Positions 1 through 64,000 of a stretch of DNA of 64,000 nucleotides are shown here, piece by piece. The stretch's first letter is position 1. Each line of letters begins with the position of its first letter. The notes below the pieces were generated by a model that was given only the letters and a program-made list of their open reading frames with translations, did not search any database and was not told the DNA's origin. Origin of the DNA: Bugula neritina (lineage: Eukaryota > Bryozoa > Gymnolaemata > Cheilostomatida > Bugulidae); the NCBI GenBank assembly GCA_964035545.1, contig OZ037766.1, positions 30,241,274-30,305,273 on the forward strand, written 5' to 3'. The position numbers and the translations under genes were made by a program.

Positions 1-780
1 AGATAAAGTTTTACATCATAGATTGATTTCCTGCATGTGAACTAGAGTCTACTTTGTTTCTCATTTATACCTTTGTACAATAGCACCTTCTATCATGGAG
101 CTAAGTCTTTAAGATTTAATTTTACTTTTCCTTACAGCAATTTATATGCCTTAATTTTCAACATGAAGTAAACTCTGGTATAGCGCAGCACTGTATTGTA
201 AGCATTCCAGGGGGTTTTAAATAACATAAATGCTATTTAGGCTGTTCAAAGTTCAAAACTGCATTAAAGAACATTATAAATATACTTGCATATGGCCATT
301 AGCGCATTGTATTGTTTACTATTTACTTATATTTTCATTTTGCTAAAAGTATCATATGTAATGTATATCACATAAGTCATGATCATTCAATAGTTTTTGT
401 TTTAAGTATTTCCGAATAGAGATTATTAAATTATTTTGTAAGTAGAACAATTATAGAAAACTTTTATGATTCTATATTAAAACTTTGTTTTGTTGCAGCT
501 ATATTTAGCAGTTTACTCTCCACTTGTGGTTGCATATATCCCAATAACTATAAAACTGCAATCTCTATACACTTTACAGGTACTTTCATATATAACTTAT
601 TTTATCTATCACGAAGAAGTAATTTTCTATATCAAAATAATAATAAGTTCCAGCAACTAATCTGATATGCACTTCTTATGGAATCAATAAATCAGATTCA
701 CTCAAATTTGTCACTTTTTTTTAAATTATTCTCACTTAAACATTTAAAGTTAAGATGAAGGATTTGCGAGTTTAATTACT
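1..780. other. AT-rich non-coding flank
   Basis: No convincing gene is seen. A 90-base open segment at 500-589 is bounded by an AG acceptor-like and a GT donor-like sequence, but nothing joins to it. The last part runs into the promoter of the first secreted-protein gene. Confidence 0.5.
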
Positions 781-793
781 TTGAGTATCCAGG

Positions 794-800
794 TATAAAA
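794..800 (+). promoter_or_regulatory. TATA box of the 989-1784 gene
   Basis: TATAAAA lies inside a block of about 130 bases that is also found, inverted, upstream of the 18.6-19.7 kb gene. A transcription start near 825 is inferred. A likely non-coding first exon ends at 868 before a GTGAAG donor, and an acceptor AG at 978-979 precedes the ATG at 989. Confidence 0.7.
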
Positions 801-988
801 AGGCCTGATTATAAAAACAGAAACTAGTTTATTGAAAGCGGCAAAGGCACAACATCAAAAATTTTGAGGTGAAGAATGCTTTTCTTGATAACTAGTATAT
901 TTGTAGTTTTCATATTCAAAAATTATTAAATATAACAAACTTGATCTCTACTTTTATATACTTATAAATTTATTTGTAGAAACTGAAG

Positions 989-1784
989 ATGAGAATTTGG
1001 ATGTTGATAGCATTTGTAATGAGTGTAGCAGTTGTATTTGTCTCTTCACAAAACCAAGCAGACTTTTCCTCTGCAGTATCTCTGTGTAAGTAGCTTAACT
1101 ATTTATAATCATATGCTACTTTGGTAAAATTTGTTATTAGATCGCCGTAAAGTGATAGTCAAGCGATTGGTCAAACTTCTAACTTTTTTTTAAGCAAAAG
1201 AAATTAGAAAACAAAATTATCTGAATGTTTTAATTGAAGCTATTTGCTTTGATTTTTCTAGCATTAGCAAATTTTTTTGCTGTTTTGTATTTATTGGCTT
1301 CTTAAAAAAAATATATTCAAAATTATGATTACTAATAAAAATAATATAGTAAACTAAATTTTGATATCTATGATGGAACTGCATTTAGAGGCCAAAAGTT
1401 AATTATATACTTCACATCATTTCTATGACCAAAGTTCGATTTTTCTTTTCAGCATGCCAAGCCTGTCCACGCACTCGTACTCAAGCATGTCTTCAGCGCT
1501 TAGGAGGAGGTAGGGGAGGTAGAGGAGGTAGAGGTGGGAGGAGAGGAAATAGAAGCGGGGGCAGAAGAGGTAAAAGAAGAGAGGGCAGATCTGGAAGGAG
1601 AAGTAGCCAAAGACAACAAAGGAAAGATGGAAGAAGAGCTTATAGAGGAAGAGGTCTTGTGAACAAAGCTCAAATCTGCAATGCAGAAGCAGGAATACTC
1701 TCTAGAATTAAGTCTTCAACAACATTTTCTAAAAATATGTGGGTTAGTAGAGTTATAAATAATACTTCTTACTTAATGTTTTGA
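989..1784 (+). CDS. Secreted Gly/Arg-rich cysteine protein, C-terminally altered family member
   Basis: Two coding exons, 989-1085 and 1453-1784, joined by a 367-bp phase-1 GT-AG intron give about 142 residues. Exon 1 encodes a hydrophobic signal peptide (starts MRIWMLIAF), probably cut after VSS so that the mature protein starts with Gln. Exon 2 opens with Cys34, Cys37 and Cys45 (C-X2-C-X7-C), then about 62 residues dominated by Gly, Arg, Lys and Ser, then Cys108. Seven residues later, where relatives have Cys5, there is Ser. Cys6 and the Thr/Pro tail are missing, and the last ~30 codons read through sequence that matches the non-coding stretch at 6.36 kb. I infer that an internal deletion fused the coding region to downstream DNA. 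The product would be secreted and strongly basic with only four cysteines. It may be a decaying gene. The family is not one I recognise. Confidence 0.7.
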
Positions 1785-2100
1785 TTTATTACAGATTAAA
1801 ATGTATAATCTTTATGGTATAAAAATCTCATGAAAGGTATTATTTCATTCTTACAAAAATTAATGTATCTTTGCTAATAATTAAGCTGTCATTTTTATAG
1901 ATATAGAAATTTAATCAAGGTAGCTAAAAATATATCAAAGAGTGGCTTTGGGATACTATGAGGGTTGAAGCTCTGACAATATGAGTTACTGCGGACAACT
2001 TTTCTATTCTAATTGTTGCTGTATACATTTGAAAACGGAAAAATTTTACAAAAATAAAAACAGGGCAATAACATGCCGTGTACTAATTGAGACAACAAAG
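1700..2100 (+). repeat. Duplicated 3' segment (partner at 6353-6730)
   Basis: The stretch from AGTCTTC through a TTGATTTATTACAGATTAAAA block, and the following ~350 bases, aligns with 6353-6730 with substitutions and small indels. In the first gene it overlaps the end of the coding region; at the second locus it lies 1.5 kb beyond the stop. This places both in one ancestral duplicated unit. An AATAAA at 2053-2058 may be a polyadenylation signal. Confidence 0.65.
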
Positions 2101-2461
2101 TAATTTATGTTTTAGAAATCTACTTTATATATAACTTGTATATACTAAGAGGGTTTTTATTAATTAAAGATTATATGATAAACTATATCAACAAAAAATC
2201 TATCTATCATTTCTCCTTGGAGGTAAAACTTTATTTTTTTCAGATCAAATGAAACAATTAATAATAGTTATCATGCCCTTTTGTAGATCATTTTTACTAC
2301 AATTCCTATATCAATACAGAACTACATATATAAGTACTTCAATTTTTAGATCTGGGTTACTTTAGAATTCAGAAGATAAGACCTTGTCCATTTAAAACAA
2401 AAACATAATTAAGATGACTGACAGTTTTTCGCTGACATAGTAAATCAAAAAAACCTAAAAA

Positions 2462-3110
2462 ATTGCCAATTCACCAATGGATGATGCCGGTGAAACCTTG
2501 AAGTCCACTACATATAGACCATGCTATAAATCTCATGATGGGAACCAATTGGTTGGTACTTGTGGATGCATATACCAAATATCCTTGCATTCATCCCACA
2601 AGTTCTATGTCAACCAAGGCAAAAACAGACTCACTGGGGATAAACTTCACTCATTTTGGATGCCCGCAATACCATAGTCACTGACATTAGACCAAGCTTT
2701 ACATCTGAGGAGTTTAAACATTGTGCAAAGACAGAGGAAATAGATACACCTGAGAAGAGCATATTATTACTATCCTGCTACCAATGGAGCAGCAGAATGA
2801 CTATAGTAGAATCTTTCAAGCAACCACTAACGAACTTTGCACCATTATCTAGAGAAGCCCTGAAGGAATTCTAGATGCAATACAGGAAAAGACCCTATTG
2901 TCTAATGAATTCTCACCGAGCTAAACACATTGTGAACGTCAGATCCGAACGAAACTAGATGCATTACTAACATCACCAGCCCATCTTGATTAAAGAAAAC
3001 AAATGCAAGAAAAAAGGAGGATTAGGAAACTACACAGCTACTGCACTGTAAGCACACATTGCTACGCTCTATAGTGTCTATAATAAAATTCCGAGGAAAA
3101 GGTTAGTTGC
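2462..3110 (+). mobile_element. Degenerate gypsy-type (Ty3-like) LTR retrotransposon integrase remnant
   Basis: Conceptual translation in shifting frames shows pieces of a retroviral-type integrase core: an aspartate-containing stretch followed by FTSEEFKHC near 2690-2725, and a motif around 2800-2820 like the region carrying the third catalytic residue. Stops and frameshifts break it throughout, so it cannot be functional. It sits between the first and second secreted-protein genes. No LTRs were seen. Confidence 0.6.
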
Positions 3111-3429
3111 ATGTGATTGATCTTATGATTTTCTTAAAAAGCTTTTTGGAATAATGAGAAGTATGCTTGTGAGCCGGAAATGTTTAGATAGAAAGCAGCC
3201 ACATTCCATATCTGAACAAGTTTGATTAATTGCTGAAGAAGGAATAGCTATGCTTATCAAAGTTGTACTAAGCTGCAACATCTAATCAGTACTAGTCTAT
3301 TGACCCCATCATTCCCTTGGAATCAATAAATCATACTCACCTGACATATAGCCACAGTTTAAACTTAACGTAATCTTATTCAACCAATTGAAATTGAAAT
3401 TAAAGACCATGAGTGTAAAAAATTTATTG

Positions 3430-3437
3430 CATAAAAA
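3430..3437 (+). promoter_or_regulatory. Degenerate TATA-like element of the 3631-4822 locus
   Basis: CATAAAAA occupies the position of the TATA box in the aligned promoters of the 1 kb and 19 kb genes. The first T of TATA is C here. A probable non-coding exon ends before GTGTGTAAG near 3505, and an acceptor lies just upstream of the ATG at 3631. Confidence 0.45.
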
Positions 3438-3630
3438 CAGTAATAACCAAAGAAACTACATTAGTTTACTGAGAGACGCAAAGCTTTAAAGTCAAAATTT
3501 TTAGGTGTGTAAGTTTTTTTCCTAACGACCATTCTTTTTGTAATTTTTATTTATTCATGGATTTACTAAACTCAAAATTTAAATCCATGGGCTTATACTA
3601 TAATAAATATTTATAGAAACAAAACTCAAG

Positions 3631-4822
3631 ATGAGAGTTTGGATTCTGATAGCATTGATACTGAGCGCAGCAGTAGTGTTGATCTCTTCACAAAACGAAG
3701 CAGGTTTTCCCTCTGGAGTCTCTCTTCGTAAGTTCTTAAGATACACTCCTTCAGACAGAGGTAGTTATATATAGCTCCAAAAACTGGCACAGTAATGTAA
3801 TTGTTATGTTTGTGAACTTTGCTCCTAGATTGCAGTAAAAAAGTTTTTACAATTGGTAAAATATTTAGCTCAATAGACAAATCAAGTTAAAATTAAATTA
3901 TCGTAGTAACTTTACTGATCAGTTATTTATTTTTAATTTTTGCATGACCTCAATTTTTTTTATTTTTTTTTATTTATTAGTTTATTAGTAGAAAACTAGT
4001 TGAAATTACAGCTATTGATAAAATAAATCACTGAATTTTAATACTTATCAGGAAATTATATTTGCATCTTCTCAGAGTATGTATTGAAAAACTACTTTCT
4101 ATTTCAAAAGTTATTCACAAGTCTTAATTTCTATGACATGCGTTTCATTTATTATTTTAGCTTGCCAGGCCTGTTTACGTACTCGTACTCAAGCATGTTT
4201 TCAGCGTTAAGGAGGTGGTAGGGGTGGTAGAGGTCGTAGGGGTGACAGAGGTGTCAGGAGAGGAAATAGAAGAGGGGGCAGGAAAGGTAGAAGAGGGGGT
4301 AGAAAAGGAGAAAGAAGAGGTAGAAGAGGGAGCAGAAGTGATAGAAGAAGAAGTAGCAGGAAAGAAGGAAGGAGAAGTAGAAAAGAGGAAAGGAGAAGTC
4401 TAAAGATCCAAGCTCAGTTCTGCAATGTAGAAGCAGCAACACTTTGTACTAGTCTTTGTCAGCCACCAATTCAAGCACCCACCTTAGCACCAATCACTTC
4501 AGCACCAATCACTTCAGCACCAAACACACCACCACCAATTATGCTACCTTTAATTACACCACCACCAATTACACCAGCTCCTATTACACCAGCACCAATT
4601 GCAGCTGCACCAACCACTGCTGTAATAACCAAACCAACGTTAACCACTGCTGCACCAACTGCAGCTGCTCTAATCCCTTCAGCGTTGTTCATACCAGCAG
4701 TAGTTGTACTACCACCAACCACAACTGTACCAACAACCACAACTGTACGAACAACCACAACTGTACCAACAACCACAACTGTACTAACAACTACGGTAAA
4801 CCCAATGTACCAAGGTAAATGA
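3631..4822 (+). pseudogene. Secreted basic/mucin-like six-cysteine protein with a premature stop
   Basis: Exon 1 (3631-3727) encodes a signal peptide starting MRVWILIAL. Exon 2 (4161-4822) follows a 433-bp phase-1 intron. Exon 2 carries Cys1-3 (C-X2-C-X7-C) and is then interrupted by TAA at 4208-4210, where paralogues have TTA for Leu. After that codon the same frame stays open for 203 codons to TGA at 4820-4822. It contains the Arg/Gly/Lys-rich linker, the C-X7-C-X3-C half and a long Thr/Pro/Ala tail with PTTTTV-type repeats. The normal product would stop at 48 residues with three cysteines. Persistence of the long open frame suggests the nonsense change is recent, is a segregating allele, or is a sequencing error. 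Splicing of exon 1 to another exon 2 is discussed under findings. Confidence 0.75.
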
Positions 4823-5640
4823 AGATAACCTCTGAGTAGAAATTACTTTTTTTTTATAACGTGTATAAAACTAGAACAAAACGTATTGTGGTTATAGAAA
4901 AAATATTTAATACAAATTCCTGTATGTTAATCTTCCATATACACTTTTGTTCAGTAGTTTATATTTAATTTTCTACATGCTCTGTTTAAAATATAACAAT
5001 AATTATAATAAATATGCATATGTGGGTACTTTCATGTGTGCAGTGTGTCCAAGCATTTAAATCTGTTTTTTAAATAAATTCATTTTTTACCCGCAATTAT
5101 AGTCTGTTCAAACTACTAATGAGTAATTTGTCCATGTGTTCACATTGCATCAGTTTTGACTGACCAAGCTTATAGCTGCTTTAAAGGATTATTATTTTAA
5201 CTGATTATAGTTAGTTAAAAATTTAATCTATTCACCAATAAGAGTTCAATAGAGCATATAATCAGTCTGTCTTTACAGTGAGAAATATAAGTTTAGTAGC
5301 CAAATGATCACTATAGCATCATTCACTATTACAACTCAGTCAAACTTAATAGCTTAGTCATATATAATCAAATGTATCATGATTTTTCTAAATCTCAAAA
5401 CATTTAGTTGAACATAATATCATCAGGCTCTTTTACAGAGTTTAGTCAGAAATAATAACATATATTATAGTTCTGTAAAAGTGTATTGTTAAATAATGAT
5501 GGTTTTAGCTTGTGGAACAAATGTAAGAGCTCAGCTAATCATTCTCAGATAACCACCAATAATATATGATATCATCGCCAAACTGAATTTTAAGTGCTAT
5601 AAGCAGTGCTAAAACTACACAGCTGTAGTACAGCATTTTA
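4823..5640. other. Non-coding 3' region
   Basis: AT-rich sequence after the second locus with no supported gene. Confidence 0.5.
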
Positions 5641-5643
5641 TAA

Positions 5644-5831
5644 AATTAGGCTGTCATAAAGCTATTTATTAAATTAGAGATTCATACTTGTTGATGGTAT
5701 CATCTATTTTATTTAGGACGTGTAAAATATGCATCTATAGATGCATATTTTACACGTCTTAAATAAAATAGATAATACCATCAACAAGTATGAATCTCTA
5801 ATTTAATAAATAGCTTTATGACAGCCTAATT
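5644..5831. repeat. 188-bp near-perfect palindrome
   Basis: The two halves are reverse complements about the centre between 5737 and 5738 (GCATCTATAGATGC), with very few mismatches, and would fold into a hairpin with almost no loop. There is no coding capacity. It could be a foldback MITE or a replication-derived inverted duplication. Confidence 0.85.
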
Positions 5832-7970
5832 TTCCTGTATTATAAAATTACGTATTATGATGAAGTAGATACTAATTTTATTTCATTGTTTTGGTGTATT
5901 TACTTAATAACATCATCATTTTTAAAATACAAATATGTCCTGAGATTTTGAGTTTTTTTAAATGATGTGACTTAGTATATAGGACATAAAAAAATACATA
6001 CATATATAACCTCATTATAAAATAGTTTTAATTTTTAGTTTGTTGAACTAACCAACATCAATGCTGCCAATACAGTTCAAATACTTGTGGGGATGCAATA
6101 GTCGTCATATCTGTGTGATAACCACTGACTGAGAGTTTTTTTAAGAAGACTCTGTCACCATTGTGGCGAAATAGTAATTGTGACTAAATGCTCTCCCTAA
6201 AGTCATCAATGCGTGACCATTAATGGTAACTAAACTACTAAATAAGTGTTTACAAATGCAGCAATGTAAATTCTATAGACAACGCAGTTTCACCCTAATA
6301 TAATAATAAATTAGTTTGCTGTCATATTATATATATTTTCTTGGCACAGTCTTCAAAGCCAAGTCTTCTACATTTTCTAAAAATATGTGGCTTGATTAAG
6401 TTATGAATAAAACTTTTTGATTTATTACAGATTAAAAATTATAATATCTTTTGGATTGGCAAACATTATTTAATTTACCAGAAAAACCTCAAAAAGAATT
6501 TTAATTTTATTCTAGTTTGCTAACAAAATGTATCTTTGCTATTAAGATGTTATTTTTATGATTAATAGATAGAACAATCGAAACTTAAAAGCAACTTAAA
6601 ATGTTTAATTTGAAAAAAAATTAGGACTGAGGTTTTATGATAAAATGAATTTTTAGCCAACTTTTCTAACCTATTTGTCGTTGGAAACATTTAAAAACAA
6701 AAAGCTTTTTAGAAAATAACAATAAAATGCAATGAGACAGTAAACTCAGTTAAATTTCCAAAGCTACTCACTTATATATATTAGAATGCTTTTGTATTAT
6801 TTGAAGGTTATGATAGATTAGCAATTAAAGTAGTTGTAGAAGAAGGTATCCAGCTAGTTCAACCAAAGTTTTTCAATGGCAATTGTGAAAAAAAAATTGT
6901 CAGTCATGTGTTGATGTCTTTTTTCACTAAAACCAAATGCATAAACATTTTACTCACTCAGATAGAGCCAATCATGTGCCTGTAAGTTTGTTGGCACAAC
7001 CCGCTTTAGTTACACGAAGCAGGCTAAACCGCCATGTGGAAAATTTGAATCAGTGCCATTTTTCTTATAACACAACTTGTTTCAAGTATTTATGCAAGCT
7101 GGAAAGTGATTTATTATAGAGATTAACAATAAAAAGCACAAAAAGATGAATAAATATTATTATAAACAAATAACAGCAATTTTTGATATGATCTGTCATA
7201 TTGCAACCATACATTTTACATCTTTATAAGAATTCTGGAAACGCTTTAAAATTCCAAGCAGCAATTTTGTATATGATGCTGTTTCTTATTTTCGCTATCA
7301 AATAAAGTTTACTGATTATTTAAAATCTTAAGTTAATTTATTGCACGCTTGTAACTAGACATTTCAGCAAAGTGTAACATCAGAACTTGGCAAACATTTC
7401 TAACGATAATCACCATTCCAAAAACTACAGAACTTCTTTTGAAAAAGTTATCAATTTCAGATGAAGCATGCATGTGGCTAAATTTTTCAATTTGACTTTA
7501 GGAGTTTAGTATACTAAAAACTTTTATATTATAATTGAAAACCAATTGCTAACATGGATTGTGATGTGGGAATATCGAAAATTGCAATATTTTTTTATCT
7601 AAAACAATTGTGAATTTTGTGTCTAGCGCTTAAGGGGGTAAAATTGAGTTTTAATATAACAGTGCTTGCCTGTATACAAGACATATTTTTCACAGTGCTA
7701 ACATAAAAGGTTTTATGAAATGTTAGTTGAAGAAACTCTGAGAATTTTTAAATTTTTATTGAGTCAATAAATTAAATAAATGTCATCAATTGTAGATTTG
7801 ATGAAAGTATTAAGTCTATTTTTAAAGATTTGCCTTATCCACATATTAAAACTCATATGTTAAAAATAATAGTTATTTCAACACTATTTTCAAAATCATC
7901 ACAATGACTTCAGGTTTTACATGCAAAGCTCTTTGAGTAAGCATATATAGCTACATATTAATGTATATAC
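5832..7970. other. Non-coding region with duplicated gene-family 3' segments
   Basis: 6353-6730 matches the 3' part of the first gene. 7260-7590 is the reverse-complement counterpart of 18190-18480, which lies downstream of the minus-strand family gene. Both include the polyadenylation-like string CTATCAAATAAA (AATAAA at 7301-7306; complement of 18456-18461), which also occurs at 10552-10562. This marks the true 3' end of the duplicated gene unit. No gene is seen here. Confidence 0.6.
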
Positions 7971-7973
7971 ATG

Positions 7974-8202
7974 TCACTAATTTTTTAGATTGCAATCCTA
8001 TATTGACTTGTACCTGTGATTATTCAAATGTCACCTGTGAAGTTGTTGTATATTCATACCAGTTGTAACATTTTAAGCTTGACCACAGGTTTTTTAACAT
8101 AGTTAACCATAATCTTTGTAAAGAAAACTCTACAGGTAACATTTGAATAATCACAAATACAAGTCAAATCTAGGATTTCAATCTAAAAACTCAGTAATTC
8201 GT
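7974..8202. repeat. Foldback element with ~60-bp inverted termini
   Basis: 7976-8038 and 8132-8200 are inverted copies (ACTAA...TTTTTAGATTG...AATCC and the reverse) with moderate divergence, separated by ~95 bp. It resembles a short non-autonomous foldback/MITE. No target duplication was established. Confidence 0.6.
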
Positions 8203-8236
8203 ATACTTTATTATGTAGCTATGGTTACTCAAAAAA

Positions 8237-8310
8237 TGCGCGCACACACACACACACACATAACACACACATAACACACACATAACACACACAGACACAA
8301 CACAGACATA
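8237..8310. repeat. AC-rich microsatellite
   Basis: (CA)n followed by imperfect CATAACACACA units. Reading frames through it are artefacts. Confidence 0.85.
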
Positions 8311-8439
8311 ACACAGACATATTATATCTGTCATATATATAAGTGATCAATAAAATGTATGGCAACTGTTGCTGTCTATACATAATTAAAATAAATGCAT
8401 AATCCTCGTTAATACTGAAACCCCATGCCGAATGCAAGT

Positions 8440-9310
8440 TTAAACCCTTTGGTGCTTATAGTTGGTTTAGAAGCAACTGATAATAGACATAATAGGGAAG
8501 TTAGTAGCAGCTGCCCTTAACTGCTTTGTTTAAGATAGTAAGCTTCTAGCATTCCTACAGATTTCCATTATTCTCCTAATACTATCATCAGCAACTACAA
8601 ACAGTGTAGCAGTTCGTGGATGTTAGGAGATTCCTTGGCATGATGTCATATGATTTACATACCATATAACAATGAGCTGCTATGCAGAGCTTTCTGGTAT
8701 GAGTTAGGAGAAGACAACTCCTGGGAGTAAAATTATATCTATGCTTCTAATAAAGTTGATGAAAGTGTTTTTGCTTGTGATTTCGTGCTTTGTTTGACAT
8801 TTACAATCATGCTAGTACACGTATGTTTAATAAGAAGGAGCATTGAGGTTTACTAAGATTTTCTTTTGTTATTCAAATTAGTTAAATGTGTTAAGATATT
8901 TTCAATTATGTGGTACCACTGTTATTGTCTTAAAACTCAAAAAAATCTTTTAGTTTTAGTTTGTGTTGTGAAAGCAAGGACATGAAACGACTGAAAAAAA
9001 GAAAATAGAGCAAAAATTTTCCGATCACAGCGACTGTACACAGATTAAGACATAATGCTCTCACTTTATGGTCAGTAATTGAGTTCTCTATAACCATTCA
9101 AGTCACAGCTAGCATTTTTTAAGGCTCGTGACTCTTAGATAAACTCCTAGAGTCACTTGAGCTCTCTGGTTTAAGCTTACACACCGTTTAAATATGCTTT
9201 AGTAAAACTACAATTTTTTATACTATAACTATTGCGAAGGTGTGGGCCATGGTACTCTGTTCTGTGCTGAGGAAGGGACAAATCCCAAAAACAGCTGCTG
9301 TACACAGATT
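8440..9310. other. Non-coding stretch
   Basis: No gene was found. 9110-9165 holds a short dispersed sequence whose reverse complement recurs at 48385-48425 beside a TA microsatellite. No first exon for the 9.8 kb locus could be found here. Confidence 0.45.
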
Positions 9311-9343
9311 GACACACACACGCGCGCGCGCACACACGCGCGC

Positions 9344-9404
<61 letters not shown>

Positions 9405-9440
9405 CACACACACATGTAGAGTAGAGTAGAGTAGAGTAGA
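9311..9440. repeat. CACG microsatellite followed by GAGTA pentamers
   Basis: Alternating CA/CG then about 15 GCAC tetramers, ending in a short (GTAGA)n run at 9417-9440. Translated Cys/Arg or Ala/His repeats are artefacts. Confidence 0.85.
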
Positions 9441-9765
9441 AAAAAGTTAAACATGAAATTGTAACTTATTTCTCCAATAGTGTGTCACAGCTGCTGATCA
9501 TTTCTTCATTTTTCATACTTTGCGATAACTTAAGGCTAATATGCTAATTAACAGTTAAACTCAAAAATAAAGTTATATTCATCAGGCTATTTGAAAAAAC
9601 TAAAGTCAAAGTGAAAGTAAAGTTGTTTTTAAAATAACAAAATAAGTTTTGATACTGATGACCAAACTTTTTTTTCTCTGAATATTTAGATAGTAAATTT
9701 TAAAATTTCAAAGATTATTTACTGCTTTTCATTGTTATGGCCCAAATTTGATTGTTTTCTTTCAG

Positions 9766-10382
9766 ATTGTCAAGACTGCTTACGTACTCGTAGTCAAGCA
9801 TGTCTTCGCCGTCTAGAAAATAGTAGGAGAGGTAAAAGTAGTAGAAAAGCCAGAAGAAAAGGCAGAAAAAGTATAAAAAAAGGAAGTAGAAGTAGTAGAA
9901 AGAAAGGGGGCAAATCTGCAAGGAGAAATAGCAGAAGACAACAAAAGAGAGATAACAGAAGAGCTAGAAGAAGAGGTCTTGGGAACAGAGCTCAACTCTG
10001 CAATGTAGCAGCAGGACAGCTCTGTGTTACTTTTTGCCAGCCGCCAACCTCAGCTACTACACCATTTCCAATTACTCCAGCACCAATCACCCCAGCACCA
10101 TTCACACCACCCCCATTTATACTACCTGTCATTACACCAGCACTCATTACACCAGCTCCTATTACACCAGCTCCAGTCACTGCTGCACCACCAACTCCCG
10201 CACCAACTTTCACAACAACCTCTGCACTAACCCCAGCACCAACCCCTTCACCAACCCCCGCACCAACCCAAGCCCCAACTCCAGCACCAACCACCACAAC
10301 AACCACCACAACAACCACCACAACAACCACCACAACAACCCCCACAACAACCGCTGCACCTGGTCCAAAGGGAAAAAGATGA
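9766..10382 (+). CDS. Secreted basic/mucin-like six-cysteine protein, second exon only
   Basis: A CAG acceptor at 9763-9765 starts an exon in the same phase as its paralogues. It encodes C-X2-C-X7-C, about 65 Arg/Lys/Ser-rich residues with many paired basic residues, then C-X7-C-X3-C and a tail of about 120 residues made of P-I-T-P-A-P units, A-P-T-P units and a long poly-Thr run. It ends at TGA 10380-10382. The frame is open throughout and all six cysteines are kept. No signal-peptide exon is visible between 4.8 and 9.7 kb, so the locus is either broken at its 5' end, uses the intact exon 1 at 3631-3727, or has an exon I missed. Downstream, a CTATCAAATAAA block gives a likely polyadenylation signal at 10557-10562. 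The Thr-rich tail would be heavily O-glycosylated if secreted. Confidence 0.6.
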
Positions 10383-10870
10383 TAATAAAAAATGTGTTTG
10401 AAACCGTATTATAGCATCTGTGCAGTTGGCTGCATGTATTAAATTATTTTGACCGTTTGATTTCTTTTATGTTTTGCAAATTAACATGTTTTTTCTGAAA
10501 CTATGATGATTTGGAAAATTTTGATGTCTATACTGAATTTGCATTTGTAGCTATCAAATAAATTTTATTGTTTTATTTACAACTGCACAAGCTAAATTAT
10601 ATTCCTTTTTTACTAAAATAGTCATATTCAGAATTCAAAAATTTCACAATTACTTTACACTCTATATAATATATTGTCCAGCCACAATTAATTTCCATGC
10701 ATCTGTATTACGCAGTCTCAAAGCTTTTAGAAGTAAGTTGTATATTCTTTAATTTGCTGCTATATTTTGTGTTGAGCTGCAATAATATAAATTATATTTA
10801 GTTTGTGTAGTATGATTGTACTGATAGAGCACTAGATAGCAGCTGACAACCAACCCCACTAACAATTTAC
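10383..10870 (+). repeat. 3' flank shared with the 40 kb pseudogene
   Basis: This stretch aligns with 40740-41345, including the UTR, the CAAATTAACATGTT block, CCAGCCACAATTAATTTC and the TAGAGCACTA...TAGCAGCT...ACAACCAA end. It shows that the pseudogene at 40.1 kb came from this locus or a close sister by duplication of at least 1.2 kb. Confidence 0.75.
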
Positions 10871-12595
10871 ATTTATATCACATTCGAAAAAACGTTTATT
10901 AAAATATGTTTAAATGTCGACACCTTTTTTACTGCATAATATTATAGAACATTTAGGAAAAGCATTTTTGCCAAAACATTTCACAAATGTTGAGTTGCAT
11001 TAAGTTGCATGTAGATGTGTTTTATACAACTTTGGTAAAAAGTTGTGATTCAACATTATTTAAATGTTTAAGTTTTAATGTATCTCTTTGTCTCACACAA
11101 CGTTTAAGCAAAACGTTTTCTGCAAACCATTTTACCAACGTTTCATAAACAAGTCATACAAACACTGCTATAATGTAGCTTTGATAACATTTTTTATAAT
11201 TTGTAAACCAACGTTAAGTTGAATGTTGAAATGTAAATGTAATTTAGCTTTTTTATCCAAAACGTTCTATAAATAACTTTTCATGAATTTTATTATAATA
11301 TGTTGTGTAAACTCTATGCAGCATTGCAAATATAGGTTATTATAACCATATGGCAAGGTTTACATAACCATTGCTATATGAAAGTTTCTATATAGCAGTA
11401 AAATATTTTAAAAGTTTTGTATTGTTATTTATCAAAAGGACAAATTCATAGGTGGAGAAAGGACAATTCCTCATTTCTTCTTCTCTATTGTGCATCATAA
11501 TAAGGTGTATTAACATTTGCAGCAGATCAACTATCGTGATAGTTGACAACCGTCATAGCCAATCAGCGGATTCAGATTTGATACACTATAGGCCTCCAAT
11601 TAGTAATGCATTGGGATAAGTGCTATTGACAAACATCTATATAGTTGATTGTACAAGTTTGTATAACCGCAGTTGAATAGCAGCATTGAAGTAGCTAAGT
11701 AGTGTTTCTGCTATCAGCAATTATGTAATGTTTTCTTATTTGTGCAGTAGTTACGTATACCTGTGCATTTTTTGTATAATAAACTCTTTTTTACTTTAAC
11801 TTGGCAATATTGCATTATAGCTCTAAATAACCCGTAATTGATGAAAGCGCAAATTCACAACAATATTATACAAGTGAGGCTTTTATATTGGATGTGTGTT
11901 CATAACTTTATTGTTTAAAAATGAAGAACAATAATTACAAACAATGATTATTACTAAAAAAACATGTGTAACCTAAATTGAAGACATATTTGTCAAATTA
12001 AATGACCTAAAATGAGTTACATATAAAATAAATGTGGCAATGAGCAGATAAATAAATTCATATTGCATGGAGCTAATGCAACAATTATAGATAGCAACAG
12101 GTCGTAAGAAGTACAGCAAAAACTTAAACAGCCAAAAAATTAAAACCAATTATTTTGTTGCTTTAAAACATATATAGCTATTTAGTGAAGTCAGCAAAAC
12201 ATACTTTTCTGTATATATATAAGCAAGTAAACGAAATAACACCAATTATCATATTTATAGAACGCTACTCCCTTTATATCCAAAGCTGAACATTAGCAAC
12301 GAGCTTTATTACCACTTTGGAGATTTAAAGTTATTTTAGCTCTTTCTATTAAGCTTCATCTAAAATTGAGGCCTAACTAAATGTTATAAAATATAAGTAG
12401 GTTTCTGAAAATTGTGAATTCAGTCTGCTCATTCTTTTCCTCAAAACATATACTTAAAACTTCAAGGTCTTGTTCTTTACAGTAAGATAGTGACCACCTA
12501 CAAAGCACCAAGAATACACACTAGAAACAAAAAACATACAATGTAAATGTATATAAGCTGTGGTGAACTGAAGTTGTGTTTCAGAATAAGCTGTG
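10870..12595. other. Non-coding AT-rich region
   Basis: No gene was seen. 10880-11300 is rich in AACGTT/ACATTT words, suggesting an old degenerate repeat. The remainder is featureless. Confidence 0.4.
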
Positions 12596-12599
12596 AAAA

Positions 12600-13530
12600 T
12601 GGGTGGGCAACTTCAAATTTCTGTATATTCCCCTATAAATATGACAAACAATTTGATGTATTTATAAATGGGTAGGCAACTTTGAGCTTATGTACATTTC
12701 ACTATAAAAATGACAAACAAGGGTGCAGATCATAAATGGGTGACAACTTCAAGTTTATGCAAATTCTGCAATAAAGATGGCAAACAAGACAGCTTTGACA
12801 GTGGGTGGGCAACTTCAATTTTAACTAGATTTTACTATAAAAGTGACTAACAAGAAAGTTGGAATATGGGTGGGCAACTTCAACTTTATAAAAATTTTGC
12901 CATAAAGATGACAAACAATAAAATTAGGAAATAGGTGGGCAACTTCAATTTTATGTACATTTCACTATCAAGATGGCATACAAGACTGTTCAGAGGTTGG
13001 TGGGTACCTTATATTTGATGTAAATTTTATTTTTGAAATGACAAACAATTTGACATGTTTATAAATGGGTGGGCAACTTCAATGTTGTGTACATTCAATT
13101 ATAAAAATGACCAACAAGAGTGTTCGGAATTTGGTGTACAAACTAGACTTTATGTAAATTTTACTATAAAGAAGATAAACAAGAAATTTCGAACATAGTG
13201 TAATGGATTTTCATCCCCTATCGTTTTGAAAAATTCTAGTTGCTATCACTGAAAAATGCCCTGCCTTTTGTTCTCTCTTACAAAGAGATATGTTCAGTAC
13301 TTAGTTTCATTCAACTCACAAAGTTACTACAATAGGTAGGAAACTTCACGCTATAAAGATGATTAACAATAATATCTGATCATAAGTGGGTGACCTCAAC
13401 TTTATACACACTGCTCTATAAAAATGACAAATAGAAACTTGTGAAAATAGGTGGGCAATTTCTAATTCATGTACATTTTACTATAAAAATAACCAACAAG
13501 GAAATGGAAAAATGGGTAGGCAACTTTCAG
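12600..13530. repeat. ~65-bp minisatellite, about 12 diverged copies
   Basis: A unit beginning TGGGTGGGCAACTTCAA, then a T-rich middle, CTATAAA.ATGACAAACAA and a variable end recurs near 12600, 12668, 12736, 12801, 12867, 12932, 12997, 13066 and 13131. After a gap of unrelated sequence at 13200-13330 it recurs near 13335, 13387, 13448 and 13513. Copies are well diverged and no frame is kept, so it is non-coding. Confidence 0.85.
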
Positions 13531-14084
13531 TTAAATTCCAATAAATTACTTTAAACTGCGAAATATTGCACTTTTCAAATAATTATTGATATAATGTAGA
13601 TTTTGACTTAACTTCGTACATAACACCATTAGTGCATATAGCTTATATGTTTGCATTTAAACAAAATTTTAAACTTTTTAAAAAAAATTGATAACTATTA
13701 TAATGCAAAATTTAAATTATTAAAATATTATGTTTCTTTCCAACATTACAAGCTTCAAATAATCAGAATTGGGCTCACCAACCTATCAATAAGTTCACAT
13801 AGTGGCACCTGTGCATTTACTCATATACAGTGTGTAAATTACAGATAACTTCATTGGTATGACTATAAATTTACCTGAATAGCCAAGTACATGGGAATAG
13901 CTAAACTTCTATCATTCAATACAAGCAAGGTATAGATATATTCTTCTTGACGCAGAGCCTGGATGTTTTTCATATCAAGTAACCACAGATGTGAAAATGG
14001 CCTAAGGGAAATAAGAAAATATGCACAGACTAAACTAATAATTAAAATAGGCTATAATAAACTATTTTCTGACAAAAAAGGAAT

Positions 14085-14800
14085 ATTTTGTGAAAAGCTA
14101 GAATGGTAAGGGTAACGGTAAGGCTACCTAGAAAAATTTTAATACAAATATATAACTCTTTTGTAAATTCTAAATTAACATATTGCCTAGAATCGTGGGG
14201 TAATGCAGCAAACATTTATCTTGAACCACTACATTTACTGCAAAAGAAAATACTGAGAATTATATATAAAAACATCACCTTTCCCCATCTAAACCACTGT
14301 TTCTTAGTTCTTCAATCATGCCTATTCACACTCTCCACAAATTCAAACTAATACTGCTCTCACATAAACTTTACTACTCTCAACTAACACATCTCACACA
14401 TAACTATCCCACAAGATTTTCAGAGTTCAGCCTACAAACTCCTCCATCATCAACTGCTGCAGGTCAACGAAGAGTGGAATTCCAATGTTCGACGCTATGG
14501 AATCAATTGCCTAGTTCTATTCGTGCTGTGGAGAGGGAGGCTGGTTTCAAACTTGCCCTGAGAGACCATCTAATGGCAAATTTCCAGATAAAAAAAAAAA
14601 TAATTTTTTAAGTTGCTAAAACTTCCAAAAACCTAAACAAAAATCTTATATAACTGTCAACCATTCATGGCTCGGTGCCTCGACTAGCTACAGTGCTATT
14701 GCGCCATAGGCCCTGTCATTTTGTTTATTTTTTTCTCAATTAATTTTTTCCCTACTATGACAAAATAAAAACAAACAAACAAACAACAAACGGGAAGGGA
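14085..14800 (+). mobile_element. 5'-truncated non-LTR retrotransposon 3' end
   Basis: Frames starting near 14103 and 14318 encode the C-terminal part of a CR1/L2-like reverse transcriptase protein: LTYCLESWGNA and LLQKKILRIIY, then in another frame a NYPTR...LWNQLPSSIRA block. A frameshift near 14310 shows decay. The 3' UTR includes GGTGCCTCGACTAG.TRCAGTGCTATTGYGCCATAGG, repeated at 50341-50388, and ends in AAACAAACAAACAAACAAC. The catalytic region is absent. Confidence 0.75.
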
Positions 14801-14959
14801 GAGCACAGCGGTCATATAAAGGGTACAAAAAGCTGGCCAAGTTGTAAGAGAATTTATTGACTTAGAGTTGGGATTTTTTTGTAAAAAGGTATTGACATAA
14901 TTATTTAACCATTGTAGATTCAACACTTGCAGAACATACATGTTGAAAAGGCGAGTCAA

Positions 14960-15785
14960 AAACTGTATTTATACAGCTACTTTTTGTAAATCTTTTAAGA
15001 TGTCGTTAAAGCTTAATAACTTTTTACACTCAAAGGTAACAATAAAAACCTATAAAGTTTACTGATGTTGTTGCCATTGCTTGTCTCTACATTGTTTAAC
15101 TAGTATAACAGCAAACTCTAAAATAGATTTCCCTTGAGCCACATTTATTTTCAATTTGGCCACACGGGGCACAGTGGCCAAGCTGATTATTGCACCCTGA
15201 TCACTGTTATTAGTTTGTTTGCCAAAAATTTTAGTTGAAACGTTAATGAAATCTATAGATATAGCCATTTCTGAGTTGTTTGTAAAATATCAAGGACATC
15301 ATGGTAAGACTACAAAGCTACAAGTTGAAGCTCCCCTAATATACACATCTGGTGAAGTTAAAACTTCAATTGCCATTTTATACATCATACAAAACACTCT
15401 GCTGTTGCTACTATAGTATAGATAGTAATGATATTCATTTTATATTATATCATTGATCGAATATTCATGCATATGTGACTAAAATAAATTGCAATTTGCT
15501 CATTTGCTCCCCCTCTCCCTTCCATGTACTCCAGCCACAAACCGAAGCCATGCACCTTAGCTATACAAATCAAAGAAAAAAGTTCATTCATAATTGTGTA
15601 GTACATGTTACTAAAGTTTTTTTCTGATAAAAGTTCCTCTGAAGTGAAAATAAAAAAAACATTTTTAGATCTAAACAGTAATGATAATGGCACCATAGAA
15701 CCGAGTGATTTGCATTTTATTTTGCTTTCCACTGCTATCCGTGGTGACACAAACTGTACAGCTAAAACATGAATTTTGCTACTTC
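14960..15785. other. Non-coding stretch
   Basis: Only short random frames and no recognised feature. Confidence 0.4.
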
Positions 15786-15788
15786 ATA

Positions 15789-16466
15789 TAGAGTAGAGTA
15801 GAATAGAGAAGAGAAGGGTAGAGTAGAGTAGAGCAGGGCAGGGCAGGGCAGGGCAGGGCAGGGCAGGGCAGGGCAGGGCAGGGCAGGGCAGGGCAGGGCA
15901 GGGCAGGGCAGGGCAGGGCAGGGCAGGGCAGGGCAGGGCAGGGCAGGGCAGGGCAGGGCAGGGCAGGGCAGGGCAGGGCAGGGCAGGGCAGGGCAGGGCA
16001 GGGCAGGGCAGGGCAGGGCAGGGCAGGGCAGGGCACGGCAGGGCACGGCAGGGCAGGGCAGGGCAGGGCAGGGCAGGGCACGGCAGGGCAGAGCAGGGAA
16101 GGGCAGGGCAGGGCAGGGCAGGGCAGGGCAGGGCAGGGAGGGGCAGGGCGGGGCAGGGCGGGGCAGGGCGGGGCAGGGCGGGGCAGGGCGGGGCAGGGCG
16201 GGGCAGGGCGGGGCAGGGCGGGGCAGGGCGGGGCAGGGCGGGGCAGGGCGGGGCAGGGCGGGGCAGGGCAGGGCAGGGCAGGGCAGGGCAGAGCAGAGCA
16301 GAGCAGAGCAGAGCAGAGCAGAGTAGAGTGGAGTAGAGCAGAGTAGAGTAGAGTGGGGTAGAGTAGGGTAAGGTAGAGTAGAGTGGGGTAGGGTAGACTA
16401 GGGTAGGGTAGAGTAGGGTAGGGTAAAATAGGGAAGAGTAGAATAGGGTACGGTAGAGTAGGGTAG
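15789..16466. repeat. Pentanucleotide array, G-rich on + (GAGTA to GGGCA to GGGCG/GGGCA to GAGCA/GGGTA)
   Basis: Roughly 135 pentamers. An edge of GAGTA/GAGAA gives way to a long uniform GGGCA block (about 15835-16135), a decamer GGGCAGGGCG block (16140-16265), then GAGCA, GAGTA and GGGTA. The left border TTCATATAGAGTAGAGTAGA is the inverse of the right border of the array at 37246-37734. Long coding frames here are artefacts. Confidence 0.95.
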
Positions 16467-16676
16467 CTGAGTTAAGCTAGCTTTGAAAGTGAATTAGTAA
16501 TTAAAAACAGTAGTTGAACGGGTACAAACCCTAGCCCAGGTGAAGTGTAGTCCTCAAGCCCAGTCTAGTGCAAGAAATTTTTTTACAGGTGGTGTTGTTT
16601 TTTAAGATATATAGTAGTGCTATATATATAGTTAGTTAACTTATAGTCTAATTACAGAATAGTCTATATAATAAAT
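16467..16676 (-). repeat. ~330-bp array-associated unit, part 1
   Basis: Reverse complement of 39130-39345 (CTCAGCT...AAGCTAGCTTTGAAAGTG, CCAGGTGAAGTG, CACCACCTGT). It is interrupted at about 16677 by a non-LTR retrotransposon and resumes at 17965. Confidence 0.85.
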
Positions 16677-17964
16677 ATTTATAGAGAGACTTATGAAGAA
16701 CTACATCTCTAACCACACTCCCTTGGATAAATTTCAGTTTGCTTATCGCTCACACCGTTCAACCCAGGATGCATGCAGTGCTCTGCCTCCCTACGACTGT
16801 TACTAATTTTATTGACGGACAAGCTTGTAATTACTCACCATGCCTGTTCCTAGATTTCTCTTTAGCTTTTAATACTATAAACGTCAGTCATCTTATACCT
16901 AAGCTACAATATCTGGACTGTAATGTAACAGGATGAATAACCAGTTTCTTCAGTGGCCGAGTTCAAAAACATTAGTTGATTGCACCATATGTCTCAGCCT
17001 ATTGTTACCAATACAGGCACTCCCCAAGGTTCTGTGTTAAGCCCTCTTTTGTTTTCTGTTTACACTGATGGAAAAACATCTCAAACTAGTATAATGTCAC
17101 TATTTTAAAATATGCAGACGACACTTGTGTAATAGGTTGTATTTCTGATGAGTCTGCTTTGAGTAATTATTTTTTTGAAGTAAATAGAATATCCAATGAA
17201 TGTAATTCCTTAGCCCTTTTGTTGAACCCAAGTAAGACCCAAGAAATATTGTTTTCCACTAACAGGATTTAGCCAGACACCCCTGCTATGATTTTGAATA
17301 ATGTTAGTATCAGTTTTAGTGACAATGTGAAATATGTAGGGGTATGGATATAGACAACAAACTTCGTTTTGAAGAGCACATTAACTCTGTGGCAACAAAA
17401 GCTAGTCAAAGAATGTATATTGTTAGAAATTTTGTTTACCTTTGTTCAACCACCCTGGCTAGTATGCTATTTAAAAGTTTTATTATCTCCCTTCTTACTT
17501 ACTGTCTGCCCATTCTTTACATCTCCCTGTATGCTAAAGATAAAAAGCAACTCCGACACTTTTTTAAAGAGGCACTCAAACTAGGCATCAAAGATCTTGG
17601 GGATATCGACAATCTAATAGATGTCAGAACTAAAATCTTGCTACTGCAATATATACATGATGAAAATCATTTTTTAAAGGACTTTCTTGAAAAGAACCCA
17701 TCAGGACGATATCGTAATATTAAATACAGAAGCACATGCATGGGGCAGAAATTCTTTTATACGCCAGGCAGCACTCAAGCTAAATAAACTTGTATAATAA
17801 TTTTTGTCAATTGATTTCCAGCCTCAGAGACTTTTTATTCCTATTTTTAAGCCATGCATGTTACACTGTTATCATTTTTAATATCAGGGGCATCGGTATT
17901 CAACACCTTTTTTTGCACAACATATATCAGGTTAGTGATAGAAATAAAATCAATCAATCAATCA
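16677..17964 (+). mobile_element. 5'-truncated CR1/L2-like non-LTR retrotransposon inserted in the repeat unit
   Basis: Translation in several frames shows reverse transcriptase motifs in order: FLDFSLAFNTI near 16850, TPQGSVLSPLLFSVYTD near 17020, KYADDTCV near 17110, then an open frame 17344-17787 encoding the thumb and C-terminal part. Stops and frameshifts interrupt the catalytic region, so it is inactive as it stands. The 3' end is a short tandem tail, AATCAATCAATCAATC, at 17948-17964, typical of these elements. It lies inside the array-associated unit, so it is younger than that unit. Confidence 0.85.
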
Positions 17965-18050
17965 AGGTGTAGGGCCTCACAGCACAAATTTTCTCACTCA
18001 TAGCTATAAAACATGATTAGAACAATTGTTATTTATTACCTTAAGTTATA
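17965..18050 (-). repeat. ~330-bp array-associated unit, part 2
   Basis: Reverse complement of about 39022-39112 (TAACTTAAGGTAATAAATAACAATT ... GTGAGGCCCTACACC). It continues directly into the CCCTA array. Confidence 0.85.
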
Positions 18051-18051
18051 C

Positions 18052-18165
18052 TCTACCCTCCCCTATAACCCTACCCTACCCTACCCTACCCTACCCTACT
18101 CTACCATACCCTACCCTACCCTACCCTACCCTACCCTATCCTACCCTATTCTTCTCTAATCTAAT
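18052..18165. repeat. CCCTA pentanucleotide array
   Basis: About 22 CCCTA/CTCTA pentamers (G-rich on the - strand), opposite in G-strand orientation to the array at 15789-16466 that flanks the same unit on its other side. Confidence 0.9.
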
Positions 18166-18189
18166 CCAATTATTTTAGATAAAAAATAT

Positions 18190-18480
18190 TTTCCCACATC
18201 ACAATTCATGTTAGCAATTGGCTTTCAGCTATAATATAAAAGTTGTTTGTATACTAAACTCCTGAAGTCAAATTAAAAATTTAGCCACATGCATGCTTCA
18301 TCTGAAATTGATAACTTTTCCAAAAAAATTTTTGTAGTTTTTGGAATGGTAAGTATTGTTAGAAATGTTTGCCAAGTTCTGATGTTGCGAATTCCTTAAA
18401 TGTCTAGTAACAAGCATGAAATATATTAGCTTAGGATTTCAAATAACCAGTAGACTTTATTTGATAGTCAAAAAGAGAAA
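18190..18480 (-). repeat. Duplicated 3' flank of a family gene (partner 7260-7590)
   Basis: The reverse complement aligns over about 300 bases with 7260-7590, including ...CTATCAAATAAAG..., GATAACTTTTYCAAAA, and CCAATTGCTAACATG. It contains the probable polyadenylation signal of the minus-strand gene (complement of 18456-18461). Confidence 0.7.
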
Positions 18481-18625
18481 CAGCGTTATAACACCAATAC
18501 CTTTTAAATTACCTGAATTTCGCAACAAAAATTGTTTTGTCAACAAAAAAATAGCTAATTGGTAAACAATCTAAAATACAGCCGATTAATTGCAGAGAAG
18601 CTAATGTTTCAAATGTAGTTTTTGT

Positions 18626-19749
18626 TTATTTTGTAAAGGGTGTTGTTGTAGTGGGTGTTGTTGTTGTAGTGGGTGTTGTTGTTGTAGTGGGTGTTGTTGT
18701 TGTAGTGGGTGTTGTTGTTGTAGTGGGTGTTGTTGTTGTAGTGGGTGTTGTTGTTGTAGTTGGTGTTGTTGTTGTAGTGGGTGTTGTTGTTGTAGTGGGT
18801 GTTGTTGTTGTAGTGGTTGTTGTTGTAGTGGGTGCTGGTGCGAAGATGATTGCGCCAGGGAATCGTGCGGCGATGGCTTGTGTAGTAGTAGTTGGCGCAG
18901 CAGTGGTTGGTGCAGCAGTAATTGGTGGTGGTGTAATTGGTGCTGGTCTAATAGGTGCTTGTGTAATAAGTAGTATCATAATTGGTGCTGGTGTAATTGG
19001 CGCTGCACGAATTGGAGCTGGTGTGATTGGTGGTTGTGTAGGTGCTGGGGCTGGTGGCTGACAAAAGCTAGTACAGAGTTGCTGGGCTTCTATATTGCAA
19101 ATTCGAGCTGATCTGTTTCTAAGATTTCTTTCTCCATTTCTTCTGCCACCCCTTCCTCTTCCCTTCCTCCCACTTCTCTTTCCATCTTTACCCCCTTTTC
19201 TTTTACTTCTCTTGCCCCCTTTTCTTTTACTTCTCTTGCCCCCTTTTTTATTGCCTCTCTTGCTCTTGCCCGCTCTTCTATTGCCTCTCCTGTCTCCTCT
19301 TTTATTTTTTCTCTTTTTCCCTTTACCACCCCTGCCTCCTCTACCTACTCCTAAGCGCTGAAGGCATGCTTGAGTACGAGAACGTAAACAAGCTTGGCAT
19401 GCTGAAATAACAAATCAAAATTTAGTTTGCTATATTTTTATCAACAGTATACAAAATAGCAGACATATTTCCTAATGCTAGAAAAGTCAAAACAATTAGC
19501 TTCAATTAAGACATTCAGATAATTCTTTTTTCCAATTTCTTTTGTCTGAAAAAGTTTAAAAATTTGCCCAATCACTTGACTATCACTTTACTGCAATCTA
19601 ATAACAAAATTTACAAAAATAACATATAATCATAAAGAATTAAATTACTTACACAGAGATACTGCAGAGGAAAAATCTGCTTGGTTTTGTGAAGAGACAA
19701 ACACCACTGCTACACTCAATACAAATACTATCAAGATCCAAGTTCTCAT
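18626..19749 (-). CDS. Secreted basic/mucin-like six-cysteine protein, complete
   Basis: Two exons, 19749-19653 and 19401-18626, with a 251-bp phase-1 GT-AG intron give about 290 residues. Exon 1 encodes a signal peptide (MRTWILIVFV...) cut probably before QNQADF. Cys34, Cys37 and Cys45 form C-X2-C-X7-C. An 88-residue linker is almost entirely Gly, Lys, Arg, Asn and Ser and contains repeated KRSKRKGG units. Cys134, Cys142 and Cys146 form C-X7-C-X3-C. The tail begins QPPAPAP, has I-T-P-A-P-type repeats, and ends in about ten Pro-(Thr)5 repeats encoded by an 18-bp tandem repeat at 18645-18832. The tail is expected to be O-glycosylated; the linker is strongly cationic and has many dibasic sites. 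An AATAAA overlaps the stop codon, with a second at 18456-18461. This is the best-preserved long member. Function is unknown; a secreted cationic mucin-like matrix or defence protein is inference. Confidence 0.85.
18645..18832 (-). repeat. Coding 18-bp minisatellite (Pro-Thr5 repeats)
   Basis: GTGGGTGTTGTTGTTGTA on + is repeated about ten times with single-base variants and one shorter unit at the inner end. All repeats keep the frame, so copy number would change the length of the Thr-rich tail without breaking the protein. Confidence 0.9.
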
Positions 19750-19940
19750 CTTCAGCTTCTTCAAAAAAATTTGTAAGTATATTATAAGTAGAGATCAAGT
19801 TTGTTATATTTTATTAATTTTTGAATATGAAAACTACAAATATATAACTAGTTATCAAGAAAAGCATTCTTCACCTTAAAGTTTTTGATGTTGTGCCCTT
19901 TCTGCCTTCAATAGACTAATTTTTGTTTTCATAATCAGGC

Positions 19941-19948
19941 TTTTTATA
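19941..19948 (-). promoter_or_regulatory. TATA box of the 18626-19749 gene
   Basis: TATAAAAA on the minus strand within AGTATAAAAAGCCTGATTA, matching the promoter at 794-800 over more than 100 bases. A non-coding first exon probably ends at 19875 before GTGAAG, with an acceptor just upstream of the ATG. Confidence 0.7.
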
Positions 19949-20043
19949 CTCCAAATACTCAAAGTAATTAAACCTGTAGATCCTTAATCTTGACTTTATA
20001 TGCTTCAGTGAGATTAATTTTGAAACAGTGACAATATTGCCAG

Positions 20044-20165
20044 TTGAGTAAATTGCTAGGCCCAAGAGACTCACGGGTTGCATTTCATCTTTACTGTTAT
20101 AATATATCAGACCAACATTTCTTATTATATAACCAACCGTTACCAACCGTTATCAACCGTTACCA
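20044..20165 (-). repeat. Dispersed repeat with GTTACCAACC motifs (partner 39611-39815)
   Basis: Inverse of 39620-39815: GGCCCAAGAGACTCA, AACATTTCTTATTATATAACCAACC and repeated AACCGTTACC words. It abuts a pentanucleotide array, as other repeats in the window do. Confidence 0.7.
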
Positions 20166-20271
20166 TGACCCTACTCTACCCTACTCTACTCCTCTCTACT
20201 CTACTCTACCCTACCCTACCCTACCCTTCCCTTCCCTTCCCTACCCTACCCTGCCCTGCCCTGCCCTGCCC
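20166..20271. repeat. CTCTA/CCCTA/CCCTG pentanucleotide array
   Basis: Pentamers grade from CTCTA through CCCTA and CCTTC to CCCTG. Long Leu/Pro/Tyr/Ser frames here are artefacts. Confidence 0.9.
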
Positions 20272-21190
20272 AGTGCATCACACGGCTTTTACGACTGTCA
20301 GGGTCGATCCTCATTTTGCCATTTCGCGATATTAGCCGCAATAAACAATATATTTTCGTGCGATAACATCGACTGTCTAGGGCGCTACTGTTGACGAATC
20401 AGAACAAAGAGAGCACATGAGTGCTGTAAACATGTACGTGTTGTTATGGTTACTAATGATGATCTGCTACGTAATTTTTGTAGTAGACAACTCTCACAGA
20501 AATCATTAATTTGTCTTTTCCTTATTTAGCTAACAACTTTTGCCTAGAAAAGAGAGAAGGCAAGGTGGCTCAAGCGATGCTGTATTTTTTTAGAATGTTT
20601 TAGCTTAAATTCTGTTTGGTTTATCCTACTAGAATGTTACCTGCTGCAGCATCAACACTATCATTGCAAAACTATATCTACTTATAACAAAATCTTGATG
20701 CCCATAGCAAAATTATATACTTTATTGTGGCGGATGTGCAAGAGTTTGGAGTCATCTCATCAATTACACATAGCAACAGAAGAACACAATATAGAAATAA
20801 CAGAAAGCCAAAGACGGTATACCTTTATTTTTAACCAAGAAAGAATTTTGTTAAACATTATATTGTTAAGTTCACCATAAAAAAACTGATTTTACAAGTG
20901 GTTACATCTTTTCCGAAAATAAAGGTGCCATGAAGCAGCCGAAAATGAAGTCGTCCGCTCACCAGACACCTAAAAAATAATTATGCAACATGATATTTTC
21001 AAAATTAAACACAGATATGCAACAGTCATCACCTACATAATTTTTTATAAATTTAACAAGCTTGTTTAGTGAAAGTGTATAATACAAACACTAATGTTGA
21101 TAGCGAAAATGCCATGTTCATGCAAGATAGTAAATCAATATAAATAAGAAGTCATATCATATCTATGTTATATATGTATTCAATTCTGGT
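20272..21190. other. Non-coding stretch
   Basis: No supported gene. Confidence 0.4.
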
Positions 21191-21289
21191 TTATGCTTTA
21201 TGCCTTCAACTATGAGTGCACAACCACTAATCCTATTTCTACCAACACCATCTCTACCGCTAACAGTACTAACGTCAGAACCAAAAACA

Positions 21290-21520
21290 ACTTCACCACT
21301 ACTACTAATAATTCTATTATTTTATTATTATTACTTCTACTACTATACTACTGCTACTGCTACTACTACTACTACTAGTGCTACTGCTACTGCTACTACT
21401 ACTTCTACTACTGCTGCTGCTGCTACTACTTCTACTACTGCTACTACTGCTGCTACTACTACTACTGCTACTACTACTACTGCTACTACTACTTTTACCA
21501 CTACTAATATTGTTTCTACT
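21290..21520. repeat. ACT/GCT trinucleotide-rich tract
   Basis: Imperfect (TACTAC)n and (GCTGCT)n. A Thr-rich frame from 21200 to 21601 exists only because of the repeat: the part before the tract lacks cysteines or a signal peptide and no paralogue was found. Confidence 0.7.
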
Positions 21521-21599
21521 ACAAATACTGTAAATCTTACCAGCAGCAAGTTATATTGGAAACTGTTTGCTCATATTTTTATCATTGTATTAGTGCAAT

Positions 21600-23390
21600 A
21601 ACAAAATGTTTATATTTTAATATAGTCAAACCTTTTAAAAAGCTACGCTGCTACTTATGAACTAAGAAGTTGTGCTACCCACCTTGATATGCACTCAGCT
21701 CTAACACCAAGCAGGTGGTTATGATGCTTCTCCACAATAGCCAGGCTATCCAGCTGTCCGATTGTATGCATCTACGTAAAAATTATTGGCATATGGTGCA
21801 AGAAATGATTAAAAACCAGATAGGTGTGCTAGAATTTATACAGCATAATATAGAGTAAGGTAAAAGAGAACAGACCGTCAAGTGGTACAGCATAGAAACA
21901 ATTACTAGCTATTATATGCTTTATAGAAGTTGGCAAATTGTAGCCCACTAGATATGAACTTTAGTTAGCATTTTATTTTGGCTTTCAGCAACTGCTTTAA
22001 TCACTGATCTTGGTAAAACCAATATGTTTACAAATTAACACCTCCACTAGATAGGTATACAGGTCAAAATATTCCAATTGGTGACATACTAAAAGAAAAT
22101 GTATATTTATTCATTTTTAAAAGATTGCTAATAATTTATAAAACAGCGTCGAAATCACTAAAGTAACAGCGCAAATAAGTTTATTAAACAGCATTATAGG
22201 ATTGCCTATTACTAGTTTCATGATTTCTATTATTTTACTGGTTTCAAACATAATATAGGCTGAAAAAGCAATATTAGTTCTCTCACTTTTGCTAACTACA
22301 TTGCTTGGAAGGCCATCATAATTAGATTAGATCAAACAAATGTGTTGACAGGTAGACTGGAACAGGCCTAAAATTTGCAAGGTATAATTTAAATTTATCT
22401 GGCCTGAAATTGCTGAAACTGACAATACAATAATATGAGAAACGAGCAGGGTTTTTTATTAAAGCTAGCAAAAATAATTCCTCTACATATAATTAACATA
22501 CAGTCCATACATATAATATATTACTATGTCCAGGCAGCAGTGCTTGTTCTAGCCAAAAGAAAACTGATTTAATGGCTGATTTTAATGGCCAACAAGAAAT
22601 TTATGGCGCACAGTGGCATTGTCATATTTTTAATATTCAAAATTACAGTTCTAATCTATCAATCATTTTATCAATACTACTATACTATAATCTACTCCTG
22701 CTGCTGCTGCTGCTGGTTCTACCACTGCTACCATACTGTTGAGTAATGCAAGCTAAGTAATTTAAATTACAATTAAAAAAATTATCGGACTTTCTTTTCT
22801 ATTACCTGTCTAGTTTAGCATTTCTTTCATCATAGCTTGCCATATTAACTTGAAAATTCACAGGGTTTGAGTTAGACCTATGGAATATACTTACAAGTAG
22901 AATGAACCCACAGTTCTGCAATATATCATAAAAACATTCAAAATAAAACTATAGGAAAACCAAGTAAATGCTTCTAAGTATTAGCGCAAGTAAAGATGCT
23001 ATGCAATCTATCCAACATGCAGCCAAATGTCTCAAAATAGGCTTCAGAGTTATAAATATAAAATGTTTCCAAATCAAGGCTAGCAACACTTCTGTTGTTG
23101 TGATAGCAAATTTTGCTTAATAAAGTAAGGAAACCAGCTTCCCTTGCATGACTCAATTTCTATTAAAGAAAAATTATACTCTCCTATAATCGCTGAAACA
23201 CAGGCCTGTCACAAGTACATGAATGGTAAATTTAGATGTTTTCCTAAAACCATCATCAAAACAGTAAACACACTGCAAAATATTTATTTTTACTTTTTCT
23301 GCTCAAACATTTAAATGGGCTCTGCAGGATATGACAAATACCAAAATAATTCGGCTTTGTGAACTAGCAAATATGGACAAACAAACACCC
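21600..23390. other. Non-coding stretch
   Basis: No gene was seen. A short CTG run lies near 22690-22715. Confidence 0.4.
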
Positions 23391-23395
23391 TAATA

Positions 23396-23870
23396 TTCAC
23401 GCCAAAAGAAAAGTCTACGCAGTTGGTGTTCTCAGCATTCTTCCTTGTGAATCAAAAACATGGGCAACATGTGGACTGCAAGAATCAAAGCTCAGCACTT
23501 TTCATACCTGGAGTTTAAGATGCATGTTGAGTAAAATCTGGGAAGATAAAATGATAAATGAAGATGTATTTGAAATCACAGACCCGGATTCTCTTTCTTC
23601 AAAACTGAATTTCTTCTGTCTTCACTGGGCTGGTCAACATGCCAAAGTATCTCATCCGCCGCACTCGATTGCATGCATTAATATCAAAAGGAACTCATCC
23701 AGCTAGAAGAACTTATATCTAAGGTTTGAGGATGTCCTGAAACAAGAGCTTAAGGAATTTTACATAAAATCCAATCAATTTACCACCTCTCAAATGGAGG
23801 CAAAGCATTCTTGCAGGATGGGCATTCAACACTGGAAACAATATAAAGGGAGCTATGGCTAGATGTTCAA
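23396..23870 (+). mobile_element. Decayed non-LTR retrotransposon C-terminal fragment
   Basis: Conceptual translation gives a stretch around SKTWATCGLQESKLSTFHTW, RCMLSKIWEDK and LHWAGQHAK, then a tail resembling the WR...A region that ends many non-LTR retrotransposon proteins. Several stops and frameshifts are present. No active-site region was seen. Confidence 0.55.
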
Positions 23871-24790
23871 GACATGAATGCTAAGGGTGTCATGTATATG
23901 ATCACTGAGATATTTATGACAATCTCTCAATATACCTTAGCATATTAAATATGCTTGTAGTTATAGCTATTACTATAGTTGTTATATATGCTACTAACTA
24001 ACAAGCAATAACCGTATTACAAACATAGGTGAATAAGAAAAATAATTCAACAGTGGTGATATCAGTATAGGTATTATAATTTAGCAATTGGCATACAAAT
24101 TAAAAATGATGAATATAATGATGGTTAAAGTTATTAGATACCTAAACTTATACCTATATTAATTAAAACAGTGACTTGTTGAAAAATAAATAAATTAATA
24201 TTCATTAAAACTTTATTAAATTAAAAGATAATGTTGAAGTAAAATGAACAGTTAAAATTAATTTATTCACAATAATTTTAACTTTTTATGATCAACCTTA
24301 AAATAAAAACTCAAGTATTTGTAGCAAAGTTTTGAATAAAGTTGGATTTTGCAACGGTTTGAGATACTTTCACTAGCACTATGTGCATAACTGTATAAGT
24401 TTTATCATATTAATACAGTTACATACTCATACTCAAATATATAGTAACATTTTCAATAAATCAGGTATTGGTATTGAGATTGCGTTGGTCGAGATAACAT
24501 CATGGTTACTCACTTATGGTTGTATACTTTAGCTTATACTTTTAGTTACATGTACTACTGCCCTATTATTAAACTTAATCTTAGTCTGTCATCACTTAGA
24601 AAACATAGTTCAGTCTTGAGGCAAATCAGTTTGAGTGTCGTTAGTTTCATTACCACTAATCATTAGATTTAGTCAGTGTACTTAAAATTTATTGATCAAT
24701 ATTACCATCAAATTTAAGTGACTATTATTATGAATACTATATCTATCAAATATCAAAAACTGCAAGCTTAATAAGTATGATTAAGAAAAT
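23870..24790. other. Non-coding AT-rich stretch
   Basis: No supported gene. Confidence 0.4.
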
Positions 24791-24800
24791 CACAGCCAAC

Positions 24801-25136
24801 ATGGCGATGATTGAATTGTATGCTCGTGCTATTGAGATTCCTAACATAAAGGTTAACCTTACATAATGATTAGATAACAATCATATTCAATTTTTCATTA
24901 CTGTCATTTGTTAGGAAAAGCATCCAGTCATAATTACTCCTATGCTCCAACCAAATAATTGCTTAGCCCCATTTAACAAAAAACCTTTCCCATCAGGGGT
25001 TTCTCACAGGGATGCCAACTATAAACTTGCACAAGTTTTATTTAATAGTAAATTAATTTACTTATATAAAAATTATTACATTCACAGTGATACATTGATG
25101 GTCATAATGTTTTATATATCAATATCATCATTATGA
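24801..25136 (+). CDS. Possible two-exon hypothetical protein
   Basis: ATG at 24801 in a good context (CAACATGG) opens 17 codons ending at a GTTAAC donor (24852). An acceptor TTAG at 24911-24914 leads in the same phase into a 73-codon frame ending at 25136. The joined product is about 90 residues, starts MAMIELYARAIEIPNIK and has no signal peptide. The first ~60 residues look more protein-like than the low-complexity Tyr/Ile/Ser end. The 63-bp intron is much shorter than others in the window. I do not recognise it, and it could be chance. Confidence 0.25.
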
Positions 25137-25500
25137 TACAATTATCACTATTACTATATGATATCTTATCAATAAAATTTCATAAAGTTCATGAAAAACA
25201 TTAAATATAACAATTTAATTAAAACTAAATCACTGCCAAAGGGCAAGGTAAAGTCAAAATTAAATAAGCTATAGGGTGTAGGCTATAAGTGTAAGTATAA
25301 TTATCACTATAAAACTAAGTGACTGATGAGTTGGTACTTGGTAGAATAAACATAAAATGAACATAAACAATCATAAACTAAAACACCATTACATATATGA
25401 TTTATGACCCTTTGGTTTCTATTTTTAATTTTAGCTTTACCTTGTCTTTTGGCATTGGTTATAGTATTAGTTTAGGTTACACCACTATCAGTTACTATGA
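25137..25500. other. Non-coding AT-rich stretch
   Basis: No supported gene; it grades into the cryptic simple sequence that follows. Confidence 0.4.
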
Positions 25501-26420
25501 CTATGAGTATGAGTGAGTAGCCTTGCCCGTAGAACTAGGAGTAAGAGTAGATCACTAGAAGTAGAAGTATGGGTATCGGGGTGTGACTATAAGTATAACT
25601 CATAGTCATAGTATGATTATCTTACTGAAAGTGATACTCATAAACCTCAAGTGATAATCATAATGATACTCAGCATGACATGTAAGGTGTATGATAGTCA
25701 GTCTCGGTTATACAGAGTAGAATATCAAACTTTAAGTTTAACTGCTACTTTGAAGTAGGACTTAGACATCACCATTTATGGGTATGTCATGCCGTCATAG
25801 ACTATAGACATAGTATAAGGTTCTAATACTATAAGTATAACTATTACTACTATAAGTATAAGTCTTTAAGTTTAAGTATAACTATATTTACTATTGATTA
25901 ATTTCGATTTGATACTATTACTATTACTATTAGTAATACTGTATTAGTATTAGTATTACACTTTACAGTATTACTATTAGTATTAGTTGATCCCATACTG
26001 ATAGTGATACTCATACCACTACCATTATGATTATGATTAAGAGTACTACAGTGAGTTATACTCACAGCTATACTGATTACTAATTTAAGATCACTCTAAT
26101 CAGTAACTGTTATCACTAAGTATTAGTGGATTATTTATCATTTTATGATTTTATCATAGTCATAGTGAAACTGATTGAGTAATACTTATAGTTATAGCTA
26201 TATTCATATTGGTAGTGATACTGATAGTGATGCTGATAGACTTAGACTTAGAGTGTGAGTCAGAGTGAGAGCGATATTCATGTTTATAAATATGATTATA
26301 ACTAAGACTAAGAGTAAGAGCAAATGTAAAGTCTAATCGTGACATTATAACTATTACCATTAGTGCATTCGTATTACTATTAGTATTAGTATTACTAATT
26401 ATTAATCTATTTTCCAATAA
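25500..26420. repeat. Cryptically simple sequence (TAGTATTA/AGTGATACTCATA words)
   Basis: Nearly 1 kb is built from shuffled short words such as ACTATTACTATTAG, AGTATTAGTATTA, ATAGTGATACTGATA and GAGTAAGAGT. There is no fixed period and no convincing gene; the minus frame at 26160-26417 is Ser/Asn/Ile-rich and follows from the repeats. Confidence 0.65.
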
Positions 26421-26870
26421 TAACCATGCATATGCCCTAGCCTATAACTATAAGTTTGAGCACGCCTATGGTATTCAAAATTGAAATTGAATCTTTGGGT
26501 TATTTGACCAAAGGAGCCGCGGACTCAATTAGGCATTGGACCTTGGGGGCGATTCTAGTGTTCAAGTAGAACCGATATTCGGTCAAAACAGGTCTGGTCT
26601 ATCATGGTGGCCAGTAATTTATCTGCGCAAATTTACTCGACTCTTGTGTTCATAATAAACTCGGCCTGACTACTCCGCAAATGGGGCGATAATCATAAAT
26701 TTCATAATAATATATTATTAGAGACTAATTTAGTATGTATACACATGTCGGTAATTACAATCTAGTTCCATTCTTCAGGAAAACCCATTACGGATCAGGT
26801 TGGTACTATTGCTATTAGGTTGAGAATATTATTAGTAAAACAATCACAATGTGCTCATTTTTGATATAAA
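26421..26870. other. Non-coding stretch
   Basis: Slightly less AT-rich than its surroundings (26500-26690) but with no recognised gene. Confidence 0.4.
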
Positions 26871-26874
26871 TTAT

Positions 26875-26962
26875 TATTACTACTAGTACAGTAGTAGTAC
26901 TAGTAGTAGTAGTACTCTAGTTACTAGTACTAGTAGTAGTAGTACTAGTAGGCCCACTAGTA
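26875..26962. repeat. TAG/TAC trinucleotide tract
   Basis: TACTACTAGTACAGTAGTAG-type units, locally palindromic because CTAG and GTAC alternate. Confidence 0.75.
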
Positions 26963-27569
26963 GTTATGGTGTCTAATACCTTGATTGAGAACTGTGAAAA
27001 TCATTAGATTTAGTGATAACAGACTACCACTGTAAGTCTGTAAGTGCTTTAGTACTAGATGTACCACAAGTATCAATGCTTTAGGTTTTTATGGTGTTAA
27101 ATACTCATTTTTTACAGTGATTGTTATTTTATTGGTACGTGTTCTGTTACTTGTGAGTATTGTTACAATTCCAAATGAATAAGCCATTTTAAGTAAATAC
27201 TCTTATACGGTGTGAATATTGATATGAATTATATGTTTCACATTTACCGCTATAGTTTTATCAGTATGATATACATTTTTTTAATAATAATGATCATAAA
27301 ACATCATCATTAAAAGTGTAAAGTTTTACTCCACTTTTTGGGACCAGTTGCTGCTTCTGGTAGCATAGGTAGAGTCTTTGCTCATTTATCCTAACACACT
27401 AAGGTTTGAGTTTTATCTTTATTGCAACATCCAAAAACCTTTGCCGACCTTGTTCTTACAATCAACTATGAAACCTTGTGAGTCTATGCCTAGTAGATGC
27501 ATTACTGATAAATAACTAATAATATCTGCTTGTTATATGGGGAAGAATTTTTTGCATAGTAATTTTTCT

Positions 27570-27860
27570 CGTGTTTGTATTTTGATTTTTCTAATGTCAA
27601 TATACTTAAGAAATATCCTGGAAAGCATTTTTTGCCAGTTCATTTCTTCTCTTTATTTCTTGTTCATTTTAACCATGCAATATCAGTTATTAACTCTCCA
27701 AGGTATACTGTTTTAATTATTCGTTGCTCTGGTGTAGCATCTAGGATGGTGTTGATATTAAGTGTGGTGCAGACTTTTTGAAAATCATGGCTTTTGTTTT
27801 AAAACCTTTCTTATCCATATCACAAAGTTTTCTTGCTTGTTTACCGCAATGAGTCTTAAT
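27570..27860 (-). mobile_element. Decayed non-LTR retrotransposon reverse transcriptase fragment
   Basis: Minus-strand translation shows KKGFKTKAMIFKKS near 27800 and EIKRRNELAKNAFQDIS near 27650, which match the order seen after the catalytic domain of RTE/L1-type reverse transcriptases. Stops interrupt it. Related decayed sequence may extend to about 27300. Confidence 0.5.
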
Positions 27861-28292
27861 CTAAATAAAAAAGCAATATTTGATCAATTAAATTTTCAAT
27901 CTGAAATTGGTTTTCAAACTGCTTTTGCCATTTAGTGTTCTTTTGCTGATGCTATATTAATGTGATTTTAAAAGGGAGTTTGCTGCGTTATTAGATGTAC
28001 TTATAATATGGGTATTTAAGTTCAATGGGAATATAAATATCCTTTTCATTATTGAAATGTTCACAATGACAACTCTGTTCATATGAGCTGCTGACTACAA
28101 CTTAAAAGTTATCTGTTTGGAATGATTTTTATAGACTCTTGATAATGATTGCGTATGATTTACAATACAATACTATTTACCAACTATTGTTCGATGGTCA
28201 CATGTCTTGTTTTATTTTTTCATCTTTTTTGTTTTCAATATGAGCAAACAAATAAGAATTGTATGGGTACGTTAAATTATTATTTAATTTTT

Positions 28293-31200
28293 CAGAATAT
28301 TTCAGTTGGTGACCACTGTGGAGGAATTGAATGGAAAGCTGCAAAGACGGTTTCAGGCACTTATATGTAAGGCATTGGATATGGAGAGAGGGAGATCTGT
28401 GCTTATCCTTATATAATGCAAGTAAGTTAATTAATGTATTGCTGGCTTTTATTTATATGCATATAAAGTTTGTTTAGTGACTATTTGTGCTTGAAATTAT
28501 TTGCAAAATTTAATTTGTCCTCTGCTTATAAAAATCTATTCAGAACTTTTTGCCTGTAGAATCTTCAACGTTTTAATTATATTTTTTTGGAGTTTTAGAA
28601 ACAATTTCTTGGTACACAATCTGTTGCTACCAATGTAAGGTGACGGTACTTCTCTTGACTTCTAAAATGCAAGCAAAGCTTGTTTCCTCTCACGATTACT
28701 TTTTGAGTGTGATGTTCGCTAAGGCACACATTTGAACATGTCAGTTACTACACTTTAATAGATGTTTTAGTATTAGATATATTTTAGTTTTAGGTAACAT
28801 GAAATATTGAAAATAATGTATGCGAATCTGGTGAATGTTTAGACTTCAACTACCCCTATGCAAATGCAGGTTTAAACCATATAATCAAACTAAAAATCAA
28901 TTATTTTTCTTTATATTTGATTTCTAGTTTTTTAGGTGAGAACTTGTTTTGTTTTGTTAAAAATTGTGGTTGGAAAATATCCTTATTCACCAGGCCACAG
29001 CTGCAACATTTACACTGCATGTCATCGTGATTTATGATTGAAGGCTAAGTGCAGTGGTAGAGTGTGGCAAGGCATAGGTCTAAGTACTGAAGAGACCACG
29101 GAGCAGAAAAATATTTATATCTCAAGATGTGGCTTGATTACACAGCATATGAATTATGATGGTAACAAAATATATGCCTTTCAACTTTAAAGTTTTTTTA
29201 AGCTTGCATTAATCTTATTCAAGATAGTATCTGTCCAAGCATTTAACAGCACATTGTATAAGGTTTTGCAAATGTTATTTAACTTTGTTTACTACTTGTT
29301 TTTTGCTATTTTCAACAACTCGAACATGCCGCCAGTTTTTGTAATTTTCAAACAAGAAATTTCACAAACTCCATCAAATTGATTCAAATAGATGTTATAT
29401 GCACTATGCAGTTACAAAAGAATATTTTATTAACTAATTATGAGTCATAGTGTGTTGTAAAAATCTAAAACTTAACTATGTATTATTATGTCTCGTAAGA
29501 CTATTTTTCAAAAAATTCCAAAGGGTTTTATTTATATATAACTCAAAGCCTGAAAGTTTTTTTTTGTCCAAAGTTCTTATTGTGACAATTAAAAGTCGCA
29601 TCATAGTTTTTATTCTGTTGAATTACTTCATCACCCTTCGAAATTATTTCTTTCACTATGATTATTATAGTTGCTACCTATGATTACCTAATTCAACATA
29701 TATTCTTATTGTTATCAATTTTTTTTCATAACTGTCTTAATTCCATTTTCAAAAACGTATTTAAAAATGATATTAGCAAGTTGAATAGTTAGTTAAATGT
29801 GGCTTCAGATGCCATACGTGCATACATTGTCACTTTTTACATAGGCAATCATTGTATTTCCTAAATTAATTATTTCTTTTTAGTTTAAAATGAACTACTC
29901 GATGGCTGTTGTGGTGAAGCTGAAAAATGCTGACATAGAAGATGTAATGGAAAGACTTTGTTTTGCTTGTCCAGGTAAATCATTTGTACAAAATTAAAAG
30001 TCTATTATGATAACAGATGATCTAAAAATAAATTGCATATCTTAAGGCTTAGTGGTAATATAATATACTTTGAGCACAAATTTAAATGATTAAAAAGCCC
30101 TGCATTGCTTACCTAGTATATTATCTCTTTACACATATTAGAAAAAGAAGTCATCATAATTTTTTTACTACAGAACATAGTCAAATTATTACATTTACTT
30201 TTACATGAATAATCAGTTTCTCAGTTTTTTTCTTTATCTTCATGAACAAGCATTAACTTTGAAGACCTAAAAATAATGCACACAATTTTGAGGTATTTTT
30301 CTTCTTAAGTGTTTAAAATGTTTGACAGTTGGAAGAATATTTGGACATGATGTCAGTATGTTTCCTAGTTTTTCATATGGTTGAACTTGATTTTTGTCAT
30401 TCTCCTATACTCCTCAAGTGTGGAGTCCTGAATGTACACTTTTACTACGCTATTGTTCAGGGTTGTTTTAATTTTACTCTGTTACTTTACTATATTTTAA
30501 TCAACAAACCCCTAATTTATATTGATGGTATTTATGGTTATATTTTAGTCAAGCTGACCTAACACTTGTTCAGTTCAGGCTCATCAATGTATGTTTGGTT
30601 TAGAAAATTAAACTGCAATGTGAAGTATTCAGACTAGTTACTTAACTAAAAAATGCACTAAATGCAAGGAAATATTATGTTAATATTTGTTACCATAGTT
30701 CATTTCAAACTCATACATGTGATCAACAAAATACTTCATTTTGTTTTGCAGTGTAATCAAGATGAAATTATGAATGATGAAATTATGGATGGCAGCCAAT
30801 TTATTTTGACTATCAGACAAGGACTACAGTTTTTATGGTAATTTCAATTTTTGAATATATCTCTTATATTATACATAAAATGTTCACCTTCTGCTTTAAT
30901 TTGCAGCCAGGTTTTACTCATGGCTGCTGTATTCAAGTCACCTCATCACACAGCCAATCTACAAGACTGTCATAAAAGTTGCTATTATATTTTTTCACCA
31001 ATTAATTAAAAGAAATAGAACTTCGGCTTCACAAGTGGTGTCACTCTCATACTCATTGTTTTACTTAATTTTGCCATCCTCCTATTCTTCACTGTATTCT
31101 TTTAGGTCGCAGTGTTCTGCACTAATCTATGATCTCTTTTGATTTTTAACCCCCATGTTTAAATGTTTTGGTCTTGCTCCCTTTTTCTGGAGTTTCACAC

Positions 31201-32211
31201 TGATGTAGCTGATTCCCTTCTTGTTTTATTGTTCTCTGCTGCATAGGTGCCCATATTATTCCAGCCTTCTCTTTCCCACAAATATAGTTACTGCATTTAC
31301 TGCCGCCCTGTCTCAGATCCCTTCATTTCTGGGAACGAAGCAATATTCCGAAGGCCCATTGCTCCGAAGGTCCATTAGTCCGAAAATTAGTACACACAGG
31401 CATCCTCACTGAGAATATCATTAATATCACTCACAATTCAGTTTAAGTTCTTGCTATATTATTGATCTGTGGGTGGCATGCGTGTTGCCTATTTGTGATT
31501 GTTTAGCCTGAGATTACACTATGATCAATAAGGGCTGTATCGTTTATCAACATTCCATTATGGCTGCTCCATAAACAAAGTACACACCAAGCTATTCATT
31601 AGCCTGTCACCTCGCAAGCCTGTAATTAATAATGTACCGTACGCATAATCATGTTGATAGATGATGTAGCAAGTAGGCAACACACATGCCACCCACAGAG
31701 CAATAACATAGCTAGAACTTAAACTGAATTGTGAGTGAAATTAATGATATTCTCATTGAGGATGCCTGTGTGTACTAATTTTCGGACTAATGGACCTTCG
31801 GAGCAGTGGGCATTCAGAATATTGACTAGTTACCCTCATTGCTTATGTAGCACAACTCATCTCCATGAAACCTAATTGATCCTCTAGGTACTAAGAACTA
31901 GGGGCTGTCTGCAGTCATAATTTATTGCCAAAAGACATTGTCAGTCAAATGCACATTTTATATCAGCATTTTCAATTTTGTTGGCGTCTTCTTGATGGAG
32001 CCTTACCCTATTTCTTTTTCTACCCCTGTTTTGCATACTCTGTTGCTATGTGTCACTTCAATGAAACCATCGCCTCAACTTATTTAGTTTGACTGTTGAA
32101 ATATATTTTGCTTTTACAGGTCTAAAAGAAAGTGGCCATTTGAGTTTAAGTGCAGCTTCACTATTGACAAGAACATCTACGTTAGAGAAGAAAAGCATCT
32201 AGCTATATAAT
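28293..32211 (+). other. Possible spliced transcript (coding status unclear)
   Basis: Several open segments have plausible splice borders: 28293-28421; about 29042-29160 (frame AKCSGRVWQGIG...MNYD); 29884-29974 (starts MNYSMAVVVKLKNADIEDVM, donor GTAAATC); 30752-30837; and 32120-32211 (ends REEKHLAI then TAA). The last two join in phase at a Trp codon and read well. Not all junctions keep a frame (joining 29974 to 30752 gives a stop). I could not assemble one protein and recognise no domain. It may be a lncRNA or a gene with missed exons. A foldback element lies in the last intron. Confidence 0.25.
31341..31824. mobile_element. Foldback/MITE element with ~150-bp terminal inverted repeats
   Basis: 31341-31490 and 31670-31824 are inverted copies at high identity (ends CAATATTCYGAAKGCCCA, then GCTCCGAAGGTCCATTAGTC), around a ~180-bp spacer. 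There is no coding capacity. The tandem CCGAAGG / CCGAA words in each arm are distinctive. No clear target duplication was seen. Confidence 0.8.
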
Positions 32212-32264
32212 CAAGATGATTTGCATCCTGATTGTTACGATACCGCATGGTTCTGTTGTCATAC

Positions 32265-32360
32265 TATTGTTCTTTCATACCTTTGTACTTTTTATTGTAA
32301 AGAGCTAGGCTTGAGCTCTGTAATAGGCAAGCCTACAATATATATTGACTGACAACAAAT
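32265..32360 (+). mobile_element. Non-LTR retrotransposon 3'-end-like sequence
   Basis: TTTATTGTAAAGAGCTAGGC, TGAGCTCTGTAATAGGC and a terminal ATTGACTGAC resemble the 3' UTR and short tandem tail of CR1/L2-like elements. Only ~90 bases are present. Confidence 0.4.
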
Positions 32361-32820
32361 ATGTCATCTCTCTCCCACATAATCGCAAGGAGTTACATTC
32401 TAGTATTGGTTCTAAAAACTCACACCTTAGTAATTAGATGCATAGCACAAAGTCTTAGCAATAGGGAGTATTGGTAAATTTTCCACATGAGTGGTGAGAA
32501 AATAACACTAACTTGAGACCTTTCTAAAACTCAACATTGCATTGCAAATAAGCTATACTTATTGTGCTTTATTCAGTGCTAGCTGGTATTTTTCAGACTG
32601 TTGGCCACAGCAAAGTATTTTGCCTTTTTTTGTACACATAGCCTAATGGTTGATTTAAGAAAATTGGAAGCTGCAGCCTACATGCACTGCAATTCATCAT
32701 TCTCATTCCGAAATGGATTTCTCATCACCTCATGGAACTAATTACATAACGAAGGAAACCACAACTGATGAGTTACTGCAACTACAAATTCACAAAATGC
32801 TCAGTCATAGAAGCGAAGTA

Positions 32821-32983
32821 CACTGCGTTTCCATTATCGCATTATGCGAATGGATTTTTTCATTCGGCTAATGGGAACTAAGTTACATCCGATGAAACGC
32901 AACTATAAGTTAATGCAAACCACAAACCGCAAATAATCCGTACAGAATTCATTCGCATTATGCGAAGTCATGGAAACGCAGTG
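32821..32983. mobile_element. 163-bp MITE with CACTGCGTTTCCAT termini
   Basis: The terminal inverted repeats are about 33 bp: CACTGCGTTTCCAT at the left and ATGGAAACGCAGTG at the right. Each is followed inward by GCATTATGCGAATG and its complement. A TA flanks the left end and ATA the right, consistent with a short target duplication. A more diverged relative may lie near 54620-54740. Confidence 0.75.
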
Positions 32984-32989
32984 ATAAAG

Positions 32990-34960
32990 AAGTCAATGTC
33001 AGCCCTGGTGAATATTTACCTAAAAGGCAACAAACAAATTTTACTGCACCATTTCAACAAGTTAAGATATAAAACGCCTATTCTTTTAATTTGATTGTTC
33101 AGCTTGATTTTATTTTTAGATTGTACCAGCTGGTGCAATAAAAATATATTTGGAAAGGCTTCAGTTTTATAGAGGAAAAGCAGTGAAATAACTTTCGTTT
33201 TACCATGCACCCCTAATCAACGCTCTTGTAGTTTAAGAGCTTAGGTTAATAAAGTTTCTCAGCTAATTAATCCCACCTGCACACATTTTTACACATAATT
33301 ATCAGTCGTCTCAGCACCATGCAATAGTTAGATTAAAAGGGTCATTTATTGACAATTAAAAGCCATAGTTAGCAGAGTAGTTAAAAGCCTTTTTTCAATA
33401 ATAAGTTTTTGGTTGCATTTTTCAAGTTATTCTTTCATTGTAAATTAAGATAAAAACAAAAACTGCAGGGCTTACCTACAGCCAAGTAGAGAAATTATAT
33501 TCAATATGCTGTCAAAGGCAAACAAACTATATGAACTATTATAATATGATATTAACTATGCACATGTGCTATGCTTCTATTTATTTTTGAATTGTGGCTC
33601 AGATATGCTAAATACTCGAACTGCGGTTACTTCTTTTTCTGTTCAGCTGTATAAGTCAATAGGTAGTATTTTAGGATTGAAGTTTTTTCTTAAATAGAAT
33701 TTCTATAGGGTAGTCTTTAGTATAAATTCTTTGTCTGCTAAAATCTATGAGCAAAATAATATTTATAGTACTCTGTTTTGAAAGAATAGCACACCATTTG
33801 GTACAGGAATTTGGCCCCTATAAAAATGCAAGTGTTGGTGATGGAAGTAGTAAACGAATTGCTACTGCAAGTGTAGAGTAGTGTGACTTTCAGCCATGAC
33901 AGAACGTACTTCAGAGCATAATGACATAGCATAACGTCAATAGTTGTGCATTACACGGTTTAGTTGCCTGCTGGCCCGTTTGTAACACATTCTGTTAGTG
34001 CAAATAAGTGGTAATCCAGTAGGCCTAATGGAACTGCATTCGTGAACTATTTATAGTTAACATATTATGTCAACCACAATATCATTACCCTTTGACCATC
34101 TTTGTTTTCCATATGCCTATTGTGAACTGCATAATGTTAGCCAACATGTTTTGTAAGCTTATCAGTTTAGCTATAGCTATATAAATGCTTGTAAGCTTGC
34201 TCGCACCTGGCAATACCATGGTAGGCCAACTGCTAGGACCATGACTAGTGCAGCCACAATTAATATAACCAACCAGCTTTCACTGTAGTGTGGCCATATG
34301 TTTGGCTTTGTTAATATTTTGTCAGAGTGCAAGTCTCAACTGATGCCATAAATTGCAATGTGAAAACTATCATGAATCAAGTAATATGTTGGTAAAGATA
34401 TGCAAAAATGTATAACAAGTCACAAAGTTATCTCAAAACAATCAGGGTTTCAAATTTCATCACTGATGGCCATAGCTCAAGCAAGTTGAATATCATTGCA
34501 ACAAAAAGGAAGCAACTTATTTTCTCCAAAAAATTTGTTATTGTAAAAATAAGTAAAACTAATTTAATTTTTAAAATTTACCTCTAATATTAGTTTAGAT
34601 CTTTTCATGATTTGCGGACGTAAACCTAAAATTAAGGCTGCATGCATGTTTTCTCAAACCAAAGTGTGTTTACCTATAAAAGATAATTTGACTTGTCAAT
34701 CTATTACCTAGGTCCTAGTACATCAGTGTATATTTATATACCATAGCTCTGACCGCTGGCTGTGCCTTAGTAATAATATACAAACTACAGTTTATTTTTA
34801 ACCGTTGGTTTATTTAATCAAGATACCTTTGCAAGTAGCAACAGAGTCATAGGCCAATTTTAAAACAAGATGGCAATCCACTGCTAGTAAACACCCTGAT
34901 GGAATATAACCCACTCATTTTTCTAGCTGTTGTTTATATCATTATAGTATAATCCCTTAT
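32990..34960. other. Non-coding stretch
   Basis: No gene was supported; the minus-strand frames at 33016-33210 and 33738-33932 are short and unsupported. Confidence 0.4.
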
Positions 34961-34978
34961 GTATTGGCATTCTTCCTA

Positions 34979-35060
34979 AGATGATGCATTGGCTTCGTGG
35001 TAAACCGCGTTTCCTTTGCACTCGTTGGGTATGGGTTCAATCCTCGCAGTCAGCTAAATT
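34979..35060 (+). repeat. tRNA-like SINE head
   Basis: TGGCTTCGTGG (34990-35000) matches an RNA polymerase III A box at all but one position, and GGTTCAATCC (35034-35043) matches a B box at normal spacing. No acceptor stem or good anticodon arm can be drawn, so it is a tRNA-derived SINE fragment and not a tRNA gene. Confidence 0.5.
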
Positions 35061-35301
35061 TTTTGCAATCTTGCATTCTTGTCAAATACTTCCACTAAAT
35101 TATTTTTACTAATTTTACACATTGATATGTGTAATAATAGTGATGGGTCAAATATGACTATAGTTGTAGAATTTCTTTCACTTTTTAAATAACACTCAAC
35201 AGGTGGACAGTGTATATAGTACATACATATTAGTTAGATACTGAACACTGGGCTAAATATAGGGTTTAGTTATTAAGTAAATATTGATAGTTGGTGCAAT
35301 A

Positions 35302-35580
35302 ATGGAGAAATTAAGTTATGTACATGTTCTTGTGATTACATTTTTATTAACCGCACCCCACGCTAAAATTTGTTATCCAGATGAAGAAGGTTAAGCTATC
35401 AAAGCTTTTAAATTACTGCACAGAAGTGTAAAAATAGCAGCCTATTTCTTCTTGTTATATAGTGAAATGACATTCATTATGTATATAGGCATATATATAT
35501 ATAATTTAATTCTGTTACATCATATTTTAGCTTTAAAACAAGCATGTTATGTCCATTTGTTTATCACACCCCTGCAGTAA
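35302..35580 (+). CDS. Possible small secreted peptide (two exons)
   Basis: ATG at 35302 starts 29 codons with a clear signal-peptide profile (MEKLSYVHVLVITFLLTAPHA, then KICYPDEE). They end in phase 1 at a GTTAAG donor (35390). This matches the phase of the other secreted-protein genes here. An acceptor TTTTAG at 35525-35530 in the matching phase would add about 16 residues (ALKQACYVHLF...) before TAA at 35578-35580, giving a 45-residue protein with two cysteines. The second exon is weakly supported and a later acceptor is possible. No family is recognised. Confidence 0.35.
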
Positions 35581-35589
35581 ATATGTCAA

Positions 35590-37240
35590 AAATTCCTTAC
35601 TTTTGCTACCTAAAATTTCTTTTAAAATATAAGCAGCTACATAGAGCATTTTTTCAAGTTAGAAAATATGTATATATATTTTTCAACTACGTTTTAAAAG
35701 GAATACAAATATGTAAACCACAAAGCAGTGATTGTCTTCTTTCAATGCCATATTTTTGATGACACCAAGAAAGAAGGTGATAATGCAACTCCTAAGAGCA
35801 TGTGCACTAAATCGCTCCTCTGTCTGAGAGTATACCATTTGTATTAATGTATGAAGTCTTCAACATATATTTCAACTTATTTTTGCAAGTAACTCATGAC
35901 AGTAAACTATATGCTTGCTTTTCTTCATGTGTGTGTGCGTGTGTGAGTGTGTGTGTAAAAATGCAGCACTCATAATAGTTGCTATTTTATGAACAGCTTA
36001 CTATAGCTACAGTTATATGTAATTGCATAGGAGTGTTGCAAGTGTTTGCTAAAAGATGGTATATAAAACATGTCGACGAATTTGTTGTAGAAAAATTTAA
36101 ATAATTACTTAGCATTTAGCAATAAAATTGTTCATGTACAAATCAGAAACACCAAGTTGTATGCATATATTTCAAATAGTATATGCATGAATTTGCAAAA
36201 AAAATTAGAACTTATACTTTCACTATGAGTATATGTTTTATATATGTGCTCATTTTGTATATACTGCACAATATGTTATTTACAATGTTAAACCAAAATA
36301 ATCAGAACTCAATATAGTGTAATACAGGCACATCTACAATGTTAACAAATATAACATTAAAAACAAGAAACAAAATTGTTGGTATCTTTTACTTAATTTT
36401 TTACAAGCAAAAAATTATTCTTGCCGCAAACTAAATTTAAATGCTGAGGTTCGTAAAGTTATATGTTTGTTAAATTATTTTGCATTTGTTTATATTCTAC
36501 AAATAATTTCTACATCTTTTATATAATTGCGATATTTCTTTTCGTCTACTACATGCAGCTCATTATATGCATATGTAGGCTATATACAATGCAGCATAAA
36601 ATTTTATAATACTAAGCAAAAAATGCTATGAAAATAAAAACATTTTACAAAATGATATTATATTATGGTAGCAATAAAGTTGTAATAGACTATTATTTAA
36701 TGAGAAGACAATTATGTCTTTATAATGAAGATTGATAAATTTATAATATGAGCTGAAATTGAGTGAGAAGACAATTATGCTTTCAAAATACTTACAAGAC
36801 TAAATTCTTATCTAATAGCTACAGTATTTAATATCCTTTGTTCAGAACAAAGTCTAAAAGGAGCGGATTTAAATAAAAATTCAGACCTGCATTTGTTAAA
36901 ACTTTTCAATCAAAATTATTACATTATATTATTCTTTCTCATAACTCCTAGCTTCTAAAACCTTTTGCATGAAAAAATTGATTTAGAATGCAAATTACTG
37001 CTAGAAATTGCCGTGTTTTAATGTCAACCCTAACTGTATCCACCACTTGTTTTAGTTGTTACGATCGTTGCCTAACCAATGAAGTTGAACTGGTTGTACC
37101 TCCAGCCAATCAATTACTTATTTCAATTGCGCCTCATTAGGCTAGGATCGTTGACGAAATCTATATAATGTAATACAAATCCCATTACCACTGATTGACC
37201 CGAAGTTCTCTACGACTTTTATAGTGGTATAGGATAATAG
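35590..37240. other. Non-coding AT-rich stretch
   Basis: A short (GT)n lies at 35929-35955. No gene. Confidence 0.4.
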
Positions 37241-37245
37241 ATATA

Positions 37246-37734
37246 CTGGCCCTGCCGTGCCCTGCCCTGCCCTGCCCTGCCCTGCCCTGCCCTGCCCTGC
37301 CCTGCCCTGCCCTGCCGTGCCCTGCCCTGCCCTGCCCTGCCCTGCCCTGCCCTGCCCTGCCCTGCCCTGCCCTGCCCTGCCCTGCCCTGCCCTGCCCTGC
37401 CCTGCCCTGCCCTGCCCTGCCCTGCCCTGCCCTGCCCTGCCCTGCCCTGCCCTGCCCTGCCCTGCCCTGCCCTGCCCTGCCCTGCCCTGCCCTGCCCTGC
37501 CCTACTCTACTCTACCCTACCCTACCCTACTTTACTCTACTCTACTCTACTCTACTCTACCCTACTCTACTCTACCCTACTCTACCCTACTCTACTCTAC
37601 CCTACTCTACTCTACTCTACTCTTCTCTACCCTACTCTACCCTACTCTACTCTACTCTACTCTACTCTACTCTACTCTACCCTACCCTTCTCTTCTCTAC
37701 CCTTCTCTTCTCTATTCTACTTTATTCTATATGA
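37246..37734. repeat. CCCTG then CTCTA/CCCTA pentanucleotide array
   Basis: About 50 uniform CCCTG pentamers (37250-37500), then ~46 CTCTA/CCCTA/CTTCT units. It ends in TCTATATGAAGTG, the inverse of the left border of the array at 15789. It is oppositely oriented to the array 550 bp further on. Confidence 0.95.
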
Positions 37735-38289
37735 AGTGAATTAATATATAGTAGACTTGCACAGTATAAAATCTTAACATATTTTGTATGCTTCTCTGTT
37801 AGGATATCGAGTTGGAGTACGTACATTAGTGTTATTATAATGGCTGAAATATATTGTTGGATACATTATACCATCTTTTCCAGGATACCATGAAATAGGG
37901 GTAGGGGTTAATGATTCATTGAAAAATTTTATATTTCAATAAAGTGACTGCATGTTGAGAACGGCTCAGCAGATAAATTTTTTTTTATTATAGGCAGGTC
38001 CAAAAAACATCTTGAACACGTTTTTTTTTCTGGTTAAATTTAATTAGGGTCAGAAGACATGCTGTTTTACACTAAAATGTAGAATATCTGCATGATGACG
38101 CATTTACATTAATTCTGCGCAGCTACACACATATAATTGTGATTGCTTTATATAGGTTGCATGCCCCTCTCCTCATATGTTAAACTTATTAGCAGAGCAA
38201 ATGATATTCTAAGGCTTGTCAAAAAACATAATATTTCTAAAAGCAAAGCCCAATTTTGTCATTTAAAACTTTTAAATAGTCAAAATTTA

Positions 38290-38640
38290 CGAGTGGAGTG
38301 GAGTGGAGTGGAGTGGAGTGGAGTGGAGTGGAGTGGAGTGGAGTGGAGTGGAGTGGAGTGGAGTGGAGTGGAGTGGAGTGGAGTGGAGTGGAGTGGAGTG
38401 GAGTGGAGTGGAGTGGAGTGGAGTGGAGTGGAGTGGAGTGGAGTGGAGTGGAGTGGAGTGGAGTGGAGTGGAGTGGAGTGGAGTGGAGTGGAGTGGAGTG
38501 GAGTGGAGTGGAGTGGAGTGGAGTGGAGTGGAGTGGAGTGGAGTGGAGTGGAGTGGAGTGGAGTGGGGTGGGGTGGGGTGGGGTGGAGTGGAGTGGAGTG
38601 GAGTGGAGTAGAGTAGAGTGGAGTAGAGTAGAGTAGAGTA
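38290..38640. repeat. GAGTG pentanucleotide array
   Basis: About 55 nearly identical GAGTG pentamers, a short GGGTG patch at 38565-38585, and a GAGTA edge. Frames encoding WSGVE repeats, and their complement, are artefacts. Confidence 0.95.
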
Positions 38641-39020
38641 GCTAGCTGTAGAGTAGAGCAGAGTAGGGTAGGGTAAGGTAGAGCAGAGTAGAGTAGAGTA
38701 GAGTAGAGTAGAGTGGGGTAGGGTAGAGTAGGGTAGGGTAGAGTAGGGTAGGGTAGAGAGGAGTAGAGTAGGGAAGAGTAGAGTAGAGTAGAGTGGGGTA
38801 GGGTAGAGTAGGGTAGGGTAGGGTAGGGTAAGGTAGGGTAGGGTAGAGTAGGGTAGGGTTGGGTAGGGTAGGGTAGGGTTGGGTAGGGTAGGGTAGGGTT
38901 GGGTAGGGTAGGGTAGGGTTGGGTAGGGTAGGGTAGGGTAGGGTAGGGTAGGGTGGGGTAGGGTAGGGTAGGGTGGAATAGGGAAGAGTAGGGTAGGGTA
39001 GAGTAGAGTGGGGTAGAGTG
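38641..39020. repeat. GAGTA/GGGTA pentanucleotide array with 20-bp higher-order period
   Basis: Follows a TAGCTAGC junction. At 38840-38935, GGGTAGGGTAGGGTAGGGTT repeats about four times as a higher-order unit; elsewhere GAGTA and GGGTA alternate. Confidence 0.9.
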
Positions 39021-39345
39021 TAACTTAAGGTAATAAATAACAATTATTCTAATCATGTTATATATTAAAGTTTTATGGCTATGACTGAGAAAATTTGTGC
39101 TGTGAGGCCCTACACCTAATAGTTTTTTATTCTATAGGCTGTTTTGTAATTAGACTATAAGTTATTTTAACTATATATAAAGCACTACTATATATCCTAA
39201 TACTACAACACCACCTGTAAAGTTTTTTCTTGCACCAGACTGGGCTTGAGTACTGCACTTCACCTGGGCTAGGGTTTGTGCCCGTTCCACCACTGTTTTT
39301 GATTACTAACTCACTTTCAAAGCTAGCTTAACTCAGCTGTGTAGC
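39021..39345 (+). repeat. ~330-bp array-associated unit, intact copy
   Basis: Runs from TAACTTAAGGTAATAAATAAC to AACTCAGCTGTGTAG. It is the uninterrupted version of 16467-16676 plus 17965-18050, and a diverged copy without arrays lies at 49105-49315. Confidence 0.85.
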
Positions 39346-39610
39346 TAGCTACTGTTAGCTATTATAACTATTTATAGTTATTTATTATAGCAAGCAAGTA
39401 GATGAAAATTAGTAATTAGTATCTTACTATGAACAGAACCACAAAGTATTTTGTATACCATCATGTTATTCTATACTCAAGTTCTGTTTTTGTTGTTGAT
39501 AATATCTTATAGTGTTGTAGTTTCAATGAGTAATGATACAATTTCTTGTGTAATGTTTTGTAATGCTATCAGTCCATCATTTATTATATAATAGTTAACA
39601 TTGCTTTATA

Positions 39611-39815
39611 GGTGTCATGGTTGTTTGGTTGGTAACGGTTGATAACTGTTGGTAATGGTTGGTTGGTTATATAAGAAATGTTGGTCTGTTGTATAATAAC
39701 AGTAAAGATGAAATTAAAACCGTGAAGTTGCGTTTTTACCTTTGATGAAAGGTATAAAGGTATAAAGGTATAAAGGCAACTTGAGTCTCTTGGGCCTAGT
39801 AATTCACTCAACTGG
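39611..39815 (+). repeat. Dispersed repeat with GGTAACGGTTG motifs
   Basis: Inverse partner of 20044-20165, with a local GGTATAAA tandem (39745-39775). Confidence 0.7.
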
Positions 39816-39879
39816 AAGACTGTGAAGTGAAAACTTCACACCACCTATGCATAGACATTATAAATGCTCAGAATAATTT

Positions 39880-40113
39880 GGATTCTTTTAATCTCGGATT
39901 AGCCAGTTGACAATAAGTATTATATATTGTCTAAGATCTACGTATTTAAATATATTATTTTATGGCATTTAATAAATATTACCAACCTAATTATAACGGT
40001 TTAGCAAGTAAATCCAATAAAATAAAACCACGCATTTTCAGCTTTAGTTTATCTGAAATAATTTTAGTTGAAAACATCAGCTATGCATTCATAAAAAAAT
40101 TTAAACAAATTTA
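39880..40113 (+). repeat. Dispersed repeat (partner ~49890-50150)
   Basis: TTATAACGGTTTA.TAAGTAAATCCAAT.AAATA.AACCA and GAAAACA.CAGCTATGC are shared with 49990-50125. It flanks the pseudogene that follows. Confidence 0.6.
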
Positions 40114-40752
40114 GAAATAGTAAAGGGGGTGTATCAGGAATAGGAGAAGTAGCAGAAGGCAACATAGGGGAGATAGCATAAGAGCTAGAAGAAGAGGTCT
40201 TGGGACCACAACTCAAATCTGCAATATATGAGCAGGAAAACTTTGTGCTATCTTTTGTCAGCCACCAACCTCAGCACCAAAACCATTTTCAATCACCCCA
40301 GCATCAATCACTGCAGCACCCTTCACATCACCGCCATTTATGCTACCTTTCATTACAATAGCACCCATTACACTAGCAACAATTACATCAGCTCCCGCTT
40401 ACACCAGCCCCTACAGCACCAGCTCTAGTTACGGCTGCACCAAAAACTGCTGCAACAGCAACTGCTGAACCAACTCTAGCACCGACTTCCACAGCAGCCC
40501 TAACACCAAACCCTCACACCATTTCCTCCACCAACTCCCCCCACCAACTCCCCTAACCTCCTCTCCCTATATAATAACCCCTGCACCAACCCCTGCACCA
40601 ACCCCTGCACCAACCCCTGCACCAACCCCTGCACCAACCCCTGCACCAACCTCTGTACCAGCCCCTGCACCAACCCCTACATCAACTTAGCACCAACTTC
40701 TGCACTAACTCAGCACGAACTCAACACCTGGTTCAAAAGAAAAAAGAAAATA
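40114..40752 (+). pseudogene. Decayed copy of the basic/mucin-like six-cysteine protein exon 2
   Basis: Aligns with 9900-10390. It starts within the basic linker, so Cys1-3 and the signal peptide are missing. The C-X7-C-X3-C half is recognisable but TGA at 40229-40231 lies in frame between Cys4 and Cys5. Near 40395 the Thr/Pro tail shifts frame, and later it becomes a 12-bp CCTGCACCAACC repeat (about 40580-40670). The 3' flank continues to match the 9.8 kb locus to about 41345, with the AATAAA changed to AATAAG. It is clearly non-functional. Confidence 0.85.
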
Positions 40753-41345
40753 AATAAAAAATGCATTTGAAAGCGTGGCATCTGTGCGGTGGGCTGTATT
40801 AAATTTCTTCGATCAGTTGGTTGTTTTCATATTATGCAAATTAACATGTTATTTTATAAAACTATAATTATTTAGAAAGTTTTAATGTCAATACTAAATT
40901 TGCAGTTTTAGCTATGAAATAAGTTTTATTCGTCAATTGAAATCATTAGCTAAATTATGTAACTTTTTTACTACGCGCTTTAGAGGAATGCGCACGAGTA
41001 TAACGTCATCATTTGTTATAAACATTTCTAACTTAAATGGTCATTTCAAAAATTAAAAAATTTCACCAAAAAATTATACTCTAATATAGTACCCAGCTAC
41101 AATTAATTTCTACTCTAATATAGTGTCCAGCCACCATTAGTTTACACTCTAATATAGTGTTCATCCACATTTATTCTGCATGCATTTGTTACTCAGTCCC
41201 AAAGCTTTTAGAAGTAAGTTCTATATTCTTAAATTGCTGCTATATTTTGTTTGGAGCTGCAAGAAGATGGATTATAATGAGTTTGTGTCATAGTATGACT
41301 GTATTGATAGAGCACTATAAATAGCAGCTAACAACCAAGTTAAAC

Positions 41346-42650
41346 CAGAAATAAGTAAACAATGTAGTGGATTCTGGCCACTTATGTTGTCAACCTCCTG
41401 GCATAGTTTACAATCTCACATTCTCTGTATATACGCTAGCTGCTATAAGTGGATACTGAAATAAAAGGGCTAAGTATTATGAGTACCATAATAAGCAATT
41501 GACTGAAAGCAAAACAATTGTGCATTTGCTAGTTTTTCTTTCTTGTTATATAAAAAGCATTTTATACTTGAAATTTGCACTGCTTAGCTTTAATTTTTGT
41601 TCTAATTGAAAACTTATTTCTGTTTTTAAAGATTTTTAAAGAAAATTCATCACCAATACTTATCTAGTTGAAAAAACTGTAAAAAGAAGAACTTTCAGTT
41701 ACAAGATTAAAAATGTCTTTCTTTTAGTTGATTAATAAACTGTTTGAATATAAGTTTATTGCACAGTTTTTCTAATAGGCTTATGAGCTTACACAAACTA
41801 GACTTACATCTTGGTGAGGGTTGATGACTGCTGGCAAATCAAATAAATATGATTGATTCAGCTGCACTTATAGAAGAATTCAGCTGAAGATTAGTTAAAG
41901 ACTCCAGCTTAAGATCAGCTAAATATCAGCCTACCACAGATTTAAACACTTTATCTTGATTTAGGTGACGAGAAATGTAGAGTTTTAATCCAAGACTTAT
42001 GGTTTATGTTCATTTGTGAACTAAAATGCGTCTGCTATAACGTGCCTCTGGCAACGCAAGGTTTCACTGTAGAATTTTAGCTTTTTGCCTACTTTACTTA
42101 TCTAATCAAAAACATTAACATATGACTAGACGAAAGAGGGCGCACAGATTGTGTTCACAGAGAGAAATATTAGTGCAGCGGGTGCACTAATATTGTTCCC
42201 AGCGCCTTTTATTGCTTTTATAGTCTGCACCACACCTATAATAGTTGCTAGACCTGCACTTATTTTGATGGTAATAGACATTTGTCAGATTAGTATAAGC
42301 TGAACAATATTTAGTTGTAGCTCTGAAACCACTTAGTTATTCTGTCAATGCTACTTTTAACAATTATTATGTAATCATCATCACTAGATCTGAATGAAGC
42401 TAAACAGTGGTTGGCGGAGCAAAAAGTGAGATCAATGCTACAACTAAATATGTTCAAGCAAAACTTTATTTACATAAGAATCATGGAACCATTGGCAGTT
42501 GTTCACCTAACAACATTATCCGTTCACATGTGCACTGATGATGACCACAAAGCTTAAAAAGAAGCTATGATAGAGTGAACACCCTAGTTGAACGCTATAT
42601 TTGGGTAATTTTAAATAGTGCTTCCCAGTTAGATGCTATTTATATATTTT
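41346..42650. other. Non-coding stretch
   Basis: No gene. A perfect 12-bp-arm hairpin lies at 42166-42194, and a (TA)n at 42660-42684 marks the left side of the LTR-type element. Confidence 0.45.
42166..42194. repeat. Perfect short hairpin
   Basis: AATATTAGTGCA and TGCACTAATATT separated by five bases. Purpose unknown. Confidence 0.7.
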
Positions 42651-43028
42651 CATGCAATTTATATATATATATATATATATATATGTATTGGTATGCCACC
42701 CAGAAGTATTGGCAGGCAGCCAATCATTAAAGCTTTCAAGCTTCAAAAGCTTTCACCAAAGCTACTATTAGCTGGCAGAGCTAGTGCATTCACTGTACTG
42801 CATGAGTCAGTGTATCATGATCAAACCGCCATATTTACACTCTTTGTATGAATAAACTATCGGTTTCGGTATTGTGATGGCTAGGATTTTTATCCACGCA
42901 TCAATATTGGTACGATTTGACAGTTAATAAACTCGAAAACCTGTTGCCAAGTTGGCTAGTAGTTAAAGCATATCTTGCAACCAGACACAAACACAAACCG
43001 ATACAGTACCAATATTGTTGAGGCTGAC

Positions 43029-43640
43029 ATGGACCGACAGGACATAGTTAATCTCAAGAAGCAACGTACTACTCTGAGATCTAAGGTAACAATGCTAACT
43101 AATCTCATAGAATCAGCAATCTCTAGTAGCAACTCTACACAAGTGGAATGCCTGCGATCTCAGCTTGAATCTACATATCAAGAGTTTCTAACTATCCATT
43201 ATGACTTTTTGGAATACGTTTCATCAGATGAGTCTATAGAAGACATTGCTTATGTTAATAAGATGAGTCCAGTAGAGTACTATCAAGCTGTAAAGGCTAG
43301 TTATGACAAAGCCATTTCTGACAGTAATACTTGGCATAGCAAATTCCATAAAATCAAGCACAGCCTTATTTTAGCAATTAAGAAAGCCAATGGATTAGTT
43401 GCTGATTGTACTGACAATACTCTTATCACTGAACATCATAGGAAATGTGTAGCTCTTTCAGAAAGTTTGGCAGATACCATAGGTTTTTCTGATTTATTAT
43501 TAGAACTAGACAAAGTTATTTTATCTTTAGATTATTGTATGTCTAAGTTTACTCTTATGTCAAGGGCTCAGTCACAGAGCATGAATTTCCAACACCGTGA
43601 ATCTGATCCGTCCATGGTCCGGTCCGGTCCGGTCTCGCGG
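43029..43640 (+). CDS. BEL/Pao gag-like N-terminal region
   Basis: The frame is open from TTG 42975, with the first ATG at 43029, and encodes a helical, probably coiled-coil protein (MDRQDIVNLKKQRTTLRSKV...). It stays open to 43856, but the part after about 43640 is unlike the rest. The +2 frame (43649-44272) carries the natural continuation, so a frameshift in the GC-rich G-run near 43645 is inferred. It probably corresponds to the start of the capsid polyprotein. Broken as it stands. Confidence 0.6.
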
Positions 43641-43648
43641 AGAGCGGT

Positions 43649-44272
43649 GTGGGTGGGGGGTCACCTTCAGACGGCGCGAGTCATGCACCGACTATGGTCG
43701 CGTCGAGTCGGTTGTTTTCTTCTAGATCACACCCTAGCACACATGAGGCTACTCTTGCACCAAATCCAGGTGTCACAGCAAGCGGTAGTGTTAGGCAGGT
43801 ACTATGGGAAGATCACACATCCGGTGAAGCTTTGGCATCAAATCCAGGTGTCATAGCAAGTACCAATGTCAGAGATGTTCTTTCTTCTACGTTCTCAGTA
43901 CGTGATCTACAAGGTAGTACTGATCGTGCAGCTCATTCTGAATATTTGATTCGCGGCGCAACTTCCTCGGTTGTCAATGCATATGATAGCTACCCTAATG
44001 GAACTAGTCGAATAAGTTATGACTCTAGACATACAGGTGGAAATAACTTCAATTCATCTATACATAAAACTCATTCACAACCCAAGCCATTTAACGGCAC
44101 TAGATACCATTGGCCGGAATTTAGGTCAGTGTGGCTAAGGTATGTCACTATGTTTTACGATGATGTCGATAGGGCTTGTGAATTAAAAAAAATTTCTCAC
44201 AGGCGAAGCTCTGGAGATGGTTCAGCCAATCTTCGCAACTCAGCCTCAAGCTTACGAGAGAATGATGTGTAG
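43649..44272 (+). CDS. BEL/Pao gag-like middle region
   Basis: Ser/Pro/Thr-rich, with two copies of a ~65-base coding repeat (ASNPGVIAS-like, 43755-43880). It is followed by the gag core segment FNGTRYHWPEFRSVWLRY near 44090-44140. The natural frame leaves this ORF at an A8 run (44186-44193) and continues in the next one. A single-base slip there accounts for the break. Confidence 0.6.
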   Translation: MGGGSPSDGASHAPTMVASSRLFSSRSHPSTHEATLAPNPGVTASGSVRQVLWEDHTSGEALASNPGVIASTNVRDVLSSTFSVRDLQGSTDRAAHSEYLIRGATSSVVNAYDSYPNGTSRISYDSRHTGGNNFNSSIHKTHSQPKPFNGTRYHWPEFRSVWLRYVTMFYDDVDRACELKKISHRRSSGDGSANLRNSASSLRENDV

Positions 44273-47200
44273 ATTAGAAGAGGTCTACAATGATCCTAGC
44301 ATGAGTGTGCAAGCAGTCTTCAACAATCTACAAGAACTAAAGCCAGTAAAGGAAGGAGATGCACGAGAACTCGTCAAAATGGCCAACGCAAGTTTGTACA
44401 GCCAACTCGGTGAAGTGGGACTTTTGCAAACTGTTACGCTGCCACAAGTCGATACTCTTGTAAACCTATTACCTACAAGCATTAGACGGGACTGGGATAG
44501 ACACTTTCACATACTTACTCACGAGGAGAGAATCAAGCCATTCCCACACCTCATGAGGTTTCTAGAGCAGGAACGGCAGATAGCCCTCAGACGCATAGAA
44601 ACCGTAAACCCGCAGTCCTTTAGTATGCATAAACAGAAGGTGAAAGCGTTCCACACTGAAAGCAGTGGCCCCAAGTCTAGTAGTAACAGGTCTACTAATA
44701 ATAGCAAAATTATTGATAGTGAGCATCATTGTCTTGTTGAGTGCAGAAATTTCTTGGCGTTGTCTGTAGATGAAAGATACAAGTTAATAAAAACTAATTC
44801 TCTATGTGTTAGGTGCTTGGGTGCCCATGAGCCTAAGTGCTGTCCAAATTTCCAAACCCCTTGTTCAGTCTGTGATAAAACAACTCACCATGTATTATTG
44901 TGCATCAAATCAGCTGAAACTAATACACATACCAATTGTAATACCAACAAGAATAAAGTAAAAGCTGATCAAATTAAGCACAAGAGTAATGAGAATTCTG
45001 AAGTGTCTGCTGTTAGCACCACGGTCCGTGTGTCTCCCAATCATGGAGCGCACAATCATCCAGGAAATGCTACAGTATTTGCCATTCAGCAGGCCCAAGT
45101 AGTAGGTACATCCCATACAGCCATTTTATTCTTTGACAGCGGATCCAATGCTTCATTTATATTGGAGAGAGCTGCTAAAGCGTGGGGTGCGCGACAGATA
45201 GATAAGGTGAATTTGGAAATGAACACACTTGGTGAACATGAAGTTAGCGAAACTTCTACTATTTATGAAGTAAAGTTACAAACTCCAAAGAGAAGGACCT
45301 TTGGGATTTTAGCTTACAGCCTTCGGAAACTCACAGGGGCTATCAACAGGCCACTTGATGCAAACATCCTCGGATTTCTCTTCCCGAAAGTAGATATTCA
45401 CAAGCTATTGAAGAAGATGGGACCCATCGACCTGCTAATTGGTAACAATCTTCTTGGATTGCATCCAAAACACCAAGTTGATCAAGCAGGACCTCACCTC
45501 TATGTATATTCTGGACCCTTTGGACTGTGTGTGCAGGGATCACACCCGGTCCTTAGCAACTTTTCTACACTTCCATCTTTATCTTTCCACGTACAGGCTA
45601 CCATGATGCATAAGAAGTTAGAGGAAGTCGAATTTGCTCCAAGCATTCACAACGACACACTCAACAGTTGTGATTTGGACTTGTCTACAGTTTCTACGCC
45701 GGCCTGCAGTGTCAATAGTCCCGACGCATCTCCCAGTCAGTTTCCAAAGTCATTTTCAAGATCTCAGCATATTATAGATTGTGGTGAATCACATACTATT
45801 GCCACTGAATGTTGTATGATTGAGTCAGCCAATGACTCGGATCCGTCACAGAGCCCGGGAGACCCAGTCACTGAGTCTGCAGAACAAATCGGTTCTAGAC
45901 AGTTGAACAGATCTTTGGAAGTCAATGACTCTACGTCCATGTCTATAGAGATTAAAAGAAAGTATGAATTTACTAGCAGTACCTCTATCACACAATCCAT
46001 GCCTGTTCCGACCAATGAGAGGGCAGAATCTAAAGTGACTGCTAAAGGGGTAAACAAAGCTACAGCTAAATGTCGTATAGCACCCATAAAACAACAACTC
46101 AAGATTCCTCAACTAAAACTCAATGCGGTCGTATGGTCAAAGAGAGGCAGACAATTTATTAAGACTGAAATGCGCTATGAGTTTGAGAAAGTTTATCAGC
46201 TTATCGATTCTAAAACGGTGCTCAAGATGCTCCAAAAGAAGTCAACAAGTTTTCATGTTTACGACGGTGTATGCGTTGGAGAAATTCAGGGAGCAACCAA
46301 TGGGGATATGAGCTGCTGGCACTGGGTAAGTGACAAGGAAAACACAGCAGATTGGCTTACAAGAGGGAAACCTGTCAATGACATTGGACCTGCGAGTGAA
46401 TGGTGGAGAGGCCCAAATTTTCTCTATCTGTCTGAGGATCAATGGGATATAAAATCGCCATCTGACTCGAATGAGCTTGTCTTTGGAAAGAAGAAAATAG
46501 TTTACACCGTCACTGCATCAACAGAAGTACAATCATTTATTAAATATGAAAGTTTCAGCAGCCTCAAAAGTCTAACATGGACAATAGCTGGAGTTCGCAA
46601 CATCTTCAAATACAAAAGTTTGAAGGGAATCCAACCTGATCTCGTCACCGTGACAGACCCACGGCAGACTAAACTCTACTTACTGAAGCAGGTACAACGC
46701 ACTATAGATTCTGAGTTGAACAAGATTAAAGGGAAATATACAAGACTTCACCCCAATAAGACAGAGAGTGGAGTATGGACAGTAGGCAGTAGACTCCTAA
46801 GGCATAACCCCATGACAGCGATTAAAACGCACATGCAATCAACCCTTCCCACCACTCACTACTTTACCTACTTGGCAATGCGGCAGGCACATACAGACAG
46901 CTATCACCGGGGCCGAGATGCAACACTCGCAAGATTCCGAGAAGAGTTTTGGACTATGCAGGGATCTAAGGTTGCTAGGGGCATAGTAACATCATGCCAA
47001 ACGTGTCGACTCAAACAACCTCGCTTTACTGATCAACTGATGGGAAGTCTACCTACAGAACGACTAACGACCGGACCGCCGTTCAACAATGTAATGATAG
47101 ATCTTTTTGGTCCGTATATTGTGAGAGGAGAAAAACAGACTAGAACTTCGAGCAAAGCTTATGGAGTAATATTCACAGACATCAGTTCACGAGCAGCACA

Positions 47201-48026
47201 CATCGAAGAAGTTTTCGGATATGACAGTGATTCTTTCCTGTTGGCATTAACTCGATTCGTCAACATTCGTGGCTGGCCATCCAAGATTTATTCTGATCCT
47301 GGAACACAGTTAGCTGGAGCAGAAAAAGAACTCAAAGATATGTGGAGACGCATGGACAAAGGTTCTATCAAGAAAACCAGTGCAGAAAATGGGTTGCAAT
47401 GGGAATTTGGACCTGGTGACAGCCCCTGGTATCAGGGCGCTGCTGAATCACTCATAAAGGCTGTCAAGAGATGTTTCACATTTTCAATGAGCAACCGCCG
47501 GCTTTGGCCTACAGAATTTCTCACAATCTGCACTGAAGCTGCAAACACACTAAATGAAAGGCCATTGGGATTACTGCCAGATTCAGACTCCGAGATCAAC
47601 ATATTAACACCTAACTGTCAACTTATTGGACGACCCTTCATCAAGAATCCTGGCAATTGGAATACAGACTACTCCTTAAAGGGGCGACTGGCTCTGGTAA
47701 ATACAGTCTCAGATGACTTCTGGCGGAAGTGGACCGAGTTGTATGCGCCCACACTGATTCATCACCAAAAGTGGCATACCCCAAGACGGAACTTTCAGGT
47801 GGGAGATGTTGTAGTTGTTATGGATCCAAATCAGCTGCGTAATCAGTATAAACTAGCTCGAGTACATCAAGTATATCCGAGCAAGGATGGCGTAGTAAGG
47901 AAAGTAGCCCTTTCCTACAAAAACTATAAGGTAGCAGAAAAACTGAGGGACTATGTTGGCTGTAAGGACACTATCATAACCCGCAGCGTGCATAGGTTGG
48001 CTTTATTAACTGAAGTGAACCCATAA
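44217..48026 (+). CDS. BEL/Pao polyprotein with protease and integrase but no reverse transcriptase
   Basis: A 1269-codon frame. Residues ~1-160 are the rest of the gag core. Cys/His knuckles at ~180-225 include CVRCLGAHEPKCC. The aspartic protease active site is DSGS at residues 307-310. About 450-640 is a Ser/Thr-rich, low-conservation stretch where the reverse transcriptase should be; no catalytic YxDD-type motif exists. At ~645-720 lies only the end of an RNase H/tether region (LIDSKTVLKML, then WVSDKENTADWLTRG). The integrase zinc module is at ~900-945; the core aspartates are 962 and 1027 and the glutamate is 1077, with a C-terminal domain after 1180. A frame this long surviving without reverse transcriptase is unusual: an in-frame deletion derivative, a non-autonomous element or a co-opted gene are all possible. 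Confidence 0.8.
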   Translation: MVQPIFATQPQAYERMMCRLEEVYNDPSMSVQAVFNNLQELKPVKEGDARELVKMANASLYSQLGEVGLLQTVTLPQVDTLVNLLPTSIRRDWDRHFHILTHEERIKPFPHLMRFLEQERQIALRRIETVNPQSFSMHKQKVKAFHTESSGPKSSSNRSTNNSKIIDSEHHCLVECRNFLALSVDERYKLIKTNSLCVRCLGAHEPKCCPNFQTPCSVCDKTTHHVLLCIKSAETNTHTNCNTNKNKVKADQIKHKSNENSEVSAVSTTVRVSPNHGAHNHPGNATVFAIQQAQVVGTSHTAILFFDSGSNASFILERAAKAWGARQIDKVNLEMNTLGEHEVSETSTIYEVKLQTPKRRTFGILAYSLRKLTGAINRPLDANILGFLFPKVDIHKLLKKMGPIDLLIGNNLLGLHPKHQVDQAGPHLYVYSGPFGLCVQGSHPVLSNFSTLPSLSFHVQATMMHKKLEEVEFAPSIHNDTLNSCDLDLSTVSTPACSVNSPDASPSQFPKSFSRSQHIIDCGESHTIATECCMIESANDSDPSQSPGDPVTESAEQIGSRQLNRSLEVNDSTSMSIEIKRKYEFTSSTSITQSMPVPTNERAESKVTAKGVNKATAKCRIAPIKQQLKIPQLKLNAVVWSKRGRQFIKTEMRYEFEKVYQLIDSKTVLKMLQKKSTSFHVYDGVCVGEIQGATNGDMSCWHWVSDKENTADWLTRGKPVNDIGPASEWWRGPNFLYLSEDQWDIKSPSDSNELVFGKKKIVYTVTASTEVQSFIKYESFSSLKSLTWTIAGVRNIFKYKSLKGIQPDLVTVTDPRQTKLYLLKQVQRTIDSELNKIKGKYTRLHPNKTESGVWTVGSRLLRHNPMTAIKTHMQSTLPTTHYFTYLAMRQAHTDSYHRGRDATLARFREEFWTMQGSKVARGIVTSCQTCRLKQPRFTDQLMGSLPTERLTTGPPFNNVMIDLFGPYIVRGEKQTRTSSKAYGVIFTDISSRAAHIEEVFGYDSDSFLLALTRFVNIRGWPSKIYSDPGTQLAGAEKELKDMWRRMDKGSIKKTSAENGLQWEFGPGDSPWYQGAAESLIKAVKRCFTFSMSNRRLWPTEFLTICTEAANTLNERPLGLLPDSDSEINILTPNCQLIGRPFIKNPGNWNTDYSLKGRLALVNTVSDDFWRKWTELYAPTLIHHQKWHTPRRNFQVGDVVVVMDPNQLRNQYKLARVHQVYPSKDGVVRKVALSYKNYKVAEKLRDYVGCKDTIITRSVHRLALLTEVNP

Positions 48027-48236
48027 ATGACTGATCTACCTTCTTGGCCGCGTGTACGCTCGTGTCGCTGGAGGGGTTTGCATTCAACCGTTTTTCGGGG
48101 GACGGGCTGGTGCGCGGAGGGGTCAGCGGATTGGTGCAAGAATTTCATGGTCTGTGACTGATCCTATTTTGTTTTGTTTGTTATGTTTGTTTTGATTTAC
48201 ATAATTTATCAATATTTGTCAGAATAGTATCTGCCA

Positions 48237-48387
<151 letters not shown>

Positions 48388-48517
48388 TCAAGTGACTCTA
48401 GGGGTCACCTAGGAGTCACGAGCATTGCAAAATGCTAGCAGCTTGAGTTTGTGACCATGGTGAGATTGCTCAATCATTTAATGTCATTGCTGAGCATTAA
48501 ATGAGAGCGTAATATCT

Positions 48518-48565
<48 letters not shown>

Positions 48566-48639
48566 GTATACGAGAAACATTGTTATTTATTACTTTATTA
48601 GGTAAAGTAATTACATATATATATATATATATATATATG

Positions 48640-49104
48640 CATGAGAAGAGGGGCATACAACCTACTAAGCATTCGCAATTACGTGTGCAACTGCAGAATT
48701 AATGCAACTTTCTGATGTCATCATAAAGTTATTCCACATTTCAGTGTAAAACAGCATATTATGTTTTGTGGTCCTAATTAAATTTAGACAGAAATAACAA
48801 AAAGCAATAGTTGTTAGCTTTTCTAAAATGAAATGTTTTTTAACTTGCCCAATAAAATAAAACTTCATCTGCTAAAGTGTTTTTAGCAGTCACTCTATTG
48901 AAATATCATGAAATAATGTTTCAATAAAAAATAACTGATAAAAAAGGACTTACTTCAAAGTACCCTGAAAAGGATGGTATATAATCCAAAACTATAAATT
49001 GCAGCCATTAAAATAACACTGATGTACGTACTCCATACCCTAATAGAGATGCACATAAAAGGCTGAGACATTATAATGTACAAGCATACTATATATAAAT
49101 TCAT
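48640..49104. other. Non-coding stretch
   Basis: No supported gene. Confidence 0.4.
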
Positions 49105-49315
49105 TCAATGTATTTAAAGTAATAAATAACAATTAATCTAACGATGTTATATTAAAACTACAGCTGTGAGTATGAAAATTTATGCTATGAGGCAATACAC
49201 CTAACAGTTATAGACCATTTTGTAATTTTACTATAGGTTATATAACTATATATAGCACTAATATATATCCTAATATATAGTACAACACCACTTGTGTAAA
49301 TATTATAAATGCACA
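49105..49315 (+). repeat. Diverged copy of the array-associated unit, without arrays
   Basis: AAGTAATAAATAACAATTAATCTAA, GCTATGAGGCAATACACCTAA and TACAACACCACTTGTG match 39032-39215. No pentanucleotide array borders this copy. Confidence 0.7.
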
Positions 49316-49319
49316 GATT

Positions 49320-49885
49320 AATTCTGTTACATTTTGCATTTGCTTTCTGTAAACGAACTTTATTTTTTATTTAACTTTATAAAGATTGATCATACGTGCA
49401 ACGCACACATGCTATTAGCATTTTTAAGCAATGAACAGCTTATATAGTAAACTGACAATTGTATTATCAAGCAGTTACTATAATAGTTATAATGTTAAAG
49501 TTTTCATATATTTGAAAAGTTATTAAATGTACAAGTTTACGTACTTTTCAAGTAACTGCATGTATATAAAAACTGCCTGATATGAAAAGAGTTTTAAAAT
49601 AAATAACTTTAGACTAATGATATATACTCAAAGTTAAAATGAAAAATATATCTAAATTTTAAATTGTCAATAACATTTAGCTACAAGGGCTATATTATGT
49701 ACTTATAATGCTTAAAGGTATGAAGTTTATTGTATAACCGTTAAACTCAAACCTAATCAATAACAGCAACTTTAATATTTATTTGCCAGAATGATAATTA
49801 TTTTTCTGCAGTCTCTAATTTCCTTAAAAGATATAAAAATATAGTTAATTATTAGGAGATTAGGTTTTTTAATCTGTGATTAACC
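49320..49885. other. Non-coding stretch
   Basis: No supported gene. Confidence 0.4.
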
Positions 49886-49889
49886 AAGG

Positions 49890-50150
49890 GTGTGGGATAT
49901 GCAGTTGACATTAAGTGATACATAATATTATCTACCTACATGATTCCATTTGTTATGAGAAATGTATTAGTTTAAGGTTTCTAATAGATATTACCGACAG
50001 AGTTATAACGGTTTATTAAGTAAATCCAATGAAATAGAACCAGTCTCTTATACTACGCACTTTTTAATTACATAAGCTTATCTTAAATGATTTTAACTGA
50101 AAACAACAGCTATGCGTTCTATAGGCAAAGTTCAAAATTTGTACTTCTAC
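49890..50150 (+). repeat. Dispersed repeat (partner 39900-40110)
   Basis: Shares TTATAACGGTTTATTAAGTA and following blocks with the flank of the 40 kb pseudogene. Confidence 0.6.
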
Positions 50151-50324
50151 AATTTACCCATACTGATATAAAGCCTGATTCTCTCATATGACATCAACAA
50201 GTGCATGCATGCATGGTTCAGCATAACCAACTATCTTAGAGCTGGGCTGTTTGAAAGTTCTCAACAATGACTCAATGTAACTTGTTTGATTTTGTATTTT
50301 TAGACAGCTAACTGTTAGTTCTCC

Positions 50325-50460
50325 CGAGCAAAGGCCTGGTGCCTCGACTAGATGCAGTGCTATTGTGCCATAGGCCTAAACACATTTTTTTGCTATTTTT
50401 TTTTACGTTCTTGTAAATTTTTTCATAAGTGTTGAGTAAATAAAAAAGAATTCACGTGAG
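50325..50460 (+). mobile_element. Non-LTR retrotransposon 3' UTR fragment
   Basis: GGTGCCTCGACTAGATGCAG and TGCTATTGTGCCATAGGCC match the 3' end of the element at 14085-14800. Confidence 0.7.
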
Positions 50461-50469
50461 TTATGCTTG

Positions 50470-52080
50470 TTGTAGTAGCAGCATACTTTATATACTATTA
50501 CCTTGCATTACCATATGTGCATGTTGCTGTAGCCATATATAGCTTTCCTTATATATCTGTTCCTCTACTGTTTCCCATATGCAATTTTGCACCATTCTGA
50601 AAACGTTTGCAGAGTATTGATGACTTATATTTCCAATTGCTCCAGGACTGAATGTATGTTTGTTTTTATATATTGAAAGCAGAAAAAAAGTTATTAAGAA
50701 AAAAACCGCCTTAAATTTGCAAAAAGTGGTGTGCCCAATTGCTATTGCAGTACCTGAAACTGTAGAAAATGTAAAAATACTAGCTCATGCACATGAAAAC
50801 TTCAGCTTTGATTCAACATAATATTTTTAATTTGTGTTAGTTTTAAAGCAATGATTTAAAGAAAAAATAGAGCATATATTATGAAGTTCAACTTATAGTC
50901 CAAATCTCCTTTAGATCTATTATCTTCAGTATGAAGACTTTAATGTTTTCCAAACTAAATAAAACAATTATAAGCAAGTTAGAGCTAGTTAGAACTCAGT
51001 GCATCACTGAGTTTTTATTACTTTGCATGAATGAATGAATTTGTGGGTTCGATTTCCATTAACTGCTTATGGTAGTAGCTTCATTAGATGAAACTGTTAC
51101 TAAACATCAAATGAAAAATTTACTTCAATAGTTGAAGCTTAGCAACGTAGTGTACATATCTACGCTGGATGAAAGCAGTGGTCTCTGGCTGCACTAGCTG
51201 AAAAGCTTGCATTTAACAAAGCTTTTCTAAATAAAGTGGGTAATGAAACGGGCTATACCTACCTTAGATCTTATAAGGTAGCATATTATATTATATGTAA
51301 TTAGTTGGCAATGCTATTACCAACCATTTGTCTTGCATTTAATGAAGCATGTGTAAAGTAAAAATTTACCTATCAGCAAACAATGTTTTGTCTGAGAATA
51401 AAATGTGGTTTAAAACATATCCATGGATATGTTTTAAACCACATTTTGCATACGTATGCATATGTTATTATAAATTGTGGGCAGCATGCTAGTTATATAT
51501 ACTTATATGTGAATGAGCTCAAGTAAATAATACCAATACTAGGAGTTATGTCCTCAACCCTATATCATAAGTATTGGATTTCATAACTACTTTTTAACAT
51601 TGATGAAACGGCAGAATGAGTCTAACCTGCATCTTAAGTCTTTGTAATTTAATAGATGCACGTAGTGTTGTATATAACATTAGGAAAACCATCACTTATA
51701 ACAGAAGATATTGGGAAAACTATTTATATAAACCAAATGCAAACACATGAATATTCTAAGTTTTTTTTAAACACTTTAGATTATCTTTGAAAATTACTTT
51801 TAGGCTAAATCAACATAGCTCAATTTGGCAACTTTTTGTTATAATGTGTTTACAGTAGAAAATTTGAATATATGATATTCATATCTACATCCCAAGCATC
51901 AAAAAGATGCTAGCGCTGATTGCATCAAGAATGAAGAACCCACACATTTTGTCATGAAGTCTTCTAAAATTTAAAGTCACTAGCTATTGATTAGCATAAT
52001 TATATAGATAGCATATATATATAAACAGAAATTTCAGCAATAAAGAGTAATCAGAATGCCCTAATACTGACAACCAACAA
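50470..52080. other. Non-coding AT-rich stretch
   Basis: No gene. It contains the perfect palindrome at 51400-51447. Confidence 0.4.
51400..51447. repeat. Perfect 48-bp palindrome
   Basis: 24-base arms about CCATGG (centre 51423/51424), starting AAAATGTGGTTTAAAACATA. No mismatches and no loop. Confidence 0.9.
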
Positions 52081-52830
52081 CATGTGTTTTAATTGACCCC
52101 CCCCCCCCACACAGAGCTGTACTTTGGTAAAATAGATGGAAGTTGTCTGTCCAAAACCAAGCTATTTTGTGCATATATATTAAAGTTGTCTTTCAGTGTG
52201 TTTGAATGCCATATTTAAAATTGTTTCAGATATATGTTGCATAATTAATGGTTGGTTCAAAGTGCCAACAAATCAATTTAAGGGTTATATAGTCAAGTTG
52301 TTAAGTTATTTTGATAATGATACAGAAAAGTAGTTAATTCATGTGATGTTATGTGATTTAGTGATGGTTTAATTTGACCCAAGGAAAGTGAAACTACATG
52401 TAAGTCTGCAAAAAAAATTGTTGCCAATAAAATAATTGAATGACAATAAATAACACCTAATATAGCCGCATTAATTTCCTGTAATATGTATGGCCATTAA
52501 TCTACAGTTATAACTGCCAAAATTACTGTGCATCATTTTCAGCAAACAGCAATGTTTAAAATAGCTCAAACATAAATATATTCAAGTTTTGAACTTTGAT
52601 TTTTATAATAATTAAAGAGTAGCAGAAGTTTAAGCTAAGAAAATTGATTCAATTCATGGCCTTAATTAGTAAGTCTTTATTACAACACTATTATAGAATG
52701 TTGCAGCCTAAACATCTGATTAGCTAATCTTTTGACTTGTAAGGTTTTTTGGGAATATGCCTCAAACTTGGAGTTAGAAGTTGATTAGACATGGTTCAGG
52801 TTATTCTCAAATTTAGATTTCTTTGCTATT
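52081..52830. other. Non-coding stretch
   Basis: A C10 run lies at about 52099-52108. No gene was seen. Confidence 0.4.
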
Positions 52831-52832
52831 AT

Positions 52833-52933
<101 letters not shown>

Positions 52934-52957
52934 GAAGTAAAATGAGATTTGATTAAT

Positions 52958-53028
52958 ATAATGGCATTTATTACTAGTAGTTTCGTACACAAGAACGATG
53001 TGCACTCGTCAGATAAATTAGCCACTAT
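52958..53028 (-). ncRNA. Hammerhead ribozyme (type I), left arm
   Basis: On the minus strand: stem I 5' side at 53028-53013 with a two-base UA bulge; core CTGACGA at 53012-53006; stem II GTGCAC/GTGTAC at 53005-53000 and 52990-52985 with a nine-base loop; GAAA at 52984-52981; minimal stem III C-U/A-G around a three-base loop; cleavage triplet GUA ending at 52972. The stem I 3' side AUAAAU + GCCAUUAU pairs throughout with AUAGUGGC + AUUUAU. All invariant core bases are present. Confidence 0.85.
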
Positions 53029-53478
53029 GATTGCTTACAACTATAAATAATGTAATATGTAAATATACACAGATTAAAGCTAGAAGATCAAAATATAACA
53101 AAAAGGTAGCATTGGAATTAACTGGCTATGTTACAGCATTCTTGAGTAGAAATTTACTACTATGTCTGCATATGGATAAAAAGTCATAGCGCTTATTGAG
53201 GGAAGACAACTGTGGCTTATAAAGAATGAAAAACAACAACACTAAAAACTGTCAGCTATGCTCATGGGAAAAATTTTTCATTCTTTATAAGCCACAGTTG
53301 TCTTCCCTCAATAAGCGCTATGACTTTTTATCCATATGCAGACATAGTAGTAAATTTCTACTCAAGAATGCTGTAACATAGCCAATTAATTCCAATGCTA
53401 CCTTTTTGTTATATTTTGATCTTCTAGCTTTAATCTGTGTATATTTACATATTACATTATTTATAGTTGTAAGCAATC

Positions 53479-53549
53479 ATAGTGGCTAATTTATCTGACG
53501 AGTGCACATCGTTCTTGTGTACGAAACTACTAGTAATAAATGTCATTAT
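53479..53549 (+). ncRNA. Hammerhead ribozyme (type I), right arm
   Basis: Stem I 5' side 53479-53494 with a UA bulge at 53487-53488; core CTGACGA 53495-53501; stem II 53502-53507 with 53517-53522; GAAA 53523-53526; short stem III CTACTAG 53527-53533; predicted cleavage after 53535 (GUA). Stem I 3' side is 53536-53549. One base differs from the left copy in stem I (GUC versus GCC), and it keeps pairing as G-U instead of G-C. Confidence 0.85.
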
Positions 53550-53640
53550 ATTAATCAAATCTCATTTTACTTCTTCTAATGTTTATGCTCTAGATTTATT
53601 TCTATAGAGCACTCTAGTAACGTTTTATAAACACTCATTT

Positions 53641-53674
<34 letters not shown>

Positions 53675-53679
53675 CACTT

Positions 53680-56500
53680 GTAGTCTACTATACAAATTTG
53701 AAATGTAATCATCTCTCAAACAACCTAAAAGAATCTAAAGTACAAACCTCTTTTTATAGATTTTTGGTTTAAAGTTGTAAATATTACACTTTGAAGCTAA
53801 CTAAAAAGTCTAGTTTTGGGTTTACTCAGTAGTTCTTAGGTGCTTGCAAGAGAAGGGGGACAAAAGTCTAATACAAAGTCAATGTTATTGAACTAGCTTG
53901 CTGTTCAATGATTTTACTACAGTTTGCTATCTAGAACTACAATTACTTGTACTATACTATAACTATATTGCTCAGGGAAACTCAAGGCTTTTTCTTCCTT
54001 AAATATCTTTTATACAATCAAAGAGCAAGAATTCACCAAAGTAGAAACAATAAATCAGACTTTCATGTGACACATCATTAAACACTCTTCAAAGGCATTA
54101 AATTTGGCAATATACTTAGGTTAACGTCCTGAGTTAAAATCTATTTGGACTAACACTGCTTTGACTTAAAAAAAATTTTCTAACTAATATAATTTCCGAA
54201 CCATCAAATTATCAATTACCTGTCACCAGCTGTCAAAATAAAATAATTAGCTTAACAATTATATTATATCAATTACTTGGTTTAAAAAATCATTGTTTTT
54301 CTACATATAAGTAACTCCTGAGCCTTGAAAATCTGAATGTGAAAACTATTAGTTATATAACAAGTTAGCATAGTCTATCCATTAACCTTGTTAATAATTA
54401 TGAATTAATTAAAGTAATTACCTGTGCTATAAGGTGAGACTTCAGGAACTCTTTGAAAAGGTGTTGAATGGTTGCCATGACGATGCCTGTATCCTGTGAC
54501 AGTGAGTTACTTGACTTCCTTTGTAATAAGAGAGCCCTGTTTTTTAAAACATACCTAAATGTCTGCTATTTGAAAAAAATTGTTCAGATATTTGTATAGC
54601 TAATATGCTTTCTAGCTTCATTCACCCCCATGCTTTGCATTATGGGAATGAATTTAACTAAACCACCAACATAAGTTAATGCAAGCTCAATCTATGCCGA
54701 AAGAATCAGTTGAAGCATTGGAAACCCAGTGAGTTTCAATTGAATGAAGCCACAAGCACAGGTTAAGGCAACCATAAATTCATTTATACAGCATTTATGC
54801 ATCCATTTAAAGCATGAGAACATATAGTGAATGCTGATATATGATTTTACAGGTTTCAGTCACCAGGATTTGTGGTGGTTAAAATGTTGATAACATAAAT
54901 ACATATAGCATATGATGGTAATATTTTCTATGGCAAAATAGTTATATGCAACATCTTGAAAACTCATAGTAATTGAAAATCATGCATATAGTACAGCTAG
55001 AATTCCCTATAGCGTAATAAATTATGTAACATTTCAACTTGCTGTGTACAAATCTGTACTCTGTCGTCTGTTTATTAATATACTCTTCTCTGTCAGCATT
55101 TTAGTTACCAGAAATAAAGCAATTTATTTGTAGTCAATAGTGTTTTTGAGTGCATTTATAGCATATATAAAGTTTTAGCTTTTGATACCACTTACTCATT
55201 GCATCTATCAAATTGGAGTTTATAGTGAAACCTTAACTAAAAATGTAATTTACAAGTTTAAAAAACTTTCACATTTATATTAAGTTGCTTTTTTTGAATT
55301 GTTTAACAGTGTTTTATTCAATAAATTGGACTATTTTTCAGAAATTGCCTTTTTTAAATTATTTCTTTGTGTCAACTAAACATTCAAAAATAAAATAAAG
55401 TCTAGACATGTAATCCTGATAATGGTATTTTGAAAATTTTAGTTATGTAAAGCTTGCTTATATAACCTGGATTTTGCTTTAAATAAAAATAAACTTGTCT
55501 TGACTTTATTGGTAGGATAATAAGAAAACTATAACTCAAATGTGTCGCAAAAAATACCATAAACTTGAATATTTGCTACATATAACAGTTTTTGCAAAAA
55601 GTATAATTATACTGCCAAAATTTTATTCCAAAAACTATTCACTTCAAACATAATTTAGTTTTTAGACCTATAGAGAGAGTTATAGGTGGAAAAGTCACAA
55701 TTTTATATAATCTATATCCACAGAGGAAAAATATAATGTAATATATATGATAATATATATCTTCAAAGTTTTATAGAAGCGTCTATTTTAATATGCACTG
55801 CTAGAATTACTTGATTTATTTTGCTTTCCTCAACAATGATACATGGCTAATATCATTATATAAGCAGTGTTTAAAGCCTATATGCTAGCATATGCTCATG
55901 CCTGCTTATTTTATCAAGAATATAACCGCAACAACATTCTCATTAAAAAAATTGGCAGTTTGGTGAATGATCAGCAAAAGCAGTATAGATAAAAACCCCT
56001 AGAGCTACATAATGCAAGCTGCTGCACCAACATCATAGAGCGGCAAAATCGATGGCAAAAAAGCATAGAAGTGATGAAGAGCTGTATATGTATATGCTGT
56101 GTCCTTCAACTGCAGGCTTTAAAGATAACAAAAAAGCAATCAAGTTTACCACAATACATTCAAATTAAGAGTCGTGGTTAAACTAAACATGAACTTTATT
56201 ATAATAATTTTTATTAATATGTTTTAGAGACTTATTGTCACGACCTTATTATAGTCCTGAAACTGAAAAATCCATAGATAGGTGACACTTGCATGCCAAT
56301 TAGATTGTTTTCGTCACTTTAGCCTGAAATAAACATCCAGTTAGAGATAGCATCTAATTAGCATTTGATAAATGAGATGATCAGCATAATACAGCACAAA
56401 ATTTAGTATAAAAGCCATTCAAAACATGTAGAATAGTCAAAGAAAACTATAATTTGCGAAAAAAGACACGCTCATCAGGTATTCATATATAATTCATTTT
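53680..56500. other. Non-coding AT-rich stretch
   Basis: No gene. 54620-54740 has CATTATG.GAATGAA words reminiscent of the MITE at 32821-32983. Confidence 0.4.
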
Positions 56501-56507
56501 TTCTCTC

Positions 56508-56514
56508 TATAAAA
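56508..56514 (+). promoter_or_regulatory. TATA box of the 56786-57893 gene
   Basis: TATAAAA about 280 bases upstream of the ATG. A non-coding first exon (roughly 56540-56579) ending before GTAATA is likely. The acceptor TATATAG just before AAAACTGCAAAAATG corresponds to the one in the 60 kb gene. Confidence 0.55.
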
Positions 56515-56785
56515 GTTTTCATTTTCTTGCTTTAATTTGGAAGTGCTTTTACTTTTATTTAAGTTGAATTGAGCAGGGTAATAATAAAACTTGGTGTTAA
56601 TTATGTCAGTGAATAGTTAGCAAAGTTTCTTAAAATAGGATTTTGACAAGAGAAAGTTTTTTAACTTGGCTTATGTGTATCTAAATTGAACGACACCAAA
56701 ATGTTGCAAGCAGTTTGTGTACGTGTGTGTCTGTTGTTTATATGTGTAGTTCTTTAAACTATCTTGTATATAGAAAACTGCAAAA

Positions 56786-57893
56786 ATGAGAACTCTGGTA
56801 TTGATATTCTTGTTGGTATGTGTGATGATAGCGGCCGCCTCTCAAGCTCATTTTAGACAAAGAGGGGGAAACTTTGTTAACCGTCGGCAAGGAGTTCTAA
56901 GTAAGTATAAATTGCTAATTTGTTGTATATACAAAGATAATTACTATAATCAAATAAAATGATGAAAAATATAATTTGTTGACGGATAAGATGCACTTAT
57001 TGTAAGTTTGAAGCAGCAAAATTATTCTGTCATTTAAATCCTGTTTAGTTCTTCAAAACCTTAATTGTATATTACTCTAAGAAAATTTTTTGAAATATTT
57101 GAAAATAAAAACTTGGATAAAATGGGATATGTTTTTAAATAAAATTAAATTATTTTCAATTGTTTATTTATGATACCAAAAAAAGCAATAAAATTATTTT
57201 TTATATCATATATATATAGAGCAGTGGAAAGTTTCACATATCAGTTTTAAAACTTACCATTGAATTAAAAATAATTTGGCAATTTTAGTTTAATTTATTT
57301 ATTATTTCATAAGCAATGAAATATGCAAATATCTTCAATTAATAAACATTTTAACTTTTATGACCAATTTTCTATAGTTCTGTTACCTGTATATACCTGT
57401 TTGTATCTATACTCTTCTTAGCTGATATTAAAAAGTGGGCTAAGGGTAGAAAGCCTTTAGAAAACATTACTAAAAGTCGGGTATAAAGTGAGAGTGTACA
57501 AATTGTCACTTGATTAATTTTGAATTTTTGTTAATTTTCAAAGAAAATTTAAATTATATCTTAATATTTATAAATATTTTCATGTTTATTTATGTGCATT
57601 ACTGCCATGAATTAAAGAAATGTTTTAGATTATGTTATTTTGCACAATACACGTGTGAATAGTAATAAGTTAATACATGCTATATATGAATGATTTGAAT
57701 GTGAACCATGCTTTCATACATTACAGGCAGAAGATGCAATAGCTGTTTCAGAAGAGCTGAGGCTTTTTGTCACAGACAGCATTTGAGTCACCAGAAATGC
57801 CGAATTGAGACGAATATTCGATGTGGACATATTTGCAACAGGAGGGGCCATAGACTTGCTTTTTCACAAAAAGCTTTAAATCACAAAAAGTAA
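56786..57893 (+). CDS. Small secreted six-cysteine cationic peptide
   Basis: Exons 56786-56900 and 57727-57893, with an 826-bp phase-1 intron, encode 93 residues. Residues 1-21 are a typical signal peptide (MRTLVLIFLLVCVMIAAAS...). A basic segment HFRQRGG...NRRQGVLSRR follows; it could be a propeptide, as it ends in a dibasic site. The cysteine domain has Cys42, 45, 53, 63, 71 and 75, spaced C-X2-C-X7-C-X9-C-X7-C-X3-C, rich in Arg and His. A short basic tail ends ALNHKK. No acidic cluster is present, so the mature peptide is strongly cationic. Spacing around Cys1-3 and Cys4-6 is identical to the long mucin-like members at 1-19 kb, and the intron phase and ATGAGAACT start are shared. Size, charge and disulfide number suggest an antimicrobial-type peptide, but no known family was recognised. 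Confidence 0.8.
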
Positions 57894-57899
57894 ATTAAA

Positions 57900-59820
57900 C
57901 AGCTACAAATTGTCTTTTATTGAGTGTTTGCGTTTATTTTTGCTTTATTGCATCCTTGTAACAATTTGTTTTTTCTTTTGTTTAAATATTTGTAAAAGAA
58001 CAAGATTGATAAACATATTGTTTCAAGTTTACACTGTTTACATTGACTAAAATAGTTTTAAACCACACTTTAATTATATTTTGATGTTTTGGAAGAACAA
58101 ATATTTTGTCGTTTAAAATTAAATAAATAATATTTGCAATAATACATACCATACTATAGATTTGTCATCACATTGAAGATAATATCTTGAGCATAAACTT
58201 TATAAGACACAAATTGCTTGGTCTGAGTCTCTTATAATTTGATTCAACAAACTTTCAACTGTACTGTGAGATGCTTTAGTCATTACAATAAACGTTCTCA
58301 TAAAACTTTTAACTTTTAAATTGTGAAAATTAAACTTTTATTCATTCTACTATAAAAAAAACAACATTTTCTTCTTCTATAATGTAAGTCGTAAATTCAG
58401 CAGAAAATTATTCTCTTAACTGCTTTCCTTATTAAATAACTAAACATTTATTCGGCAAGATGCAAGTGCTCAAACCTAATGTTTTATTCAGTTTTATTTT
58501 TTTATATACAAAATGAGCTAAAATAGCAAAAACCTTTCCTTGAATAATCAACATAATTTTGCTATATACACTTTTTATTCCCTGCCTAATTTATTTCCTG
58601 ACACATATATACATCATTTCAATTTAAGAACACCTATAACACTCGTGTCTATTTGCATGTCTGCCAAATCTATATTATACCTGCATGAACAAATATTGTT
58701 TATTTTAGGACTTTTATATATATAATACTATTTAAAAACCAAACACTTAATCTCATGTGAAATATAAGAAACAAAGTGCTAAAGGTGTTCATTATAGAAT
58801 ACATAATAGACTTATGCAGGTGCTAGAGGCCTTGCTAATTTTGCTAACTGATTTTGCCTGTGTCTAAATAGCTTTTAAATAGTATAATATATATATATTG
58901 TAATGATTTGTATAAGCAATCAATTGTAAGTGGCAAAAACTTTCCCTATTTTTTCATTCATGTTAACCTTGCCATGTTTATAGAATTAAATATAGCATTT
59001 CTATAAATCAACTGCATGCCACCAGCAATGCTGTCTTTTTTAACTAGGAAAACCTTTGCAAGAAAACCAGCTTAACATACAGTCTTTTTTATAAATATTT
59101 TATCTGCTGTTATATATGTTTTTTAACAAAATTTTAGTATTTTCTCAGTTTCATGCTTTAAATTAGCATTTATGTATTATATTATAGTTGCTATATTGCC
59201 ATAGCCTCAGATTAAAGTTGGTGGCACTAAAACTACAGTCTATAATGTATAGATTCCAAGCTATCATTTTCCTTCTACCTGCAATACACAACATTTAATA
59301 TAATTTTGCTTTAGGTGTAATCAATTTGTTATAATTCTATTGGAAAATTTTAGCAGCTTATTGTACTTTAGGTGTTGTGATTGCATATCAATATAATTTC
59401 TCAAAATCTTTCAAGTTAAAGTTCTGTGCAACTCTTTTAATGCAAAAGTCAATTTGATTTCGGTTAATTAACTTTTTTGTTTGATTTTTCAGTTTCTTAT
59501 ATGCATTCAAATATACTATTAAATTTTTTATAAATGTGATAAAACTTTTGCTGTCAAAATTTATGGATCATTTTATTAACATTAAAAAACAAGCAATTTG
59601 CATTTAGTTCATGCAATAAAATAACATTTGAATGCAATTTCAATTTGTTATGAGTTGTTTTGCTCATAAACAATAAAAAATTAAAACAATGTTACTTAAC
59701 TTATATACTAATTTGAAATATGTTACCAAATAGACAATTAACTGGTTTAAACAAAAAAGAATAAACAAACACAACAATTCAACAGCTGGAAATAAAAGCA
59801 GACATGATCTAAAGTTCAAG
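57900..59820. other. Non-coding AT-rich region between convergent genes
   Basis: No gene. It separates the two convergent six-cysteine genes. Confidence 0.45.
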
Positions 59821-59827
59821 TATTCTT

Positions 59828-60712
59828 TTATTTTCCAACTGCAATAGGTCTAGGGAAAATAGGTTGGCCAGGTCTAGGGAAGATAGGTTGGCCAGGTCGT
59901 CCAACAATAGGCCTGATAGGCCTGAATGGCCTAATAGGTCTGAATGGCCTGATTGGTCTAGGTCGGTTACAAATTCTTCTGCATCTACCAAAGAATGTGG
60001 TTCCGCATCTTCTGCTTTGATTTCTTCTTCCACTGCAGCGACGATCTTCCTGTCTGAAGCAAGCACCGCATCTTCTACCTAAAAATTAGAAACAATAATG
60101 TTCAGATTATCTCTAGAATAAGGTGTGATTATGAAATTTGCTTTAAAAAGTTCTCTAAGGTCTAAGGTGTTATTTTAATAAAAAATGGAGTTTAATTTTA
60201 TATAATAAATACACTTTATTTAACGTATGTTTTTTATCTTTAGTGTCTAAAACTTATTGATTGATTACAAAAATATTAGATTTAGCAACAAATAGTGTTA
60301 GAAACATTAAAATCATGCTTGTTTGATTTTTAAAATATTTTGAAATAATAAGTCTTGAAAGGAACAATAAAATTGGCACCGTGTGTTTAGTAATATATCT
60401 TCAGTTACGTGTTTTTAATTTTTAGGCTGTTGATTTCAATCAGTACTTCCATAGTGTCCTACATGGACCTCAAGTAATCTAATATTAAAATCCCACTGTA
60501 TGAAATAATTGAGAGAGCTATCAATTTACTGATTGCCATCTTATCATACAATGCAATATTGTTTTATTGTGTCATGTTGCTAGTTGTTCTAATTTAAATA
60601 AGGCATATAGTGCAATACACTTACTGCGAATTGCTCCTCGACGATCAAATTGAGCAGAAACCATCACCATCATCACACAGATCAACAAGGATACCAAAAT
60701 CAGAGTTCTCAT
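59828..60712 (-). CDS. Secreted six-cysteine peptide with Pro/Arg-rich repeat tail
   Basis: Exons 60712-60625 and 60078-59828, with a 546-bp phase-1 intron, encode 112 residues. The signal peptide is about residues 1-20 (MRTLILVSLLICVMMVMVSA) and the mature protein would start QFDRRG. Cys33, 36, 44, 54, 62 and 66 give C-X2-C-X7-C-X9-C-X7-C-X3-C, the same as the 57 kb gene. The 46-residue tail is built of PIRPFR units followed by two RPGQPIFP units. It is rich in Pro and Arg with no acidic residue, resembling proline-arginine-rich antimicrobial peptides, some of which (crustacean arasins) also pair such a region with a cysteine module. It is divergent from and convergently oriented to the 57 kb gene. 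An AATAAA overlaps the stop codon. Antimicrobial function is inference. Confidence 0.85.
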
Positions 60713-61107
60713 TTTTGCAGCTTTCTACAAGATCATAAAACTGCAATGCTCCTAAACTAGTTATTGGAAACATTTTCATAATTAGTTTAGTTAGCTAACA
60801 TATGTACATCTTTTTCTATTCACTTACCAAAAGGCTTTTTAGATAATTTAAATTTAACTAATGTGCACAATTTATACTTTATCAAATGTACATAAATTTT
60901 TGCCAAACTTTTAAATTGTTCAACTCAAAGCAAGGTGTTACAGTTGATGAATGCATTGAAATAAATTTGAAAATGCTTTCAACTTTTTACTATCTGCAGA
61001 ACAGTTTGAAAAAAAGTTTGTTTTATAAAAGTACCTGATAAGTTTTCTTCCCAAAAGTGCTTCTTTATCAAGATGATATCCTATGAATATTTCAGTCATT
61101 GCGCGAC

Positions 61108-61114
61108 TTTTATA
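61108..61114 (-). promoter_or_regulatory. TATA box of the 59828-60712 gene
   Basis: TATAAAA on the minus strand (GGTATAAAAGTCGCG). A non-coding exon probably ends ...ACTTATCAG before GTACTTTT (near 61035). An acceptor CTTGTAG precedes AAAGCTGCAAAAATG. Confidence 0.6.
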
Positions 61115-61199
61115 CCTAATTTTTGTTGCGTTGGACATCCCATTCATCAAATACTGATTAGGTTCCTTTTTTCAATCAAAGATTTTTTAAATATTACAG

Positions 61200-63635
61200 T
61201 GCAAAAATTGACAGGTAAATTATAAATTTGATCTGAGTGTCCGTTACGTGTGAATTTTAATTGGAATACTGCGAGTGGTGTCAGTAGATTTCACTGTGTG
61301 ATTTAAGATGTATTAATGACTAATAAAGTGCGATTTTGTGTAAGGCAAGACGACTCCTAAAAAGCAATATAAAATATGCTCCGGATTGTAAGTTATAGCA
61401 TTCTAATATTTGTGCTTTTCAATTATTTAAAATTATTTACAAGAAAATTTGTATCTTTTAATTCAAGCTTTATTATTACCTAAATTGTTTAAAAAGCTCT
61501 AAAATTAGGTTATATATAGGCTATCATATATTATATTTGGTTAGCTTTTTATTAAGATCTTGTGCACGCTATTATAAAGCTGTACCTATAGTTACGTATG
61601 GGCATAACATTTTTTAATTGAATTTAATTCAATATTCTAATCAAGTTAAAAAAATAATCCTGCTGCATGGAAAGACTATAACAATTTTTTGTTTTGTAAA
61701 AGTTATAAATCCTAAGTTAGTATATTATTATAACAATGTACAGTGTTAAACATTGAATCTTTTATACCATCTTGAAAGTTCTGATATATAGTTGCCAGTG
61801 AAAAATTTTTAGTTTTATTGATTGCATTCTTTTAAAAAGTTGCTTGTGTGATTGTAAACTATATGGACAGCGTGAGTGAATGTAGAACTATTTAAAATAT
61901 TTTCACTGATGTACGAGGAATAATACTATTATATTTCCTTTAAACACATTGTGCAATAAATCTTATTTCTGATATTCTTTTTTTCTATTTATATAACCGT
62001 TGACAAGTTTATAGGTAAGCTGGATTTTCTAGATACTGCTTTCTGATAAATGTTTTTTTTTAAACAGGAAAAGATCTTATATTTATGACATTGCTTATAA
62101 ACATTGCCAACTTCTGGCCTTTAATGTCTATAATTGCTTAATGCATTACATATACTAGTAAAATATGTAAGGGTCAAATAAATTATTTCAAACACAAAAT
62201 TTAATTTTCCAAAGAATACCTAGCATTATCAAAATGCAAATACAGAAAATGTATCCAAACTATATGCCTTTATTGTACCTACAGATTTTATGCATGAGAA
62301 AAGTTACACAGCCTCTTATTTTAACTATACTGAAACATTTTTGAAATTAGAAAAAATGTTATTTAGTAATATGAAAGACATCTTTCCTAAAAGTGCTAAA
62401 GCTGCAATGATTGTAACTTGATAATTTTCATTGATATTTTAGCAGTTGACTTTTAAAAATATTATATTTATTTTTTTTAGTCAATTGTTAATTTAGTTAA
62501 ATTTTTTTAGAAATTCGTTTAATAAACAATATAAGTAAAAAAGTTCAAAGGTTAAACTGGGGCTACAATTTTTTTTTATATTTAGTGAGATGATCAAAGG
62601 TCTAAATCGAAAATTTCAAAAAACTTTATTAAATCTAAGTTGCAGCATTAAGCAAACTATATACTATAAATTTGTTGCATTTCATTTAGGTGGTTTGCTT
62701 TATTATATTTCTTGCTTGTTACATAATATGAAGAACAATTCTTTGTTTGTGAAAAATAGGAATCACACTTACTGTATGTATAATCAATCTTGCAAATATA
62801 AATTATATTGTATAAATAAAAGGAGAAAAAGTACAGAAGTGCAAAGACCAATACAATTATTGCAATAGGAAATTCTGATTGAATTACATTAAAGGATATC
62901 AAAATGTACATAGCTAGTCGCAATATCAGGCATCTACTTTCAGATCAATTGATTTCGCAACAGAATGTTATTTTCTCAGAACCGTCATCTTAAAGTTTTA
63001 TTGTGCTGTTTGTTGGCCTTCAGTCAAAAAACTAAATTATGTTTCAAAAACACAGTATATTTAATAGCATTCCGAGTCGGGTCACTAACTAAGGCACATA
63101 GGTGCCAAAAATATATATTATATCAAAGCAAACCAAATATGCTAACTTGGTGTTTAGTGTCATTTTGAGATCATCATTCATTTTTGCTTGCCAAGAATTA
63201 TTTTCAGTTACTTCTAGCAAACAGTTCTGAACACAATTGCCTGTAATTATGTGGAGTATATCATATATATGTTATGAGAATGTAATTATATTGGTGGCTA
63301 AAATGATTAAATCTACAGAGCCATAAATCTTCAGCTGTAGTGAGCCACTTCTTTGCGTTGACATGCTTATAGAGAGTATTTCCTAGTGGATAGTTGCGTT
63401 GAAGTATCTTCCCAGTAATTGTGCCACACTTAATGGAACTTTTAATATGTAGCAACTACTTGTATAACATTATAAGTATTTTCATATTTCCAAGCTATAA
63501 CTTAAATTCTTGAAGATAAAATATTTTAATGTTAGTTTAGTACTGTTAAAATCACTATTTAATTCTTTAGTGAATCAAGTTCTTTTCTATAAAAAAAAAA
63601 CTCACACAAGTCTATAGTTGCTATATATATCCTTG
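61200..63635. other. Non-coding AT-rich stretch
   Basis: No gene was supported. The frame at 62590-62868 has no signal peptide, domain or splice context and overlaps an equally long opposite frame. Confidence 0.4.
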
Positions 63636-63639
63636 TGAG

Positions 63640-63816
63640 AAACACCTGATAGAATGGGTTTTGTTAGAACAAGCTAAGGACTTGTTCTGATGATGCACAG
63701 GAGTAATCAAGACTGGATGCTCTTCCTAACATCACCAATGGCCTTTGTCAAGGTTCGAACCCATGACTTCATGTTCACAACGCAAACGCTTTAACCCCTA
63801 AACCACGGCTGCTCCA
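63640..63816 (-). repeat. tRNA-derived SINE
   Basis: On the minus strand a tRNA-like head (GTGGTTTAGGGGTTAA as A-box region, GGTTCGAACC as a perfect B box at 63752-63761) is followed by a body with GTTAGGAAGAGCATCCAGTC. This is the usual layout of invertebrate SINEs. Confidence 0.65.
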
Positions 63817-64000
63817 TATCAAGTTCTTTTCTATATAAACTTAATAAAATATTATAAAATGCAAAGATATATTAATTTTCAACTGAGGATGTAAATTACT
63901 ATTTATTATACAGCTGCTAATTAAATCTCAAGAAACTTTTTTCTGAATTTCTATAATCCAACTTTTTTAAAGCAGATTCTATTTAAGCTTTATTATCTTG

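Follow-up and report, generated by a model that had tools for sequence, protein, structure and literature searches.

Turgencins A and B of the ascidian Synoicum turgens are described as cationic antibacterial peptides with C1-C6/C2-C5/C3-C4 disulfide connectivity and a helix-loop-helix tendency, their helices being populated yet unstable in water (PMC7024374). The same report presents the viscotoxin/crambin plant thionins as helix-loop-helix peptides with identical connectivity, the viscotoxins being cationic, and states that plant thionins typically carry two adjacent cysteines (PMC7024374). In the bryozoan Bugula neritina, chemical defence has been studied through the bryostatins of a bacterial symbiont (PMC11480708), and the titles surveyed in the bryozoan-peptide literature, a weak guide as titles only, include no gene-encoded antimicrobial peptide family of Bryozoa. 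Here we analyse a 64,000-nucleotide stretch of the B. neritina genome (the window), together with its surroundings, which encodes small and long members of a cationic protein family that shares with the turgencins six cysteines, none of them adjacent, and for which the turgencin connectivity is predicted (PMC7024374).

Family anatomy and genomic organization

Our gene models bear out the shared frame put forward in the preliminary description for small and long genes alike: a signal exon that begins with ATGAGA (at positions 989, 3631 and 56786 on the forward strand, and 19749 and 60712 on the reverse), a phase-1 intron, and a second exon encoding the motif C-X2-C-X7-C-Xn-C-X7-C-X3-C. Exon structures are modelled from genomic sequence and secretion is a prediction; the features of the window are:

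989..1784, forward strand: 1.4 kb long copy, signal exon 989-1085, exon 2 from 1453
3631..4822, forward strand: 4.1 kb long copy, signal exon 3631-3727, exon 2 from 4161
9768..10382, forward strand: 9.7 kb long copy, exon 2 open and holding the full set of six cysteines, Xn = 65
18626..19401, reverse strand: 19 kb long gene, exon 2 with half-domain, 88-residue Lys/Arg/Gly-rich loop, half-domain and Thr/Pro-rich tail
19653..19749, reverse strand: 19 kb long gene, signal exon of 97 nt, phase-1 end
40122..40805, forward strand: decayed long-gene exon-2 remnant
56786..56900, forward strand: small gene A (57 kb), signal exon of 115 nt, phase-1 end
57727..57893, forward strand: small gene A, exon 2 with six-cysteine domain, Xn = 9; protein of 93 aa
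59828..60078, reverse strand: small gene B (60 kb), exon 2 with six-cysteine domain, Xn = 9, then Arg/Pro-rich tail; protein of 112 aa
60625..60712, reverse strand: small gene B, signal exon of 88 nt, phase-1 end

Exact occurrences of the motif number three with a short loop and seven with a long loop in the 284 kb read, and 60 dinucleotide-based shuffles of the same DNA contain none of either kind. The four fixed cysteine spacings are identical in all 11 complete domains. A signal peptide and a phase-1 intron are found at each of the ten modelled loci (five of them inside the window), with the intron in the same phase and 0-2 residues ahead of C1, and eight of the ten also hold a complete six-cysteine domain; this set leaves out the 9.7 kb and 30.175 Mb copies, in which no signal exon was detected, as well as the frameshifted L045 gene and the decayed copies. 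The variable spacer Xn covers 9-10 residues in the small forms and 65-88 Lys/Arg/Gly-rich residues in the long ones (seven of seven complete long domains), within the 60-90 residues originally reported, and takes lengths of 67, 75 and 88 among closely related long copies. The small peptides of 93 and 112 aa are likewise predicted where they had been placed, and the view of the products as secreted and strongly basic is upheld by predicted signal peptides, a predicted pI of 11.7-12.0 and a net charge of +16 to +43 across eight complete models. Gly-Lys forms the C-terminus of the 60 kb protein and would permit its amidation; the long form at 30.169 Mb terminates in the same way, and the other models inspected do not.

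The family had been called dispersed; protein and pattern searches instead place its members in a single cluster of about 210 kb (chr2 30.117-30.327 Mb) in the 216 Mb genome, with a weak 128-nt fragment near chr2 30.106 Mb. A weak genome match at chr2 30.752 Mb (E 3.0) was identified as a short-period repeat on reading the DNA. The clustered genes change fast, and duplicated segments and broken copies both occur in the array. Among the long proteins previously assigned to 1-19 kb, the 19 kb gene, with a 290-aa product, is intact and is the sole such long gene within the window, the other three loci being broken or without a signal exon. The reading frame of the 1.4 kb copy leaves the family after C4 and thereby lacks C5 and C6, while the 4.1 kb copy meets a stop codon shortly past C3 and has an intact counterpart at chr2 30.169 Mb (96.7% identity in exon 2). 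In the 9.7 kb copy, where a signal exon was searched for and not found, homology with an intact copy ends about 190 nt upstream of C1. Two further small-loop genes, L040 and L045, lie just outside the window and carry Thr-rich and Arg-rich tails.

Disulfide framework and predicted fold

The cysteine spacing is close to mirror-symmetric, and the ladder C1-C6/C2-C5/C3-C4 fits two antiparallel ideal helices at 0.80 Å rms, versus 2.58 Å for the next-best pairing. Applied to the turgencin A spacing, the same helix-fitting method puts the published pairing first; among random spacings, 29 of 300 match the ladder equally well and 4 of 60 match some pairing equally well. Structure prediction with AlphaFold2, a check named in the preliminary description, gave two helices both in the 57 kb domain (residues 2-17 and 21-33; block pLDDT of 82-86 over residues 1-30) and in the 9.7 kb long form (residues 2-31 and 49-90; pLDDT of 79-86 in the blocks with the cysteine halves and 52-54 over residues 21-50). 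Overall scores are modest, with a mean pLDDT of 72.7 and a pTM of 0.49 from an alignment of five sequences for the former, and 68.2 and 0.39 from four sequences for the latter. These helices are compatible with the pairing preferred by the geometry, and we favour a helix-loop-helix model closed by the C1-C6/C2-C5/C3-C4 ladder, a topology in which Xn would therefore be the hairpin loop. The proposal of a polycation between two half-domains fits the helix geometry and both AlphaFold2 models, whereas its evolutionary direction, insertion into a short ancestor rather than loss, does not follow from them.

Candidate functions and origin of the two groups

We lean towards host-defence proteins of the antimicrobial type, secreted and cationic, that form a lineage-restricted family enlarged by tandem duplication. 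A cleaved signal peptide would export each protein, and the six cysteines would lock two antiparallel helices, through the ladder proposed above, into a hairpin that serves as the constant and stable part of the molecule. Its variable cargo would comprise the loop, of 9-10 residues in the small forms or 65-88 Lys/Arg/Gly-rich residues in the long ones, and the tails, which are short and basic, Arg/Pro-rich, Thr/Arg-rich or Thr/Pro-rich (mucin-like). Through their positive charge the proteins would attach to microbial surfaces and damage them; in the long forms, O-glycans that the Thr/Pro tails may carry would keep the polycation within a surface layer or mucus. More tentatively, we propose a specific version in which the hairpin is a clamp for swappable cationic cargo: the long-form loop would have lengthened as purine repeats expanded, becoming a polycation of 65-88 residues with both ends on one disulfide, borne on a mucin-like stalk as a surface-anchored antimicrobial loop, and gene content or alleles would differ strongly among B. 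neritina individuals. If the family is antimicrobial, it would offer a direct handle on microbe control by B. neritina, and a hairpin clamp with loops of 9 to 88 residues would exemplify a natural disulfide scaffold tolerant of large insertions.

Bryozoans are sessile animals whose larva attaches and whose wall is calcified, and secreted polycations rich in Thr and Pro could equally well serve in adhesion, in the cuticle or in a mineral matrix. The family might accordingly consist of structural or adhesive polycations on Thr/Pro-rich stalks, acting in larval attachment, cuticle or calcified wall with their cysteines as cross-links, as would suit the five intact long forms, which are 32-43% Thr+Pro+Ser and have Lys/Arg/Gly-rich loops of 65-88 residues. 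We nevertheless consider this fairly unlikely: the small forms are without a long stalk, and defence is a better match for the regular spacing, which resembles that of a hairpin, for the divergence of the cores and for the Arg/Pro-rich tail in the 60 kb protein.

Common ancestry of the small and long groups, as previously argued, appears likely on the basis of framework, intron and linkage; the other residues give no proof of it. The likeness of non-cysteine positions between the 57 and 60 kb peptides and the long forms is within chance in a shuffle test (P 0.09-0.60 for the N-half and 0.07-0.76 for the C-half). The minimum over 42 small-versus-long half-domain tests, P = 0.007, is unremarkable for that number. 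These chance-level cores could also point to separate families, with frameworks that converged or with similar signal exons shuffled onto unrelated domains, and the two small genes are indeed far closer to each other in their signal exons (44 of 57 nt identical over the first 19 codons) than in their cysteine cores (42 of 102 nt identical, the synonymous sites of the core being saturated as well). Phase-1 introns following signal exons are common in genes for secreted proteins. We regard a separate origin as improbable, however, given the fixed spacings shared by every complete domain, the identical intron phase at 0-2 residues before C1 and the confinement of known members to one stretch of about 210 kb in 216 Mb. 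Moreover, at the DNA level the signal exons of the 57 and 60 kb genes are closer to those of three long genes than codon shuffles are in five of six comparisons (P 0.003-0.027; the sixth, P 0.062), with L040 as the exception (P 0.15-0.34).

We also doubt that the long copies are mainly non-functional debris, coding look-alikes that arose as purine-rich repeats expanded while the array decayed. In favour of that reading, breakage or the lack of a detected signal exon affects many copies, and purines make up 76-83% of the loop DNA in the three copies measured, compared with 43% in the half-domains on either side of the loop in the 19 kb gene. Against it, five long copies keep their signal exon and splice sites together with all six cysteines and an uninterrupted reading frame of 228-290 aa, and dN/dS is below 1 in eight of nine long-copy pairs (0.36-0.83; 1.5 in the ninth), some of which include broken copies. 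Positive selection therefore leaves no general sign.

Homology searches and relation to known peptides

Searched against the protein collection, the 57 kb peptide had zero matches and a long form had 231 candidates, none at E up to 10. The only match of the L040 protein was P0001 (EB796_000657, a hypothetical protein of Bugula neritina), at 57% identity over 63% of the query, and a piece of L045 matched the same protein at 79% identity over 78 residues. PDB sequence searches with the 57 kb exon and with profile A5 returned no match, and those obtained with P0001 (best E 0.3) and the 60 kb protein (E 0.28-0.73) were taken as chance; a Foldseek search with the 57 kb model retrieved no PDB chain. 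In a Pfam scan of four of the proteins no family reached the cut-off, viscotoxin/crambin thionins and beta-defensins included, and two matches fell below it (E 0.056 and 0.15). A genome search with the beta-defensin profile PF00711 gave no match and is uninformative, as its 14 controls gave none either. Judged by sequence, the proteins look like an undescribed family that fits no known one found, a claim already made in the preliminary description and now narrowed by the hypothetical EB796_000657, which is already in print. That protein has the same framework with Xn = 10, a Thr-rich stretch, an extra C-X3-C and an Arg-rich tail; it has no assigned function and stands for the small-loop, Thr/Arg-tailed subgroup only.

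The crustacean penaeidins, hyastatins and arasins join a Cys-rich to a Pro/Arg-rich domain, as does the 60 kb gene. In penaeidin- and hyastatin-type peptides the Pro-rich domain precedes the Cys-rich one and the cysteine pattern is a different one; the 60 kb gene has its cysteine domain first, and its domain order is thus not theirs. Beta-defensins have adjacent cysteines. A CC pair is absent from all 11 bryozoan domains, which sets them apart from beta-defensins and thionins. The St-CRPs of Synoicum turgens were set aside as a model, their reported connectivity being C1-C6/C2-C4/C3-C5 (PMC13208793). Turgencins have a loop of similar size, with eight (A) or seven (B) residues between C3 and C4 compared with 9-10 in the bryozoan small forms, and differ in spacing, C-X3-C-X4-C-X7/8-C-X2-C-X3-C versus the C-X2-C-X7-C-Xn-C-X7-C-X3-C of all 11 domains (PMC7024374). 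The turgencin motifs CXMAC and KKXGG are absent, by eye, from the 11 bryozoan domains. Turgencins also belong to another phylum, and the part of their report considered here describes neither a long loop nor a mucin-like tail (PMC7024374). The bryozoan family may work like a turgencin; its cysteine spacing and motifs do not match those of the turgencin family.

Genes and their clustering on chromosome 2

Members of the six-cysteine family (window positions in nt or kb; chromosome 2 positions in Mb)
56786-56900, plus strand: signal exon of the 57 kb gene, 115 nt
57727-57893, plus strand: exon 2 of the 57 kb gene, six-cysteine domain
60625-60712, minus strand: signal exon of the 60 kb gene, 88 nt
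59828-60078, minus strand: exon 2 of the 60 kb gene, six-cysteine domain and tail
19653-19749 (signal exon) and 18626-19401 (exon 2), minus strand: 19 kb gene, sole intact long gene in the window
1.4 kb: long-gene copy without C5 and C6
4.1 kb: long-gene copy with a stop shortly past C3
9.7 kb: long-gene copy with open exon 2 and all six cysteines
40.1-40.8 kb: long-gene remnant
30.117, 30.125, 30.169 and 30.182 Mb, outside the window: four intact long copies
30.175 Mb, outside the window: long copy with open exon 2 and six cysteines, signal exon not detected

Both small peptides match C-X2-C-X7-C-X9-C-X7-C-X3-C, and their genes carry phase-1 introns (826 nt at 57 kb, 546 nt at 60 kb) directly ahead of the S-R-R that precedes the first cysteine, C1. 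The predicted proteins have 93 residues with a net charge of about +16 and 112 residues with about +23, respectively, the latter bearing an Arg/Pro-rich tail with a C-terminal Gly-Lys. The two genes have 44 of 57 nt in common over the first 19 signal codons but agree at 42 of 102 core positions, where dN is 0.89 and synonymous sites are saturated.

The long protein predicted at 19 kb (290 residues, net about +43) combines a Thr/Pro-rich tail with an 88-residue loop between C3 and C4 (Xn), 42 residues of which are Lys or Arg. Loop DNA is 76-83% purine in the three long copies measured, which suggests growth via slippage of purine-rich triplets. No signal exon was found for the 9.7 kb copy in comparison with the intact 30.117 Mb copy, because homology between the two stops about 190 nt upstream of C1. 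Of nine long-copy pairs, some of which include broken or signal-less copies, eight have dN/dS values of 0.36-0.83, and the ninth, the 30.125 Mb copy versus the 19 kb gene, has 1.5 (dN 0.031, dS 0.021).

The family had been described as dispersed; whole-genome protein and pattern searches, which score the best first-pass candidates only and so make member counts lower bounds, returned members from this region of chromosome 2 alone. A long exon 2 protein retrieved at least 17 matches, all at 30.117-30.282 Mb and several with internal stops, and the 57 kb and 60 kb exons each matched only themselves among the best-scoring candidates. The signal-exon pattern, allowing up to three mismatches, recovered exactly the two small genes genome-wide, and its reversed control none. 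More distant members may lie elsewhere in the genome. Self-comparison of the 284 kb including the window yields 40 repeat pairs longer than 1.2 kb, some inverted, with identities of 92-99% in 27 and 81-89% in 13; a given long-gene type appears as many as three times.

Duplicated, partly inverted segments at 30.117-30.291 Mb (stretches L026-L038 and window 1-50 kb) hold the long genes. The window also contains gag- and pol-like long open frames (42963-48026), presumably a BEL/Pao-type retrotransposon, and extended repeat arrays with units of 5 and 10 bases (GCAGGGCAGG, GCCCT, CTACT, GAGTG) at 15833-16321, 37249-37729 and 38291-39019. On the left flank of the cluster (30.0516-30.0901 Mb, L020-L023), several exons encode collagen-like Gly-X-Y sequence.

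Probable kinship of the small and long groups

That the small and long groups share one frame is borne out by identical outer cysteine spacings in all 11 complete domains and by the same intron phase just ahead of C1. The exact motif occurs in the 284 kb three times with a loop of 7-12 residues and seven times with one of 40-120, and in neither class in 60 dinucleotide-based shuffles; the framework is non-random, and the test shows only that, because array copies are not independent.

The further proposal of common ancestry has evidence on both sides. Spacings, intron phase and a single genomic neighbourhood favour it, as does signal-exon DNA of the 57 and 60 kb genes, whose likeness to three long genes exceeds codon shuffles (P 0.0030, 0.0085, 0.0110, 0.0145, 0.0270, 0.0620), although signal-exon DNA of the L040 gene, outside the window, shows no such excess (P 0.15-0.34). 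Against it, with cysteines masked the lowest P between small and long half-domains, 0.0074 for the L040 member versus a long copy at 30.2225 Mb that has decayed, is unremarkable in 42 tests. Masked likeness is weak inside the small group too (P 0.05-0.70). We consider common ancestry likely, although the residues do not prove it.

Further members outside the window

In the L040 gene a signal exon precedes an exon 2 whose Xn is 10; the predicted protein of 131 residues continues past the cysteine domain with a Thr-rich segment, an additional C-X3-C and a tail rich in Arg and Gly. To its right lie two similar membrane-protein exons (L040 9345-9818, L041 4555-5022, minus strand), which we take to resemble rolling-stone-like proteins. 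A relative at 30.327 Mb (L045) carries a one-base frameshift between C1 and C2, which may be an assembly error. Protein search with a family member identified EB796_000657 (P0001), a hypothetical protein from the B. neritina draft genome, which has the intact form and shares 79% identity with the L045 piece across 78 residues; its best match in the present genome is the frameshifted copy, at 83%. As genome queries, P0001 and the proteins from L040 and L045 led back to L040 and L045. These members join a short loop, as in the small genes, to a Thr-rich tail recalling the long ones.

The draft-genome specimens were genotyped S (PMC7576161), and the intact and frameshifted forms hint that gene content is variable or alleles are very divergent. 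Since the draft models were produced by AUGUSTUS with transcriptome hints (PMC7576161), P0001 lends indirect support to the predicted splice join.

Predicted fold and likely function

Cysteine offsets of 0, 3, 11 in the first segment and 0, 8, 12 in the second suit two antiparallel helices, on which a C1-C6/C2-C5/C3-C4 ladder fits best of six inter-helix pairings (0.80 A rms; next 2.58 A). The ladder fit is suggestive only, because 29 of 300 random spacings match it equally well, 4 of 60 do so for some pairing, and 369 of 6561 spacing sets show equal mirror symmetry. With the turgencin A spacing as a control, the same method ranked the published pairing first. AlphaFold2 places helices at residues 2-17 and 21-33 of the 57 kb domain (five sequences; block pLDDT 82-86 across residues 1-30, tail low) and at 2-31 and 49-90 of the 9.7 kb long form (four sequences; 79-86 in the cysteine-half blocks, 52-54 at residues 21-50), the two models being alike in setting the half-domains on two helices with Xn in between. 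Foldseek with the 57 kb model found no PDB chain.

No known Pfam or PDB family fits, and among the titles and abstract openings surveyed on bryozoan peptides, largely outside the subscription journals, none describes the family. The proteins may instead have adhesive or wall-matrix roles. Host defence is the best reading of function, because the proteins are cationic, predicted to be secreted and probably disulfide-stabilised, are encoded in a multiplied and decaying array, and have a turgencin-like predicted topology. The antibacterial turgencins have the topology that is here predicted only (PMC7024374). We would place the family among cationic cysteine-rich defence peptides.
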